From contig JANVFP010000017.1 of NCBI GenBank assembly GCA_027919835.1, forward strand, positions 992,001-1,056,000: DNA of 64,000 bases, written 5' to 3'. Positions 1 through 64,000 of the stretch are shown in pieces (positions within the stretch are counted from its first letter, which is position 1; each line of letters starts with the position of its first letter). Under the pieces are notes generated by a model. That model was not told where the DNA came from. It saw only the letters and a list, made by a program, of their open reading frames with translations, and did no database searches. Origin of the DNA: Lentinula raphanica (taxonomy: Eukaryota > Basidiomycota > Agaricomycetes > Agaricales > Omphalotaceae). The translations under genes and the position numbers were made by a program.

Positions 1-2
1 GC

Positions 3-551
3 GAAACTGATTCGGAAATGGACGTTCACGAAGATGACAGCGAATACGATAGCAATGGTGAACCTGGCGCAGAAGAGGACAACAGCGCCGGTGATGACGA
101 AGAAGAGGACGGGAGCAGCGAAGGCGACGAAGATTCTAGCGACGAGGTGTACTACATCTCGCCTGACTACGAGGAACCCTATCATCAGTACATGGCAGGA
201 TCGCCACTGGCTCAACGCGGATGTCCACTTTGGCTCATTTCTACCTACAGAATGCGATATACTGAAAACAATGGCCTTATAGCGCACCTGAATTCCCTGG
301 ACCCTGATGATGTTGGAATTCCTCCTCACGGCCCTACGAATCGTATGCACCGACTCTTTCTCGGGTGGAACATACGCGATCTCGACATGCATTCGAGCGA
401 ACTCAATCAGAGACGTTTCATGACACAGACATTGGAAGATTACAGGAGTGTGCCTCACAGGTTTTCTATCCATCAAAGGCCTAATGGTTGCTTGGATGTT
501 TGGGTCCTTGTCAGAGCTGATCAAGTAGATTACCAGACGGACTCGGAATAG
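3..551 (+). CDS. C-terminal part of an acidic hypothetical protein
   Basis: The reading frame is open from the left edge, so the true start probably lies outside the window; the first internal ATG is at 18. Residues 1-45 counted from that ATG are almost entirely Asp, Glu, Ser and Gly, as in disordered acidic tails. After this comes a mixed, folded-looking part with a Trp-rich stretch near LFLGWNIRD and a C-terminal CLDVWVLVRADQ strand. I do not recognise a family. The frame ends at TAG 549-551, followed by AT-rich sequence consistent with a 3' UTR. The large uninterrupted frame with a sharp compositional change supports real coding, but the function is unknown. Confidence 0.5.
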   Translation, partial: ETDSEMDVHEDDSEYDSNGEPGAEEDNSAGDDEEEDGSSEGDEDSSDEVYYISPDYEEPYHQYMAGSPLAQRGCPLWLISTYRMRYTENNGLIAHLNSLDPDDVGIPPHGPTNRMHRLFLGWNIRDLDMHSSELNQRRFMTQTLEDYRSVPHRFSIHQRPNGCLDVWVLVRADQVDYQTDSE

Positions 552-737
552 ATCGACGACCGACTTGAGCAGATAGAACAGTACGTGTAATAATAGTCAA
601 CGTTCAGAACGCTGAACGACCTTCATGAAAGAAATGATTTGTATGTATGTCAATGGATATTATAAAATATGAGACTAAATCGAAGGAACTTCTTAGGACA
701 TCCAACAGAGCTGTGCGTTGCATTTCGTGAACCACAA

Positions 738-1954
738 TCATTCGCAACCTGCTTTCTTCATCGCTTCAATGTTCCAATCCCAGACTTTCTCGCCAAATTC
801 ATCATCGTAGCATTGCGAGTGAGGGAGTTTGTCCTCGAATTTTCTGGAACGAGAACGACATGCGAGTCAATCTGTGAGTAGGCAGCAAATTGCTCAATGA
901 AATACGACACGAACGCAAGTGGAATCAGATATGACCCGTTCTTGGAAGGGTCTATGCTATACGTCGTTCCTGCATATAGCTGGGTAAGAGCGCCATACTG
1001 AACTGGTTTGAAAACAACGCGCTAACGTCGACTAAGTGAAGAACACAGCACGACTTGAAAATGTTGGTCATAACCTACATTGAGTATCCACATGACTGGA
1101 CGAGGTATTCCCAGTTCTCTGGTTAAATCTGAGCGAACAGGACCAGGATGAGGAGCTAGGCTCAAAATACTCGGATACCGCCGAGCGAGTTGGCGGGTGA
1201 TTAGGATGGTACCCAGTTTGCTATGCCCATAGCACTCGAAACGAGTGTTTTGAGATCCAACAGTGGGATCATCTAATGGGATTCCAGATTTTGGTGCTTG
1301 CTTTGCCCCGTCCGATGCGGTGTTTATGATACGAACACCACCGAAGGGGGCGAAGTTCTCTATAGTTTGCTCGAGAACAGGAAGAAGATGATATGTGAAA
1401 ACAAAAGGCCCAAACACGTTGACTGCCCATTGCTATCGCACGTAGTAAGTACTATCAGCATGCACATCCAACAAGCGGAAATTTTCACATATTCGTAACC
1501 GTCACTCGAAAGCTTGCCTTTGGGGGTACCCATAACACCAGCATTGTTGTACAGAAGATGTAGAGCACTTTCTTTCCTATTCGACCAACTTCAGTACTTG
1601 TTTCTGACATGCTTCAAGAAGGGTACGTACGTTTTGAAATCTTCGGCAGCGGCTTTTGCACCAGCAGCAGTAGAGAGATCCAACTGTAAGAATGGGATCT
1701 CGGCATCTACCGTCGCAGGATGTGAGGTATGTATTTCATTGATAGCTTGCTCGTATTTCTCCTTCGTTCGGGCAGCGAGATATACCTTTGCGCCCTTTCC
1801 CGCCAGGACTGCTACAGTCTGTTTCCCGATACCACTGTTACCACCTGCTCAGTTCAATCAGCATTCATTTCCTGGAACCTAAGCAATGCAACTCACCAGT
1901 GACAATCGCGACTTTGCCATAGAGGCCTGGTATATCAGATTCAGAAAAAGACAT
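738..1954 (-). CDS. Short-chain dehydrogenase/reductase, retinol-dehydrogenase-like
   Basis: NAD(P)(H)-dependent oxidoreductase of the classical SDR superfamily. Six exons join in frame: 1897-1954, 1631-1844, 1489-1576, 1079-1432, 915-997 and 738-843, giving 300 residues, the usual length. The Rossmann glycine motif TGGNSGIG spans the first intron, LYNNAGVMG is the NNAG motif, and YGHSK carries the catalytic Tyr and Lys, with INTAS supplying the Ser strand. The C-terminal part (YGALTQLYAGT, then GSYLIP, then GEKVWDW) matches the fungal retinol-dehydrogenase-like subgroup. The start at 1954 gives MSFSESDIPGLYGKVAIVTG, a normal SDR N-terminus. The intron donor GTTCGT at 915 is inferred because it restores the conserved tail. 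The substrate cannot be told from sequence. Confidence 0.88.
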
Positions 1955-4704
1955 ACTTATAAGATGTTCGTACGACAGCGGTTGATCCTAGTTACAAGCT
2001 TTTAACCAATGTCAAGAACGGATTCGGAGTTGAGTGTGCACCGCGCGGCTTTGGAACACGTATCCCTTCGGCGACAACGTGTCGGATGTGTTGCCGACTC
2101 GCGAGTCGCCAATCTATTCGGCAAATCAACAATCAAAGAAAATTGAGCAATGCCGATTGTGGATTGCTTCGGCAAACCTAACCTCATTGCCGCAGTTGTC
2201 TTTGCTGTTACCCCTCACCAGCGTTGATATAGAACTAAGCACAGGAGCTCGAAGCTCGAAGGTAGCTCTAATCTTGCTTGGATACTTAAGTACCAGAGCA
2301 TAACGCTGAATCAATGCGCAGGACCACAACGGCCGCAGCCCGAACCACTGCCTGCAATCATAGTGTTCAAATTAGAACCTTTCACCCACCGCAATTGTTG
2401 ATTTTTAATAGCCATAGCAGGCTCACGAGCCTATCTGGCCTCATGTAAATGAAAGCTTGAGCTCAGTAAGTACCATACTATACAGTCTACATTTATCTTG
2501 CAATACACCTTACTCATGATCTAGTATTTGACACGACTGACAGGGCATTTCTAGGAATGTTCGAGCTCTGGTCGATTTCGGGAGTTATATCTTGTACACG
2601 AGTCATCAGCATGGGGGGCGTGATGGCAGATGCGAGTAGATGCTAATGAATGATTGATGTTCCTTGGCAGAATCTAAAAAATATTATTCAAGCTCTCGCC
2701 GATGAGCTCGAGCTCAAAGCTAAACTACAGTAACTGACGGATGATCTCTTTCACCTTCATTATAACTAGTTCTGTCTAGCTTTCGATGATAGCCAGGCCT
2801 ATGCAACATTCTTTTCAGCATTGCCCGTAGGAAAATAACACCGGAAAAAACCCAATACCTCTGATATATCAACGAGTAACTCTTGAAAGCTTCGGGGAGT
2901 TCTGGGTGTTATTCATCGTAGTCTCGAAGCTATAAGCTTCTGCAAAATTGAAGTTGACATTGTCCTCAAGTTCATTGTCCCTCATTTGAGGTAGTTTTTT
3001 CGCACAATGTCCGTACGAAAATTCCGAGTCCATGGATAGAATTAACAGCATATAGATTCCTGGCGACGTATCATACAGCATGTCCCCAAATCTCGCTATA
3101 CAAAAAGTGAGAACTCTCGAAACTCATACTGTATAACCAAAAATATCTGGTCATATGCACCTCACTCAGAATGACTCACCTCATTTCGACCGCGATTTTT
3201 CGTGTCTTTCTTGATGCCGTGGTGTTATGTATAGCTCCCATCGCCACTTATTCGCGCCATGTTCGCATCTAGTCGCGTTGTTTGAGCTTCTGGGGTTTGA
3301 TAAGGATATATCTGCCTCAACTGAACCTTCGTCCTCATCATCATCTTACCTCACCTCTTTCATATATGGGACTACTTACGCCTTACGGAAAGCTTCCCCT
3401 TCTCATTGTCCGCCTATTTTGGTCAGATCCAGATGTCTTACAGTTCTAGGGATAACACGAAAAGATTCCCACTGCCAATACGTGCCGGCCTTGCCTTTTG
3501 ATCTCTTCCTGGTTCATACTCTGATCCAAATCTAGCGGAACGTAAAATTGTGGTCTCCAGAATTCAAACTCGAGGTGAGCACTTGAGTTGAAGAATAATC
3601 GTCAATAGATAGCCGTACAGACTTTGCAGGACCCACAGGCAAAGCCAAAATCCTCGCATATACTTATCGAGTAGCCATCCTGGTGAGATGATCGGGAGGT
3701 ATTGAATGTTCAGAGTCAGGCGAAGGCTGAATTGCCCGTGCTGTGCGAAGCGTAGTTTGAATGGGTGGAAACAACCGGGAATGGAATGAAATTGATGAAG
3801 ATGTCTGACTTGAGGAGTAATTTTCGCATAACAAGACGGATAAAACGAGTTAAAACAATGCAAATCACTGGATCCTCTAGGATCCTTCCGTATCGCCATC
3901 CTCAAAATTTCATTTACTGGAGCATTGCCAATGAGAGAACGTTTCAAGCTTGGTCAAAAGCTCACCTGAGCCTACCTGAGCTTGCTTGACGACGCAATCG
4001 CAGCGTAAGTACCAACGACACCGCCACGGGGCTGAGAACAATACAAGTCATTTTGATGGAGATCAAATCTCAGATCATCACGAACAAGAGACCCACGCCT
4101 ACAGTTCTAACTTCTGACCACGTCTGACTCGGTGTGCAGGGAGGAAAGAATTGGAATATGTAAATCAAAGCTTTCCCATATGTACATATAAGTCCACAAG
4201 ACTCTTCTCTTTCGTGCACAACTTGCTAGAACTTTGGCCTATCTCTCGTCAGGGGGGTATACTTCCGAGACAATACAATGGTGCATCTAGATTGAAATCT
4301 TTTTTCCCTTCCCTTTGCCGATGGAAAGCCCCGTTCCTCGATATTCCTATTGCGGAAGACAATGAGTGCTGAACTGTACGAAGATATGACCATGCGGCAC
4401 AATGAGTCTGGAAAGTATACGGCCCCGCGCGAAAACAAGCGAAAGCTATAAAGTCGAACTCCGTATTGTCTTTTCGATTCGAGTTTCGCCCCCACTGCCT
4501 AATTGTTCTTGTGAAGAAAAAGGTGGTTAGGCTTGAGAACAAACGTTATTGTTGTTCTTCGACTTGCCAACGCGACGAGGAGGAGGTTGTCAACGTCCTC
4601 GCAACCCGCGTCGATTTTGTGTTTTATGTCCTGCTTTTGAAAAAAGTCCCCCTTCCTCTACTTTTCTTTTCGTTCTTTCATCGCAATCTACTATCACCAT
4701 AAAC
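1955..4704. other. Intergenic stretch without a supported gene
   Basis: This 2.7-kb stretch has only short frames on both strands with no recognisable domain, no convincing splice chain and no signal peptide. A minus-strand frame at 3564-3947 contains a hydrophobic segment, and a plus-strand frame at 3227-3535 is serine-rich, but neither shows codon or homology support. The last 200 bases are pyrimidine-rich and probably hold the promoter and 5' UTR of the HMG-box gene. Confidence 0.5.
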
Positions 4705-6312
4705 ATGTCTGCTGCATCCACCGACAATTTGACGGCCAAATGTACGTTTTCAGTCTTGAATGCTTTATAGAATCATTCTGCTCACCTTCATGGCGTTATT
4801 GCAGCACTGGAATTGAGGCCAACAACTTCATCTTTACCGACGTTGGCCATAATCGCACCGACGCCTCGAACCTTTACGTTTCCCGCTTACCATAATCTCG
4901 ATATCAGCCCATACTCTACACCATCTAATTCACCATTCGAGCCCGATCTTGATAATTCTTTTGAACTTTCCTCTCCGGCTTCATCGTATTTATCAGCATC
5001 ACCCATCACATCACCATTAAGAAGCATATCCCCCGACTCATCTGTATCAGTATCTTCGCCTCCGTCCGACAGTCCAGACGCTGAGCGTCGGCCTCAAAAG
5101 GGCGACGAAGGCTACATCAAGCGTCCCGAGAACGCATTCATCCTCTTCCGACGCAAATGGTGCGAGGAGCGCCAAATCGAGGAAGTCGGCACGTCCTCGA
5201 ATCGGAAAAAAGAACGCCAGGCGGATCTATCAAAAACGATCAGTCAAAAGTGGAAGGAGTTGACGAAGAGTGAGCGACAGTACTGGGAGGATTTGGCGAA
5301 GGAGAAGAAAAGGGAGCATCAGGAGAGGTATCCTGATTATGTGTTTCGGCCACAACGCGTGAGGGATAAGGATGGGCGGGCGAAGAATAGGAAGTATACC
5401 AAACGGAATCGAGGACGAGGGAGGAAGGAAAAGCGTGTTGCGGAAGAGAGAACGGGGACGACATATTTGATTCCAAGTGGGCAATCCCCTTCTGCCAGCA
5501 ATGCCCCTCCGTCTGCGGCCTATCACACGATTCATATTCCCATAATACCCGCTATACCTGCCCAACCCAAGACCCTATCGTCTTCCTTCCTACCAGCGTC
5601 ACAAATGGGTCAGACTTTTTCTGGCACTGTGGGGAATATCACGTCGCACCTTGGGTACAATCCCTCGTCAAATCTGATGCTACCATCGGAAACAGCTCTT
5701 CAGGTAATGTCGGAATCACCATCCTGGAACACCGGAGCTCTGACTGACGACACGCTTCTTCGTCAGTCTTCCGAATTGATGCGAAATATCTTCAACCTTC
5801 CGTCGTCCGAGTTCTCGCAGTCGATATCGACACAACCCCAACCTTTGAGTATCAGTCCTCTCTCGTCCGTAACCTCATCCCCCGTCTCGGGCCCATTTAC
5901 ACCCACTACCGATTTTCTCAACCAAACCACCCTTGACGACACTCAACTATACCCATATCAGTTTGACTCGACCAACGCCTGTGGAACTATCACTGACCCG
6001 GTTCCTCAAGCTCCTGCACAGGCTGAATACACCGTCCAGCCAAATATCGTTCATGACCATCCTTCGTGGGAGACGCACGATACCATTTGGCGGGGAGCGT
6101 CGAGCATGCTGTCCAGGAATGACTTTGATCTCCAAGTCATTCCGCCTATCGAGCTGGACCAACGCACGATAATGCACGGGTACGGCGAGGACCAGGCGTT
6201 CGGAATCGCACCTGCGGCTACTCTCAACGACTTTGCGTTGCACGCGCTCGGACAAGAGTATTTCTTGCCGATGGATCACTTTAGAGACGAGAACGGGCGC
6301 AGCGAGCACTGA
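4705..6312 (+). CDS. HMG-box transcription factor
   Basis: Two exons, 4705-4741 and 4805-6312, encode 514 residues; the intron has a GTACGT donor and TTGCAG acceptor. The HMG box starts near residue 111 with KRPENAFILFRRKW and continues through ISQKWKELTKSERQYWEDLA and a basic tail ending HQERYPDYVF. This is the sequence-specific (SOX/MATA/Ste11-like) class, which bends DNA through the minor groove; a basic KNRKYTKRNRGRGRK stretch follows and could be the nuclear signal. Flanking regions are long, Ser/Pro/Thr-rich and probably disordered activation segments. Such proteins in agaricomycetes include pheromone-response regulators, but one box is not enough to assign a pathway. A pyrimidine-rich leader precedes the ATG. 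Confidence 0.9.
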
Positions 6313-6576
6313 GTTGTTATCTTTATGCTTTTCATCAACGGCCTGTATTCTGCATCTTGTAATAGCTAATTATTTGATACAATTGTTACACCTGCATCCC
6401 TCATCAGAAAAAATTGGGGCGAAACACTGAGAAAACCGAACCTATGCGACTCGGACACCGAGAACTACCATTTCCTACGTAACAAAGAGTTCAATGTTGA
6501 AAGAGATGGGGAATGTTGAAGAAAGAGAGAAAGATGAGAGAAAATTCCCACAGACTCGCTTCATCAACAAACGGCA

Positions 6577-7556
6577 ATGAGTCGCTTAGTCGAAGAACTT
6601 TGCGTTTTGCTCCAGGCTTTACACATCCCTCTTACTCTTCAATCTCCTACAGATCTTACTCCTTCTCTTCTTCTCGCTATCCTAGAATCCATCATGACTT
6701 CTCGTCTCCCTCTCTCACCTATCCTCAGGCAAGCTCTCAGAAAACCTTCGACGATCGAGGAAGCCCGGAAAGCGAAGATAGAATGCATGCAAATTTTTCT
6801 TGGAGTCCTCGAGATAGATATCCTGCAGCGAGATGTTGGATTGAACAAAATAGATCCGAGAAAGCTCGCGAATGGTGATTGGGATGAGGTCGTTTACGTC
6901 GGCGAGATATTGTGCTGGACCGGAAGAGAATTTGGTATCACAGATCATTCAAATCACGGCGAAGAGCCTCGCACATGGCGACTGACGCCTTCGAGCGCTC
7001 CTGATCTACCAAACACCTCGACATCTCACTATTCTTCTTCTCTGCCCACTCCAGATACCAGTCGGAGTCTGCATGAATTTGACTACCTGACTACCTTCCA
7101 ACCAGCCTCTTCGTCCTCTCAACTATCGCCTTTATCTTTTCCCTTGGCACGACGACCGCAATGCATTCACGAAATTCCTACTCCCTATGCTCAAAGTATC
7201 CAAGATTCTTCAGCTGTCGTCGGGTCAGAAACGTCTTCTGTGCGATATTCGGGTTTTATCGAACCTGTTGACGAAGAACTTGAACTCAGTTACTTCGAAC
7301 GAAGTCGAGATAGCAGGCTAGCTGATCGAGAGGACATGGAGGCTGACATAGACCAGGACGTAGACCAGGTGTGTGATACACAAGCTGGCATTTGTGTTTT
7401 CCAATGTGCTGACACGAATGATAGAACCTATCTGCACTCGCAGAATATCTTGACCCGGATCCTTTAGCAAAGACCATAGCTCTCTTGCAGCGAAGAGCTG
7501 AACTATTGCGCGAACTGGCGGATTTTTACCGCGAAAGCAATGCCAATCCACGATGA
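6577..7556 (+). CDS. DUF5745-type protein (NN-CH-like N-terminus)
   Basis: Two exons, 6577-7368 and 7425-7556, encode 307 residues. Residues 1-120 (LVEELCVLLQALHIPL, LTPSLLLAILESI, then GDWDEVVYVGEILCW) are a helical domain of the type annotated DUF5745 in basidiomycetes, which resembles calponin-homology-like NN-CH modules. The middle is Ser/Pro-rich and acidic. The last exon forms an amphipathic helix (LAEYLDPDPLAKTIALLQRR, then AELLRELADFY), suggesting a coiled-coil tail. The domain name comes from memory of the family and was not searched. It sits 264 bp downstream of the HMG-box gene on the same strand. The exact function is unknown; a cytoskeletal or centrosomal role would be a guess. 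Confidence 0.7.
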
Positions 7557-7742
7557 CGGTCAAGCAGAAGCTGCTATGCAGACTATCCGTGTTCCCTCTC
7601 GCATTCTCTTTTGGAATAATTGCCAGGATCCAGCGAACTGGCAGAATTTTACCGCGAAAGCAATGTTAGTCCACCACGACGATGAAAAAAACGCTGATTC
7701 ATAGACTACCGAGGTCCCTCTCGCATGATCTTTTGGAATAGG
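7510..7742 (+). repeat. Imperfect tandem duplication of the DUF5745 gene 3' end
   Basis: Two direct copies of about 120 bp follow each other, starting at about 7510 and 7633. Both contain GCGAACTGGC, then TTTTACCGCGAAAGCAATG, and both end in CCCTCTCGCAT followed by CTTTTGGAATA. The first copy carries the end of the coding sequence and stop codon; the second lies in the 3' UTR. It is diverged, so it is not recent. Confidence 0.75.
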
Positions 7743-8221
7743 TTCGGAATAGGTGCCAGATGACGATGAATGTTTACACTGGAGCTTCACATACGAGCTT
7801 CACATTTTCTTGGATATCAATGTCGCTGTGGCTCACAGCGGTTTCTGGCAAAAGTCAGGATATCTTCGTGAGCATCTCCGTTCATTGTACACAGCCGCGT
7901 ATCCATTATACTCTGTTTAGGTTCCTTCAATTCCGTTCGAAGCAGGACGAAGGTTTCAAAACCTAAACTCCCTTGCTGCCTCAAGGGAATACATATCTTA
8001 CCCTTACGAGGCAACAGGCTATCCCCACGAGCTCTGGACATCTGCCTCCCGATCTCAGGTTGCGAGGTTCTAGCTTGAAATTCGATTTGTCTTGATGGAA
8101 TGTATCAACTATCTATCATCCGCTGTAACTGTCGTACTCGTTTCCACAGGTGTTGTACATGATATTAACATACAATATACTACCTACACAACTCATTCTA
8201 TCGCTATGATCTATCAGCCTT

Positions 8222-9982
8222 CTATGTAGCCGTGTTTTCAATGTCCCCAGTATTCATCTCCATCTCCATCTCCGTCCTGATCACCGCGTCCACCATGACT
8301 GGATCCCATCCAAACTGGGGCTCGACTATCGAAGATAGTAAACCAGCGTTGTCGCGGTTCATTGCCACTGAATTGACAGTTTCGACTGCGAGCCGTTCGA
8401 GGGTGGAGAGGTTGTCCTCGCATTTTCGAAGGTGGAGGATGAAGCGAGAGGTTAGGAGGCCGGAAAGACTAAGAGAGGAAAAGAAAACAGATCAGGAATC
8501 AAAAAGCAGGTGTATAAGTTACGTGTGACGACGAACGGAAGTGTGAGTGCGTTCAAAAGGCGTTGATAAAACCCAGCCTAGCAGGTGCAGAAAGCTGGAA
8601 CCTTTGAGAGAACAAGAAAAAGCGACCTATCCTTACCGGCGCGCGCTGCCATAGCGAAATCCAGAGTGAGCGCAAATTCATTTGATGGTACGTGTATAAA
8701 ACAAAAACTCACAAAGTTCAAAATCACAGATGTTGTCGTGAAGACAGACATGAAGCTAGAATCTCGTTGAATGACAAGGACCTGCCATATGATCACCCGA
8801 GAGGAATACCTAAAATAAAGGATCCCTAGTGAATGATTGTCATTGAACGATGATATAGATATCCCAACGATACTTTCGCAAACGTTCATACCTTGCTGGA
8901 ATGTCAAATCCCAGAACCCTTTGATCGGTTCACTAGCACAGAATGTTCGATACTTGAACGTTTGAACACATCGAACAGATATGAGGATCGCGGAAGAGAA
9001 CTCGAATACGACCGTTAGAATAGAAAGTAGGTCGTTGGCTGAAAAAGACCGTGATCCCAGAATCATTAGTATCATGATCAACAATGATACTACGATACTC
9101 ACCTCTGTAAGCACGACAGAGGTGGCATGAAGATCACAATAAACATCATAAATCCTGAAATAGTTTGCAGGCACTCACATGGGTATACTCGATGGGCCTG
9201 TACATCTCAAACCAGGTACATGTGCCTACGTGCGGAGTTATCAGAACCCAAAGTAGACGGTCAACGACAATGATACTCACTATATCCAATCCGATACAGA
9301 TGATACCGATACCTGCCAGGTATGCCAACACCACACGTCTTCGTCCCCAGACGGCATACGCTCGAGCTGTAAACGAATCTGCAGAAGGTTAGATGGAAAG
9401 TTCTGTCAAAACGTGTATCAAATCCAAGGATGAAGAAGATCACGGACATATGATAGCAGTTCGGCCTAGGACGCTCAGCCCGCCAACAACCTTATACCAA
9501 ACATCACAGCTGCATATGGCAAATCCATCAGTCACACCATTAGGCAGTCTCATTGGCAATGAATTCAACTGTCAACTTATGTTTAGCAAACACGAAGTAA
9601 AAGATACGAAGGGAAGGGCTATGTCGTGTCGTAACACTCACCCTTGGTTTTAACATCTGAGAGATGGCGAAGAGGAAGAGAACGTTGGCAAGGAGTGCAT
9701 AATGGCATAGGATGTAGACGATGGTGTACACTCGGATCCTTGACCCCCAGATATATTTGACCTGGATTCAGGAGAAGATTGCATCAAGCCAAGGCTAGCG
9801 GATAGCTCGGGGTAACTTGTTACCTCCATGGGAAGCATTAGAACCCAATCATACCATATAAGCACTGTGAGCGAGTCTTGAATGAGCGAGAGGCAATATC
9901 GACAAAACTTGTGAAACGCACCGATACTGGCGAATTGGATCTCATATTGGAGGAAGCTAGGCAAGACGTTGGAGTAAGTCAT
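8222..9982 (-). CDS. DUF6533 multi-helix membrane protein
   Basis: Multi-exon gene with about nine short introns, read from ATG at 9982 to TAG at 8222. Assembled exons give FASIVLIWYDWVLMLPMEV and VKYIWGSRIRVYTIVYIL, the DUF6533 N-terminal signature (Y-D-x2-L...E-V-x-x-I-W). Later exons encode ARAYAVWGRRRVVLAYLAG, then HVPGLRCTGPSSIPM, then FWDLTFQQGILYF and LSGLLTSRFILHLRKCEDNL, the order typical of this agaricomycete-expanded family. About seven hydrophobic segments suggest a GPCR-like plasma-membrane protein; ligands are unknown. The C-terminal tail is hydrophilic and Glu-rich. Individual exon borders are less certain than the overall span, and none of the conserved blocks is missing. Confidence 0.82.
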
Positions 9983-10374
9983 CGAGAGAGACGATCGCGA
10001 GGAGATTAAGAACGAGCACGCACTCGGTCTCCGACATGACCAGCCTCCGAAAACCAGCTCAGGATGGAGAATCTGGGAGGGAAAATTTTCTATCGGGTAG
10101 ATGTCAATATATAGATCCTGCTAAAATATCATGAGCGGGATTGAACCGTGCTAATGAAAGTACAGATCGTTGACAGCCCATCTTTGTCAGGAATGACAAG
10201 TGACGGGTCTGTAACAATCCACAGAAGAGTTTCTATGAAATGCTCAACTGAACTTCAGAAGTTAAACCGGCCTGATGTTCGTCTGGCTCGATCACTTGGA
10301 TCAACACAGTTTAGCAGATGACCAGCGGATATGTACAAGAAGCTAACTATGGACCCAAACAGGTGCATATCACG
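9983..10374. other. Intergenic, divergent from neither gene
   Basis: About 390 bp between the DUF6533 start and the stop of the F-box gene, both on the minus strand. It probably contains the DUF6533 promoter. I see no TATA box, coding frame or repeat worth naming. Confidence 0.5.
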
Positions 10375-11771
10375 TTAACTAGACCTCGAAAAAGGTTCTC
10401 TGTCAGAGACCGCGGGCCTATAGACCACTGAGATAGATCCAGCATTCATATAAAACCCAAAATGAGTTTTCATGAAACTCTTGACGTCCAGTTTCCTCTG
10501 TTCCTCTATGTAGAGGCTCATAGGCACGACGAGATGCAGTGATTTGACCGAGGGCAAAGAGGCTAGTTTAAAGATGACATCAGTCCCATGGAGAATGAAC
10601 AAGGAAGTGTCCGACAGTCTGTGATAGACCAGACCGTCTAGGTCGACGGGAAATACGAGAGTGACAGTGCTCAGCCCATGATCACCGCCATTCCCAATTG
10701 CATGAAGAATGTTGTAGAAAAATATAACATCGCGAGAAGTGAATGCAAACGGTGCAGATAGCTCTATGATCTTGGGAAGGATGGTACGATTCTGGATGCT
10801 TCCACTGAAAGCACCAGAGCTAGCTACGAAACAAGATGGTCAGTTAAGAGCGACAGAAAATCAAGAGCTATCAAGAGATACATACCAAAATGATACGCGG
10901 GCTCTGTACTCTCCCATTCGAGACCCTCTAAAGCGGGCAATGTACCATTCAAGAAGCCTTGTATGAGACCGTTGTCCCATATACGATAGAACGTAATACG
11001 CTTCAGACGATTCCATCGAAAGGGCGACCTCGAATCGTAAAGGATATGATATATGTTATGGTCCGGTATGAGTCCTATGTCCAGTTCTTCAAGTGTGATC
11101 TTGGGAGTCGCTGGCGGACGTGAAGAGCCTGTTTGTTTCCATCTCTGGATGATCCAATCTGCATCCCTGGTGATTGTATTAGTGCGAAGTAGATATGATA
11201 TGTTGGTCAGACTGAGTGAACGCAGTTTCGAAAAACATGGGCTGGATAAGAAGTGGAGAAGCTGAACTGCGTCTTTGAATACAGCTCTGTCCAAAATTAG
11301 GGTCTCCAGAGAAGAAGCTAGTGTCCGCGTCAAGCAGATATCCCAATCGAACCGCGCGAAATCATTTCTACAGAGCCACAGTCTAGTGAGACGATTGAGC
11401 CTCAATGAATTGAACGTGATCCTTGTGAGTTCAGATACGTGACAGCAATCGACCTTGACCTCCCTTACGAGGTCGGCTAGATGTGAAGATTGAGCCAGGA
11501 GGATGGACTTCAAGAAGGGTTCGGATAAGTGGGAAGGAGACGATGGGCAAGTAGATAACGAATGAAAAAGCAAAGCACGGCTTCTGTGGGTCCATGACCT
11601 ACACACGAGTGCGCATATAGAGAGGTCAGGCTTGGAGTTTGCAAGGTGGTCGAGGATGCATTCCACTATTTCGATAGGTAGAATGGCGTTGACCATGAGG
11701 GCAATGAGTAAAGCAAGTGACGCAGCGGCCAAGGCCGGCTTTTCGCGCGCACGGACCATCATACATCTCAT
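10375..11771 (-). CDS. F-box protein
   Basis: Two exons (10886-11771 and 10375-10823) encode up to 444 residues. The F-box is near the N-terminus: LPIEIVECILDHLANSKPDL followed by SICALVCRSWTHRSRALLF, the usual core of agaricomycete F-box proteins that bind Skp1 in SCF ubiquitin ligases. The rest contains leucine-spaced segments (LRLNRLTRLWL, LETLILDRAVF, LRSLSLTNISYL) typical of an irregular leucine-rich substrate-recognition domain. The first ATG is used here, but an internal Met at about residue 26 (MVNAILPIEIVE) gives the more usual start. The substrate is unknown. Such genes are numerous and rapidly evolving in agaricomycetes. Confidence 0.85.
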
Positions 11772-12085
11772 GAATTGGCCCCTTTTCAGGTTAGAAGATT
11801 AGAAGATTGGGTTCGAACGTCCTACTGAAGAGTCAAAACAGCTTCCAGTACAATGGTTGGTATGATTCACGAGAGAAAACGTAAAGCACAAAGTGTAATA
11901 TCAACTCTCTATTGAAACTGTAAACAGCAGATTTTGTCTAGAGTAGTACTTACAATCACTCATTGCATTCAGCTTCAAATTGCGTCGCGTATTCATTGAG
12001 CCAACGATGACACCGAAAAAAAACAACGTTGAGAATTCCCAATGGATCTGATCAGATATTTGAGGCCAAACCACAACTATCGAGC

Positions 12086-13054
12086 TCAATTTGGTTCAAC
12101 AACCCTAGCCTGCAACAAGAGGTCGATGAAATCATTGCTCGAGTACCCGATGGCTTCATCGCGTTCAACGAACTGAACATAAAACACTTTCTCGCTTCCC
12201 ATATTCATGAATATAACCACTTTATATGCCTCCTCCGTCCCATCAATATCACCGACGAATACTTGATGCAGTGGCAAAGTGTCGGGTTTTTCTATCCATT
12301 GCTGCAGCTGTTGTGGCGATATAGAGGTCGTACGCGCGCGGTTCACAGCGCTCCAATTGAAAGAAGCTTGAACGGGCATTGCAGGCGGAAAGGATACCGG
12401 TGTGTCTTTACGACGAGGAGGATTTTCTGACACCGGAGTCAACGATGGATTGGGTATAGGATTAGACGACTGAGGTGGAGGATTCAAAGTTGGAAGAGAT
12501 GCAAAGTTCCCTGCCAATGACGAGTCCGAGGGAAGTCCAGTATCATTGGTTATAGGATAAGCACGCCTAGGAAACTCAAATATAAGATGAGATGAGGGTT
12601 AGTACGAGGCATGACTTACCTCAACGCATTTTTACCACGTAAAACGGCCCGCCAGACATCATGGCCCCGGTCTTGGGCATCGCGCGCAAGTTTGCGGCAA
12701 ATGTACCATGCTGCACCCGCAACTTGGAAATGACTACGAAGTTGAAGAGGAGTTGGAGTGAGCAACACGAGGTGAGAGCAAAGACGGGACACACTCAAAA
12801 AGGTCGTTGGAGCTTTCAAGAGTCCGTATACATTCCTTCATGTTCTCCAGATATTCATCCCTCTCAGCCTGGCTTTCGGGCATAAAGTCGGAAGGGAGAT
12901 GTTCGGCCTCCGAGTACGTGGTACGCATGAATTCCAGGTAGTTAGGATACGTGCGTATAATAGCGCCATGTCTCGCCAAGAGACGGTCATACTCGTGCCA
13001 CTCTGCAGCCGTATTCCGCGCGAACATATTATCTGCTTCACTAATTCGAGGCAT
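12086..13054 (-). CDS. Family T member T1 (intact, unknown function)
   Basis: Three exons (12795-13054, 12620-12733, 12566 down to 12086) join at phase 2 to encode 284 residues. Exon 1 starts MPRISEADNMF and holds HGAIIRTYPNYLEFM and ERDEYLENMKECIRTLESS, a helical block. Exon 2 (38 codons) reads HFQVAGAAWYICRKLARD. Exon 3 has a Pro/Ser-rich linker, the family motif RRKDTPVSFPPAMPV, SPQQLQQWIEKPDTLPLHQV, and a C-terminal alpha/beta-looking block with EEAYKVVIFMNMGSEKVFYV. There is no signal peptide or membrane segment, so it is probably intracellular. It belongs to no family I recognise. Exon 2 is exactly 114 bp in all six copies. Branch site TACTAAC is visible in intron 2. Confidence 0.75.
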
Positions 13055-13317
13055 GATGGTGGTAGGGGGAAGATAGTCGTCTAATGCTCAGATTATTATC
13101 CTTTTATTCGCGTTCATCACGTGTGAACGTATGATTCATATATGTTGTACAATACTCCTAGAGTCAGCCTGACGTGTAGCATTCAGCTGGTGTCGCGTAT
13201 CGACGCGTCCCCATTGCGTCCACAATTAAAAAAACCAACATCGTTGCCACAAAATCATTGCTGCAGCATGACATGAGTCCCATGAATCCGATGATATTAC
13301 CGTAAACGCTACTACCT

Positions 13318-13415
13318 ACTGAGATCAATTTGGTTTAGTAACCCTAGCCTGCGCCATAATGTCGAGCAAGTCATTACTAGTGTCCCAAACAGCTCCTCGT
13401 CATCGCCGAAAGTAA
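13318..13415 (-). pseudogene. Family T fragment (last coding end)
   Basis: About 95 bp matches the last coding end of T2 (13741-13840) base by base with many substitutions; no open frame survives. Its flank also matches T1's downstream region, so it arose by copying of a 3' module. Confidence 0.65.
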
Positions 13416-13564
13416 TACTTACAGTCACCCATCATTCAGCTTATGTCGCGTATTAATGCATCTTCGTTGGGCCAACAATGTCAACGAACAAACAATGTTG
13501 AGCATTCTCCATGATTCTGAATCCTGATGAGATATTTGACTCGGCCAACCCGCAACTACTGAGA

Positions 13565-13744
13565 TCAAGTTGGTTCAACCAACCTAGCCTGCAACAAGAG
13601 GTCGAGGAAATCATTGCTCGAGTACCCGAAGACATCATCACGTTCAACGAACTGAACATAAAACACTTTCTTGCTTCCCATATTCATGAATATCACCACT
13701 TTGTATGCCTCCTCCTTCCCATCAACATCGCCGACGAACAATAG
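13565..13744 (-). pseudogene. Family T fragment, C-terminal 59 codons
   Basis: The frame from FVGDVDGKEEAYKVV to LLLQARLVEPT and a stop at 13565 is nearly identical to the end of T1. It begins abruptly one base after the stop codon of T2 (13746), with no exon 1, exon 2 or linker. It is therefore a truncated tandem copy fused to the 3' end of T2 and would form part of its 3' UTR. Confidence 0.75.
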
Positions 13745-13745
13745 A

Positions 13746-14783
13746 TCAATTTGGTTTAGCAATTCTAGCCTCCGCCAGAATATCAAGGAAGTCATTACTT
13801 GCGTACCCAACAGCTTCCTCGTCATCGACGAACTGGACATAGTAAAGTCTCTCACTTGCCATGATGGTAAGTGCAACCACTTTAAACGCTTCCTCGTTCC
13901 CATCAACATCACCGACGAAGAACTGATGTAGTGGCAGAGTCTCGGGCTTGTCTCTCCACTGCTGTAATTGTTGTGGAGGTATAGGGGTAGTACGCGTTCG
14001 GTCCACCTGGCTCCAATTGAACGGATTCTCGACAGGAATTGCAAGCGGAAATCGCTCAGGCGCGTCCTTCCGACGTGGACGATTTGAGGTGGTTGCAGCT
14101 GGAGATGGAGTGGCTGCAGCTATGGACGGAGTTGTGGCAGGTGTGGATAGAGATGAAGTGGTTGCAGCTGGGGTAGGAGTCATTGCAACTGTGGATCGAG
14201 TGGTTGCGGCCGAAAGCGGGAGTTGTGACGAGCCTGAGGCAATGTCTAAACCGATATGCGGTTCACGCGAATAGGGATGTGCGCGCCTGAATCATAACAC
14301 ATTCTGAGATGGAAGGGGAGCAAGACTATGAACCAGGACTCACTGCAACGCAGTCACAGCACGCAACGTTTCGAGGCGGACCTGTCTTCCCCGATCTCCA
14401 ATATCGCGAGAAAACTTGCGGCAGAGGAAGAACGCGGCACTAGCTACTCGGAGATGGCTGGGATAGATCATAGAAGTGAGAACAATATACTCAGTTTATG
14501 AGAGCAAAGACGCGACGCACTCTAGCAGGTTATCGGGGTTAGGGTAAGTCCGCACACATTCCTCCATCTGCTTTGCGAATTCGTCTCTCTCGGTTTGGTC
14601 TTCGGGCATGAAATTCTCAGGGAGAGGTGCCACCTCTGTCAAGTAAGTGGTTTTCACAACGTCCTGGTGGTTTGGGTACGTGCGTATGATAGCAGCGTGT
14701 TTTGCATAAATACAATCATACTTGTGCCACATTGTAGCTGTTTCCTGCACGTATGTTTGATTTGCTTTGGATATTCGAGGCAT
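13746..14783 (-). CDS. Family T member T2 (intact)
   Basis: Three exons (14521-14783, 14344-14457, 13746-14286) encode 305 residues. Exon 1 begins MPRISKANQTYVQE and includes KHAAIIRTYPNHQDVV and ERDEFAKQMEECVRT. Exon 2 reads HLRVASAAFFLCRKFSRDIG. Exon 3 has a long Thr/Pro/Ala repeat-like linker (PAATTS, PATTPS, PAATPS), then RRKDAPERFPLAIPV, PPQQLQQWRDKPETLPLHQF and EEAFKVVALTIM. Splice sites are conserved with T1, including donor GTGCGT of intron 1. No localisation signal is seen. Function unknown. The low-complexity linker is the most variable part of the family. Confidence 0.75.
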
Positions 14784-14944
14784 GGTGGTGGTAGTAGAGG
14801 GAGTTGTTGGAAAAAGAGTGCTTGCTTTCCCACGCGGGCCCTCTTGCATCGGCGCGAGACTGAGTCGTGACTGGTATAATGGAACGTCGTTTGCTAGAGC
14901 CCGTTCTGAGCACATTATATGTACTACTCATGGCGTACTATACA

Positions 14945-15907
14945 TTAATTCATCTCAATAGTTCTAGCTTGCGCCAAGAGATCGAAAAAATCATCACTCA
15001 AGTACCCACTGATTGCTTCATCTTCATTGACAAACTGAACATAGAAAGCTCTTTCTCTACCCATCATTATGAATGCCACCAGCTTGAATGCCTCCTCAGT
15101 CCCTTCGATTTTAGCGAAGAAAATCTGCTGCTGGGGAAAGGTATCTGGGTTCTCCTTCCACTGCAGTACCTGTTGTGACGATACACGAACAGCATGCGCT
15201 TGGTCTACTTGGTGACAGCTGAACGTATCTTCAACCGGTATGGCAGGCGGAAACCGCACAGGTGTGTCCTTTCGACGTGAACCTCCAGAGTTTGAGGTCG
15301 AAACATCCGGGGACGGAGCGGATACAGAGATTGTGGCCGGAGAAGGACTCGTGAAGGAAACACCCATAGCCTTGATAGGTTTTTCAATGTCCTCTGTCTT
15401 TGAAATACATGAATGTTGACGACTATATGTACTGTTAGCTGCAGACGAGAACAAGGCTATGAGAAAAGAGACGTACTGCAACGCAACTTTAGCGCGCCAA
15501 GTTTCTCCGTGGACTTCTTCACCTCGGTCTCGAGCATCGTAAATTAGTTTGCGGAAAAGAAAAACATAAGCACTGGCGACTTGGTATTGGCTTTGATAGA
15601 AATTAGTACGGGCGGCATAGATAACGATAGAGACATAGCGCACTCTATAAGGTCTTGAGAATACTCAAGAGCGCGTATACATTCCTCCATTTTACTCTCA
15701 AACTCGTCTCTACTCGCACGATCCAAAGGCATGAAGGTGGCAGGGAGAGTTTCTGCAGTCTGAGTCTGCGAGAAGTTGCGCAAAATCTCTTTGGAATTTG
15801 GAAACATGCGTATGATAGCGGCATGTTTCTCAGAGTAATTCATACTCCTGCCACCTTGCAGCCAATTCGTGCGCGTATGCTTTGTTTGCTTTCGTTATCC
15901 TAGGCAT
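14945..15907 (-). pseudogene. Family T member T3 with a one-base frameshift
   Basis: Exons at 15644-15907, 15477-15590 and 14945-15431 have the family splice sites and phases. Exon 1 reads MPRITKANKAYAHELAARWQ, then hits a stop after EYELL. Removing one T in GAATTACTC restores EYEYSEKHAAIIR and the rest of the exon, which is 264 bp instead of the expected 263. Exons 2 and 3 are otherwise open, ending DDFFDLLAQARTIEMN. Either the copy died recently or the base is a sequencing error; the intact remainder favours a very young lesion or an error. Confidence 0.75.
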
Positions 15908-16332
15908 GATGATGGATGTGGAGGAAGAGCCGTCGATTGCGGTGAAACTGTGAAAGTGAAGTTGAATGACTCTTTCACCTTGCTTTCTCACGCCACAGAC
16001 GCGGTGTACGGCGTACGCCACGTTTGAACGAGTCGAACGTCTATATCAGCAAGCTTGTCTTGCATGAGTCTGCCTACGGGAGACTAAGTCGAACGCGTCA
16101 ATGATCAGAGGATGATTTGTATGATTCTAGCAGCGAGTCTGGAGAACCACGTATGATACGCAAAGTATTAGCAGTTTCTCGGTCATCGCTCAAAGAATGT
16201 TGGCGTCCCAGCGGACTGTGACGCGTCCCGTCAAGTCTTTCCGTTGTCACTCTTTTCTTCACCAAAACTGATGTGTGCAGAGCTAAACGTCTGGCAGATG
16301 TAACATAAATCATAGATGTGATACTCGCCTTG
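15908..16332. other. Spacer between T4 and T3
   Basis: About 425 bp that includes the T3 upstream region with the conserved box at 15984-16003, then sequence without a frame or repeat that I can name up to the ancestral stop of T4. Confidence 0.45.
15984..16003 (-). promoter_or_regulatory. Conserved upstream box of T3
   Basis: TTTCTCACGCCACAGACGCG on the plus strand, 77 bp upstream of the T3 start codon. Near-identical boxes lie 64-84 bp upstream of the starts of T5, T6 and a relic copy. It may be a promoter or 5' UTR element. Confidence 0.5.
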
Positions 16333-17839
16333 TCAATTCGTTTCTACTGTTCTGGCCTGGATCAGAAAGTCAAAAAAGTTGTTCATGGAGTACGCAACAG
16401 CTTTGCCATCATCGACAAAAGGGGAGCTCAAACTTGACCCCGGTTCCGGTTTCGTTTCCGTTTTCGAATCACATCACACTGTGATGTGACGTTGTCTAAA
16501 TAAGCGCCCTCGAGCGCTGGCATGAGCGCTGATAGATAACGCGCGCGCTTAACTTCACAACACTTGGAATGTCCTTCTCTCCTTGTTTTCTTGAGCACAT
16601 TCCTCATTAATATCACTCTCATAAAGTATATAATACAGTATCTACCTTCCTTATCCATTTGATACAGGATTAAGAGACAATACAGGAATCTGTTGGTGGT
16701 TTTCTTTGTCTATGTCTATCTACAGGCAATAATCTTGGTGTTGAACATCATACATTGAATCTGAGCATGGTATAATGTTATTTCTATATATACAAGTATG
16801 TGATGGGATGTACAGAGAGGGTTTGAGGCCTTGGATAGCTCTACCTTAATGGAAATGGAGAAGAGATCTAAAAAGCGCGCGTGTTATCAATTAGCGCTGA
16901 AAGGCGCTTATTTAGGCGACGTCACATCACACTGTGATGTGATTCGAAAACGGAACCGGAACCGGGGTCAAGTTTGAGCTCCCCTAAATTGAACATGGAT
17001 AATCTTCTGGCTTTTCATGATCGTGACTGCCACCACTCTATATGCTTTCTCATTCCCATTAACACCACCCACGAACACCTGATGCAGCGGCAGAGTCTCG
17101 GGCTTTTCCATCCATTGCTGTAACTGTTGTGGAGGAATGGGGATGAGACGCGCTTGGTCGACTTGGTTCCAACTGGACGAATTTCCAGCAGGATTCTCAA
17201 GCGTAACATGTTTGGGCACGTCCTCTTGATGTGAAGGATTTGACGTGGCCGCATGAGAAGGAGTGGTTGTAGAGACTGGAGCTCGAGACGAGCCTGAGGA
17301 AACAAGCTCGTATAGTAGAGACTCAACGACCACTTCACGAGGAAAAGGATGCGCATAACTAGATGCACATTTAGATGGCGTGAAGAACAAGGCTGAGATC
17401 CATAAGACGTACCGCAACGCAGTATTCGCATGCAAAGTCTCAAGCAGAACCGGCCTTCCCATATCTGTGGCATCGCGCAGAACTTTGCGGCAAATGAAAA
17501 ACGCAGCACCGACAACTCGAAAATGGCTTTGAGAGGTGTCAGTCAGAATGAGCACGAATAGATGGAAGTACAGACGCACTCTGAAAAGTCATCAGAATTC
17601 TCAAGAGCCCGTATACTTTCTTCCATCTGCTTCTCAAATTGGTCTCTCTCGGCTTGGTCTTCAGGCATGAAGTTGGCGGAAAGAGTTGTCTTTTCTTGAC
17701 TGTCAGTAGTCAAGACTTCCGCGAAATCGGGGTCTGTGCGTATTATGGCGAGGTGTTTTGCAATGAGACGATCATACTTGTCCAACTGTTCGGCCAATTC
17801 GTGCACGCAGGTCTTATTTGCTTTGCTGATCTCAGGCAT
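16333..17839 (-). pseudogene. Family T member T4, interrupted by an inverted-repeat element
   Basis: Exon 1 (17580-17839, MPEISKANKTCVHELAEQ), exon 2 (17413-17526) and exon 3 from 17358 are in family register. Exon 3 runs to HVQF at 16989 and is then cut by a 566-bp element. The missing C-terminus continues beyond it at 16333-16419: VDDGKAVAYSMNNFFDFLIQ and the stop at 16333. Read through, the protein ends five residues into the transposon (RGAQT), giving 254 residues and losing about 28 family residues. Whether the shortened protein is still made is unknown. All splice sites are intact, so inactivation is recent. Confidence 0.82.
16420..16985. mobile_element. 566-bp MITE with long inverted repeats and 3-bp target duplication
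   Basis: The ends are AGGGGAGCTCAAACTTGACC and its exact complement, continuing as imperfect inverted repeats of roughly 120 bp (the left arm has six extra bases). Each arm contains the palindrome CACATCACACTGTGATGTG. The element is flanked by AAA at 16417-16419 and 16986-16988. Related family T genes have a single GACAAA-CTGAAC-like sequence here, so AAA is a duplicated target. There is no transposase frame, so it is non-autonomous. A 3-bp target duplication fits PIF/Harbinger-like elements, but the superfamily is inferred. Confidence 0.85.
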
Positions 17840-18015
17840 GGTGATGGGTTGGAATAAGAGGGGATGGCTTGTTTTCCCACGCGCAGACCGTCTGGTACTT
17901 CGCCGAATCTTCCCATAGTCGATCTTTCCCTTCAACAACACTGTGCAGAATCAGCGTCGAGCATTGTATGCATTGGGACATCTATCATATTCTGTGTACA
18001 CTCACATATCCTAGG

Positions 18016-18101
18016 CATGATAGTGGAATGTGGAAGAAGAGTCAGAAGCGCCGTCGGTTCAAGAGCCCCTGATTGTCTCGCTTTCTCACGCCACCGACGC
18101 G
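18016..18101 (-). pseudogene. Relic 5' end of a lost family T copy
   Basis: Plus-strand ATCCTAGGCATGATAGTGGA matches the start-codon region of T3 (the complement of ATG-CCT-AGG-ATA, i.e. MPRI), and the conserved upstream box follows at 18082-18101. The coding frame dies after about six codons, so only the 5' end survives between T4 and T5. Confidence 0.6.
18082..18101 (-). promoter_or_regulatory. Conserved family T upstream box (relic copy)
   Basis: TTTCTCACGCCACCGACGCG, 64 bp upstream of the relic start codon. It is nearly identical to the boxes of T3, T5 and T6. Confidence 0.5.
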
Positions 18102-18230
18102 TCCCGCCTGCAGTCTCCTGCAGTGTGCACCAGTTTTGACAGTGAGATAACGCGTTGTACGCCGTGAAAGATACTCAGTAGATATGTATATTACACACGC
18201 CATGAAGAGGAAAACCTCTGTCTACCTAGA

Positions 18231-19264
18231 TCAATTCATCTCAACAGCCCTCGCCTCCTCAAAAAGCTCAAAGAAAAACTTATCCGAATACGCAATCGCT
18301 TCGTCCTCATCAACCAACTGAACATAAAACACCTTCTCACTCCCTACATCCATAAACGCCACCACCTTGAACGCTTCCTCGTTCCCGTCGACATCACCGA
18401 TGAACATCTGGTTCAAAGGGAACGTCGCTGGACTTTGCCTCCACTGTTGGATCTGTTGTGAAGATACCGGGGTAGCGGATTCCTGGTTGACTTTGTCCCA
18501 GGTGAACGGATCCTCGACGGGCATAGCAAGTGGCGCCCGAACGTGTTCGTTTTCTCTACGTGGTAGTTGCGGGGCCAGTGGAGGCATTGGAGTTAGGGAT
18601 GGATTGGATAATTTAACAGGGGTGTCTTTTCGTCCCGTCGGACGTGAAGGATTTGAGGTGATTGTATTTGAGGTGACTGCTGGAGATAGAGAGGATACGG
18701 AGCTCGTAAGTCGAGACGAGCGTGTCGTAATACCTGGAAGGGGATGTTTTTCAAGTGCGTAAGGTTGTGCACGACTGAAGGTAGGTATGCGGGAATCAGT
18801 CGAAACAAGGGTAGTATGAGCATCGAGCGAGAGACCTACTGTAACGCAGTCTTCGCGCGCAAAGTCTCAAGATGGACATGTTCACCGCGGTCGATGGTAT
18901 CGTGTTGGATTTTCCGGCAAAGGAAAAACGCGGCACTGGCAACTCGGAAATGACTTTGATAGAAGTCAGAATGAATATCAGATCATATGAGAGTCAGCAC
19001 GCACTCTAGAAGTTCATCAGAGCTCTCCAAGGTCCGTATACACTCCTCCATCTGCCCCGCAAACTCATCCCTCTCAGCCTGATCCTTAGGCATGAAATTA
19101 ACAGGGAGAGTTGCCGCCTCTTGGTATGTCGTATTCATAACGTCCTGGTAATTGGGATACGTGCGTATGAGAGCTGTGCGTTTCGCCATGAATCGTTCGT
19201 ATTTGTGCCATTTTGCAGCCATCTCGTGGGCATAGATTTTGTTTGCTTTGGAGATCTTAGGCAT
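18231..19264 (-). CDS. Family T member T5 (intact)
   Basis: Three exons (19005-19264, 18840-18953, 18231-18774) encode 305 residues. Exon 1 begins MPKISKANKIYAHEMAAKWH and carries RTALIRTYPNYQDVM and ERDEFAGQMEECIRTLESS. Exon 2 has HFRVASAAFFLCRKIQHD. Exon 3 contains a linker in which the basic motif occurs twice in diverged form (GRKDTPVKLSNPS and PRRENEHVRAPLAMPV), then SSQQIQQWRQSPATFPLNQM and a C-terminal block ending FFFELFEEARAVEMN. The last 55 codons are nearly identical to T6, pointing to recent duplication or gene conversion. No secretion signal. Function unknown. Confidence 0.75.
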
Positions 19265-19336
19265 GAGGGTGGTAAGTGCCAAGTGGTGGTAGGAAAAGAG
19301 CCGTCGGTCGAAACTCCTACGACCACTTGGCCTAAG

Positions 19337-19356
19337 TTTCTCACGCCACCAACGCG
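19337..19356 (-). promoter_or_regulatory. Conserved upstream box of T5
   Basis: TTTCTCACGCCACCAACGCG, 73 bp upstream of the T5 start. Same position and sequence class as in T3 and T6. Confidence 0.5.
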
Positions 19357-19460
19357 TCCTACGCGTTCCTGCGCCACATTCAAAGATACATAACGCGTTA
19401 AACGACGCGATATATTGTACAGTGTACACATGCTATGAAGAAAAGTAAACTCTGCCAACA

Positions 19461-20162
19461 TCAGTTAATTTCAACAGCTCTCGCCTCCTCGAAAAGCTCA
19501 AAGACAAACTTATCCGAGTACGCAAGCGCTTCCTCATCAACCAACTGAACATAAACCACCTTCTCACTCCCTACATCCATAAACGCCACCACCTTGAACG
19601 CTTCCTCGTTCCAGTCCACGTTATACATGAATATCTAGCAAAGGATCTGCACGGCTGAAAACAAAACAGAATGTGAGATGAAGTCGGAATCAAGGCTACG
19701 AGCCCCATGACATACTGCAACTCCGTTTTGGCAAGCAAAGTTTCGAGCTGGACCTCTGTGCCCCGGTCACTGGTATCACGCGCAATTTTGCGTGAAAGGA
19801 AGAAGGCAGCACGGAGAACTCTGATTTGACTTTGGGGAAGTGAATATCAGTTTACAGCGAGGGATTGTTATGATGCCAGGTGAAAGCGAAGTGAAGTGAA
19901 CGTACTCTGAGAGGTCACCGGAGTTCTTAAGAGACTCAATGCGCTCCTCCATCTGCTTTGCAACAAGCTCCCGCTCGACTTGATCCTCGGGCATGAAATC
20001 GACTGGGTGAGATGCCTCTTGATATACGGAATCCATGACATCTTTGTAATTCGGATAGGTGCATATAATTGAGGAACGTTGTGTGAGGAGGCGGTCATAT
20101 ACATGCCACTTTGCAGCCATTTCGCACACAAATTCTTGATCTGCTTGAGGTAGATTGAACAT
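19461..20162 (-). pseudogene. Family T member T6, internal deletion in exon 3
   Basis: Exon 1 (19906-20162, MFNLPQADQEFVCEMAAKWH) and exon 2 (19716-19829, exactly 114 bp) are normal. Exon 3 begins at 19654 but lacks the whole linker and the PPQQLQQW region. The spliced frame stops after ADPLLDIHV, and the C-terminal block (VDWNEEAFKVVAFMDVGSEK to ARAVEIN, stop at 19461) lies in another frame. About 300 bp are missing compared with T5. The encoded product would be truncated to about 135 residues. Confidence 0.78.
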
Positions 20163-20404
20163 GGGAGGGTAAAATAGACGATGAGAGTTGAGAAAAGAGG
20201 AAGGATCGTTAGTGGTTCGAGTAGCGAACTTGTCTTGCATTGAGTTTTCTCACGCCACTGACGAGAAGAATAGGAGGTAACTATACGGCCCGAAGCTCCT
20301 GGTGAGGTCATGACCAGCGAACGTTCGTCTTTCTCGAGGAGTTGTTGATTTTTTCTTCTTTCTTTCTTGTAACATTGGAGACTCGAGAGGGCTGTTATTA
20401 GACT
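20163..20404. promoter_or_regulatory. Divergent promoter region of T6 and the phosphotransferase
   Basis: The two genes point away from each other with 242 bp between start codons. The conserved family T box is at 20246-20265 (TTTCTCACGCCACTGACGAG), 84 bp upstream of T6. No TATA box stands out on the phosphotransferase side. Confidence 0.5.
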
Positions 20405-22314
20405 ATGGCCTACTTGTCGGAAGAAGCTCTTCAAAACCTCAAAAAGTATACATACAAAGCTGTAGACAAGTGCGTTTTCCATTCTCTTTCTTCGATAACT
20501 GCACCTTCTCACAACGACCAAAAAGATCTATCTTATCCAAATACGTCCTTAATTATCTCTGGAACTGGTTCGTTACACTCTGGCCGTTGTCTGTCGCACC
20601 TAATACTGTACGTGAGCACGATAAAGCGCTTACACCAAACGCCCACTAATCAATTAGTCTTTTGCGCATAGATAACACTCTCTGGTCTCTTCATCGTCTT
20701 CCTCAACTTCCTCACTCTCTTGTACTTTGACCCGAGCTATGTCACCGAAAAAGGAGGAGCGTTTGTACCGAATTGGGTTTATTTCTCGTATGTTCATTCC
20801 TTCGCCTCGTTTCGTTCGACCTTGCGTTTACCTTCTCGCTTTCTTCCTGTTTTGAATTTTGAAGCTGGGGTATCGGACTATTCCTATACCAAACGTTCGA
20901 TAGTGTCGATGGGTTCGTCGTTTCGATGCTCTTATCACAAACATTGAACTTGAGATTGGTTTGTGTAGGAAACAAGCACGAAGAACTGGGATGGCAGGGC
21001 CTTTGGGTCAAATGTTTGATCATGGTGAGTGAACGAAAACACGAACTCGGTTGTGTCTCTTCACTCGTTGATCAATCTTCATGACAGGATGTGATGCCAT
21101 AAACACCACCGTTCGTCTCTGTCTCTCCCCTCTTGAACCATCGAACCAATCTCACTCTAACCTCTGAATGCCAGCTCGAAGCCATCATCGCCGCCCAAGC
21201 TCTCAACCTCGGTCGTTCATGGTGGACTCTATCCTCTCAACTCGCCGCTCTGGCCAACTTCTACCTAACGACATGGGAAGAGTATCATACAGGCTACCTC
21301 TACCTCGGTGTGTTCTCTGGTCCGGTTGAAGGGATTTTGATGCTGGTTGTGGTGTATTTGATCACTGGAGTTTACGGTGCGTGCGTGTTTCTTGCTCTGT
21401 CTCCTCCGTCGCCTCCGTTTTCTCTGTCTTCTCTGTCTTCTCCGTTTTCACAACGTATTTTAATTGACCTCCGTGTTACTTTCATACAGGACCCTCGTTC
21501 TGGGACACACCCGTCCTTGACTTCCTCCACCTCTCTTCCATCCCGCTCATATCCAACACGATCCCTAACGTCGGTCTGAACGTATGCTTCATGATATTCG
21601 GCGCCTTCGGGCTCGCGTTCAACATTATTGGGAGTTACTCCAACGTCCGAACTGCCATGCGGGAGAAACGTGAAAGAGAAGAAAAATCCCCATCATCATC
21701 ATCATCAACGACAACGGAGAAACCACTAATACGCCTCCTCCCATTCTTAATCTCAGCGGCCTTACAAGTCGCTTGGGTCGCCCATCCGCCATCATCAGGC
21801 TCCGGTATCGGAGGGGGATTCACGATCCTAGACTCCGAGCTGTTTATACCCTTCCTCTGTGCATGGGGGTTACAATCCGCGCATAGAGTAGGAAGGATCA
21901 TTCTCGCTCATCTGACTCGGGGCTCTTTTCCGTTCTGGGATCCGCTGTGGGTGCTGGGCTTGGTAGGAGCGGTGGATGCGAATTTGCCTAGGTTGATGGG
22001 GATGTGAGTACAGCCTCCTTGTATTACGTCTTCGTTCTTCGTTCTTGATTTATGATTCAACCACTTACACTCCTCTCGGCTTCGTTTATTCGTACAGACC
22101 CCCAATCATCCAATCCACACCCGCCCGGACAACTCTCCTCATCTACACCACCCTCCTCCTTTCGTTCGTCGCCTACGCACGGTTCTGTGCTGGGGTGATC
22201 AACGAGATCACGGAGTTTTTAGGGATCGCGTGTTTCACGGTGAGGAAGAAGGATGGGGAGGGGAGGTGGAGGAGTGTTGTGGCGGCTGAGGGTGAGGAGG
22301 GGAAGAGCAAGTAG
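20405..22314 (+). CDS. EPT1: sn-1,2-diacylglycerol ethanolamine/cholinephosphotransferase
   Basis: Final enzyme of the Kennedy pathway, transferring phosphoethanolamine or phosphocholine from its CDP form to diacylglycerol in the ER/Golgi membrane. Nine exons (20405-20469, 20526-20607, 20672-20787, 20865-20912, 20969-21024, 21088-21110, 21175-21376, 21490-22003, 22098-22314) join to 440 residues, close to the usual 390-440. The CDP-alcohol phosphatidyltransferase motif D-G-x2-A-R-x8-G-x3-D-x3-D is complete: DGKQAR, then GPLGQMFDHGCD, across three exons. N-terminal YLSEEALQNLKKYTYKAVDK and the NTITLSGL segment are family hallmarks, and about eight membrane helices follow. The choice between EPT1 and CPT1 is not resolved by sequence alone. 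Confidence 0.92.
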
Positions 22315-22830
22315 GAGTGAGAAGATGTATCTTTTCCTTTTGTTGTGTGTGCTGTGCTGTTGTGCTTATCTCGGGTATGTAGGACTTTTGCTTTAGAACA
22401 GTGTATACCCTCCAATGACCTATCCACGAACCTTTTACGCTTACGTCCCTACGGAATTGACAATTGTGTATAATTCCTATCCTCGATAACAGCCCGACGG
22501 ACTCTTCATATGTGATCACTGATCAGTGAGTTGATGGTATATGTCCTCGGTCCTCCTCGCGTTCTCTACCATCTTGTGCACTACACGAGATATTATCATG
22601 CCTTGAACCCCTAGAACCCACCCCCGACTCCATCACGATACCTTGATATCAGATACTTACCGTTCTATTTTTGCGCGAGAATCTGTTTCAAGGATCAAGC
22701 TCTAGCCTGATAAGGCCGCAAAAATCACTCTTATCTTCCTCTCTTCCTCTCTCTTCTCTTCAAGTTCCTTAGAGCTGGTCTCAACACCTCACACAACCGT
22801 GACAACTCACGAAACCCTTCCTCAAATATC

Positions 22831-23010
22831 TATGTTTCGTCCCACCATGTTCGTCGTCCCACTCTGGATCACCCTCCATCCTCCTCGCATGCGCCAATTC
22901 TCCTCCTGAGGTCTTCGCCGCTCCGACCTCTGTGCGGCCAAACAGGAAGGGACTCGATGATTCAAACGATGGGATTCCGAGTCGTGGCGGGCCTGATGAT
23001 GGAAATCGGG
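22831..23010 (+). pseudogene. Family S relic S1
   Basis: Starts like S2 with ATGTTTCGTC at 22831. A one-base insertion (CTCCATCC versus CTCATCC) shifts the signal-peptide frame, which then stops. The following AAPTSVRPN-RKG-L coding is still recognisable in another frame. The copy ends about 60 codons in, at the duplication junction, so exons 2 and 3 are absent. Confidence 0.8.
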
Positions 23011-23633
23011 ATGAGAGTGGGGGAAATGTATTTCTTTTTTTTTTGCATTCTGTATGTTGTGCTGTTTTGCTTATTTTGGGTATGTAGGACTTTTGCTTTA
23101 GAACAGTGTATACCCTTCAGTGACTTATCCATGAACCTTTTACGCCTACGTCCTACGGAATTGACGATTTTGTATGATTCACCGCCTTTCACGGCTCGGA
23201 ACGTTGAGCGTTGAATTGTTTTATTGTTTCGCTCATAGCGAGTTTTCATCCTCGTCTTCAACAACAGTCCAACGGACTCTTCATATATTCGTGATCAGTG
23301 AGTTACTGATATATGTCCTCAGTTCTCCTCGCGTTCTCTACGATCCTGCATTACACGAGATATCATTGCCACTCATTTTGGCGCTCGCTGAAGGCTACAA
23401 ATCTAACCTCATTTAAGAACCAAGACTCGAGTATGATACTATTCCGGTATTCTGCCTTGAACCTCCTTGAACCCACCCCGACTCCGTCACGATACCTTGA
23501 TATCAGATACTTACCGTTCTATTTTTGCGCGCAAATCCGTTTCAAGGATAAGGCCGCAAAAATCACGGTTATCTTCCTCTTCCTCTCTCTTCCTGAGCTC
23601 TCTTACTCTTCTCTTCCCTTCCAAGGTCCTTTT

Positions 23634-23647
23634 CTCAGAGCTGGTCT
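23634..23647 (+). promoter_or_regulatory. Family S initiator-like box of S2
   Basis: CTCAGAGCTGGTCTC-type box 51 bp upstream of the S2 start. Further upstream is GGCCGCAAAAATC in place of a clear TATA box. S1 has the same pair (box at 22768-22782). Confidence 0.55.
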
Positions 23648-23697
23648 CAACCCCTCACACAACCGTGACAACTCACAAAACCCTCCTTCAATTATCT

Positions 23698-25091
23698 ATG
23701 TTTCGTCTCACCACGTTCGTCGTCCCACTTGGGATCACCCTCATCCTCCTCGCATGCGCCATTTCTCCTGCTGAGGTCTTCGCCGCTCCGACCTCTGTGC
23801 GGCCAAACAAGCGGGGACTCTATGATTCAAGCAATGGGATTCCAAGTCGTCCTGATCGTGATGGTTTGGCATTGTCGACATCGACGCCAGTGGTGCGCGC
23901 TGGATATCGTCCAGTCCAAGTCTATGACCATCACCCGACTTCTTCCGATTCGTCTTCCACTCCTTCCACTCCTTCTGACACTGACACTGGCGCTGGCGCT
24001 GGTGCTCGGGACGATCATGATGGAGATTTCGAGAATTCGAGCGCTGGCCAAGCAGACAAGCGGGAGCTGCTCGTCTCCGTTCCGTTCCTCGACAGTCCTA
24101 GTCCGGTCATTGTACATCCGCGTCAAGAGAATGATCCACGTGTGAGTCTTGTGAAGCCATACTATCGTAAATCTATGATTGATGATTGTTTCTGTTTCCT
24201 AACGATCACATGCAGCATCTAGCCGAACTCAATGTCAGCCCTTCTTCTCTCAACCTCTCTTTCATCCAGGTCGTATTCTGACGAATTCATTCTTTCTGGT
24301 AACAGGAAATGATGGAATCCAAAACGACAAAGCTGTCCAAGGGAGCGGAACAGATGGAAATATTGCATAAGGCATTCATTGAATGGGGCAAGAACGATTT
24401 ACTTTCAAAGAACTCCGACTACATCGATTATGTGCTGGCGTTTTGTGCATTGACCATCGGACCAACGAGGAAATGGCTTCAAGAGGCCAGACAGCTCCAC
24501 AAGGATTACCAGGAGGGTCGAACAGTACTTAAACCGACAATGGACACTTTCATAGGGATGATCAGCATATGTGAAGAACAAAAAAAGTTGCATCCAAAAA
24601 CGCATGAGGATGTAGTGCGCAAACTCGGCCTGCGGGAAGCCCAATCTGCATCCCGGAATGGCCAATCCGCCCACCAGGATGACCAACCTGCCCAACCTGC
24701 CCACCGGGATGACCACTCTCCCCAGGCTGGCCAATCTGTTCACCGGGATAGCGAGCCTGCCCAACCTGCCCACTGGGATCGCCAAACCACCCAGGAAAGC
24801 CAACCTGCCCAACCTGCCCACCGGAATGACCTCTCTCCCCACGCTAGCCAATCTGCTCACCGGGATAGCGAGCCTGCACAACCTGCCTACCGGGATGGCC
24901 AAACCACACAGGAAAGCCAGTCTGCCCAACCTCCCCACCAGGATAGCCAATCTGCTCACCGAGATGGCCAACCTGCGGGCCATCAGAATGGCCAATCGCC
25001 CCTCCAGAATATTGAATCTGTCCTCCGGGATGGCCACCCGTGGACCCACCAGGACAGCCAATGTGCCAACCAAGACGGCCATTCTTGTTGA
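23698..25091 (+). CDS. Family S member S2, secreted protein with repetitive tail
   Basis: Exons 23698-24141, 24216-24233 and 24306-25091 give 415 residues. Residues 1-30 form a signal peptide (FVVPLGITLILLACAIS, cleavage near VFAA/PTSV). The spacer is Ser/Thr/Asp-rich, with a dibasic QADKR site that Kex2 could cut. Exon 2 is an 18-bp microexon. Exon 3 carries the helical two-cysteine block: AFCALTIGPTRKWLQEARQL to ISICEEQ, with 41 residues between the cysteines. Unlike other members it then has about 150 residues of His/Gln/Asp/Pro-rich repeats. Predicted extracellular; function unknown. Confidence 0.75.
24640..25088 (+). repeat. In-frame degenerate repeats encoding AHRDxQPAQP-like units
   Basis: The tail of S2 is built from 15- and 30-bp-related units such as CAACCTGCCCAACCTGCCCA and ACCGGGATGGCCAA. 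They encode QPAQPAHRDD, QSVHRDSEPAQPAH and similar. The periodic composition also leaves the opposite strand open for 225 codons, which is a by-product and not a gene. Confidence 0.8.
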
Positions 25092-25944
25092 AGATATGCA
25101 GGGAAATCCTGATTCATCATCTTTCCTTCTTCTCTTCGTCGCTTCGTGTTGACCTGCTTATACTTTTAACGTTGGACAGTCATGTTCTCCTCGTCCGACG
25201 GTTTATGATTTTTACTTTCACTTTAACTTTAACTTCTATCTTTTTTCCGAATATTTATTCTGTCACAGCGTTTTCACTGCACTCAGTTGAACTAGGTTGA
25301 ACTTCTTCAATCGTATAGTACTACCGTCGCTCAATACTCGATGTGGCACTTTCTCCGTCGAATCTACAGGCCCACCGGAATTAGTACTGACAGAGAGTTT
25401 GGTTCGAGATGTATAAGGATGTATATCTAGGAATCAGAATCCTAATCAATTTTCGATGGACTCCCGGGCCAGTCTTCGAACGTCCTCAATGGCTCTACTC
25501 CAGTAGATCCTCTGTTTCAATGTGGCATACATTTTTGATATCTTGGTACTATTACATCGAAGCTGAGTACTGCTTATTCGTGAATCGAGTATTAGCTCAC
25601 TGGGCTGTGCCAAATTCCAATCATCATCGGATCCGTTCCCTTCCGTTCCCCGTACTCTCCTCGGACTCCACCAGCTGGTTGATATGATGCCTCGAAGGCT
25701 ATGAACCGTTACCCACCTGGCAACATATATAGGACTTGAGCACCTCATGACATCACATCAAAAATTGGGAGAAACTTTTCATCAAGCCACAAAAATCAGC
25801 AAAAATCACGCCTCCACTTTCGCCTACTTTCGCTCCCTCGGGCCTCCAAAGTCCTCCAATTAACCTCCAACAAGTTAGAGCTGATCTCAACTTTCTCAAC
25901 TTCAAGTCCCCCCACAACAATCGAAAACCTTCCTTCGATCATCT
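25092..25944. other. Spacer between S2 and S3 with the S3 promoter
   Basis: The 3' UTR of S2 and then the S3 upstream region. The initiator-like box here is TTAGAGCTGATCTC at 25875-25888, with CCACAAAAATCAGCAAAAAT upstream instead of CATAAAA. No coding frame is supported. Confidence 0.5.
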
Positions 25945-26760
25945 ATGACTCTTCGTCTCACTGTGCTCGTTGTCCCACTTGGATTCATCTTCATTCTTCT
26001 CGTATCTGCCATTTCTTCTGCCGAGGTTCTTGCTGCTCCAACCTCCGTGCGGCCAACAATTTCGAACGATGGTCTTCTGAACCATCGAGACAGCTCGGTG
26101 CCAGTGGTTAGATCTGGATATTGTCAAGTCTATGACCATGACCCTTCTTCTCCTCCCACCCCTTCTACCACCGGTAATGCTGGTCATGGTGGTGATGATG
26201 GTTTCGAAGAGTTGGCTGGGAGTCACAACGCTGCCGAGCGACTGAAGAGGAGCGAGATATCTTGCGGGACATTTTCCAACAGTCTTCCAATTATACATGC
26301 GCGTCAAAATGGTGTGCCAGTAGTAAGTACCAGTCTGGTCATAAAACCATGCCACCGTCAATTAATGACTCTTCACATGCAGCATAAACTCACAGATGAA
26401 ATGAACGAAGTCAGCCCTTTTTCTACCTCTCTTTCGCCTATGCCGCTATTGACCCATTGAATTGTTCGGGGACAGAAAACCCTAGATGGTATTAGGAAAA
26501 GGTCGGGCGAACTACAACCCAAGATTGCTAGATTGTATCGACTCGCAGAGACGATGTCCAGCTCGAAGTGGGAGCGCAAAGCTTTGGAGTTTTGTGACAG
26601 ATACTTTGTACGGATTCACCAGCTCCGTATAGATGCCAGAAATCTTCGTGATGTATATCCGGCGGCTCGAGAAACAACCGACTCGGTCATAGATGACTTG
26701 AAGATACTGGATGAGGAATGTGAATATATCTTGACTAGAAGGCGAAACAGGAATTCGTAG
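25945..26760 (+). CDS. Family S member S3, secreted two-cysteine helical protein
   Basis: Exons 25945-26322, 26383-26409 (27-bp microexon HKLTDEMNE) and 26476-26760 encode 229 residues. The signal peptide VLVVPLGFIFILLVSAIS ends near VLAA/PTSV. The spacer contains RSGYCQVYDHD, Pro/Ser/Gly-rich sequence and a dibasic RLKR site. Exon 3 is a helical block with LEFCDRYFVRIHQLRIDARN to ILDEECEY, 41 residues between cysteines, ending RRNRNS. Intron 2 starts GTCAGCCC, as in most members. The upstream AGAGCTGATCTC box and whole design match S2 and S4. No known domain recognised; extracellular location is inferred. Confidence 0.78.
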
Positions 26761-27047
26761 GATGTGGACTCGTAGTTGGCAAAGGTTGGATGACTGCAGC
26801 AGTGTATAATAATACAGATAATAGAGCTCAAGCCTCAATGATAGTATCGGGATAGTATCTGATAGTATATTGGTTGTTCCAGTCTCGAGTCTGATCTGAT
26901 GCCGGATCAAAACATCCAGTGCGGCTGCTGCAAAAATCTTCTCTTAACGACATCCTCTCCCTTCAACAAGCTACATAGAGCTGGTCTCAACTTTCCTCAC
27001 AATAACCGCCAATTTCAGCTTCGTCGTTCGAACCTCGAGTTTCATCT

Positions 27048-28009
27048 ATGATTCGTCTTAGCCTTACAGCCGGTGTGCTCATCCTCCCACTCGAAATCAT
27101 CTTCGTCCTTCAACTCGTATCTGCCAATTCTCGCAATACCCAGGTCTTCGCTGCTCCAACCTCCGTGCGACCACATAAGATGGAATATGATTCGAGCGAT
27201 GGTCCTCCAACTCGTTTTTTCGATGCTTCGAGGCCAGCGGTGCCAGTGGTTGACGATAGAGCTGGATATTTTGAAGTTTTTTCTGTGCGGCCAAATCAGA
27301 TGGGTTATGATTCGAGTGATGCCAGTTTTCCGAGTCGTTCTGATGGTTTGGGACTGTCAATGTCAGCGGTTAGAGCTGGATATTGTCAAGTCCATTGGCA
27401 TAGCCATAATCATAATGGAGATTCGGATAGCTTCGCGGCCCATTCAGAGAAACGCGAGGAGGTTTTCCATACGCTCGTCGACAGTCATCCGATTATACGT
27501 GCGCGCAGAGTAATTTCACCGGTAGTAAGTTTCTTCAGTTTCGTGAAGCCGTCATTAGTAACGAATATGACTCGTCCAATCTAGCATAAACTCACTGACG
27601 AGATGGACGAAGTCAGCCCTGTTTCCCTCTCCCTTTCGTCTACTCTGTAAACTCATCGATCTTTCGGAAACAGAAAACCCTACACAACATCACGGCAAGG
27701 GGCAGCGAGCTAAATCACGAAGTGATTGAAATGGAGCTTCTCCGAATGGGCCAACCAGAGAACTCGGAAGATTGGAACCAAGCGATCTCTGAATTTTGTG
27801 AAGATCACTTTGCACCGATGCATCAACTCCTCTTGGATGCAAGAAGACTTCGCGGCGTATATCCGGCGGGTCGAGAAAGGATAGACGACATAGTTGACAC
27901 TTTTAGAAAAGTGAATGAGGAATGCAAACAACTCAAATCGTCTCGAGAGGGAACTACTTCATACGGTATGCGTCTATCCACTGCGCTTGAATGGCACAAA
28001 GCTGGATGA
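27048..28009 (+). CDS. Family S member S4, with duplicated spacer module
   Basis: Exons 27048-27524, 27585-27611 and 27674-28009 encode 279 residues. The signal peptide (ILPLEIIFVLQLVSA) ends near VFAA/PTSV. The spacer holds two copies of one module, SVRPHKMEYDSSDG...RAGYFEVF and SVRPNQMGYDSSDA...RAGYCQVH, an internal duplication not seen in S2 or S3. A dibasic SEKREE site follows. The microexon reads HKLTDEMDE. Exon 3 has SEFCEDHFAPMHQLLLDARR to KVNEECKQ with 41 residues between cysteines, then a basic tail. The box TAGAGCTGGTCTC is at 26975-26988, about 60 bp upstream of the start. Predicted secreted; function unknown. Confidence 0.77.
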
Positions 28010-28260
28010 CCCGAGCTAGAGCATAAAGATATCATTGCGACATGATCTCTCTGATTCGATATACATACGCAGCCATGGCGAGTCAATTCTTGCGTTCCTG
28101 CGTTACGCTGTGAGGATGATACGCATATATCATCGCAGTTGCATGGTACGACGCTGTCACGTTTAGCCTCCGCTCAACTCTCACACCTTCTCCCTCAGTA
28201 TACTCACGAGGCAAAAACCAGATTGATCGACCATCCAGAAGTTCAAGGAGAATTACACTC

Positions 28261-29123
28261 ATGCCGCATGCGCATAGTGCGCATTCGCACACGGACTTTC
28301 CTTCGCCTGTAGGTTCGTGCCGAATCGAACAATTTCTACGCGACCAAAGGCGGTCAGTGACCACTGGCTGTCACCACTGCCCGTCGATAATCATTTTCGC
28401 TTTTCTTGCGTCCATTCTTTCTCCTAAGGGAGTCTTCGCTGCTCCGACCGCCGTCAACAGAATGGGACTCAATCTTTCGAGTCCTTCTACCGCCCGTGGT
28501 TTACCGGGATTGATGTTGCTCGCCAGGACCGGAGCAGGATATTACCAGGTCGATGTTCCCTCTTTTTCTCCTTCTGCCACCGATGCTGTTATCCGTGGCG
28601 ATCCTGGCGAAGAGGGTATTAGCGGCGTTGAAATTTTCAACCCTCTCCTCAAGAATCATGCGACCACACACGAGCGTAGACCTCAATGACCAGTAAGTTC
28701 AAGAGCTCTCTGAATCCATGCCAATTGCCGATCAAGATTATTCATTGCACAGGACTCAAAACCGCGGAGAATGACATGAACAAAGTTAGCCCTCTTCCCT
28801 ATCTTTCTTTCTGTCCTTTCGTTGAGTTGAGTATGTATCTGAACAGCAAGACCTAGCACGTATCGAAAGAACGGCAAGTTCGCTGCAAACGGACATGAAC
28901 GATACTCGTCATACGTTGTATTTGGAGATGTCCGAGGACGACCCAGATGCGGTTGTTTGTGAACGGTACTTCGAGCGGATCCAGGATACTCTTGCAGAGG
29001 CCAGAAAACTACGCGCACACGGTGTATCCCGCCGGTCGAAAAAGATTTGACGCCGTCATAGATACGTACAGCGGTGAGCAGAGGAAGTGTAAGGAACTTT
29101 TGACTACGCTGGACATGATATAA
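28261..29123 (+). pseudogene. Family S relic S5
   Basis: The signal-peptide tail (IIIFAFLASILSPKGVFAAPTA) and spacer (GAGYYQVD) are recognisable, but the normal start is gone. A TGA replaces a sense codon just before the intron 1 donor (HERRPQ, stop, PV). Exon 2 (ENDMNK) and intron 2 donor GTTAGC remain. Exon 3 has VVCERYFERIQDTLAEARKL, then a one-base shift, after which VYPAGRKRFDAVIDTYSGEQ and RKCKELL continue in another frame to TAA at 29121-29123. At least two independent lesions mean it is dead. Confidence 0.8.
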
Positions 29124-31662
29124 CATCACGTACTCAGTATAGTTGACAGTTGTATAAGGATCGGGGACTATGTACAAACAGGAGTTTTTCGAATCATGTC
29201 CATAATTGATTTCCGGATTATACCAGTTTAATAACGATGCTGTTGGTTGAGAGAATTATCTCTGCCTTTCGATTGAGCGAGGTTGAACTGGGGTTGACGT
29301 TGAACGTTGAATGTTTTTGATCAAGCAACTTTCAATTTGCTCAAGCTTTGTCGCTCTGGCTCTGAAATTCTCACGCTCTCTACACCTGTCAGCCATCTTG
29401 AACGTCATCCGACTCAACACTTCGCTTTCCTCTACCAGAGTCTACCACCTTCTACGACTAGCTGGGTCTCTTTGATAGTGGTGGTCACATTAAGAATAGT
29501 GCAGAGAGAACAAATTTGAACATGTAGTACGTTTTGATTGAGTTATACTCCTCACACCAAACCATTGAACGAACTCCACTAGTGTCAAAGTGACGGTATT
29601 CAAGAGCTTAGAGAAGGGCCAGTAGTTAGCTCTTCTCACAGAGGCTCTCTACCATACATGATCGATGTCAATATTCCACAACACGATAACCTGGCTAGCT
29701 CAAGAAGAAGAAATCGTTCTTGGATAAACGAGAGAACCCGGTCAATCGACCCCTAACGATTCCAAAGTATCTGGAGCTGATCGTCCTCTGATATCGATCT
29801 CCCATGGTTTCGACGTACTGCTGCAGTCAGGCTAGCGAATATAGCTGCATACCTCGAGCACGTTGGCAACGCTCCCGGAGCAGATTCCTCCTCGTACTCT
29901 GTCAACCACTGGGCTAGCACCGGTTTTCCAGATCCCTCCATGTCGAAACAATGGACCTCCTCCCCGCCTCCACCGCCACCGTATCAGATGCTGAAAATGC
30001 TCTTGCGCTGAGTCCAACATATCGGTCCTATCAACATCTCGAGACTCTCTTGTTCAATGTGCTCTTCCTACAAGCTATTCGTGCATCACACTTGCTACAA
30101 AACCGGAACCCATGTCTAAATACAAGGACCAGAATATCTGCGCACCTTCGGCGGTCTTCAACTGTCTTCCTCCTCCTTCAAAGCTGAGCCTCATCATTCG
30201 ATGATCCTTCCACCTGCGTGCATTTTTGGAAGGTTTCCTGTGGTTCTATGCACCTCCACCTCAATTGGAAACGCAAGCAACCTTTCGAGTCCTTCCACGA
30301 CGACGATATCAATGACTCGGCCGCTGGATATGCTTCCTGAGGACGATGAGGATTTTTTCTATGATCTTAGGAGTGAGGTTGACGATGATGAAAGCGTGTA
30401 TCATGTCTCGATGAAAAGGATGACACAATGACCAGGTTCAGGTGCAGATTCTCCGACGAGGTGATCACTCTTGACTGTTACCACTCATCGATCTCGAAGA
30501 CTCATGCACCAGTGAACTCTTCGTTCTTTCTAGGCTCTCGGATCGCAATTCAGATATGTTTTTACCTATCATAAGATCACCTCGAAGAAAGGATACGACT
30601 CGGGAGCTTGGCCTTTCAACGATGGGAATATACCCATACACTCGAGGACAAGGATACCCAGGTCCAAGCAATGAAGCGTGCGTTGTCCTTATTCACTGAT
30701 CCATCCACCCTACGTAACCCTCTCAAAGTCTTCAGCTGTTTGAGATGAGCTTCGAGCTTCAACGTCCAAAGTCCGAAGGTTCAAACTCTAGCTTCAAAGC
30801 CAAACCCCCCGTCACCCACTTCAAAACACATCAAAACCCTCGACGGTCAAAATTACGAAGACCCGCTCAGAAACGATCCCCTCCAAACCACGTCCTCCGA
30901 TCAAAACAGCCTTGGTCAATACAAAGAAATACCTCCAATCCTCGATATGGACTGTCTTGCACTCCATGTATGTCACTTTCCTAGCAGATTTGAACTACGG
31001 ATCTGAAGGAGGAGCTCCTGTTCATCCCTCGATCCTCAAGGCTCAACATCAACAGCAATCAACGACGCCATTCGGTCATACCGAAGAATCAAGATGAACG
31101 ATGGTCTGAGGTTATTCAGCCTCTAAGTATGTCTGCACAGGACTCGAGGAGATTGGAGATATACAGGGAACTAGATGTCGGTGCCATCGGCGCCTCAATT
31201 GGGCGCAACAGGGCGCCGCCTCAACGAAGTATGTACCACCAGTTCTCGTCTGTCCTCGTCCGTTCGATGATTCTGCATCCCAGCCTTTCATCCCTCAGAA
31301 GACTAGCTCAGAGTCTCAGACTTCATCGTAAATGCTCAGAGGTCCCAAGGCCCAAGACCCAAACGGTAGGTGCCGTCGGAATTGACTATCATCACCCAGG
31401 TTTAAAGGCTCAATAGATCTGTTCAAAGTTGGGCCTACGGAGGCCTACGGATTGAGTACTAAGAGAGACTAAGAGCTGCTAAAGGAGGCTAAAGGCTGCT
31501 AAAGAGATGCTCAGAGGTGCCAAGACCCAAATGGTTGGTAGGTGCCATCGGGATTCATCATGATCATCCAGGTTCAAAGGCTAAATACATCGATAGATCA
31601 TAGCGATATGCCGTCGTATCAACTCGGATCCAAATTTCTGGCTCAGAGTTTCAAGCCAGAAT
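29124..31662. other. Intergenic 2.5 kb between S5 and S6
   Basis: I see no supported gene. Short frames at 29753-30187 (both strands) and 30201-30431 have no recognisable domain or splice chain. TTCGGTCATACCGAA, a short perfect hairpin, is at 31071-31085 and recurs at 33571 and 37110. From about 31360 the sequence belongs to a segmental duplication shared with the S7 and S8 upstream regions. Confidence 0.5.
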
Positions 31663-31710
31663 GCATAAAAAGCCATCCCAACTCCTTCCTCCCTCCTTAG
31701 AGCTGGTCTC
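31663..31710 (+). promoter_or_regulatory. Core promoter of S6
   Basis: CATAAAAAGCC at 31663-31673, then CCTTAGAGCTGGTCTC ending at 31710. The boxes are about 30 bp apart, the usual TATA-to-start distance, so the second box probably contains the transcription start. Confidence 0.65.
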
Positions 31711-31831
31711 CCCACATTCGCAACCTTTCTTGCCTTGCAAACGATCGAAGAAACAACGCCGTTCAACGGAAACTTCTCTACATCCACATCGCATCTACTA
31801 CTCTCCAAATCTTTTCGTTTATTCCCTCGTC

Positions 31832-32550
31832 ATGACACGTTTCACGTTTGCGCTTATTCTCGTCTTTCTCGCGTTGACAATCGCTCCTGAGATCCTTGCT
31901 GCTCCGATCTCTGTGAGGCGCGGTTCGAGAGACGATGGTCTTCTTAGTCGTCGTTTTCAAACCGGGCCTGAGAAGTCGAACGCTACTATTCCTGAACCCA
32001 CGCCGTTCCAGAGGATGACGGATTTTGTGAGTGTATAGGTTGTTTGAAATAGTAGTATCTTCAGCTAATGAGCTTTTCTTTCAGTCTGAGACACTCATGA
32101 CTGCTTCAGAAATGTCAGAGGGTTTCGGGGACGGCGGTTATACAGCGGTTAGATTTAGCCTTGTTTCTGTTCTCCCTCTTTGTGGTTGATGTGATTGTTT
32201 GAGTACAGGAAGCCTTGAAGAAGTTCGCTGAGAAATTCGATAAGTTCAGGAAAGAGCAGTTAGACCTGGCTCTCAAAGCGAATGACAAGGAGAAGGCACA
32301 TGAAGAAATTCTCTCGTTTTGTAAATCGGACAAGCGAGATCTTAACCAGGCCAAATTGGACGCTAAAACACTGTTTGGCATCATTGACCAAAACGAAAAA
32401 CACGTTGCTCAGGCATGCCAGGAACAATATGAGTGGCTCTACAACGAATGTGTTCGTTGGGAATCTGGCAAGGACGGAACATCTGGTGAGGACGGAACAT
32501 CTGGTAAGGACGGAACATCTGGTCAGGACGGAACAAAGAAATCTGGATAG
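31832..32550 (+). CDS. Family S member S6, secreted helical protein
   Basis: Exons 31832-32026, 32085-32147 and 32209-32550 encode 199 residues. The signal peptide TRFTFALILVFLALTIA ends near ILAA/PISV, followed by dibasic VRR and LLSRR sites. Exon 2 has 21 codons. Exon 3 is strongly helical and charged: KKFAEKFDKFRKEQLDLALK, then SFCKSDKRDLNQAKLDAK to LYNEC, 42 residues between the outer cysteines plus an extra Cys. The tail is four units of SGxDGT encoded by an 18-bp repeat at about 32466-32537. Its 3' UTR word (TAGCGAGGTTCAACAAGCC) is shared with S7 and S8. Unknown function, predicted extracellular. Confidence 0.8.
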
Positions 32551-33713
32551 ATGCCATAGTGTAGCGAGGTTCAACAAGCCAAGTTTGTTCGATTCATGTA
32601 TGTACGTGGTTGCAATCCAAGTTAGAAAGCGCTGGTCCGCAATTTTTTCCAGTTGAAGGAATCTCCTGGAATCACTTGACCCTTTCTTCCTTCGTCCTAA
32701 CCATTTCAGATCATATTTTGCAGTTGCTCGGCTGTCACCGCTGTCCTTTTGAATGGAAAGTTTCGACATTTGAAAGATGTACATATCATCTATCTCTTCC
32801 CTTCTCTTCCATCCGTCGCCAACACTTCCGTGACACTTGGCCAATGTTTGGCCTGAATTTGGCTTCGTAAATCGTTACCCAACCGACGCTCTTCGACCTC
32901 GAGATTCACTCAACTTCATAGCTCATCCGCTCGTCAACATGTCAGCCTTTCACGACAATGACTGTACGGTCTGGAACGCTGGATATTGCCGCAGCTAACT
33001 TGAAGGACGATGGCCGTGCTGATCTCATCTCACGAGGAAACCTCCAGTACTATTCCTTCACGTCTGCATACCACCGCGGCTTTTCTTCATCACCCGGGCG
33101 TAGTCTCCCCTAGGCAGACTCTCGCAAGACAAGCTTGCTATGTTAGAACCCGGGCGCAGATCTACAGTCAATGCATTCGGAGAATTCCCTGAGTTCGATC
33201 AGAGTTCGATAGACTTGTCGGAAACGAGACTGTATGGCCTCGTCCAGCGCTGGATAATTCCTCCTCACCAGAGTATGTGATCTATACCCTTCTATACCAC
33301 TTATTATTGTCCGTTCAATTTTTTTCTGCATATCTAGGCCCTTAGACTTTGAATGCCAAGGTTCAAACAGCAGGTTTATGTCGGACATGATCATCGTCAT
33401 CCAGGCTCGGAGACCAAGTCGAGTCGTACCGTGTACATACCATCGTATCATCTCGGATTCCATCCTCTGGCTCAATTGTCAGCCAAGAAGTTAGAACAGC
33501 CAGAGAGGCATAAAGACTACAAGGAATGCTCCCTACATTCAGGGCTCTTGAACATGACCAACATTCCACCTTCGGTCATACCGAAGGATCAAGAATGACA
33601 ACTATATTAGACTAACAGCCTCTAGTACATATATCTGCACAGGAGATCAGAGATTGATAGAAAACTTGATGATGGTGCCATAGGGTGCCATCGGCGCCAC
33701 CATTGGGTGTAAG

Positions 33714-34671
33714 AGGACCCCCGGCAGCCCACCGAAATGTTTGCGCCCTCAGAGGACCCGTGATAACACACCCAAATGTAGTGCACAAATTCGTACAAAA
33801 CACCCCCCGATTTTGGCAAAATCCCGTATACAAGTTCGTACAAAACACCCGCCGATGGCGAGAGGCCGGAGAGATTTTTCGTACAAAAGGGACCCAGATT
33901 TGACGCTAGAAGTCTGGATTTCAGTCAAAGCAATCGTCCGGAGACAGGCAGAGAGCGGTACGCGATGAATATCATGATGATTTGCATGTAATTTCGCTAA
34001 CTTAGACAACGTTTAGGACCATTGAGGGAGGGTAGGGAAGGTTTCGGAAAAAAATTGGCGAAAACTAGAGGGCGTACACAAGTTCGTACAAAATGACCCC
34101 AAAAATTTGGTGCCAGGTTCGTACAAAACAGGCCAGTTTGAGGCCATTTTTGTGTATGACATCTGGGTGTATTATCACGGGTCCTGCCCTCAGATGGTCA
34201 TTTTTACCCGAACGAAAAATCAGCTCAAAATCGCCATTTTTACCCGAATTTGACCCAGGGGTTGCAAGAGACCCCATTTTTACCCTAATTTTGGTCCCAG
34301 ACAGAGAAAATTTCGAAAAATGAGCACGAACAATAATATAGTGAGGATAGGAGCACAATATCTATGAGATGTGCTCATATTCCTACAAAAGTCATGCCTA
34401 GAACATTACTGATATTGCGAAGAGGTTATAGTGACTACTATTTCTCCGCCTGGGACCTAGGGTGCATGGATCGAACCTTCGACCTAGCACCATTTTTACA
34501 CGAACGTACAGTCAGAGCACTCCAAAACCCTCATTTTTACCCGAACTTAGGCGCGGAGATTTCAAAATTTTTGGGCCATTTTTACCCGAACTGGGCGCTG
34601 ACTTTGTCTCAAGAAACCCCCCATTTTTACCCGAACGCGAACAGGGATTTTGGTGGGCTGCCGGGGGTCCT
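33714..34671. mobile_element. 958-bp non-autonomous hAT-like element
   Basis: The ends are AGGACCCCCGGCAGCCCACC and its exact complement (20 bp perfect). They are flanked by the 8-bp direct repeat GGTGTAAG at 33706-33713 and 34672-34679. An 8-bp target duplication is the hAT signature. Inside are many copies of two short words: GTTCGTACAAAA (about five, mostly in the left half) and CATTTTTACCCGAA (at least six, mainly in the right half). Such subterminal repeats commonly bind the transposase. No transposase frame is present. The matching position in the paralogous copy near 37245 lacks the element. Confidence 0.88.
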
Positions 34672-34679
34672 GGTGTAAG

Positions 34680-35277
34680 GAGCTGTAAGGAGCTGTAAGG
34701 AGGCGTAAGGGTAGCCCTGGGTAGCCTGGTAACTAACCGTTCAGCTTGCTGAACGGCATGTTTCAAGCTGTTTCAAGAGGTTTCAACGTCAACTTCCAAG
34801 TGATTTATCATTTTATATTCTTTCCTCCTCCGTAACAGCAGCTAACAGCAACTTCCTACAACCTCCTACAACGTAGAGAGAGCCATCAGGAGCCATCGGG
34901 CAGTAATAAAAAGAGGTACATCGCAATGACACAGTATCAATCACAATAGCAATCTGCGCGAGTATTGTGGCACTCTCTTTGTTCGAGACTTAGGTATGTA
35001 TGCCACGTTTTGGGATACTCAAGACGCCTTCCCTCTTCAACGAAGGATGTACCACTAGTTCTCGTCTGTTCGATCATTCCTCAACTCTCAGACAAGTTCT
35101 ATGTATGAGGTTCTATGGAGTGCCAAGAGGTGCCAACTTCCAAGACCCAAATGGTCGGTAGGTGCCGTCGGGATTCTCCAGGTTCAAAGGCTAAATTCAT
35201 CGATGCGATATGCCGTCGTATCAACTTCAAGGATCCAAAATTTTGGCTCAGGTCCTCAGGATTCCAAGCCAGAAATG
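34680..35277. other. Spacer upstream of S7
   Basis: Contains short GGAGCTGTAA-type repeats at 34678-34700, a GTTCAGC/GCTGAAC hairpin near 34739, and the dispersed word ATCAATCACAATAGCAATCT at 34937 followed by GCGCGAG. No gene seen. Confidence 0.45.
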
Positions 35278-35324
35278 CATAAAAAGCCATCCGGATTCCT
35301 TCCTCCTTCCTTAGAGCTGGTCTC
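35278..35324 (+). promoter_or_regulatory. Core promoter of S7
   Basis: CATAAAAAGCC at 35278-35288 and TTAGAGCTGGTCTC at 35311-35324. Identical in design to S6. Confidence 0.65.
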
Positions 35325-35445
35325 CCCACATTCGCAACCTTTCTTGCCTTGCAAACGATCGAAGAAACAACGCCGTTCAACGGAAACTTCTCTACATCCA
35401 CATCACATCTACTACTCTCCAAATCTTTTCGTTTATTCCCTCGTC

Positions 35446-36161
35446 ATGACACGTTTCACGTTCGCGCTTATTCTCGTCTTTCTCGCGTTGTCAATCGTTC
35501 CTGAGATCCTTGCTGCTCCGATCTCTGTGAGGCGCGGTTCGAGAGACGATGGTCTTCTTAGTCGTCGTTTTCAAACCGGGCCTGAGAAGTCGAACGGTAC
35601 TCTTCCTGAGCCCTCGCCGTTCGATAAGGTGAAAGGGTTTGTGAGTGTATAGGTTGTTTGAAATAGTAGTATCTTCAGCTAATGAACATTTCTTTCAGTC
35701 TGACGCTCTCAATACTACTTCAGACATGGTACATGAGTTGTATGATCAGGGCGTTCATGACCACACAGAGGTTAGATTCAGCCTTGTTTCTTTTCTCCCT
35801 CTTTGTGGTTGATGTGATTGTTTGAGTACAGGAAGCCTTGATGAATTTCGCTAAGGTATTCGACAAGTTCAATAAAGAGAAGTTGGATCTTGCTATCACA
35901 GCGAAGGACGAGGAGAAGGCACATGGAGAAATTGTCTCGTTTTGTTCGTCGCACGAGCAAGATCTCAACCAGGCCACAAAGGACGCTAAAACACTGTCTG
36001 GCACCATTGCCAAAGACAAGAAATTCATTGTTGAGACATTCCAGGAACAATATCTGGCGCTCTACAATGCATGTGTTGACTTGAAATCTGATCAGGACGG
36101 AACGAAGAAATCTGATAAGGACAAGAAATCTGATCAGGACGGAACGAAGAAATCAGGATAG
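35446..36161 (+). CDS. Family S member S7, close paralogue of S6
   Basis: Exons 35446-35640, 35699-35770 and 35832-36161 encode 198 residues. The first 46 residues (signal peptide, AAPISVRR, LLSRRFQTGPEKSN) are almost identical to S6. Exon 2 differs strongly (SDALNTTSDMVHELYDQGV). Exon 3 has FAKVFDKFNKEKLDLAI, then SFCSSHEQDLNQATKDAKTL to ALYNACVD with 42 residues between cysteines, and a Lys/Asp-rich tail of repeated SDQDGTKK units. Exon 1 and introns are conserved while exon 2 and exon 3 change, which suggests diversifying selection on the mature part. Predicted secreted. Confidence 0.8.
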
Positions 36162-37809
36162 AGGCCATAGTGTAGCGAAGTTCAACAAGCCAAGTTTGTT
36201 CGATTCATGTATGTACGTGGTTGCAATCCAAGTTAGAAAGCGCTGGTCCGCAATTTTCCGGTTGAAGGAATTACTTGACCCTTTCTTCCTTCGTCCTAAC
36301 CATAACAGATCATATTTTGCAGTTGCTCGACTGTCACCGCTGTCCTTTTGAATGGAAACTGAGTTTCGACATTTGAAAGATGTACATATCATCTATCTCT
36401 TCCCTTCTCTTCCATCCGTCGCCAACACTTCCGGGACACTTGGCCAATGTTTGGCCTGAATTTGGCTTTGTAAATCGTTACCCAACCGACGCTCTTCGAC
36501 CTCGAGATTAACTCAACTTTATAGCTCATCCGCTCGTCAACATGTCAGCCTTTCACGACAATGACTGTGCGGTCTGGAACGCTGGATATTGTCGCAGCTA
36601 AGGATGATGACTGTGCTGATTTCATCTAACGACGAAACCTCCAGTACTATTCCTTCACGTCTGCATACCACCGCGGCTTTTCTTCATCACTCGGGCGCAG
36701 ATCTACAGTCAATGCATTCGGAGAATTCCCTGAGTTCGATCAGAGTTCGATAGACTTGTCGGAAACGAGACTGTATGGCCTCGTCCAGCGCTGGATAATT
36801 CCTCCTCACCAGAGTATGTGATCTATACCACTTGTTATTGTCCGTTCAATGTTTTTCTGCATATCTAGGCCCTTAGACTTTGAATGCCAAGGTCCAAATA
36901 GCGGTTTCCGTCGGACATGATCATGGTCATCCAGGCTCAGAGACCAAGTCGAGTCGTACCGTGTACATACCATCGTATCATCTCAAATCCCAGCCTCTGC
37001 CAGCTCAATTGCCAGCCAAGAAGTTAGAACAGCCAGACTCGATGCATAAAAACTACAAGGAATGCTCCCTACATTCAGGGCTCAACATGACCAACATTCG
37101 AGGACGCCCTTCGGTCATACCGAAGGATCAAGAACGACGATGGCCTCTATAGACATAACAGCCTCCACTGTATCTTTACACAGGAGATCAGAGATTGATA
37201 GAAAACTTGATGCTAGTGCTATTGGCGCCACCATTGGGCGCAACTTGGAGGCGTAAGGGCGCAATTCCATCAGATAGAGCGTGTTTCAAGAAGCTGTTTC
37301 GAGAGGGCTTAACTTCCAAGCGATTTTTCAATCTTTCTTTCTTTGTACAGCAACTAACAGCAATGCAGAGAACCGTCGGGCGGTAATGATTCTGATGAAC
37401 AAAGTTACATCGCAGTGCGACATCAATCACGATAGCAATCTGCGCGAGTGTTGTGCTGTATTCAATATTTTGACACACTCTCTTCGTTCGAAGCTTAGGT
37501 ATGTATCACGTATGCCATGTTTTGGGATACTCAAGACGCCTTCCTCCTCAACGAAGGATGAATCACTAGTACCAAGGTTTTCGTTCGTTCGATTATTCCT
37601 CAACTCTCAGACTCTCTCAGACAAGTTCTTTGTATGAGGTCCCATCATCTATGGAGCCAAGACCCAAGTGGTCGGTAGGTGCCGTCGGGATTCATCATGA
37701 TCATCCAGGTTCAAAGGCTATGTAAATACATCGATAGCAATATGCCGTCGTATCAACTTCGAGGATCCAAAATTCTGGCTCAGGTCCTCAGGATTCCAAG
37801 CGAGAAATG
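36162..37809. other. Spacer between S7 and S8
   Basis: The first kilobase repeats the S6 downstream region. It contains the TTCGGTCATACCGAA hairpin at 37110-37124 and the dispersed word CATCAATCACGATAGCAATC at 37431 followed by TGCGCGAG. No gene is supported. Confidence 0.5.
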
Positions 37810-37860
37810 CATAAAAAGCCATCCGGAATCCTTCCCTCTTTCCTCAGAGCCGGCCCTCTC
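37810..37860 (+). promoter_or_regulatory. Core promoter of S8
   Basis: CATAAAAAGCC at 37810-37820. The second box is diverged to CTCAGAGCCGGCCCTCTC (37843-37860). Confidence 0.6.
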
Positions 37861-37981
37861 CCCACATTCGCAACCTTCCTTGCCTTGCAAACTATCGAAG
37901 AAACAACGCCGTTCAACGGAAACTTCACTACATCCACATCGCATCTACTACTATCCAAATCATCTCGTTTATTCCTTCGTC

Positions 37982-38634
37982 ATGACACGTTTCACGTTTG
38001 CGCTTATTCTCGCGTTCCTCGCGTTGACAGTCGCTCCTGCGATCCTTGCTGCTCCGATCTCTGTGAGACGCAGTCTGAAAGACGATGGTCTTCTTAGTCG
38101 TCGCCAGCCTGATGGCTCGGGAACCAATGGGTCTGCTGGTTCTGAGCTCACGTTCGAAGAGATGGCTGCATTTGTGGGTGTAAAGGTTGTTTGAAACAGT
38201 GGTATATTCAGCTAATCAGTACTCTCTCTTCCCATCAGTCTGGACAGATTGAGAACTCTTCTAACATGGTCGAGGGTTCCATGACGGGCGATGGTACCAC
38301 AATGGTATATATAGTCTCGTTTCCTTTCGTCCCTTCAATTTTTGTGGTTGACGCGATTGTTTGGGAACAGACAGACTTGAAGGGACTCGCTGAGAAATTT
38401 AGTACGGCAAATCAGAAGAACTTGGTAACTCCGGTGAAAGACAAGGACGAGGACAAGACACGCGCCGCCATTAGCACGTTTTGTACGAATCACCTGTCGG
38501 ATCTCAAAAAGGCTAAATCGGACGCTACAGAGTTGAGCAACGACAAAGAGTCAGGCCAGACTGAAAATGCTGCATTAGCGACCACGGTCACGGCGATATA
38601 TGCCTGGCTCGTTAAGGAATGTAAGAAGTACTAG
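37982..38634 (+). CDS. Family S member S8
   Basis: Exons 37982-38173, 38239-38304 and 38371-38634 encode 173 residues. The signal peptide TRFTFALILAFLALTVA ends near ILAA/PISV, followed by VRR and LLSRR dibasic sites and a Gly/Ser spacer. Exon 2 has 22 codons. Exon 3: LKGLAEKFSTANQKNLVTPV, then TFCTNHLSDLKKAKSDATEL to WLVKECKKY, 45 residues between cysteines. It lacks the C-terminal DGTKK repeats of S6 and S7, but the 40 bp after its stop (GAATCTGGTCAGGACGGAAC) still resemble them, so a stop was gained. Predicted secreted. Confidence 0.78.
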
Positions 38635-40880
38635 ATTGGAATCTGGTCAGGACGGAACGAAGAGATCTGGATAGAGGTTATAGCGTAGCGAGGTTCGACA
38701 AGCCAAGTTTGTTCGATTTATGTACGTGGTTGCAATTTGAGGTAAAAAGCGCTGGTCCGCTTTCTACAAAAATTTTCTGGTTGACGGAATCACTTGACTC
38801 ATTCAAGTTTCTTCCTCCCTACCCCTTCCTTACCATGGCCATCATCCAAACTTTGTGGTTGCTCGATTGTTACCGCCGTTCGTAACGTCCTTTTGCGTGG
38901 GAACTTTTCATGCGACGTCTCTTCCTGTCTCTTCGAGCGTCATGAGTTTCGACATGGATGTCTGAACCTTGTTTACATCTATCTCTTCGATTCGATCCAT
39001 CCGTCATCAACACTTCCGCGACACTTGGCCAAAATTTTAATGTCTGGTCCGAACTCAGCTTTGTAAATCGCAACCAACCTCACTGAAACTATACGCTCTA
39101 TTACAACCTCGAAAACCGCTCAACTTCATACCTTATTCATTCCAAAACATGCTACCCTTTCATGACGATGACGGTACGGTTTGGAACGCTGGATATGCCG
39201 CTGCACACAGCTGAGGACAATGACTGTGTTGATCTTATCTCACCACGAAACCTCCAGTACTAGTCCTGGCAGTACTAGTCCTGGCAGTACTAGTCCTGGC
39301 AGTACTAGTCCTGGCAGTACTAGTCCTGGCAGTACTAGTCCTGGCAGTACTAGTCCTGGCAGTACTAGTCCTGGCAGTACTAGTCCTGGCAGTACTAGTC
39401 CTGGCAGTACTAGTCCTGGCAGTACTAGTCCTGGCAGTACTAGTCCTGGCAGTACTAGTCCTGGCAGTACTAGTCCTGGCAGTACTAGTCCTGGCAGTAC
39501 TAGTCCTGGCAGTACTATTCCTTCACGTCTACCACCGCCTTTCTTCATCCCTCTTCATCCCCCGGGCGCAGATCTACAGCCAATTCGTCTTGGAGCAGAG
39601 TTTGATATTGTCGGCGTGTCGAGATGGTGTACTTGACGGAAGATAGTAGGGGTTTTTCAGTCATTGTGGCCATTGTTGAGTGCTGAGGTATCGAGAAGGT
39701 CTAGCTTTTGTGTACCGGTCAGCTCATATTCTGATATCTCTTCGCCAGATTCGTTCTCATCCCCGCTCGTTGGTCCTCCATCTTACCAGAAGTGAAACTC
39801 CTTTCGTGGCTTGTACTACTACTTTCTCATGGAACCCTGAACGCGAATCCACATTCTCATCGTGTTCACTACGACTCACTTTAGTGCTCGCCGAGTACTC
39901 CTCATAGACCTCGCCATTCATCATTGCATCGCCGATAGATGATCAACCCCCTCGGGCCCCTCTGGACTCTCCCTCTTTCTCTCGATTCCGAGCATCAATA
40001 CCGTCGCGCGAAGCTGTGAAGAGAGAAGACTGGGAATATCGACCAAGTTCCATCAATCTTTCCGTCTCCTTCATCACCTCATCGGCACCGTGAGAGGCGC
40101 AAGTGAATCGTTATTCAGCTCTATACTCTCTGGAGAAAACGTTCGGTATTGAGTTGAGAGTGAAAAACTATGCACTCTGTAAAGATGGCTCTCAAGAGTC
40201 TGCACAGTGCAAGTTACACAGCTAAGCCGCACAAGATTCAGGCAAAGTTCATGCCCTCTTTCGAAACGAGATAATTTTTTGGGAGAAGAGTCCCTCAAGC
40301 TCAAGGCTCAGTCACAGTTATATACTCTTCGCGTTGGTCACGTTCACGCAGGATCAATCCTTCGTGTCCTTCCTTCTCTTTCGAAACTCTTACCCGTAAC
40401 GGAACCATCTCAGTGATTGACAACACTGAACAGCTTGGGACTTTCGGTCAGTATGTCCCCATCGACAACAATCCTCCAACCTAGTACCAGCGCATCATAC
40501 TCCTTGACGCCACGATATCAATCACGATATCATTCTGCGCGAAAACTGTCTTTTTGTTGGACACAGCCTTGTATGGCGGGAAACACTCAAGAGGTCCCTC
40601 AACGTCAACCCTCACTGCCCTTATCAAGTGCTGGACAATCCCTCCTCAACCAAGTATGTGATTTTATACCACTGGCTATCGGCCGTTCGGTGATTTCTCT
40701 GCACCTCTAAGCCCACAGTTTTCAGACTTTTAATGCCAAGGCCTAAATGGTGTAGGTTTCCGTCGGACGTGACCATCATCATGCAGGCTCAGAGGCCAAC
40801 TGTGTACATGTAGCATACCGTCATATCATCTTGGATCCAATATTTTGGCTCAGAATCGCCAGCCAAGAATATCCAAAATG
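38635..40880. other. Spacer between S8 and S9
   Basis: Holds the S8 3' UTR, the minisatellite at 39256-39510, the dispersed word near 40514-40541 (ATATCAATCACGATATCATT followed by CTGCGCGA) and the S9 promoter. Short frames are not supported as genes. Confidence 0.5.
39256..39510 (+). repeat. 15-bp minisatellite, 17 perfect units
   Basis: AGTACTAGTCCTGGC is repeated 17 times without change, followed by a variant unit AGTACTATTCCTTCA. The seed is visible in the S6 and S7 downstream copies as a single CCTCCAGTACTATTCC, so it expanded here only. It leaves a frame (STSPG repeats) open on the plus strand and another on the minus strand, but neither looks like a gene. Confidence 0.97.
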
Positions 40881-40926
40881 CATAAAAACCATAACGTATG
40901 CTGCCTCTTTCCTCAGAGCTGGTCTC
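40881..40926 (+). promoter_or_regulatory. Core promoter of S9
   Basis: CATAAAAACC at 40881-40890, CTCAGAGCTGGTCTC at 40912-40926. Confidence 0.62.
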
Positions 40927-41044
40927 CCTACATTCGCAACTCTTCTTGCTTTGCAAACGATTGAAGACAAAACGCCGTTCAACGTCTCTACATATAGCAT
41001 CGCATCGCATTTACTATCCAGATATTCTCATCTATCGCCTCGTC

Positions 41045-41701
41045 ATGACTCGTTTCACGTTGGCGCTCTTTCTCGTCTTTCTCGCGTCAACAATCGCTCC
41101 CAAGGTCCTCACTGCTCCGATCTCTGTGAGACGTGATCCAAGAGGCGACTCTGGTCTTTTGAGTCGTCGATCTCCGGATTCTGCTGGTTCTGGGCTTACC
41201 CTCAACGATGATATATCAATCTTTGTGAGTGCGAGGACTGTGCGAAGCAATGGCATCCAAGCTAATGAAATCTTCCCTCTTATCATTAGCCTGCAGTTGT
41301 TATGGATGCTACGACAGCTGTGGGGGATATGTCAGCCCAGCTGCACGATGCCAAAGCCTCGGATTCTGATATGGTCAGCCTTATTTTTGTCTCTTTTAGA
41401 TCTCGTCGCTGACTCATTCATTCGGGAACAGGATAGCCTTGAGAAGAAGGCTAACGACATCCTGTCGGCGGCCAAGGCTGATCTGAAGCTGTCTGATTTC
41501 AAGAAGGCGCAGGACAAGCCGAAACTACTTGCCAAGTTCTGTTCCGAACACAAACAAGGCCTTCTCGACGTCAAAAACACCATTCCGACCGTGGCCAACA
41601 AGGAAGCAAGCGTGCAGCATGTTCCTGAGGATGCTGCCCAGGTTGTGCCCGAATTGGAGTGGCTCTTGAAGGTTTGTGATAAAGTGGAAGCTCTGCAATG
41701 A
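41045..41701 (+). CDS. Family S member S9
   Basis: Exons 41045-41224, 41290-41373 and 41432-41701 encode 177 residues. The signal peptide TRFTLALFLVFLASTIA ends near VLTA/PISV, then VRR and LLSRR dibasic sites. Exon 2 (28 codons) reads PAVVMDATTAVGDMSAQLHD. Intron 2 begins GTCAGCC. Exon 3: SLEKKANDILSAAKADLKL, then KFCSEHKQGLLDVKNTIPTV to WLLKVCDK with 44 residues between cysteines. The end is EALQ with no repeat tail. The 3' UTR has the shared TAATGTAGCGAGGCTC word. Unknown function; predicted extracellular. Confidence 0.78.
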   Translation: MTRFTLALFLVFLASTIAPKVLTAPISVRRDPRGDSGLLSRRSPDSAGSGLTLNDDISIFVSARTVRSNGIQANEIFPLIISLQLLWMLRQLWGICQPSCTMPKPRILIWSALFLSLLDLVADSFIREQDSLEKKANDILSAAKADLKLSDFKKAQDKPKLLAKFCSEHKQGLLDVKNTIPTVANKEASVQHVPEDAAQVVPELEWLLKVCDKVEALQ

Positions 41702-44203
41702 ACGAAATGAGATCTGGATAGGGATAATGTAGCGAGGCTCATTGAGCAGCGTTCATTCGATTGATGTACATAGTTGCATTGTAGTTGGCAAGTGCTGGTT
41801 CACTTTCATGGTGAAGTGTGAGATCTCGAGATTCTTGCAGGTCAATGTAAGGTCAAAGTTCTGCTCCAATTCGCGCGCTTGGTGATTCTGCGACTTTGAC
41901 CTCACCGCTGACAACCTATATCAATGGACTCAAGCCCTTCATTCAGGCGCATCGCTTTGCTGTACGCTATCGACGAAGTAACAAGTATGTAGATGTTTTC
42001 AAGTTCGAACTCGAGGATGCATTACCCCCTGCTTTCTCGTTCGATGACGTAATACAATGACCGCGCTTCTTCTAAGTTGCATCGACGACGAAAGCCGACT
42101 TTTCATTTCGTCCAGGTCAAATCGCTCAAGAACTAGTACTTGATTCGATCCGTTTCGCGACTACTTCCCAATTCGCCTGGCTAATATCTACCTATCAAGA
42201 TGCATGTGCGATCTTCTGGTTGAATTCGTTTACCAACGGACTTCAACGCTTCACATTGATGTATTGTTCACGAGTATTGGACTCTGGGTGCGTCATTTCT
42301 CCTCATGCTTTCTCTCTATTTCAGCTTCTGCTACACAGGATTCATCGTTTCCTTTCGCCACCTCTCCTCTGTACGCGTCATACCTAATACGAGCCTAAAG
42401 TTTGAACATATGCTCTAGTATGGTCTTCAGCGGGTTCGGACGGGCTTACAATATGCTCGAGTAGTCAATTCTTTATGTAAGTCTCCATTGGTCCGCCGCC
42501 TGCTCCGTTCTCTAAATACATCTGCGCGAGTTTCATGCTACTATTCCATGTGGAAATAATGAAGCAATTCCGCGTCTGATACCACCAGGGGCTCAGACGA
42601 CCTGATCCTACTGTTACACGCGTTACCAACTCACGTCGTCCTCTGCAGTGAATTGGCCATGATCATCATATAGGCGAAATACCTACTAATTCCCAAGAAT
42701 TCCTATCTCGAAAAAATCCCTATCCGACCGGGTAGGACCGGGTTTCCTCGCTGTCCTTCACAACGCAAAATTCCACATGGAGGAATGCTTGAGTATGTAC
42801 TAGTACGTCGAAGGCTGAAACAGGCAGAATCCTGATCGAACCTGAGCTGTGCTGACTGGTTGAACAGTTCTTCTTCGTGAATTCTCTGTGATCCCTGCAG
42901 ATGGAAACAGCTCTCATTTTGCTTTTGGACGATACAAGACAATTCATTCAATTTATTGTTCCTCGAAAGGTAATATCAATCGTAATCAGTGGCATGCATC
43001 GCCCATTTTTATCAGTGTTTCCAGGTGTTTTCATGCTCTCCTGAGAGCTGACCGCCTTCATCAGGACCTATCAGGACTTGTCAATACCGTCGCGCGAAGT
43101 CGTTCAGAATACATTTTGAAAACAACGCCTTTAGGACTACGTACCAAGGAGATCGAAAACTTGATACTTCCATTGTCCAAGATACGAATCAAGTTTTCAT
43201 GCATCAGTATCATCACGCTATCCCCATGATACATACCCCCTCATACCCGCTCCCCTACCCCATCGGCGCCACTTATTCAACAGAGCTTGTTTCACATAGT
43301 GATCTCTATAGGTCTCCGTAGGTCCCTCAAAGTCTGCCTATGGCTTACGGAGGACTTTTGAGGTTGTTCCCTGTTGTCAGGCCTATCGTCGATAATCTAC
43401 TGGCAACTGCCAGCAACTGCCTCCCCATCAGTTCCTATCAGTACCTATCTGAGCGAGTTTCATGCTCTTGCATGTGGAGAAAATCAGAGAAATAAGGCGT
43501 ATCGTTACTGTACTTACCGTCGCCCACCGACGATGATTACGATTTCCGTAGGCTGTTTCCCGCTGTTTCTATTGTTTTCTATCTTTTTCTATCCGTTCCT
43601 ATCATCCTGTCGCAAAGTAAGTGGGTTCAGGTGGGTTCTTGCAGGTGGGTTCTTTGAGTCACTTTCCTGCTGTATTGATTTCTTTCATAACAGAGTCCAT
43701 GTGAAGAGCCGTCGGTCGATTGAGTGCGCTTGAACAGGCTTGAACTTGCTCACTCGCAGACGCCACAATATCAAGCACGATATCATTTCAATCTGCGCGA
43801 GCATCATGATCTCTTTGTTCGAAACGAGACACGTATGGCATGTTGGGTGAGGGTTTATCGATATCCCCGGTCCAACCCGCCCGTTGTTCAAACGTTGACT
43901 GTCGAACGGGTGTTTCCCTCGTTGACGAAGTGAAGCCAGAGCATCTCTCTAGGTCTCTCTGTCTCTTTCGACCTAGCAACCCAGTATGTCGCTAGTGGTA
44001 GGAGGCTGTGACAGGTTCCGTCGGATGTGAGCGCTTTAGCTTCAACAATCATTCATCTATCATCATCTATCAGCGGTCGTCCATAGAACTTGTCACCAAA
44101 CTATTCATAGACTCAGGCTCAGGCTAAATACCTATCGTATCATCCCGGATCCAAGATAAGTATCGGCTGACAATGACAGACACACCCTGAACGAACTTAA
44201 ACG
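41702..44203. other. Spacer between S9 and S10
   Basis: Contains the S9 3' UTR, AT/GC-mixed non-coding sequence and dispersed words shared with other spacers, such as AATACCGTCGCGCGAAG (43083, also near 40000) and ATATCAAGCACGATATCATT (43769). No gene or complete element was recognised. Confidence 0.5.
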
Positions 44204-44254
44204 CATAAAAGGCGACCAGAAATTCATCCCTCTCTTTCTTCAGAGCTGGTCTCC
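44204..44254 (+). promoter_or_regulatory. Core promoter of S10
   Basis: CATAAAAGG at 44204-44212 and TTCAGAGCTGGTCTCC at 44239-44254. Confidence 0.62.
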
Positions 44255-44369
44255 CCACGTACATTCGCAACCCATCTTGCTTTGCAAACTGATCGAAGAA
44301 ACAAAAGCCGTTCAACGGAACCTCTATACATCTACCACCACATTTTCTATCCATATCTCATCTTTTGCT

Positions 44370-45129
44370 ATGACTCGTTTATCGCTCGGGCTCATCCTCG
44401 TCTGTCTCGCATCGACAATCGCTCCTCAGGTCCTTGCTGCTCCGACCTTTGTGGGACGCGGTTTGGGAGATGATGTCGCTCTGAGTCGTCGTGTAATGCC
44501 TGGCAGTCCAGGATCAGCGCAGGGGTCCGATCCTTCGCTGTCTACCATAGCCCAAACCATAGTGAGTGGAGGAATTGTGTTTTGCAATGACATCTTCAGC
44601 TAACAAATACCATTAGGACGAATTATCCGAGCAGTCAATACCAAAAGCAATGGCAGATATGGACAAGCTACTAGTGCAGAAGGGCCAAACAGATCCTGTA
44701 ATGGTCAGCCTTTTTTCGCCTTTCTTCAACTTTGTTCCGTAGTTGATTTGAGTTTGGGAACAGAGAAAACTTACAGTCGAGGCTAATGCATTGCGTCTGA
44801 GGAACAAGCTCATCTTGGATCCCGCGATACAATCGGGTGACAAACAGAAGATCTCTGCCGCAGTTGCTAAGTTTTGTTCCTCGGGGCCGGGCGGTTCGTC
44901 TTCTCTTACCGAAGCCGAAAGCTTCGCTCAGCAAGAGGCCCAAAACAGCCGTAATACACCAGAGGTTGTTGCAAAAGCCGCCCAGCTTGTGGCTGACTAT
45001 AAGAACCTCATTCAGTTTTGCCAATTATTGGGACATGTGTCGGAAATTTCAAAAGTCGCTGATCAGCGGCAATCAGCGCTCATAAACCCATTTTTTCGGA
45101 AGTCGCTGATAATCGGCCGTCAGCGTTGA
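44370..45129 (+). CDS. Family S member S10 with an acquired C-terminal tail
   Basis: Exons 44370-44561, 44617-44703 and 44764-45129 encode 214 residues. The signal peptide TRLSLGLILVCLASTIA ends near VLAA/PTFV. Exon 2 has 29 codons and intron 2 starts GTCAGCC. Exon 3: RKLTVEANALRLRNKLILD, then KFCSSGPGGSSSLTEAESFA to LIQFCQLL, 47 residues between cysteines. In other members the protein ends within a few residues of the last Cys. Here about 32 extra residues (GHVSEISKVADQRQS onward) come from inserted DNA that begins near 45033. The normal S-family 3' UTR is found 3 kb away at 48166. Predicted secreted. Confidence 0.72.
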
Positions 45130-48100
45130 TGAAATTTATGGATGGTGCCGATGATTATAATCATGCGGCCACGTATAAGCGCTTATTGTCATGACCATCG
45201 CTTATGACCGCTTATCTGAGATGCCAAAAAGAATTATGATGATCATGCACACACCGTATTTATTTTCTATTTCACTTGTATTTATATGATATTTTACTGA
45301 TGAGGCCCGAGGGACTGATTACGTAATCAGTTTAGAACTATAATTGAAAATTTTGGATGCTTACAAGGGGATTCGAACCAGTTACGCTTGCTTATAACTA
45401 CATTTATAACAGTCATAATTACCACTACGTTATTGAGGTGTATTTATAAAGAAAGCTTCACTTTACATATACCCTATGCAGGGTTTTCGAGAGGACACAC
45501 ATAGATAAAGTAGTTCCTCGTACATTGGAAGATGATACGAGAACCATATGTGGCATGCACAATGGTTGAAGACCGGATTCAGTAAGGATGATATCAGCAG
45601 CGCCATGAGCGGCGTCAGTAGCACCTTCAACAGCAATACCAACAGTGGTACAAGAGAGAGCGGGAACATCGTTGGCGCCATCACCAGTTATTGCGCAAAG
45701 ATGGCCAAGACCTTGGAGATGCTTGACAATCTCATGCTTGTATTCTGGAAACACGCCGGCAAAACCATCAGCATTCATGATGATCTTATCGAGGGAAGGA
45801 TGTTTACCACCAGGAGTTCCGAGTAGGTCCGTCCTTGAGAATCTTGACAGGGTATATGTGGTCACCAAGTCCAAGATGACCACCGGTTTCTTTGGATAGC
45901 GAGCTGATCACTGGTGACCGTCTTGACTTTGACACAGAGAGCGAGTGCATCGTCGACGGTCTGCTTGGTATTGTCACAAGGAGGATCGAAGACGGCAAGA
46001 AGACCAATGAGCTCGAAACCATTTCCTTTGGCTTCATGATCGTGGCCGTCGAGTTCTTCATATGCAAGTGCAAGGGCACGAAGACCGCGGGTAACGTATT
46101 CTTCAACACCGGCCTTGAGTTTGTTTTCCAACTCCTCTGGCTTGTTGCGAGAGCAAAATTCTTGCGGGAAGACTCGTCTCTGTAAGTGAATTTGGTACAA
46201 TTGTCAACGGGGTTAGAGGGCTTGAAGGGCTTGAAGTCAAGAAGCTTGATACCGGCGCAAGCCTTCAACACATCACCGAGAGCGGTGACGACAGAGGCAT
46301 CGATAGCGTCCTGGCTCTCGGTACAAGAAGCATATGCGGCGAGAAGTATTACCTCGTCGGCAGAGAAGGGACCATAGGTTTTGATATTGTTTTGGTCAAC
46401 GGCAAGCTTGTTAATTGTGAGAGCACCAGTCTTATCGGAACAGAGAAGGGTGTGACCAGCCAACTCTTCGATGGCAGAGTAATGATAGCCTTGTGCTTGG
46501 CAAGCTATTGAGCACCGACGGAGAGTATGACAGACAAGACGGTAGGCATCTGCATAGCAATGGGGATACTCCTGATCAAAAGCACCAAGATTCGTTTTGG
46601 CGGTAAGAGGAAGTGAGGGTAGAGAATGATAATGATAAGGATGTCAAAGACACCCATGGACATGAGACAGAAAGACCCAATTTGAGCCAGGATCTTCTGC
46701 AAGTGACCGGTACTGTCGTCATCCTGTCCGATAAGCGAGGTGGCACGACCGAAGAAAGTGTTAACACCAGTGGAAATAACAATACCCTGAGCTTCACCTT
46801 GTTTCCAGGCGGAGCCACTGGAGAGAGAGAGAGAGAGCTAGATATAAGTTGAGATGAAGTCGTATAAGTTGAGATGAAGTCGTATAAGCGACTTACAAGA
46901 AGCACTAATCACCGACTTTCTGAGCTTGAGGAAGAGATTCACCGGTAAGAGCAGCCTGGTCAAATGGAGACGTTGATTGCCTCGGTAAGACGACAGTCTG
47001 CTGAGACGACGTCAACAATCTTGAACAAGACCATTTCACTGGGAACGAGGTCGGCGGACTCAATCTCAGACCAAGTTCCATTCCGTTTAACTTTGGCCTT
47101 GGAAGCGAGAGAATCCATAAGAGCCTTCACAGCGTTACCAGTTTCGCTCCTCATAGAAACCGATAGCGGAGTTGATGGTTGATGAACAACAGCAGGGCGA
47201 TAGCGACGAAATCCTGCCAGTTGGTAGGCTGTCCTTCACCATTGGACGGAGCGCAGCACACGAGAGAGGATTCCACATGAAACTCGAGAACTAATGACAT
47301 ACAATCAGTTTAGCATCAGAGATGAGCAAACAAAAACGAACTTGGAGGGATGGGTTCTGCTCTTCATTCTCGAGTTTGCTGGGACCAAAAATCTGTAACC
47401 GACGGGTTGCCTCCTTACCCATGTTCCATCCTCCTCGTTGTATCACCCTTGTCTTGTTGACCTGGTCCTTCTCTTGTCATTCTTCTCTCATCTTTGATTG
47501 GTCGGATAGGCGGCTCATTGAACTTTGGGCGCGGCGGAGTCAGATAGGCGAGGAAAGGCAACGAATGAGACCATGGAGGCTGAGGTGAACACCATTGAAT
47601 GGCAAGCACAGGGATTGATACGCCTGAGGACGTGGGTCCAGAAGATAGTTTGAGTGGAAAGATGGAAGGCTTGTAAAAGCTTTGTGGGTGGCTTTGTGGG
47701 TAGATAAGAAGGGAAGGTGGGATGAGAATAGGGCCAGGTGAGCATTGATGTAGGAGTGGTGCCAGGTGAAGGTGGAGGAAGAGGTGGGTTGTTGACTCTG
47801 AGGGCCAACAGAACCTTGCCTAAGGAGGGGCTGGGCGTCTGTTGGCAGCTTCAAAGAATGGTAATGAGCAGAGATAGATCATGTTGCAGCTGATTCTATG
47901 GCAAGACGTCAATAAAACAACGGTAGGACAGGGAATTGGTGGTAAAGGAGGGAGTTGAAACGTTGACGAGTGGGTGATAATCGAATGATGATTGCGTTCA
48001 AATGTACATAATCGCATCTAATCTATGAGTTGTGGTGATGATTGGATCTAATCTACCGGTTGGGTTCAAAACCCGGTCATAACCGGAATCTAATCTGCTG

Positions 48101-48146
48101 ACAATCACCAGGCGATTATGGAGGCCCAATCAAATTTCCGACATGG
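45033..48146. mobile_element. Candidate 3.1-kb insertion carrying a captured H+-ATPase copy
   Basis: The 3' end of S10 and its family-typical 3' UTR are separated by this segment. Its borders are inverted: ACATGTGTCGGAAATTT at 45033-45049 and AAATTTCCGACATGG at 48132-48146. Inside is a broken minus-strand plasma-membrane H+-ATPase and AT-rich flanks with repeated CGCTTATnnnC words. No transposase frame and no clear target duplication were found. It resembles a gene-capturing (Pack-type) non-autonomous transposon, but a simple ectopic insertion is not excluded. Confidence 0.5.
45463..47425 (-). pseudogene. PMA1: Plasma-membrane H+-ATPase (P-type) pseudogene
   Basis: Blocks of fungal Pma1 follow in order from 47425 down: [162 protein letters not shown]. 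Frames change several times, a TAG replaces Gln in GAQQLAKHKAI, and the phosphorylation motif DKTGT reads DKTGA. The N-terminal region and everything after the hinge helix are missing. Fungal Pma1 is about 920-1000 residues, so roughly half remains. Clearly non-functional. Confidence 0.92.
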
Positions 48147-48165
48147 CCCTCAGGCTCAGGCCCAG
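47426..48165. other. Right flank of the insertion
   Basis: Low-complexity sequence with Ser/His/Leu-rich minus-strand frames that overlap each other, and repeated TCTAATCTAnCGGTT words near 48020-48090. I see no supported gene. Confidence 0.45.
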
Positions 48166-48260
48166 GCCGTATAAATGTAGCGAGGGCGTGTAGTTTCAAG
48201 TTTTTTTGATTCATGTACATAGTATGCAATTTTCAAGTTAGGAAGCGCTGGTCTGTATAC
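48166..48260 (+). other. Displaced 3' UTR of S10
   Basis: TATAAATGTAGCGAGGGCG, then GATTCATGTACATAG and GGAAGCGCTGGTCTGTAT, correspond in order to the 3' UTRs of S6-S9 (TAGCGAGGTTC, GATTCATGTATGTACGTGG, GAAAGCGCTGGTCCGC). No coding sequence precedes it, so it is the separated 3' end of S10. Confidence 0.7.
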
Positions 48261-49216
48261 TCAATGCTTACTATTATTTAGTCTATCTGGGCACTGGCGA
48301 TTCGGCTTGAACTCTGTTACGTTGAGCACCGTCAGCTACCGTCAGCTACCGTCAGTGTGCGATTATTGATGAGCGCTGAGCCCTCTTCCACCCCCCTCCC
48401 TCCTCCCCTGGCCCCCAGCCTCAATCAATGAACAATCGTTTCCTCTTCAGCAGAGTACATACATTCAAGATTCCAGTGGGCAGTGGGTATTGAAGCATCC
48501 TTTAGACCTGCAGTCTTTGCTAGAGCATTATCTACGAACCGTCTATTATACTACTAAACTCTCACCGGGGCTTATCGGAGTCGCTCAAGTGTTGGATCTG
48601 CCAAACGTTGAACTTAGCTCGTTCAGTCGGACACTGTGCCACTATCCTGCCAAGTCCCAGTGCAATGAGCCCCATCCTATGTAACATGACTCGGAGGAAA
48701 TTATCAATGTCATACGGTTACCTTTGTGGTATAAAAACCCGAGTGTCGTTCAAACTCTTCTCTTCTTCCAGGCCATATACTACACGAGTGATGAATCCAT
48801 CTTTCAGCTTCTCTATCTGTCACTGTTATCGCTTATTGGTTTATGAAAACTCTTCAACTCACAATGATAATTGACCGACGGTTGCTGAGACAAGACGCAA
48901 TGCCACGATCACAGCTTGACGGGGCGTGAATCATTGGTTCGTTTGAAACAGAGACTAAGTCGAACAACAAGTATAAGCCTTCTTCAACATGTTAATGAGT
49001 ACTATGATACTGATAATCCAAAATGCTCACTGCTCGTCAGTTCCCATCTTGCATACACATCAAACCCACCAGGGATCGCCGCTTTTGATTCCTCCCCTTT
49101 GGAGCAGGTCTCCTCAGCACAACCCAGCACAATCATCGCGACCACCTCCTTGGAGTCAGACCGGAAGTTCCCTCCATCTCACACCCGAGGTCCAGAGTCT
49201 ATCGAGAATTGAGATC
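48261..49216. other. Spacer upstream of S11
   Basis: Contains three tandem copies of ACCGTCAGCT near 48328, a TATA-like GGTATAAAAACCC at 48729 and a diverged GGAGCAGGTCTCCTC box at 49099. The TATA box is far from the box, so the S11 promoter looks rearranged. No gene seen. Confidence 0.4.
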
Positions 49217-50021
49217 ATGATCATTCTATTCCTAGTTATGACCCACCTAGTAACTGTCTTCTTCCTCTCCCTTGGAATCGCGTCCATTGTTCTTGAATTC
49301 GCCTTTTCCCTCAAAGTCCATGCTGCTCCGACGCCTTTGGGATATGATTCGATAAATACCCTTCCAAGTCATTCGAATCCTCGGGTCTATGTTGACGTCC
49401 CTTCTTCTTCTTCCGATGGTGCTGGCACCGGTCATGTTCATGGGAGAGAGGTTGACGCTGCTCGGCCTGAGCCGCATGAGGGATTTTTACACACCATCCT
49501 CGACGACAACACTCACGCGATTATATGTGCATGTCGAGAAGCTTTACCGGTGAGTCCGTGGATATCTATGATTCTTGTAAAGCCCTCCGAACTCATGTTT
49601 CTGGCCTCCTCCCTATGCTGATTCGGTCACGCAGCAAGAACCTACATATGCAGAAAGAGTGAGCCTTTTCTTTCCCTTCTTTTTGTCCTCAACACCCGAG
49701 TACATACATCCAACCAACTCATTCCTCACGTGAAGATCACCCTTCAGAAAATCAGATCCAAGGTCCACAAGCTCCATCTCGAAGAGGTCCAAGTCCGGTC
49801 AATAACAGACCCAGAAAAGCACCAGCGTGCGCTCAGACAGTTTTGCCTCGATTATCGGACAGAAATTGAAAAAGGCGGTGGAGTATCGATCAATATATCG
49901 GGGTAATAGATTGGTTTGGGAAACTCTGCCCGGTGTGATAAACGGTTTGAGTGAGACGCGGAGAGGGCGTTGTGCGCCGTTCATGGCAGACGCGAGTGAT
50001 GGAGGATATGAGAGAGGTTGA
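49217..50021 (+). pseudogene. Family S relic S11
   Basis: Exon 1 (49217 to about 49551) is open: a hydrophobic start (THLVTVFFLSLGIASIVLEF), VHAAPTPLGYDS, a Ser/Gly spacer, HAIICACREALPV and donor GTGAGT. A microexon QEPTYAER and a last exon (KIRSKVHKLHLEEVQVRS, then RQFCLDYRTEIEK) follow. One base in the A-run at about 49871 shifts the frame and stops it; the other frame continues AVEYRSIYRGNRLVWETL to RGRC, which restores the spacing to the second Cys. Either a recent pseudogene or a sequencing slip. Confidence 0.68.
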
Positions 50022-50366
50022 TAGACCAAGAGGATTTATGTATCGGGCTCGAGATGAGCAAAGTTTGTTTCCCTTGCTGCGTATGTAGTTGGAATCCGCG
50101 TCGGAAGCGTGAACAGGAACGGAAAACAACTTGGAGACTGTAGATTCGCATCCATCGTGCCGCCACCCCCAATATCCTCGATGCTCCCGAGAAGTGATCA
50201 CGCCAAGGATTCGTTGTTGCTGTTGATTTATTTCACAGAGTATCGACAACGTCGTTCGTCACTCCGAAGGTGCCAAATCCCGATATTGGAATTGTGTGAA
50301 TGATGCGATGAGGCCTTGGGCCTTGAGGGTCATCGAGGACAGGTAGAGGAAGGTTATGGGAGGGTT

Positions 50367-51000
50367 GATCAGAGACAATGTTGACGTAGTAATCCAAAGG
50401 CGCCGAAGATCATGAAGCAGATTCGGACCGATGATAGAAATATGCAATGTAGCGGAGGGTCATGAAGGATAGGTGGAAGAAGTTCAGAGAAGGATGTACC
50501 ATGAGGAAAGATAGTCCTACAAGATTACGCGTATGCAGGCGAGTCAGAAGAACAATCTTCAGAACGAGACAAGAAAAGAAGACACTCACCTAGTCGGATA
50601 CGCCCTAAACGAACATCACAAGAGAATCAGAGCATATACTGATGTTAGGAGCCTGGAACGCCGAGGTTCAACGCTCACAGCTTGAGCAACAACGATAGTT
50701 TCCGAGAGGATGGGCAACGAAGCTAAGACTGAGTTTGATTTGAGACGAGAGGCGTTCATTCTACCCAAGACAGAGAAATCAGCGAAGGAATGAACGTCCG
50801 AACAAAGACACTCACCACTGTGGTTAAGCAGCTCACGCAACGGCCCTGTCATCCTAGTCCGGGTCCTCCTCGCTCATCTCTTGTTTCCTACACTGTGAAG
50901 TCCAAACGCCTGGCTTGGGATTGGAGCGTGAAGAAAACCAGCATCTAGCGTTTGATACACGAAAAGCGAGCCGGAGAGTGTGAAGACATTGAGGAACAGT
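50367..51000 (-). pseudogene. Inverted, decayed copy of the EPT1 phosphotransferase
   Basis: On the minus strand, in gene order: TATCAAACGCTAGATG (EPT1 has TACCAAACGTTCGATA, LYQTFD), then GTAGGAAACAAG and ATGACAGGGCCGTTGCGTGA, with EPT1's GGGATGGCAGGGCCTTTGGG. Near 50370-50500 is TGAACTTCTTCCACCT, then CTTCATGATCTTCGGCGCCT, with EPT1's TTCATGATATTCGGCGCCTT. The DGKQAR catalytic motif and all frames are destroyed. It is opposite in orientation to the live gene 30 kb away. Confidence 0.75.
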
Positions 51001-51367
51001 GAGGAATTCAAAGACGAGGAGGAGAAAGGTGTGTGAATTTTGCGGCCTGCCGGTGCGGTCCTGTGCGGTCGTCGTTGATGACCAAAAATCGTGAACGTGG
51101 CTTTCTCCTCGACGACGACAGCAGCCCACCAACAGCCTACCGCGGTCCTACACGAAAGAGCTTCAAAACTCAACATGAATTGATACTCACCGTTCACCTA
51201 TCCCCTCTTAGTTCTCTTCAATGGCAGGACTCGAAGTCTCTTGAAGCTTGACCACTTGTCTGGCGAACGAAATATTAGAATGATATCTCTGCCACTGGTG
51301 CAAGAAAAATATCACATGTTCGTTCCGAAGTACTCACTGGCCTCAGCATCGGATTCTGGTGAGGCGA

Positions 51368-52175
51368 TGAACAAATTTCTCTCCTCCTCCTCGTCTCAAT
51401 CTTCTCGTCTCCATCTTCCGTCTCTGGATCGTGCTCATCTTTCTCGCATCCGCGAGTTCTCCTATCGCTGCTCCGACCTCTCAAAATTCTGCATCGACCA
51501 ATTCAGTCCTATCAATGGCCCTTCTCATTCTCCAAGTCCTTTAGCAAGTCCGAAAACAAAGATGACGCAAAGGTTAGTCCAAAGCATTTCTTCGTTCTAT
51601 CATACCAGTGCTGACTCGCCATTCATGATGTTTCCTATCGGTGTCACTACTAGCCTCCAAAGAAGGTCCACTGGGAGGATGGAGAGACTACTGGCAAGCA
51701 TACGGGTGATGTCGCCTCATTGGTAAGTCTCAAAGTTGTGAGCAAAGCAGTAGGCACGTTCAACTAATGGGACTATAGTCTGACAGTAAGAATGCTGGGA
51801 ACGTCGCCGATTATCTCAAAGGGAAGCTGGACAAGTCGTCGCATCACGAGAAAGTGAAACATCAATTATCTATCTTTGTCAGTTGAAACTCATCGTTTGG
51901 GGCAATAGGACGACCAGTATATTCCTGAGGTTGTGTCTGAAGCCGCCGCACTGTATAGCCCATTCCGTGCAATTGGTTCCATTCGAAACCGAGAAGAAAA
52001 GAAGCGTTCTCAGGAGGAATTTTGTCACAACCACTATCAAGATATCATCGAAGGGCTTGGCAAGCTCAGAATCCTTGAAAATGAGATACAAGAACATAGA
52101 TTTCGGGAGATGGTTAAAAAGTTAAGAATCGAATACATACAGAAGTCTGTGTTGTCAAAACTTTCACGTAGTTAG
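51368..52175 (+). pseudogene. Family S relic S12, promoter fused into signal peptide
   Basis: The signal-peptide core is in one frame (FRLWIVLIFLASASSPIAAP) but has no ATG in that frame. The upstream promoter word GAGGCGATGAACA, which in S13 lies far upstream of the TATA box, is joined directly to it, so the TATA box, 5' UTR and start were deleted. Exon 2 (SDSKNAGNVADYLKGKLDK) and exon 3 (DDQYIPEVVSEAAALYSPF, then EEFCHNHYQDIIEGLGKLRI, ending KLSRS at 52175) are open with good splice sites. The second cysteine of the family is absent. Possibly still translated from ATG 51368 in a different frame, but not as a normal member. Confidence 0.62.
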
Positions 52176-52990
52176 TCTGCCTACTGAATGAACAAATACG
52201 AAACCGTTAGTATTTCCGTTCTGAGAATTGAACTCTCCAGTCATCTCTTCTACAATGCTGAAGGTCAACGTTTTCTAGACAACAAACTCATACAGAGAAA
52301 CGGTCAGAAACCCACCGGTGGTTGGCTCAGGCAATGGACCGGTTGAAGATAACGATCTGCAATCACAAAAATGCGCGAAAAAAAATTTGTTCATCAGCCA
52401 GTGGTACCCGTGTTGTAAGAAAATGCATGATGAGCTAACTTTCGAGGTATCGAGCATCTCCTTTCGAGAATAAAGGAGACGCAACACACCTAGCGCCTCC
52501 TACTAATCCTTTCCAGTGACAGTGAAGCCTTTGGATCTTGACGCGGCCGGTCTTTGAAGTTTGACGAGTGAAAAATGCGAACAATATCAGACAATATCCC
52601 TGAAGAAAAATCAACCCACATGTTCGTTTCAGCAGCACCGGATTCTATTCAATGAGGCGATGAACAGACGGTATCTTGTCCACTGATCTCGTGGACCAGG
52701 ATGCTTTTTGGAGTCACCATTTCAACAGTCACAAACTTCGAGTTCAAGTTAAGGTACATAACACAAATCTACGAGTCGAGATGGGCTCGGGTTTCCTGAT
52801 CTACAGCCACTAGTGCTTATAGTCTGAGGCTCTGAAAGAGGCTAGAATCTAAAAAGCCGCACTTACGATCACAAATGATACGTGAGCCTCGTTATCTCTG
52901 AGTTTTTGCTAACGAATCAAGATAAACCCCACATGGTCCGTTCCGGCACTGGAACCCATCAAGGCGATGAACTTGGATTTCCCTCATGAA
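52176..52990. other. Spacer upstream of S13
   Basis: Carries two copies of the distal promoter module CACATGTTCGTTTC...GAGGCGATGAAC (52618-52671) and CACATGGTCCGTTCC...AAGGCGATGAAC (52931-52973). The first is not followed by a gene and is probably a relic. Confidence 0.5.
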
Positions 52991-53040
52991 CATAAAAGCC
53001 GCTATGATCTTGTTTCCTTTCCCTCCTCAGAGCTGGTCTC
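52991..53040 (+). promoter_or_regulatory. Core promoter of S13
   Basis: CATAAAAGCC at 52991-53000 and CTCAGAGCTGGTCTC at 53026-53040, preceded by the distal module at 52931-52973. Confidence 0.65.
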
Positions 53041-53144
53041 CACGTCGCATCGCATTGCAATCCCTCTGCCCAACCTTTGCCCTCTTGCCAATTTCGATTG
53101 AACAAAAAAAGAGCCGTCCACAGACAAAAGCTCTTCTGACCAGC

Positions 53145-54095
53145 ATGAATCGTTTCAAGCTATCCTTTGTCCTCCGTTCTGGAATTGTCCTCATCTTTCT
53201 CGCATCCACTATTTCTCCTGCCACTGAGGCCCTCGCTGCTCCGATAAATTTTGAGTCAAAGCTTCAGTGTCTGCCGAGCACGTTCTGCTTCCTCAAGTTC
53301 TCCTGCGGGGATGGCAAGGAAGAGACCAATGGGGCCGAGAAGGCTGTCCCTGTCCCTTCTCCGTCTGACGCTTGTAATCATCAGGTCCACATTATCTCTT
53401 CTTCATCTACTTATGCCAGTGCTAATACTACAGCTCAGGTCCATAGCAATGTCCCTCCTTCTGCTGCCATCCCTGCTGGTATAAAGACTTCAAAGACAAG
53501 CTCTTCTGTTCCATCTGCCGGTGGCAGTCGTGCTGTTCCTTCATCTGTAAGCCTCAGAGTTGTGTGAAAAATTATGGGCACACGAATAATATGTGATTGC
53601 TTTTCAGTCTGTTACTGGCAACTCAAATAATGGAAACGTCGTAGAACCGGACCCCGGAAGGAAGTCAAGACCTACTAAAAAGGTAAACCTCTCTGTTCTC
53701 TCTTCCTTCCCTTTTTGAAAGAACTAATGAGTGGGAGACAGTATACCCTGAACATGCTTCAAGATGATACCAGCGCCCTCAAAGAAATCTTTACAATCAT
53801 TCCTGGATTTTGGGAAGAGAGCCAAGTTCTGATCTTTGACAATTCGGAGCAGCGGTTTCAATCTTCCAGTGGAAAAAAAAGGTGCTTCAAATATGGTTCC
53901 TACATCATTAAAGTGCGAGAAAAGGGTGAGCTTCTTAGATCCAGTGTACGTAGGACTCAGGACGAGAAGATGAGAATTCGATACCTCCTTTATGAGGTGG
54001 GAAGGGTTTTTACTTATTGTCGCCACTATTACCCCAACATGATGCATGCAACGCCTGGTACTCCTAGAGAGTATTGGGCGAGTAAATCACCTTAA
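53145..54095 (+). CDS. Family S member S13
   Basis: Exons 53145-53546, 53608-53682 and 53742-54095 encode 276 residues. The signal peptide SFVLRSGIVLIFLASTIS ends near ALAA/PINF. Close behind is a cysteine cluster (LQCLPSTFCFLKFSCGDG) that S16 also has, then a long Ser/Ala/Thr-rich spacer that is likely glycosylated. Exon 2: 25 codons, ending GRKSRPTKK. Exon 3: YTLNMLQDDTSALKEIF, then KKRCFKYGSYIIKVREKGEL to RVFTYCRHYY, 44 residues between cysteines. It is more basic than the S6-S9 group. Predicted secreted or wall-associated; function unknown. Confidence 0.76.
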
Positions 54096-54762
54096 TTTTA
54101 TGTAGTTGCAGTCGAAGATAGGCTCCTGTGTGCTCACAACTGTAATACAAAAGTTGTGCAAACTTCGGGAGGATACTGTTGCTGGTGTCCCTAATACTGG
54201 CGCCCATCTTCTGCATCTAACATCTTAACTTTAAGTTTCAACCACAATCAACTACATACTCAAGACTCATGAGCACTATTGACATCGTCGAATTTCGAAT
54301 CACTGCACAATCCGGCTATATGATGCTCTGGCACGGCCGTGTTCCAAAACTGTTTGAGACCATTATGGTGAGTGAACAATGCAAACACTATCCCTGAAGA
54401 AAATATCAACCCACATCTTCATTTCAGAGCACTCAGCATTGAATTCTGTCGAGGCAATGCACAGATTGTTTTTCGTTCGACATCTTGGACCTTGTACATC
54501 TCTTCGGAGTTATCATTTTGCTCACAGCTGGGTGAAGGTGACACAAGATTATGAGTCGAGATTGCCTCGGGCTTTTGGATTTACAGCCACCTATAGTCCT
54601 AGGACCTGATAGTGGACAAGCAAGCTGAACTTACACTCAAAATGTTACAGGACCCTCGTTATCTCGGAGGTTTCAGTTCAGCATGATAACGAGTCGAAAA
54701 AACCCACATGGTACGTTTCAGAGCAAACCCTCCCAAGGCAATGATTGAAAATTTCCCTCATG
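54096..54762. other. Spacer between S13 and S14
   Basis: The S13 3' end, one orphan distal promoter module (CACATCTTCATTTCAGAGCA at 54413 with GAGGCAATGCACA) and the S14 module (CACATGGTACGTTTC at 54707). No gene. Confidence 0.45.
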
Positions 54763-55388
54763 AACCTAGCATGCATAAAAGCCGCTAGGGATTGCATTTC
54801 TTTCCCCTACTCAGAGCTGGTCTCCATGTCGCAGCGCTTCGCAAGTCTTCACCATCTTCCCCAGCGGCCTGGTCCTCCATTGGTAAGTCCCAGAGTTGTG
54901 CAAAAAGCAATGCGCACTTCCGACGACTAATGTGAATTCTGTCTTAGTCTGTTCTCAGTAGTAAGAATAAAGGACAACTTGAAATCGCCCAAAACTCCAA
55001 AGCCGTTTCGGACAAGGTGAACCTCTCTATTTTTTTCGTTCCTTCTCGACGGAACTGATTATTTGGAGACAGTCACCTCGCGAGCTGGAAAAAGAGGCCG
55101 CCGACCTGAGGAGAGATGTTGATAATTAGAAAAGTTGTGTCTCTGCACGACTTTTGGACAAAGGCTCGGAGCAGGTCTATCATGGTCGGACGATTTGTCA
55201 GTGACCGCCATGATATCATCACATTGCGACAAAAGGCTCGTTCTCTTCTATCCTCCTTGCCAAATGTTCCTCCACAAAGAGATTCGAGGATGGGCCGTTA
55301 TCTTCTCTCCTTCTTGGATGTGACCCCACAAATGGCAGTCATCACGACTCGCGGGAGAGTTGAGTGCCATCGGCCCTGGCCAAGCTAA
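54763..55388 (+). pseudogene. Family S relic S14, signal peptide deleted
   Basis: The promoter is intact (CATAAAAGCC at 54774, TCAGAGCTGGTCTC at 54811). The 5' UTR then runs straight into the end of exon 1 (CGGCCTGGTCCTCCATTG, donor GTAAGT), so the signal peptide and spacer are missing. ATG 54826 lies in the remnant and gives MSQRFASLHHLPQRPGPP. Exon 2 (VLSSKNKGQLEIAQNS) and intron borders survive. Exon 3 stops after RRDVDN; helical coding continues in another frame. If made, the product would not be secreted. Confidence 0.68.
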
Positions 55389-56015
55389 ATGAGGTTCATA
55401 GGTATTGTCACGAATGCATCCCCGGATTGTTTCCCGTGCAAATACTATGTACATAGTAAATGAAAAGTAGTGTCCAAGGTGGGCTGAAATCCGAAAAGGT
55501 GGTTTCAAAGTAACGATAAAAACCATCTCAGAGTCCGACGTCTCCTTACATTGTGTCGCCTACCCAACCATTTGCTGAGGCGGCCGTATTCTCCTTCCTC
55601 CTTCCCCTGACAAGTCTGTCTCTGAATTCTTCCAATTTCTTCGAGCTTCTTCGTCGGTGATGATAACTGCTTCGGATAACTGGTCAATTCCGTGGGAGAA
55701 ACCGGCTAACGAAAGATAAGCACACGGCCGGCCGCGGTGTCCTATAACTGATACAACCACCTGAGAGCCGAGGCTGTATTCGCTGCAGCAAATCTCAGTC
55801 ACCCGCCAACCCATCTTTATCGTCTAACATTCTGGACCATCCAGCCTCGAATACCGCGGCGCGGGTCCTTGAAGAACCAGTCAAACCGTGAATAAATCCA
55901 TGTTTACCTTGGCCAAGTGCCAATTACTTATCTTATCTAGAATAACACCACATGTGCGTTACAGCCTTTCAGGCTGTCTTGGAGCACTCAGCAGATCGAC
56001 CCTGTCGAGGCGATA
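55389..56015. other. Spacer between S14 and S15
   Basis: No supported gene. A minus-strand frame at 55560-55814 has no recognisable domain. The distal promoter module of S15 starts near 55948 (CACATGTGCGTTAC). Confidence 0.45.
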
Positions 56016-56861
56016 AGCACAACCATAAAAGCCACAAAGGCTCGCGTTTCCTTTCCCCGTTTCAGAGCGTCTCTTCAAAACTCATCGCCGTCCTCTGTCT
56101 TGTATGATTCTATCGAAAGAAAAAAAATCTATCACTGATGAAAGCTCGTCCTTTGCCAATTCGGGATCGTCCATTTCCTCCTCGCATCTGCCACTGGTGA
56201 CTGAGGTCCTCTCTATTCCTCGCAGCTCCGATACGTGGAAACTCGAGCAAAAAGGACCACCACACCGACGGTCCACGGACCAAGGCCCTTCTCAATTTTC
56301 TCCAACAGGTTTGAACAGGTTTGAACTTTGGAAAGCAAGTTGACGTGAAGACTGGTCCGCAACATCTCCTCTTCTTCACTTGTTGCAACCTGTGCAAGTA
56401 CTGACTCGTCAGTCTACCATCGGCCACGGTGCTGGGTCTCAAAAGTTGAAACGCTTGGAACGTTGTCGAACAGTTCTTACATGAAGGGAAGCTGGGTTCG
56501 CATTCGAATGAGAAGGTGAACCATCGATTTCTTCTTCTCTCTCAGTTGTACTGATGTTCATTGCAATAGAGCAGGGCGGGGACTCGTGTTTATGGCCGCC
56601 GAACTGTATAGCAGATTAAACGCGATTCTTAACATCCATGCCCAAAAGAAGAAGGGGCGTTCCGATGAACAGATCTTGACCCGCCCGACCACCACCGAAA
56701 GATCATCGATGAGCTTCATAAGTGACAAACATCCTGAACCTGCTGCGACTCAACGTATATTTCGTTCCAACCTCAAACTTGAGAGAACTCTAATCCATAC
56801 ACAGGTTGGACAAGGTGCACTTGAAGTATTGCCAACAAGAATACTACCCGGAACTATGTAG
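56016..56861 (+). pseudogene. Family S relic S15
   Basis: CATAAAAGCC at 56024 and a decayed TTCAGAGCGTCTC box at 56061 are followed by a decayed signal-peptide region (GGATCGTCCATTTCCTCCTC, then GCATCTGCCACTGGTGACTG, then CGCAGCTCCGA). The frame is broken by stops from the start. The region 56540-56861 resembles exon 3 (the GCCGCCGAACTGTATAGC word matches S12) but has several stops. This is the most degraded full-length copy. Confidence 0.65.
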
Positions 56862-57560
56862 CGCTGTAGACATTGAGCAGGTTGAAATTTGCCTCAGAAC
56901 CTTATGGCCTAGGGTTTGACCGTAGAGCAAGTTGCAACCAATTCGTCTACAGAATCGCCAAGTACGAGACGAAGTTCGCGTTCTAGGAACTGCCCAGCTA
57001 ATTCTTTACAAATCGTCTCCGCATGTCGAACGCAAATAACTTTTCAGACAACGAACGCATGTGGAGAATGAGTCAATAATGTATGTATTGTGACCAACGA
57101 CGGATGGCTTATGGTGCGTAGCAGCGCATTAACGAGAAGCATACGCACTGATCACAATCTGCGCGCAAAACAGTGTCTTCATTTGACACAACATGCAATG
57201 TACTGCATGGTACGACCTCGTATGACCTGGAAGAAAACGCAAGCGACGCTGAGCGAAATCCCTTATTAGTAGCATCTCACACTGCTTCACGGATCACAAG
57301 GCTTAAATTCGAACTTGACCACAAGTATCCCTCAAGTCATTGGACCGACACCCAATCATCTTACATCGATTACATATGACGTGAGCGTCAAGAGACGTCT
57401 CGCCAACCAAGTCCTTGAGAGTTCACAAGTTTTCTTGAAACATGGCATATGCGCACAGGACGTTTCGGAGCATACCCCGTTCGGCGTCAAGGCGATGAAC
57501 GAAAATTTGAAATATCCCTCATCGCCCCGCTTCACCCCGCATGACCCCACAAGGAACATA
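56862..57560. other. Spacer between S15 and S16
   Basis: Contains the dispersed word GATCACAATCTGCGCG at 57150 and a diverged distal promoter module near 57478-57505 (CGTTCGGCGTCAAGGCGATG). No gene. Confidence 0.45.
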
Positions 57561-57607
57561 AATAAAAAGCCGCTGGGGATCACGTTTCCTTCCTCAGAGC
57601 TGGTCTC
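57561..57607 (+). promoter_or_regulatory. Core promoter of S16
   Basis: AATAAAAAGCC at 57561-57571 and CTCAGAGCTGGTCTC at 57593-57607. Confidence 0.62.
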
Positions 57608-57711
57608 CTTACAACGCATCGTTGAACCCTTTCCTCGTCTTGCCAATATCGATTGAAGCAAAGAGCCGTTCACTGACAAAAGCTCTTCCAACTACAAATT
57701 CCCTGTCCAAT

Positions 57712-59347
57712 ATGATTCGGCCCGGATCGCTCCTCTCCGTCCTTCGTTTTGGACTGGTCATCCTCTTTCTCGTATCCGCCATTTGTCCTCCCACTGAGGT
57801 TCTCGCTGCTCCAATCTCCGCTGAGATAGAAACTACATGCCTGGGCTTTTCCTGCTGGTTTGGATGCGCGGGAAATGGAAAGAAGAAAGATGGCGCGAAG
57901 GCTGACCCTTCATCTTCTGATGATGGTGCTTGTGCCCAACAGGTGCGCAATATAGCTTCTTCATCGTCTTCAGTCAGTACTGACGCTACAAAGGTTGTAA
58001 CTAATCCCCCTTCTCCTGCTCCCATGATCGCTGCCGTCCCTCAGACTCCGAAGACGGTCCAGCGGGATTCTTCTGGCGGTCCTAGTCATGGAGTTGGAGG
58101 CAAAGCGCATAACAAGAATCCCGACGATGTTCCTTCATCAAGAAAGCCCGGGGAAAAGGTCCAGAACGTTTTTTCTTTTTCTACCGGCGGTACTAACTTC
58201 CTTGAAGGTTAACAAGGTCCCTTCTTCTATCAAATCCGCTAACGGTGCTCAGGCTACACAAGAGGGGCTCCCACAAGAACGGCCTACACGACAGCAAGTC
58301 CTCTCTAAGGATAAACCTTCCAATTTGGTAAGTTCCAGATGAAAGGTCTACAACGTCGTCTCTTATGCAGGTACTGAACTCCTTCGAAGGATAAAGAGGC
58401 TACCGCCTCTTCCAAAGTCGCTGCCTTTAAGAAGGTCCGATTTGAGGATACAGGTAATCATGCTGCTTCATCGGTAAGTCCCTGACAACATGTTTACGAC
58501 CTCTCTCCAGCCGGTACTGACTCTTCTGAAGAATCCACCAGTCTCTTCTGTTGGTGCCCCTTCCCGTACCACGGATGAAGAAAAGCGTGTCCATTGGGCG
58601 GACGGCGTGAGGAATGTTCCTTCATCGGTAAGTCACGGACAAAAGCCCGTAATGTCTTTTCTTGAGCCCGGTGTTCTGACTCCTTTCAATTTTGATATCC
58701 CTTCTCCTGCTGCCGTCGGTGCCGGTACTACAAAAAAGGTCCAGCAGGGCTCTTCTGTTTCCCCTGCTGCTGGTCGCAGTGGAAAGAGGGTACATCCGGC
58801 TGGTGATATTATCACGTCGGTATGTGTGAAACACCTTGTTGGTTACATTCAGCTGATGTGAACTTTGACTGATCTCATTCTGCTACCAAGAAAAACCTTG
58901 GTGAAGGTGTCGCGAAAAATTCTGATGTGGAGTCGCAAGATCAACTGGTAAACCTTCTACCCTTCCTTTTCCACGATTGAAACTGATTGCTGACAGTTTA
59001 CTATCCGGGAGAATCGCCTAGTAGCAAAAATCGACAAACTTTATCAGGCGTATACAACACTTCCTGGAGCTTGGGACAAATGCAACACCGCGGAGAACCA
59101 GCCTGCCCTCATGAACAAAAACGCAGACAAGAACGTGAAGCTCCAGAAGTTTTGTTCCGAAAACCATGAGAAGATCGAAAATTTGTTGACAGAGGGCCAG
59201 TATGTTCGGGCTGCCTTAGTTCTGGATCGAAGGCGAAATTGGATGACTCTGACGCATCTCAATCTGGACCTGCATAAATTAACCGAAATCAGCGATTATT
59301 GTAACAAATTCGATATCAGCTCAGTATGTACCAGTTCAAAATTGTAA
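57712..59347 (+). CDS. Family S member S16, expanded to seven exons
   Basis: Exons 57712-58158, 58208-58327, 58390-58473, 58532-58627, 58739-58819, 58891-58947 and 58997-59347, all phase 0, give 411 residues. The signal peptide FGLVILFLVSAICPP ends near VLAA/PISA, followed by a Cys cluster (CLGFSCWFGCAG) as in S13. Exons 2-5 are Ser/Lys-rich and arose from repeated copying of one exon-intron unit: recurring TCATCG-GTAAGT donors and GGTACTGACTCCTTCGAAG branch-plus-acceptor words. The first copied donor is mutated (GGTAAG to AGAAAG), so a shifted donor at 58159 is inferred. The last exon has KFCSENHEKIENLLTEGQ to ISDYC, 48 residues between cysteines. Without splicing, intron 1 stops the frame at 58212. 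Confidence 0.68.
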
Positions 59348-59775
59348 ACCCAATGGAAATCCGAAATGTATCCAAAGCACACTACTTTTCGCGGAGTCGC
59401 TCTCTGTCGCTCCTCAAGAGTCTTCAAGTTTAGGAAAATACTAATAGTCGAGGCAAGCCTGTTAACCTGCCGCTCAATAACTCAGGCAGTGGAAACAACG
59501 GAGCTAAGTAGTAGTAGAAGTGGGAGTCGCAGTGAGAAAGACAACGGTTACACAAGTGACAAGGGCCTTTTCTTCTACGTACAGATGCTCCTAATTAGAA
59601 CTTGACGTTCTTACAATATTAGCACTATCATACATCATATAGAAAACCAAGTTGATATGCAAGGAAATAGTCAGATGCAGAAAACAAGTGAGAGAGAGAT
59701 GATGCATCCTGACAGAAGAGAAAGAAAGAAACATGAGTACACGCGTTTTGTCTGAACAACCGGGTCTGATTCTGG
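59348..59775. other. Convergent intergenic region
   Basis: 3' ends of S16 and BUD6 face each other across about 430 bp. There are short purine-rich runs and no gene. It marks the right boundary of the S array. Confidence 0.55.
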
Positions 59776-62751
59776 CTAGATCATATTCTCACCACCCATA
59801 GGTGAAATCTCCGTTGCACTACTCCCCGTAAACATCGCCTTCAAAGTCATATCATTCCTCTTCTGACGCACTCTCTCCGCCTCCTCGGCACCCCCAGTCA
59901 TCTTTAGCTTCTTCCCCGCGACAAAATCCGTCAACTCCCCAAGCATCTCATCTCCTCGACTGGCCAGCTCCTTCTGTCGATTCTTCTGACTCGCCTCGAT
60001 GGCCTTCATTCGCTTCTCAGGATCAATGGATGCGGTCCTGATCTCCATCATCACATTGCTCAGACTCTGCGAGCTGTCCTCTGGCGCTGGTGGTTTGAAT
60101 CCACGACCGTTGACTCGTCGTCCAGAGCCCGCGCTGCGAAGGTTGATAACCTGCTCCACATGTCCGTAGATTTCCACAACACCTTTGTGATCCTCGAGAA
60201 GATCGCCAAGGAACTCCTCTTGATGCGTCAAGAACTGTTGCTCCTCCACGATTTCCTGCAGCTCCTCTGCCCAAGTCTTCTTCCACATCGGTTTTATAGT
60301 CTTGATATGCTCTTTGATGCTCTCTAGCTCAGCAGCAGTATTATCCATGTCCTTCTTCACAGCTTTCAGGTGAAGCGCTTTCGGTATGATATGTCGCTTC
60401 AGAACATCGTCCTTGAGTGCCTCGACCGTGTCTTGCAATTTTTCGACTTCATTCAGAACGTTCTGCGTGCGCACATCCAGCTTCTGTTTGCCGGAGTCTA
60501 TGAAGGCCCTCGAACCACCTACGTTGGCACTCGCGAGCTGTTTCACGGATTGAGTTTGTGTGCGTAAAGTCCCCAGTGAGTCCTTAGTCTGCTTCATAAA
60601 CTCCGTGTAAAGCTGACGCATGACACCAAGATCCCTCCGTAGATTCTGGACTTCGTCAAATTGTGTTTTGAGGTCACCGACGACGCGACTAGAGTAGTCT
60701 GAGAGGACCGACCCTCCTGTCATTTGAGGTTGGAGTGTCTGACCGGTCATTTGCGGCATGATGGGATTAGGGGAAGCGGGTGCAGGGGATGATGGCGGAT
60801 GTTCGTTTGTGCCGCTGATGAAGCGTGATAACCGTCTGGCAACGGTCTGGAATTGTCTGTCGGTGGGTCGGTTAGGTGCAGGAGTACTCTCTGCAACTGG
60901 AGACGCGATGACGTTGGGAACATGGGAATGCCGGTGGTTAGATGATACCGCGGATCTCAGCTCCTTGATGTCCTGAGAAAGAGCTGAGATCTGGTTATCG
61001 ATATGTTGCTTGATTTGATCCAGAGCTGAATATCGAGATTCGAATGAGCAAGGGAGTCGAGGATACAATGAAGAAAACACGCACGTTCAATATTTAGAGA
61101 TAATAAACACTTCTCTTTCACCTCGTCCATATTTTCCAGTTCATACTGCACGCCGCTCGAAGGATCACGAATGTATATAGCAGGAAAGTTCACTTCGCCG
61201 GGGTTATAAGAAAACCTATCCACGAAAAGCATCCGCAGGGATGAGAAGGAAATCCCTGGTTCCAAAGAAGCCTTTTTAACCTCCCTGCCAAGCTGAAGGA
61301 ATACTGTCAGTTTAGAATCATGTTCCCGTTTGACATCTGGATCAGATGAATGAGTGGGAATAGGCACAGGCGATGAAGACGGCTCCGGTGATCTCGAAGG
61401 CGTCGAAGGGAGTGGAGGTATGGGTGGAGTGACAGTTTGACTGTCCGGAGTGGTTGGACGCGATCTCCAGCTTCCTTCTCTCGTCAAAGGAGGCGGAGGT
61501 GAAGCTTCCTCGTCGTCATCAACTTCAGTCAATACCGCGAGTTCTCCAGGTGTTAAGGCGGAGGAAACCGCCAATGAACGCCTGTTAGAGGGAGTCCGGG
61601 TTAAGTGGTCCCGGCTACCTACAACGGTCATTTTTTGAAACTGATAGGTAGAAAATCTCTTTGAAGCTCTCCTCTCCATTGTACCGCTCTTCTTCAAAGC
61701 CGCGAGTGAGCTAGCCATAGCTGGTGCTTGAGATTCATATAACGGAGGCGAATCTGGTGGTGGTGGCGGTGGAGGAAAGCCATTCGTCTGGGATGGCGGA
61801 TCATTGATCTGTTCAGGGTCGGGACTAGCAGGTTCGACGACAATGACGCTGGGAGGAGATACGGGTTTGTCCACCAGTGAATAACGCTTGACACTGGCTG
61901 GCACGGTAGGTACAGGAGGCGGTAACGATACAGGTTGTGGAGGAGGAGATGGAGTAGCCATAACCTCAGAGGGAGCAGGCTGTCGATTATCATATGGGTT
62001 AGGGAAATCGTTGGTTTCTGAGATTGGGGCTGCCTCTGCAATTTGGGGTGAAAATCCGCCCACAAAAGAATCAGTAGCTTGACTTGAGGAAGTATCTCGT
62101 CTTCGACTCGATGTACTTGCAGCACTTCGACGAGACGTACTATCCCGCTCATTCTCGCCGGTGCTGCGAGATACTTGTCTCCGATGTTTCGATGAACGAG
62201 AGGAGCGGGATTCGTGTTTGTCACTGCCAATTTGTCGATAGATTGATTGTTTACTACGAAGACCTTGCAGTAAGCCTGTGATGATTTGCCTCACAGTTGG
62301 AAGGTAATATTCGAGGTTTTCCGGGGTAGCATCTTCAGCTAGACACTGTTCCAGTACACCTCGCAAGTCATCTGGTACCGACATTAATTCGCTGCAATAT
62401 TGATCAGTTCAAGATGATAAAAGAGCCACAGATCACAGACGCACCTCATATCAATGTTGAAGGCACCGAACGCGGCCACAGCAGCGTTAAAATCATTCCC
62501 TAAACGCACATATACGTCGCTCACGTATGTTTCAGGGACTTCTGTCTTGCTCCATTGTGTAAGCGACTCCAGAAGCTGCTTGATTGCTACTAAAAGACGG
62601 GTGACTGCTGTCTCTACTGCAGGCTATATATGACGCAACGTGAGCGAAAAGTATAATCCCAGGATGATGTTGAACAACATACATTTGCAGTCCGTGTACT
62701 ACGCGAAGATGATGAAGATTGTCGACCATTGCTGTAGGAGGAGCTTGACAT
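59776..62751 (-). CDS. BUD6: Bud6/Aip3 actin-interacting polarity protein
   Basis: Polarisome component that binds actin monomers and formin tails at sites of polarised growth. Exons 62683-62751, 62445-62623, 61085-62391 and 59776-61025 encode 934 residues, as expected for filamentous fungi. The N-terminal domain reads VTRLLVAIKQLLESLTQW, then YVSDVYVRLGNDFNAAVAAF. A long Pro/Ser-rich disordered middle follows. The AIP3 core begins LTVFLQLGREVKKASLEPGI, FVDRFSYNPGEVNFPAIYIR, LDQIKQHIDNQISALSQDIK and continues through coiled coil (VQNLRRDLGVMRQLYTEFMK, VLNEVEKLQDTVEALKDDVL, WAEELQEIVEEQQFL). All family blocks are present, so the gene looks functional. Single-copy housekeeping gene at the right border of the S array. 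Confidence 0.93.
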
Positions 62752-63208
62752 TGTAGCCAAGTCAAAGAGTAGATGATTGTCGAAGCTGAAATGTGAAGAT
62801 TGAGGCGGTGAGGAGGAAGGACATAAATCGGTTTCTCGTGGAAGCCTCAAACACAAAAGCAAACTTCGAAAGATGGTATACGATGGTCTACGTGGGAACT
62901 ATCTTAGGCCGAGAGTAATGCCGAGAATCACACAACAATCTTCTCCAAGTTCAAACTTCAAATTGTACGATCATGATGTTGGATCAGTGAATAAAGGCTA
63001 AGCAGAGGAAGGACAAGCAAAGATGGCAAACTTGATCATGAGTAACTGATCCACCAACTCACGACCGGCTTCATCTTGTCAAAATTAAAAGTGGACACCG
63101 CATGTACGATTCTCGATCTTAGCCTGGACGCTCAGCTTGTGGTCGGTACAGACTGCGATAATTTTCGAATTGTCTACAACACCTGCCTAAGTTCTACCGA
63201 AGTAGTCC
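62752..63208. other. Upstream region of BUD6
   Basis: About 450 bp with no gene I can support. It presumably holds the BUD6 promoter and the 3' end of whatever lies to the right. A small plus-strand frame at 63076-63273 is not convincing. Confidence 0.45.
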
Positions 63209-63995
63209 TCAAAAACAATGTACTCGTTGGGAACGAAACCATTGGAAGCAACAGTGAAGGGGTCCGAATCTAACGCAACCCACTTTCAAGGGCCGCTTGG
63301 AGTCGTCAGCCGTGATGGAAGCACTGGCAGAGGGGTGGTATGCCGATACCATGCAACCATAAGCTGAGGAAGTGGTGGTGAGCAAGTAGTCCAAGCAGCA
63401 AAGAATAAGGTGCAAACTGACCGTCCGCGTCAAGAGTCTTTGCTCAGTGGCGGCAGTGTATCGTATGACATCAGTAGGGATAGTATATTCGATGGCCTTC
63501 CTCACTCCTGGGAGGATCCAAACAGAGGGATCGATCATCAGTAATGGTAGCAGCAGCTTCAACATGCCAGATCTCAAATCCTCGTCCTCAATCGATAAAA
63601 CGACGACCTAGATATGACGCTCGTCCAGGCAAATACAACAAATTCAATCATCCAGTGCATCGTTGGCAGAAGACGTGATTGACGGAGCGTTGAATTTCCC
63701 CGAAGTTGTAGCTCCGTAGGGAATGAATCGAGTAAAGCAGAGCCATCATCGTGGAATGCATCAACAAAGATTAAAATGAATACCTCAAATGCCTGAACCT
63801 CGTCCGAGTCCTTCTGATGAGGGAAGACAATCATCAACTTTGTGGCTTGAATTTCGCGAGATGATCAGTAGCACGTTTGCCATGAGTAGCAGCGATAACG
63901 GGCTCAACACTTTGGCCTATATCTTTGAGGTAGCAACCTTCCCAATGTTCCCAAAAGGTGGGATCCGTCCGGTCTGAATCAACAAGCTCGAAGCA
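63209..63995 (-). CDS. Possible partial multi-exon gene, unrecognised
   Basis: The minus strand shows exon-like open stretches: one from the right edge (FELVDSDRTDPTFWEHWEGC, then YLKDIGQSVEPVIAATHG), another around 63574-63837, and a third at 63209-63577 (VRKAIEYTIPTDVIRYTAAT, EQRLLTRTV). Possible GT-AG borders lie between them, but I could not build one unambiguous splice chain and recognise no family. The gene, if real, begins outside the window. Base composition is coding-like in the first stretch only. Confidence 0.3.
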
Positions 63996-64000
63996 AGCAA

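Follow-up and report, generated by a model that had tools for sequence, protein, structure and literature searches.

We asked what kind of genes make up an array of similar secreted-protein genes in Lentinula raphanica, and whether this array forms a family of its own. The window, that is, the whole 64,000-nucleotide stretch of DNA analysed, contains 16 homologous units between 22.8 and 59.3 kb, all on the + strand. The preliminary description had counted at least sixteen genes here; the units are where it placed them, but only about ten look intact and six look like relics.

Units of the array and their predicted proteins

Clean three-exon models were obtained for nine units, and all 18 of their introns measure 55-74 bp and lie in phase 0. 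S2 (23698..25091; exons 23698-24141, 24216-24233 and 24306-25091) encodes 415 aa and has a C-terminal tail rich in tandem repeats. S3 (25945..26760; exons 25945-26322, 26383-26409 and 26476-26760) and S4 (27048..28009; exons 27048-27524, 27585-27611 and 27674-28009) encode 229 and 279 aa, respectively. S6 (31832..32550; exons 31832-32026, 32085-32147 and 32209-32550) and S7 (35446..36161; exons 35446-35640, 35699-35770 and 35832-36161) yield products of 199 and 198 aa, and S8 (37982..38634; exons 37982-38173, 38239-38304 and 38371-38634) yields one of 173 aa. Past the stop of S8, an S6-like tail remains readable. The remaining models are S9 (41045..41701; exons 41045-41224, 41290-41373 and 41432-41701; 177 aa), S10 (44370..45129; exons 44370-44561, 44617-44703 and 44764-45129; 214 aa) and S13 (53145..54095; exons 53145-53546, 53608-53682 and 53742-54095; 276 aa). 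S16 (57712..59347) is a longer, probably intact gene with many exons, in which the start and the two final exons (58891-58947 and 58997-59347) are secure and the middle exons uncertain. NCBI gene models exactly equal S7 (P0001) and S8 (P0004), which supports these two predicted exon chains and makes the S units more than chance.

The relic-like units are damaged in different ways. S1 (22771..22985) retains the core element described below, at 22771; its signal peptide is spread over two frames and further exons were not recognised. S5 (28390..29105) has lost the ATG of its leader, and its last exon runs over two frames. The other four were judged by eye: S11 (49101..49906), probably a relic, has an open leader and a last exon that stops shortly past FC; S12 (51367..52175) has a broken leader and a recognisable last exon with FC; S14 (54813..55390) keeps the element without a leader; and in S15 (56064..56920) both element and leader are damaged.

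The intact units share a recognisable protein design. An FC and a second Cys in the last exon, as originally proposed, were found at a spacing of 42-48 residues in 9/9 three-exon models (42 in S2) and of 49 in S16, where it was counted by eye; FC itself occurs in nine of the ten intact units and is replaced by RC in S13. The proposed signal-peptide ending A-P-[IT]-S-V describes S2, S3, S4, S6, S7, S8 and S9 (TAPISV in S9), but S10, S13 and S16 vary. A dibasic KR or RR falls within residues 25-110 in 24 of 47 proteins, compared to a mean of 14.8 and a maximum of 24 in 500 shuffles. We also considered Kex2-processed repeat peptides, i.e. dikaritin-like precursors with KR-separated cores, and rejected them: the mature domain is single-copy in the nine models, and the repeats of S2, read by eye, are not divided by KR.

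Structure prediction had been suggested as a check, and AlphaFold2 modelled S7 as a four-helix bundle with pLDDT block means of 81-95 over residues 61-170. Judging from residue numbering, the two conserved Cys probably face each other across a hairpin of this bundle. No structural match stood out; helical secreted fungal proteins of the Mp1/Afmp4p type may or may not share this fold. Four-helix bundles are a common fold.

A core element common to many arrays

The 12-mer AGAGCTGGTCTC matches exactly at 23637..23648 (+) in S2, and further exact copies lie at 22771, 26977, 31699, 35313, 40915, 44242, 53029, 54813 and 57596 of the window; its - strand has none. Variants occur at 25877 and 49101. 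S3 carries the variant AGAGCTGATCTC and S8 only a poor one. Genome-wide, we counted 235 exact copies against 4 for the reversed control, i.e. 231 sites above control. Allowing one mismatch gave 518 copies in all against 268 in the control and thus added only ~19, which indicates that the element is kept almost letter-perfect. A leader-like start resembling a signal peptide adjoins it at 42 of 51 tested sites, compared to 109 of 3000 random draws. A TATA-like word lies upstream at 35 of the 51 sites, in 32 of these 35 at a distance of 33-38 bases, compared to 7.3% at random. The sites are also clustered: 67% of the 99 positions considered lie within 15 kb of another, compared to 11% under random placing. 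The idea of the array as a family of its own therefore needs widening, since by its sequence features it is one among many arrays of a larger genome-wide set of secreted-protein genes with a common putative core promoter element and leader.

The set appears confined to the species. With curated cut-offs, no Pfam domain was found in nine window proteins, five database relatives or eight models from other arrays (two given in part), and the best match of a PDB sequence search reached only E=0.11. The known-domain hit that could have overturned the initial view did not appear, and the proteins fit no described family in these searches. All database relatives come from L. raphanica (17/17 for the S array and 30/30 for other arrays), and a flanking gene, used as positive control, matches three other Lentinula species; the proposed lineage-specific repertoire thus held up. 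Three other strains have close relatives of S4 (P0006, P0007 and P0014), and S13 has relatives from other strains as well (P0010 and P0012). For 6 of 10 pairs of counterparts from different strains, similarity in exons 2 and 3 is 89-97%; change is therefore not extreme at between-strain depth.

Divergence of exons and noncoding sequence

Introns, promoters and UTRs had been described as alike, and spacers and helices as diverging. This holds for the closest pair, S6 and S7, in which the introns are 96.6 and 96.7% identical and the initial 400 bases of the 3' flank 97.2%, compared to 58.7% for exon 2 and 79.1% for exon 3; the contrast is weaker for more distant pairs. It is absent from the L065 tandem pair on C7 (introns 30% divergent, last exon 33%) and small in L057/L058, and the flanks of L029/L030 differ by 22% compared to 10% for their intron. 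A mosaic copy on another contig combines an S8-like leader with S6/S7-like introns and 3' flank, which suggests exchange between loci.

Last-exon synonymous sites are 4-9 times more diverged than the compared noncoding sequence in four close pairs: 10/40 versus 13/457 for S6-S7 (p=2e-6), 10/34 versus 23/437 for S6-C3 (p=3e-5), 7/28 versus 26/447 for S7-C3 (p=0.002) and 20/27 versus 7/71, intron only, for L029-L030 (p=1e-9). The pattern is therefore not simply one of dN/dS>1. Per-exon ratios had been proposed as a check at the outset. For S6-S7, dN/dS is ~1 (exon 2, pN 0.40 and pS 0.39; exon 3, pN 0.22 and pS 0.25), and exon 3 of S3-S4 is below 1 (dN 0.60, dS 1.64); these values thus do not directly demonstrate selection for amino-acid change. 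Only exon 2 of C3/S6 leans above 1 (pN 0.40, pS 0.13).

A proposed species-restricted repertoire and its alternatives

We propose, with a probability of about one half, that the S array belongs, as one of its clusters, to a superfamily of secreted pre-pro-proteins that is restricted to the species and diversified for biotic interactions. Each gene would be read from a TATA promoter, its start marked by the near-invariant AGAGCTGGTCTC. The product would begin with a conserved signal peptide, followed by a pro-like leader that is disordered and often contains a dibasic (Kex2-type) site, and then by an all-helical mature domain, in which, for the S family, the Cys pair probably staples helices 3 and 4 of the bundle. 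Tandem duplication supplies copies, some of which decay into relics; both are seen in the array. Gene conversion or unequal exchange probably keeps close copies alike in promoter, leader, introns and flanks, and selection for diversity may hold the mature exons different. The likeliest use would be as a repertoire that is released against other organisms of the wood, such as competing fungi, bacteria and small animals, or is sensed by them.

Alternatively, the proteins might mark individuals and be read by conspecific mycelia as an allorecognition (self/non-self) repertoire. Variants between strains favour this: P0008 of strain FB446 equals S8 at 30/30 positions of the signal region but at only 6/22 in exon 2 and 42/83 in exon 3, and lies on a contig that, at 35,195 bases, matches in length that of the FB446 counterparts of S4 and S13. 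However, the strain counterparts compared above are mostly similar, the window, annotated in part, showed no receptor partner and, to our knowledge, more than 200 sites far exceed the need of known fungal recognition loci, so that we regard this reading as unlikely. A structural or matrix role in hyphae or fruiting bodies, with helical parts drifting under weak constraint and a shared promoter serving high expression, would account for the common core element and for the dN/dS of ~1 in S6-S7. Yet relaxed constraint alone cannot place synonymous divergence so far above that of the intervening introns, and the fold stays helical with its Cys pair retained; we give this account little credence.

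That excess could instead reflect a dedicated diversification system. In it, renewal or mutation would change mature exons much more quickly than expected under neutrality, at synonymous sites as well and with boundaries that coincide with the ends of the coding sequence, and core element and leader would stay near letter-perfect at more than 200 loci. Such a system seems doubtful to a similar degree; if true, it would be the equivalent in a fungus of the repertoires found in venoms or antigen variation. Neutral debris, i.e. decaying duplicates with little function, would explain the 6 relic-like units among 16, but is very unlikely given ten open multi-exon genes (S16 modelled in part), the genome-wide near-invariance of the element, the conserved Cys pair and the confidently predicted fold. 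Least probable are effectors acting on living plants: the genes are small, secreted, orphan, clustered and diverging, but L. raphanica is a wood decayer and hence no living host is evident.

The proposed repertoire resembles several animal systems. Snake venom phospholipase A2 and cone-snail conopeptide genes share with it a pre-pro-mature layout, conserved leader and introns and divergent mature exons; they differ in being animal genes with other folds, the cone-snail products being small disulfide-rich peptides. The closest known pattern appears to be that of the Hessian fly salivary SSSGP genes, which form tandem clusters with conserved promoter, UTRs, signal peptide and intron and a strongly diversified mature coding part; homogenisation by recombination has been proposed, and dN/dS exceeds one for moderately diverged members (PMC2955719). 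Noncoding sequence and leader are likewise more conserved than mature exons in S6/S7, S6/C3, S7/C3 and L029/L030 (intron), although the L065 pair departs from this and L057/L058 shows it weakly. Unlike in SSSGP genes, mature-exon dN/dS is not above 1 in the pairs compared here, C3-S6 exon 2 excepted, the host is a fungus, the products are helical bundles, and a single near-invariant element recurs across the genome. No sequence relation to SSSGP was seen in the database searches, which matched nothing outside L. raphanica. Aphid bicycle genes are likewise fast-evolving putative effectors, recognised better by gene structure than by sequence (PMC9168663); they belong to another organism and encode other proteins. 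Fungal small secreted proteins are mostly <300 aa, carry a signal peptide and are orphan (PMC7105643), as are the L. raphanica members; a core promoter and leader common to hundreds of sites is not described for them in the available portion of that source (PMC7105643).

Venom genes and those of gall insects are known to combine a near-identical start signal and leader with diverging mature parts, and to meet this pattern in a wood-decay mushroom is unexpected; hundreds of venom-like secreted genes are surprising in a saprotrophic, edible relative of shiitake. Patterns of this kind are usually read as plain positive selection, a view that the excess of synonymous change in exons calls into question. 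In conclusion, the 12-mer offers a simple handle to count members, track them in RNA-seq and compare strains, and makes an old question, the purpose of the orphan small secreted proteins of mushrooms, testable within one species.

Gene models of the array and their relatives

In the 49.06-Mb genome of Lentinula raphanica (Agaricales, Omphalotaceae; 75 contigs), the window occupies C17:992001-1056000, and all 16 units of the array (S1-S16) lie on the plus strand. Three-exon models were built by hand for nine of these (S2, S3, S4, S6-S10 and S13). Their introns are all 55-74 bp long and in phase 0, exon 2 spans 18-87 bp, and two cysteines lie 42-48 residues apart in the last exon in 9/9 models, with a third cysteine between this pair in S6 and further ones in the tail of S2. 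S16 is a tenth, longer gene, with the last two exons secure and the middle exons insecure, and the remaining six units (S1, S5, S11, S12, S14 and S15) are relic-like. A simple gene predictor trained on the hand-built models and three long ORFs recovered 8/9 three-exon models at the chosen setting, which is no independent test. Exact database equals were found for five models: S7, S8, a copy on contig C3, and L032 and L051 from outside the window. The proteins identical to S7 and S8 carry C8R42DRAFT names and are labelled Lentinula raphanica. No identical protein was among those returned for S2, S3, S4, S6, S9, S10 and S13; close relatives of S4, S6 and S13 are present in other strains. The database proteins P0046 and P0047 differ past the start from models L054 and L053, respectively.

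Other features of the window are an HMG-box gene upstream of the array (4705-6312, plus strand; Pfam E=2e-9), a stretch between S6 and S7 (33700-34670) in which short words recur by eye, and a near-perfect 15-base tandem repeat 3' of S8 (39255-39522; 17.9 copies, 99% matches). A broken P-type ATPase gene lies between S10 and S11 (45464-46837, minus strand), with an E1-E2 ATPase domain in one frame (E=2e-10) and HAD matches under the cut-offs in another.

We searched for known families and found no Pfam match above cut-off for any of 22 proteins (nine from the window, five database relatives and eight models from other arrays, two partial). A profile of eight window proteins, with S2 and S16 left out, retrieved 17 database proteins, and one of five other-array proteins retrieved 30, all from L. 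raphanica; in both searches scoring was limited to the ~8,000 candidates with most words in common. As a control we used the AIP3/Bud6 gene that flanks the array (59776-62751, minus strand). This gave 544 matches, the 120 listed including L. aff. detonsa, L. aciculospora, L. lateritia, Rhodocollybia and Gymnopus. Because AIP3/Bud6 is long and conserved, the control shows database coverage of these species but does not show that a relative evolving fast would be detected.

Ten other-strain proteins were compared with our models, P0001 (identical to S7) and P0004 (identical to S8) being set aside. For six (P0006, P0007, P0003, P0002, P0005 and P0012), identity is 89-97% in exons 2 and 3. P0014 and P0010 deviate in the last exon, probably owing to differing gene models. 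The signal part of P0008 (FB446) and P0009 (F5880) is letter-for-letter that of S8, while exon 2 shares only 6/22 residues and exon 3 shares 42/83 and 45/83; these proteins may be alleles or paralogues.

A promoter element shared across the genome

The 12-mer AGAGCTGGTCTC is located 61-133 bases upstream of the ATG in 7/9 three-exon genes; S3 has it with one mismatch and S8 in a poorer variant. Genome-wide there are 235 exact copies, compared to 4 for the reversed control, and 177 copies preceded by C, compared to 0. Allowing one mismatch added 283 sites, about the gain of the control (264), so real copies are nearly all exact. The test set was 51 of the 235 copies, 10 from the window and 41 from elsewhere in the genome. 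A signal-peptide-like start was found within 260 bases at 42/51, compared to 109/3000 random draws, where draws near a motif were skipped yet still counted in the 3000. In five of the nine misses (L025, L028, L035, L042 and L048) a leader is visible by eye and narrowly failed the criterion; the others are relics S1 and S14, the second site of L055, cut by the stretch end, and L061, which is without a leader. By a looser criterion, 15 of 16 further sites have a leader and L069 does not. A TATA-like word precedes the motif by 60-15 bases at 35/51 sites (7.3% at random), and in 32 of those 35 by 33-38 bases; transcription would start at the element. The motif is clustered: 67% of 99 positions (of 100 listed, one omitted) have a neighbour within 15 kb, compared to 11% when positions are placed at random on an assumed 25 Mb.

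Models from arrays on contigs C6, C7, C11, C15 and C16 often have in common the '..LAAPTS' leader type, introns in phase 0 and a last exon that is helical; there are exceptions, for example the phase-1 introns on C11. By eye, no alignment was found between the mature parts of these models and the S family. Among twelve C6-type database proteins, mean pairwise identity falls from 80% in the signal peptide to 61% in the pro part and 20% in the remainder. The FC...C last exon also occurs on C3, and two adjoining genes of a C7 array have both cysteines, FC...C in one of them. The predicted L032 and L058 proteins have a signal peptide and C-terminal CTMM and CTIL, resembling CAAX boxes, which is odd because they look secreted. 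A second protein type follows the same promoter element (L036-L038, C3:989-1003 kb; L064, L072 and L073, C16); it starts 'MVHSRSVL..', 'MVHSHTVL..' or 'MVYSHT..' and is long, of low complexity and partly Pro- or His-rich. L062 (C15:1234 kb) has the family leader and then, by eye, ~16 five-residue repeats (12 GP[MT]EE, 4 GAAEK).

Divergence of exons and introns between copies

S6 and S7 are tandem copies. They are 86-99% alike by bins over the 300 bases upstream of the ATG and identical at 87/90 positions of the signal part, 60/60 of the following 20 codons, 96.6 and 96.7% of the introns, and 877/912 aligned bases in the first kilobase of 3' flank. Exon 2, however, is 58.7% and exon 3 79.1% identical, and divergence ends at the stop codon. 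Synonymous sites are affected too (exon 3: pS 0.25, pN 0.22). Counting only codons for the same amino acid, synonymous differences are 10/40 compared to 13/457 noncoding (p=2e-6); for the C3 copy they are 10/34 compared to 23/437 against S6 and 7/28 compared to 26/447 against S7. The L029/L030 pair on contig C1 has 20/27 compared to 7/71 in the intron, with flanks 22% different. A C7 pair is contrary, with divergence of 6% in exon 1, 30% in introns and 33% in the last exon, and L057/L058 show little contrast between exon and intron.

Selection on the protein alone leaves synonymous change unraised, and constraint on introns does not account for the likeness of the 3' flank. From these comparisons, the best fit is that copies exchange sequence, which would keep promoter, leader, introns and flanks alike, and that older, divergent mature exons would be retained. 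The C3 copy is a mosaic that points to exchange: its signal part is S8-like (2/90 differences, 5 informative sites), its introns and 3' flank are S6/S7-like (4-7% different, compared to 22-32% to S8), and its next 20 codons are unlike S6, S7 and S8. The mechanism is puzzling, as exchange would need conversion tracts that respect exons of 63 bases. Authors working on the Hessian fly faced a similar puzzle (PMC2955719).

Predicted structure and putative role

The AlphaFold2 model of S7, computed with 14 relatives, has a mean pLDDT of 72.0 and a pTM of 0.58. After a low-confidence leader (1-51) it contains four helices (58-81, 87-112, 116-147 and 150-177), with block mean pLDDT of 81-95 over residues 61-170. 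Judging from residue numbering, the conserved Cys 127 and Cys 170, equidistant from the turn joining helices 3 and 4, likely form a disulfide across this hairpin. A C6-array protein was likewise modelled as all-helical past a low-confidence leader (mean pLDDT 66.2), in a helix pattern unlike S7. Structural comparison gave no outstanding relative of the S7 model and no good match for the C6-array model.

KR or RR occurs in 24/47 proteins, a count that at least 1 of 500 shuffles also reached; the sequences suggest possible Kex2-type processing. Elsewhere, secreted repertoires that are large, clustered and diversifying, venoms among them, serve contacts with other organisms. The Hessian fly repertoire is one such case (PMC2955719). 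By this analogy, we infer that the L. raphanica proteins may be used in contact with other organisms.
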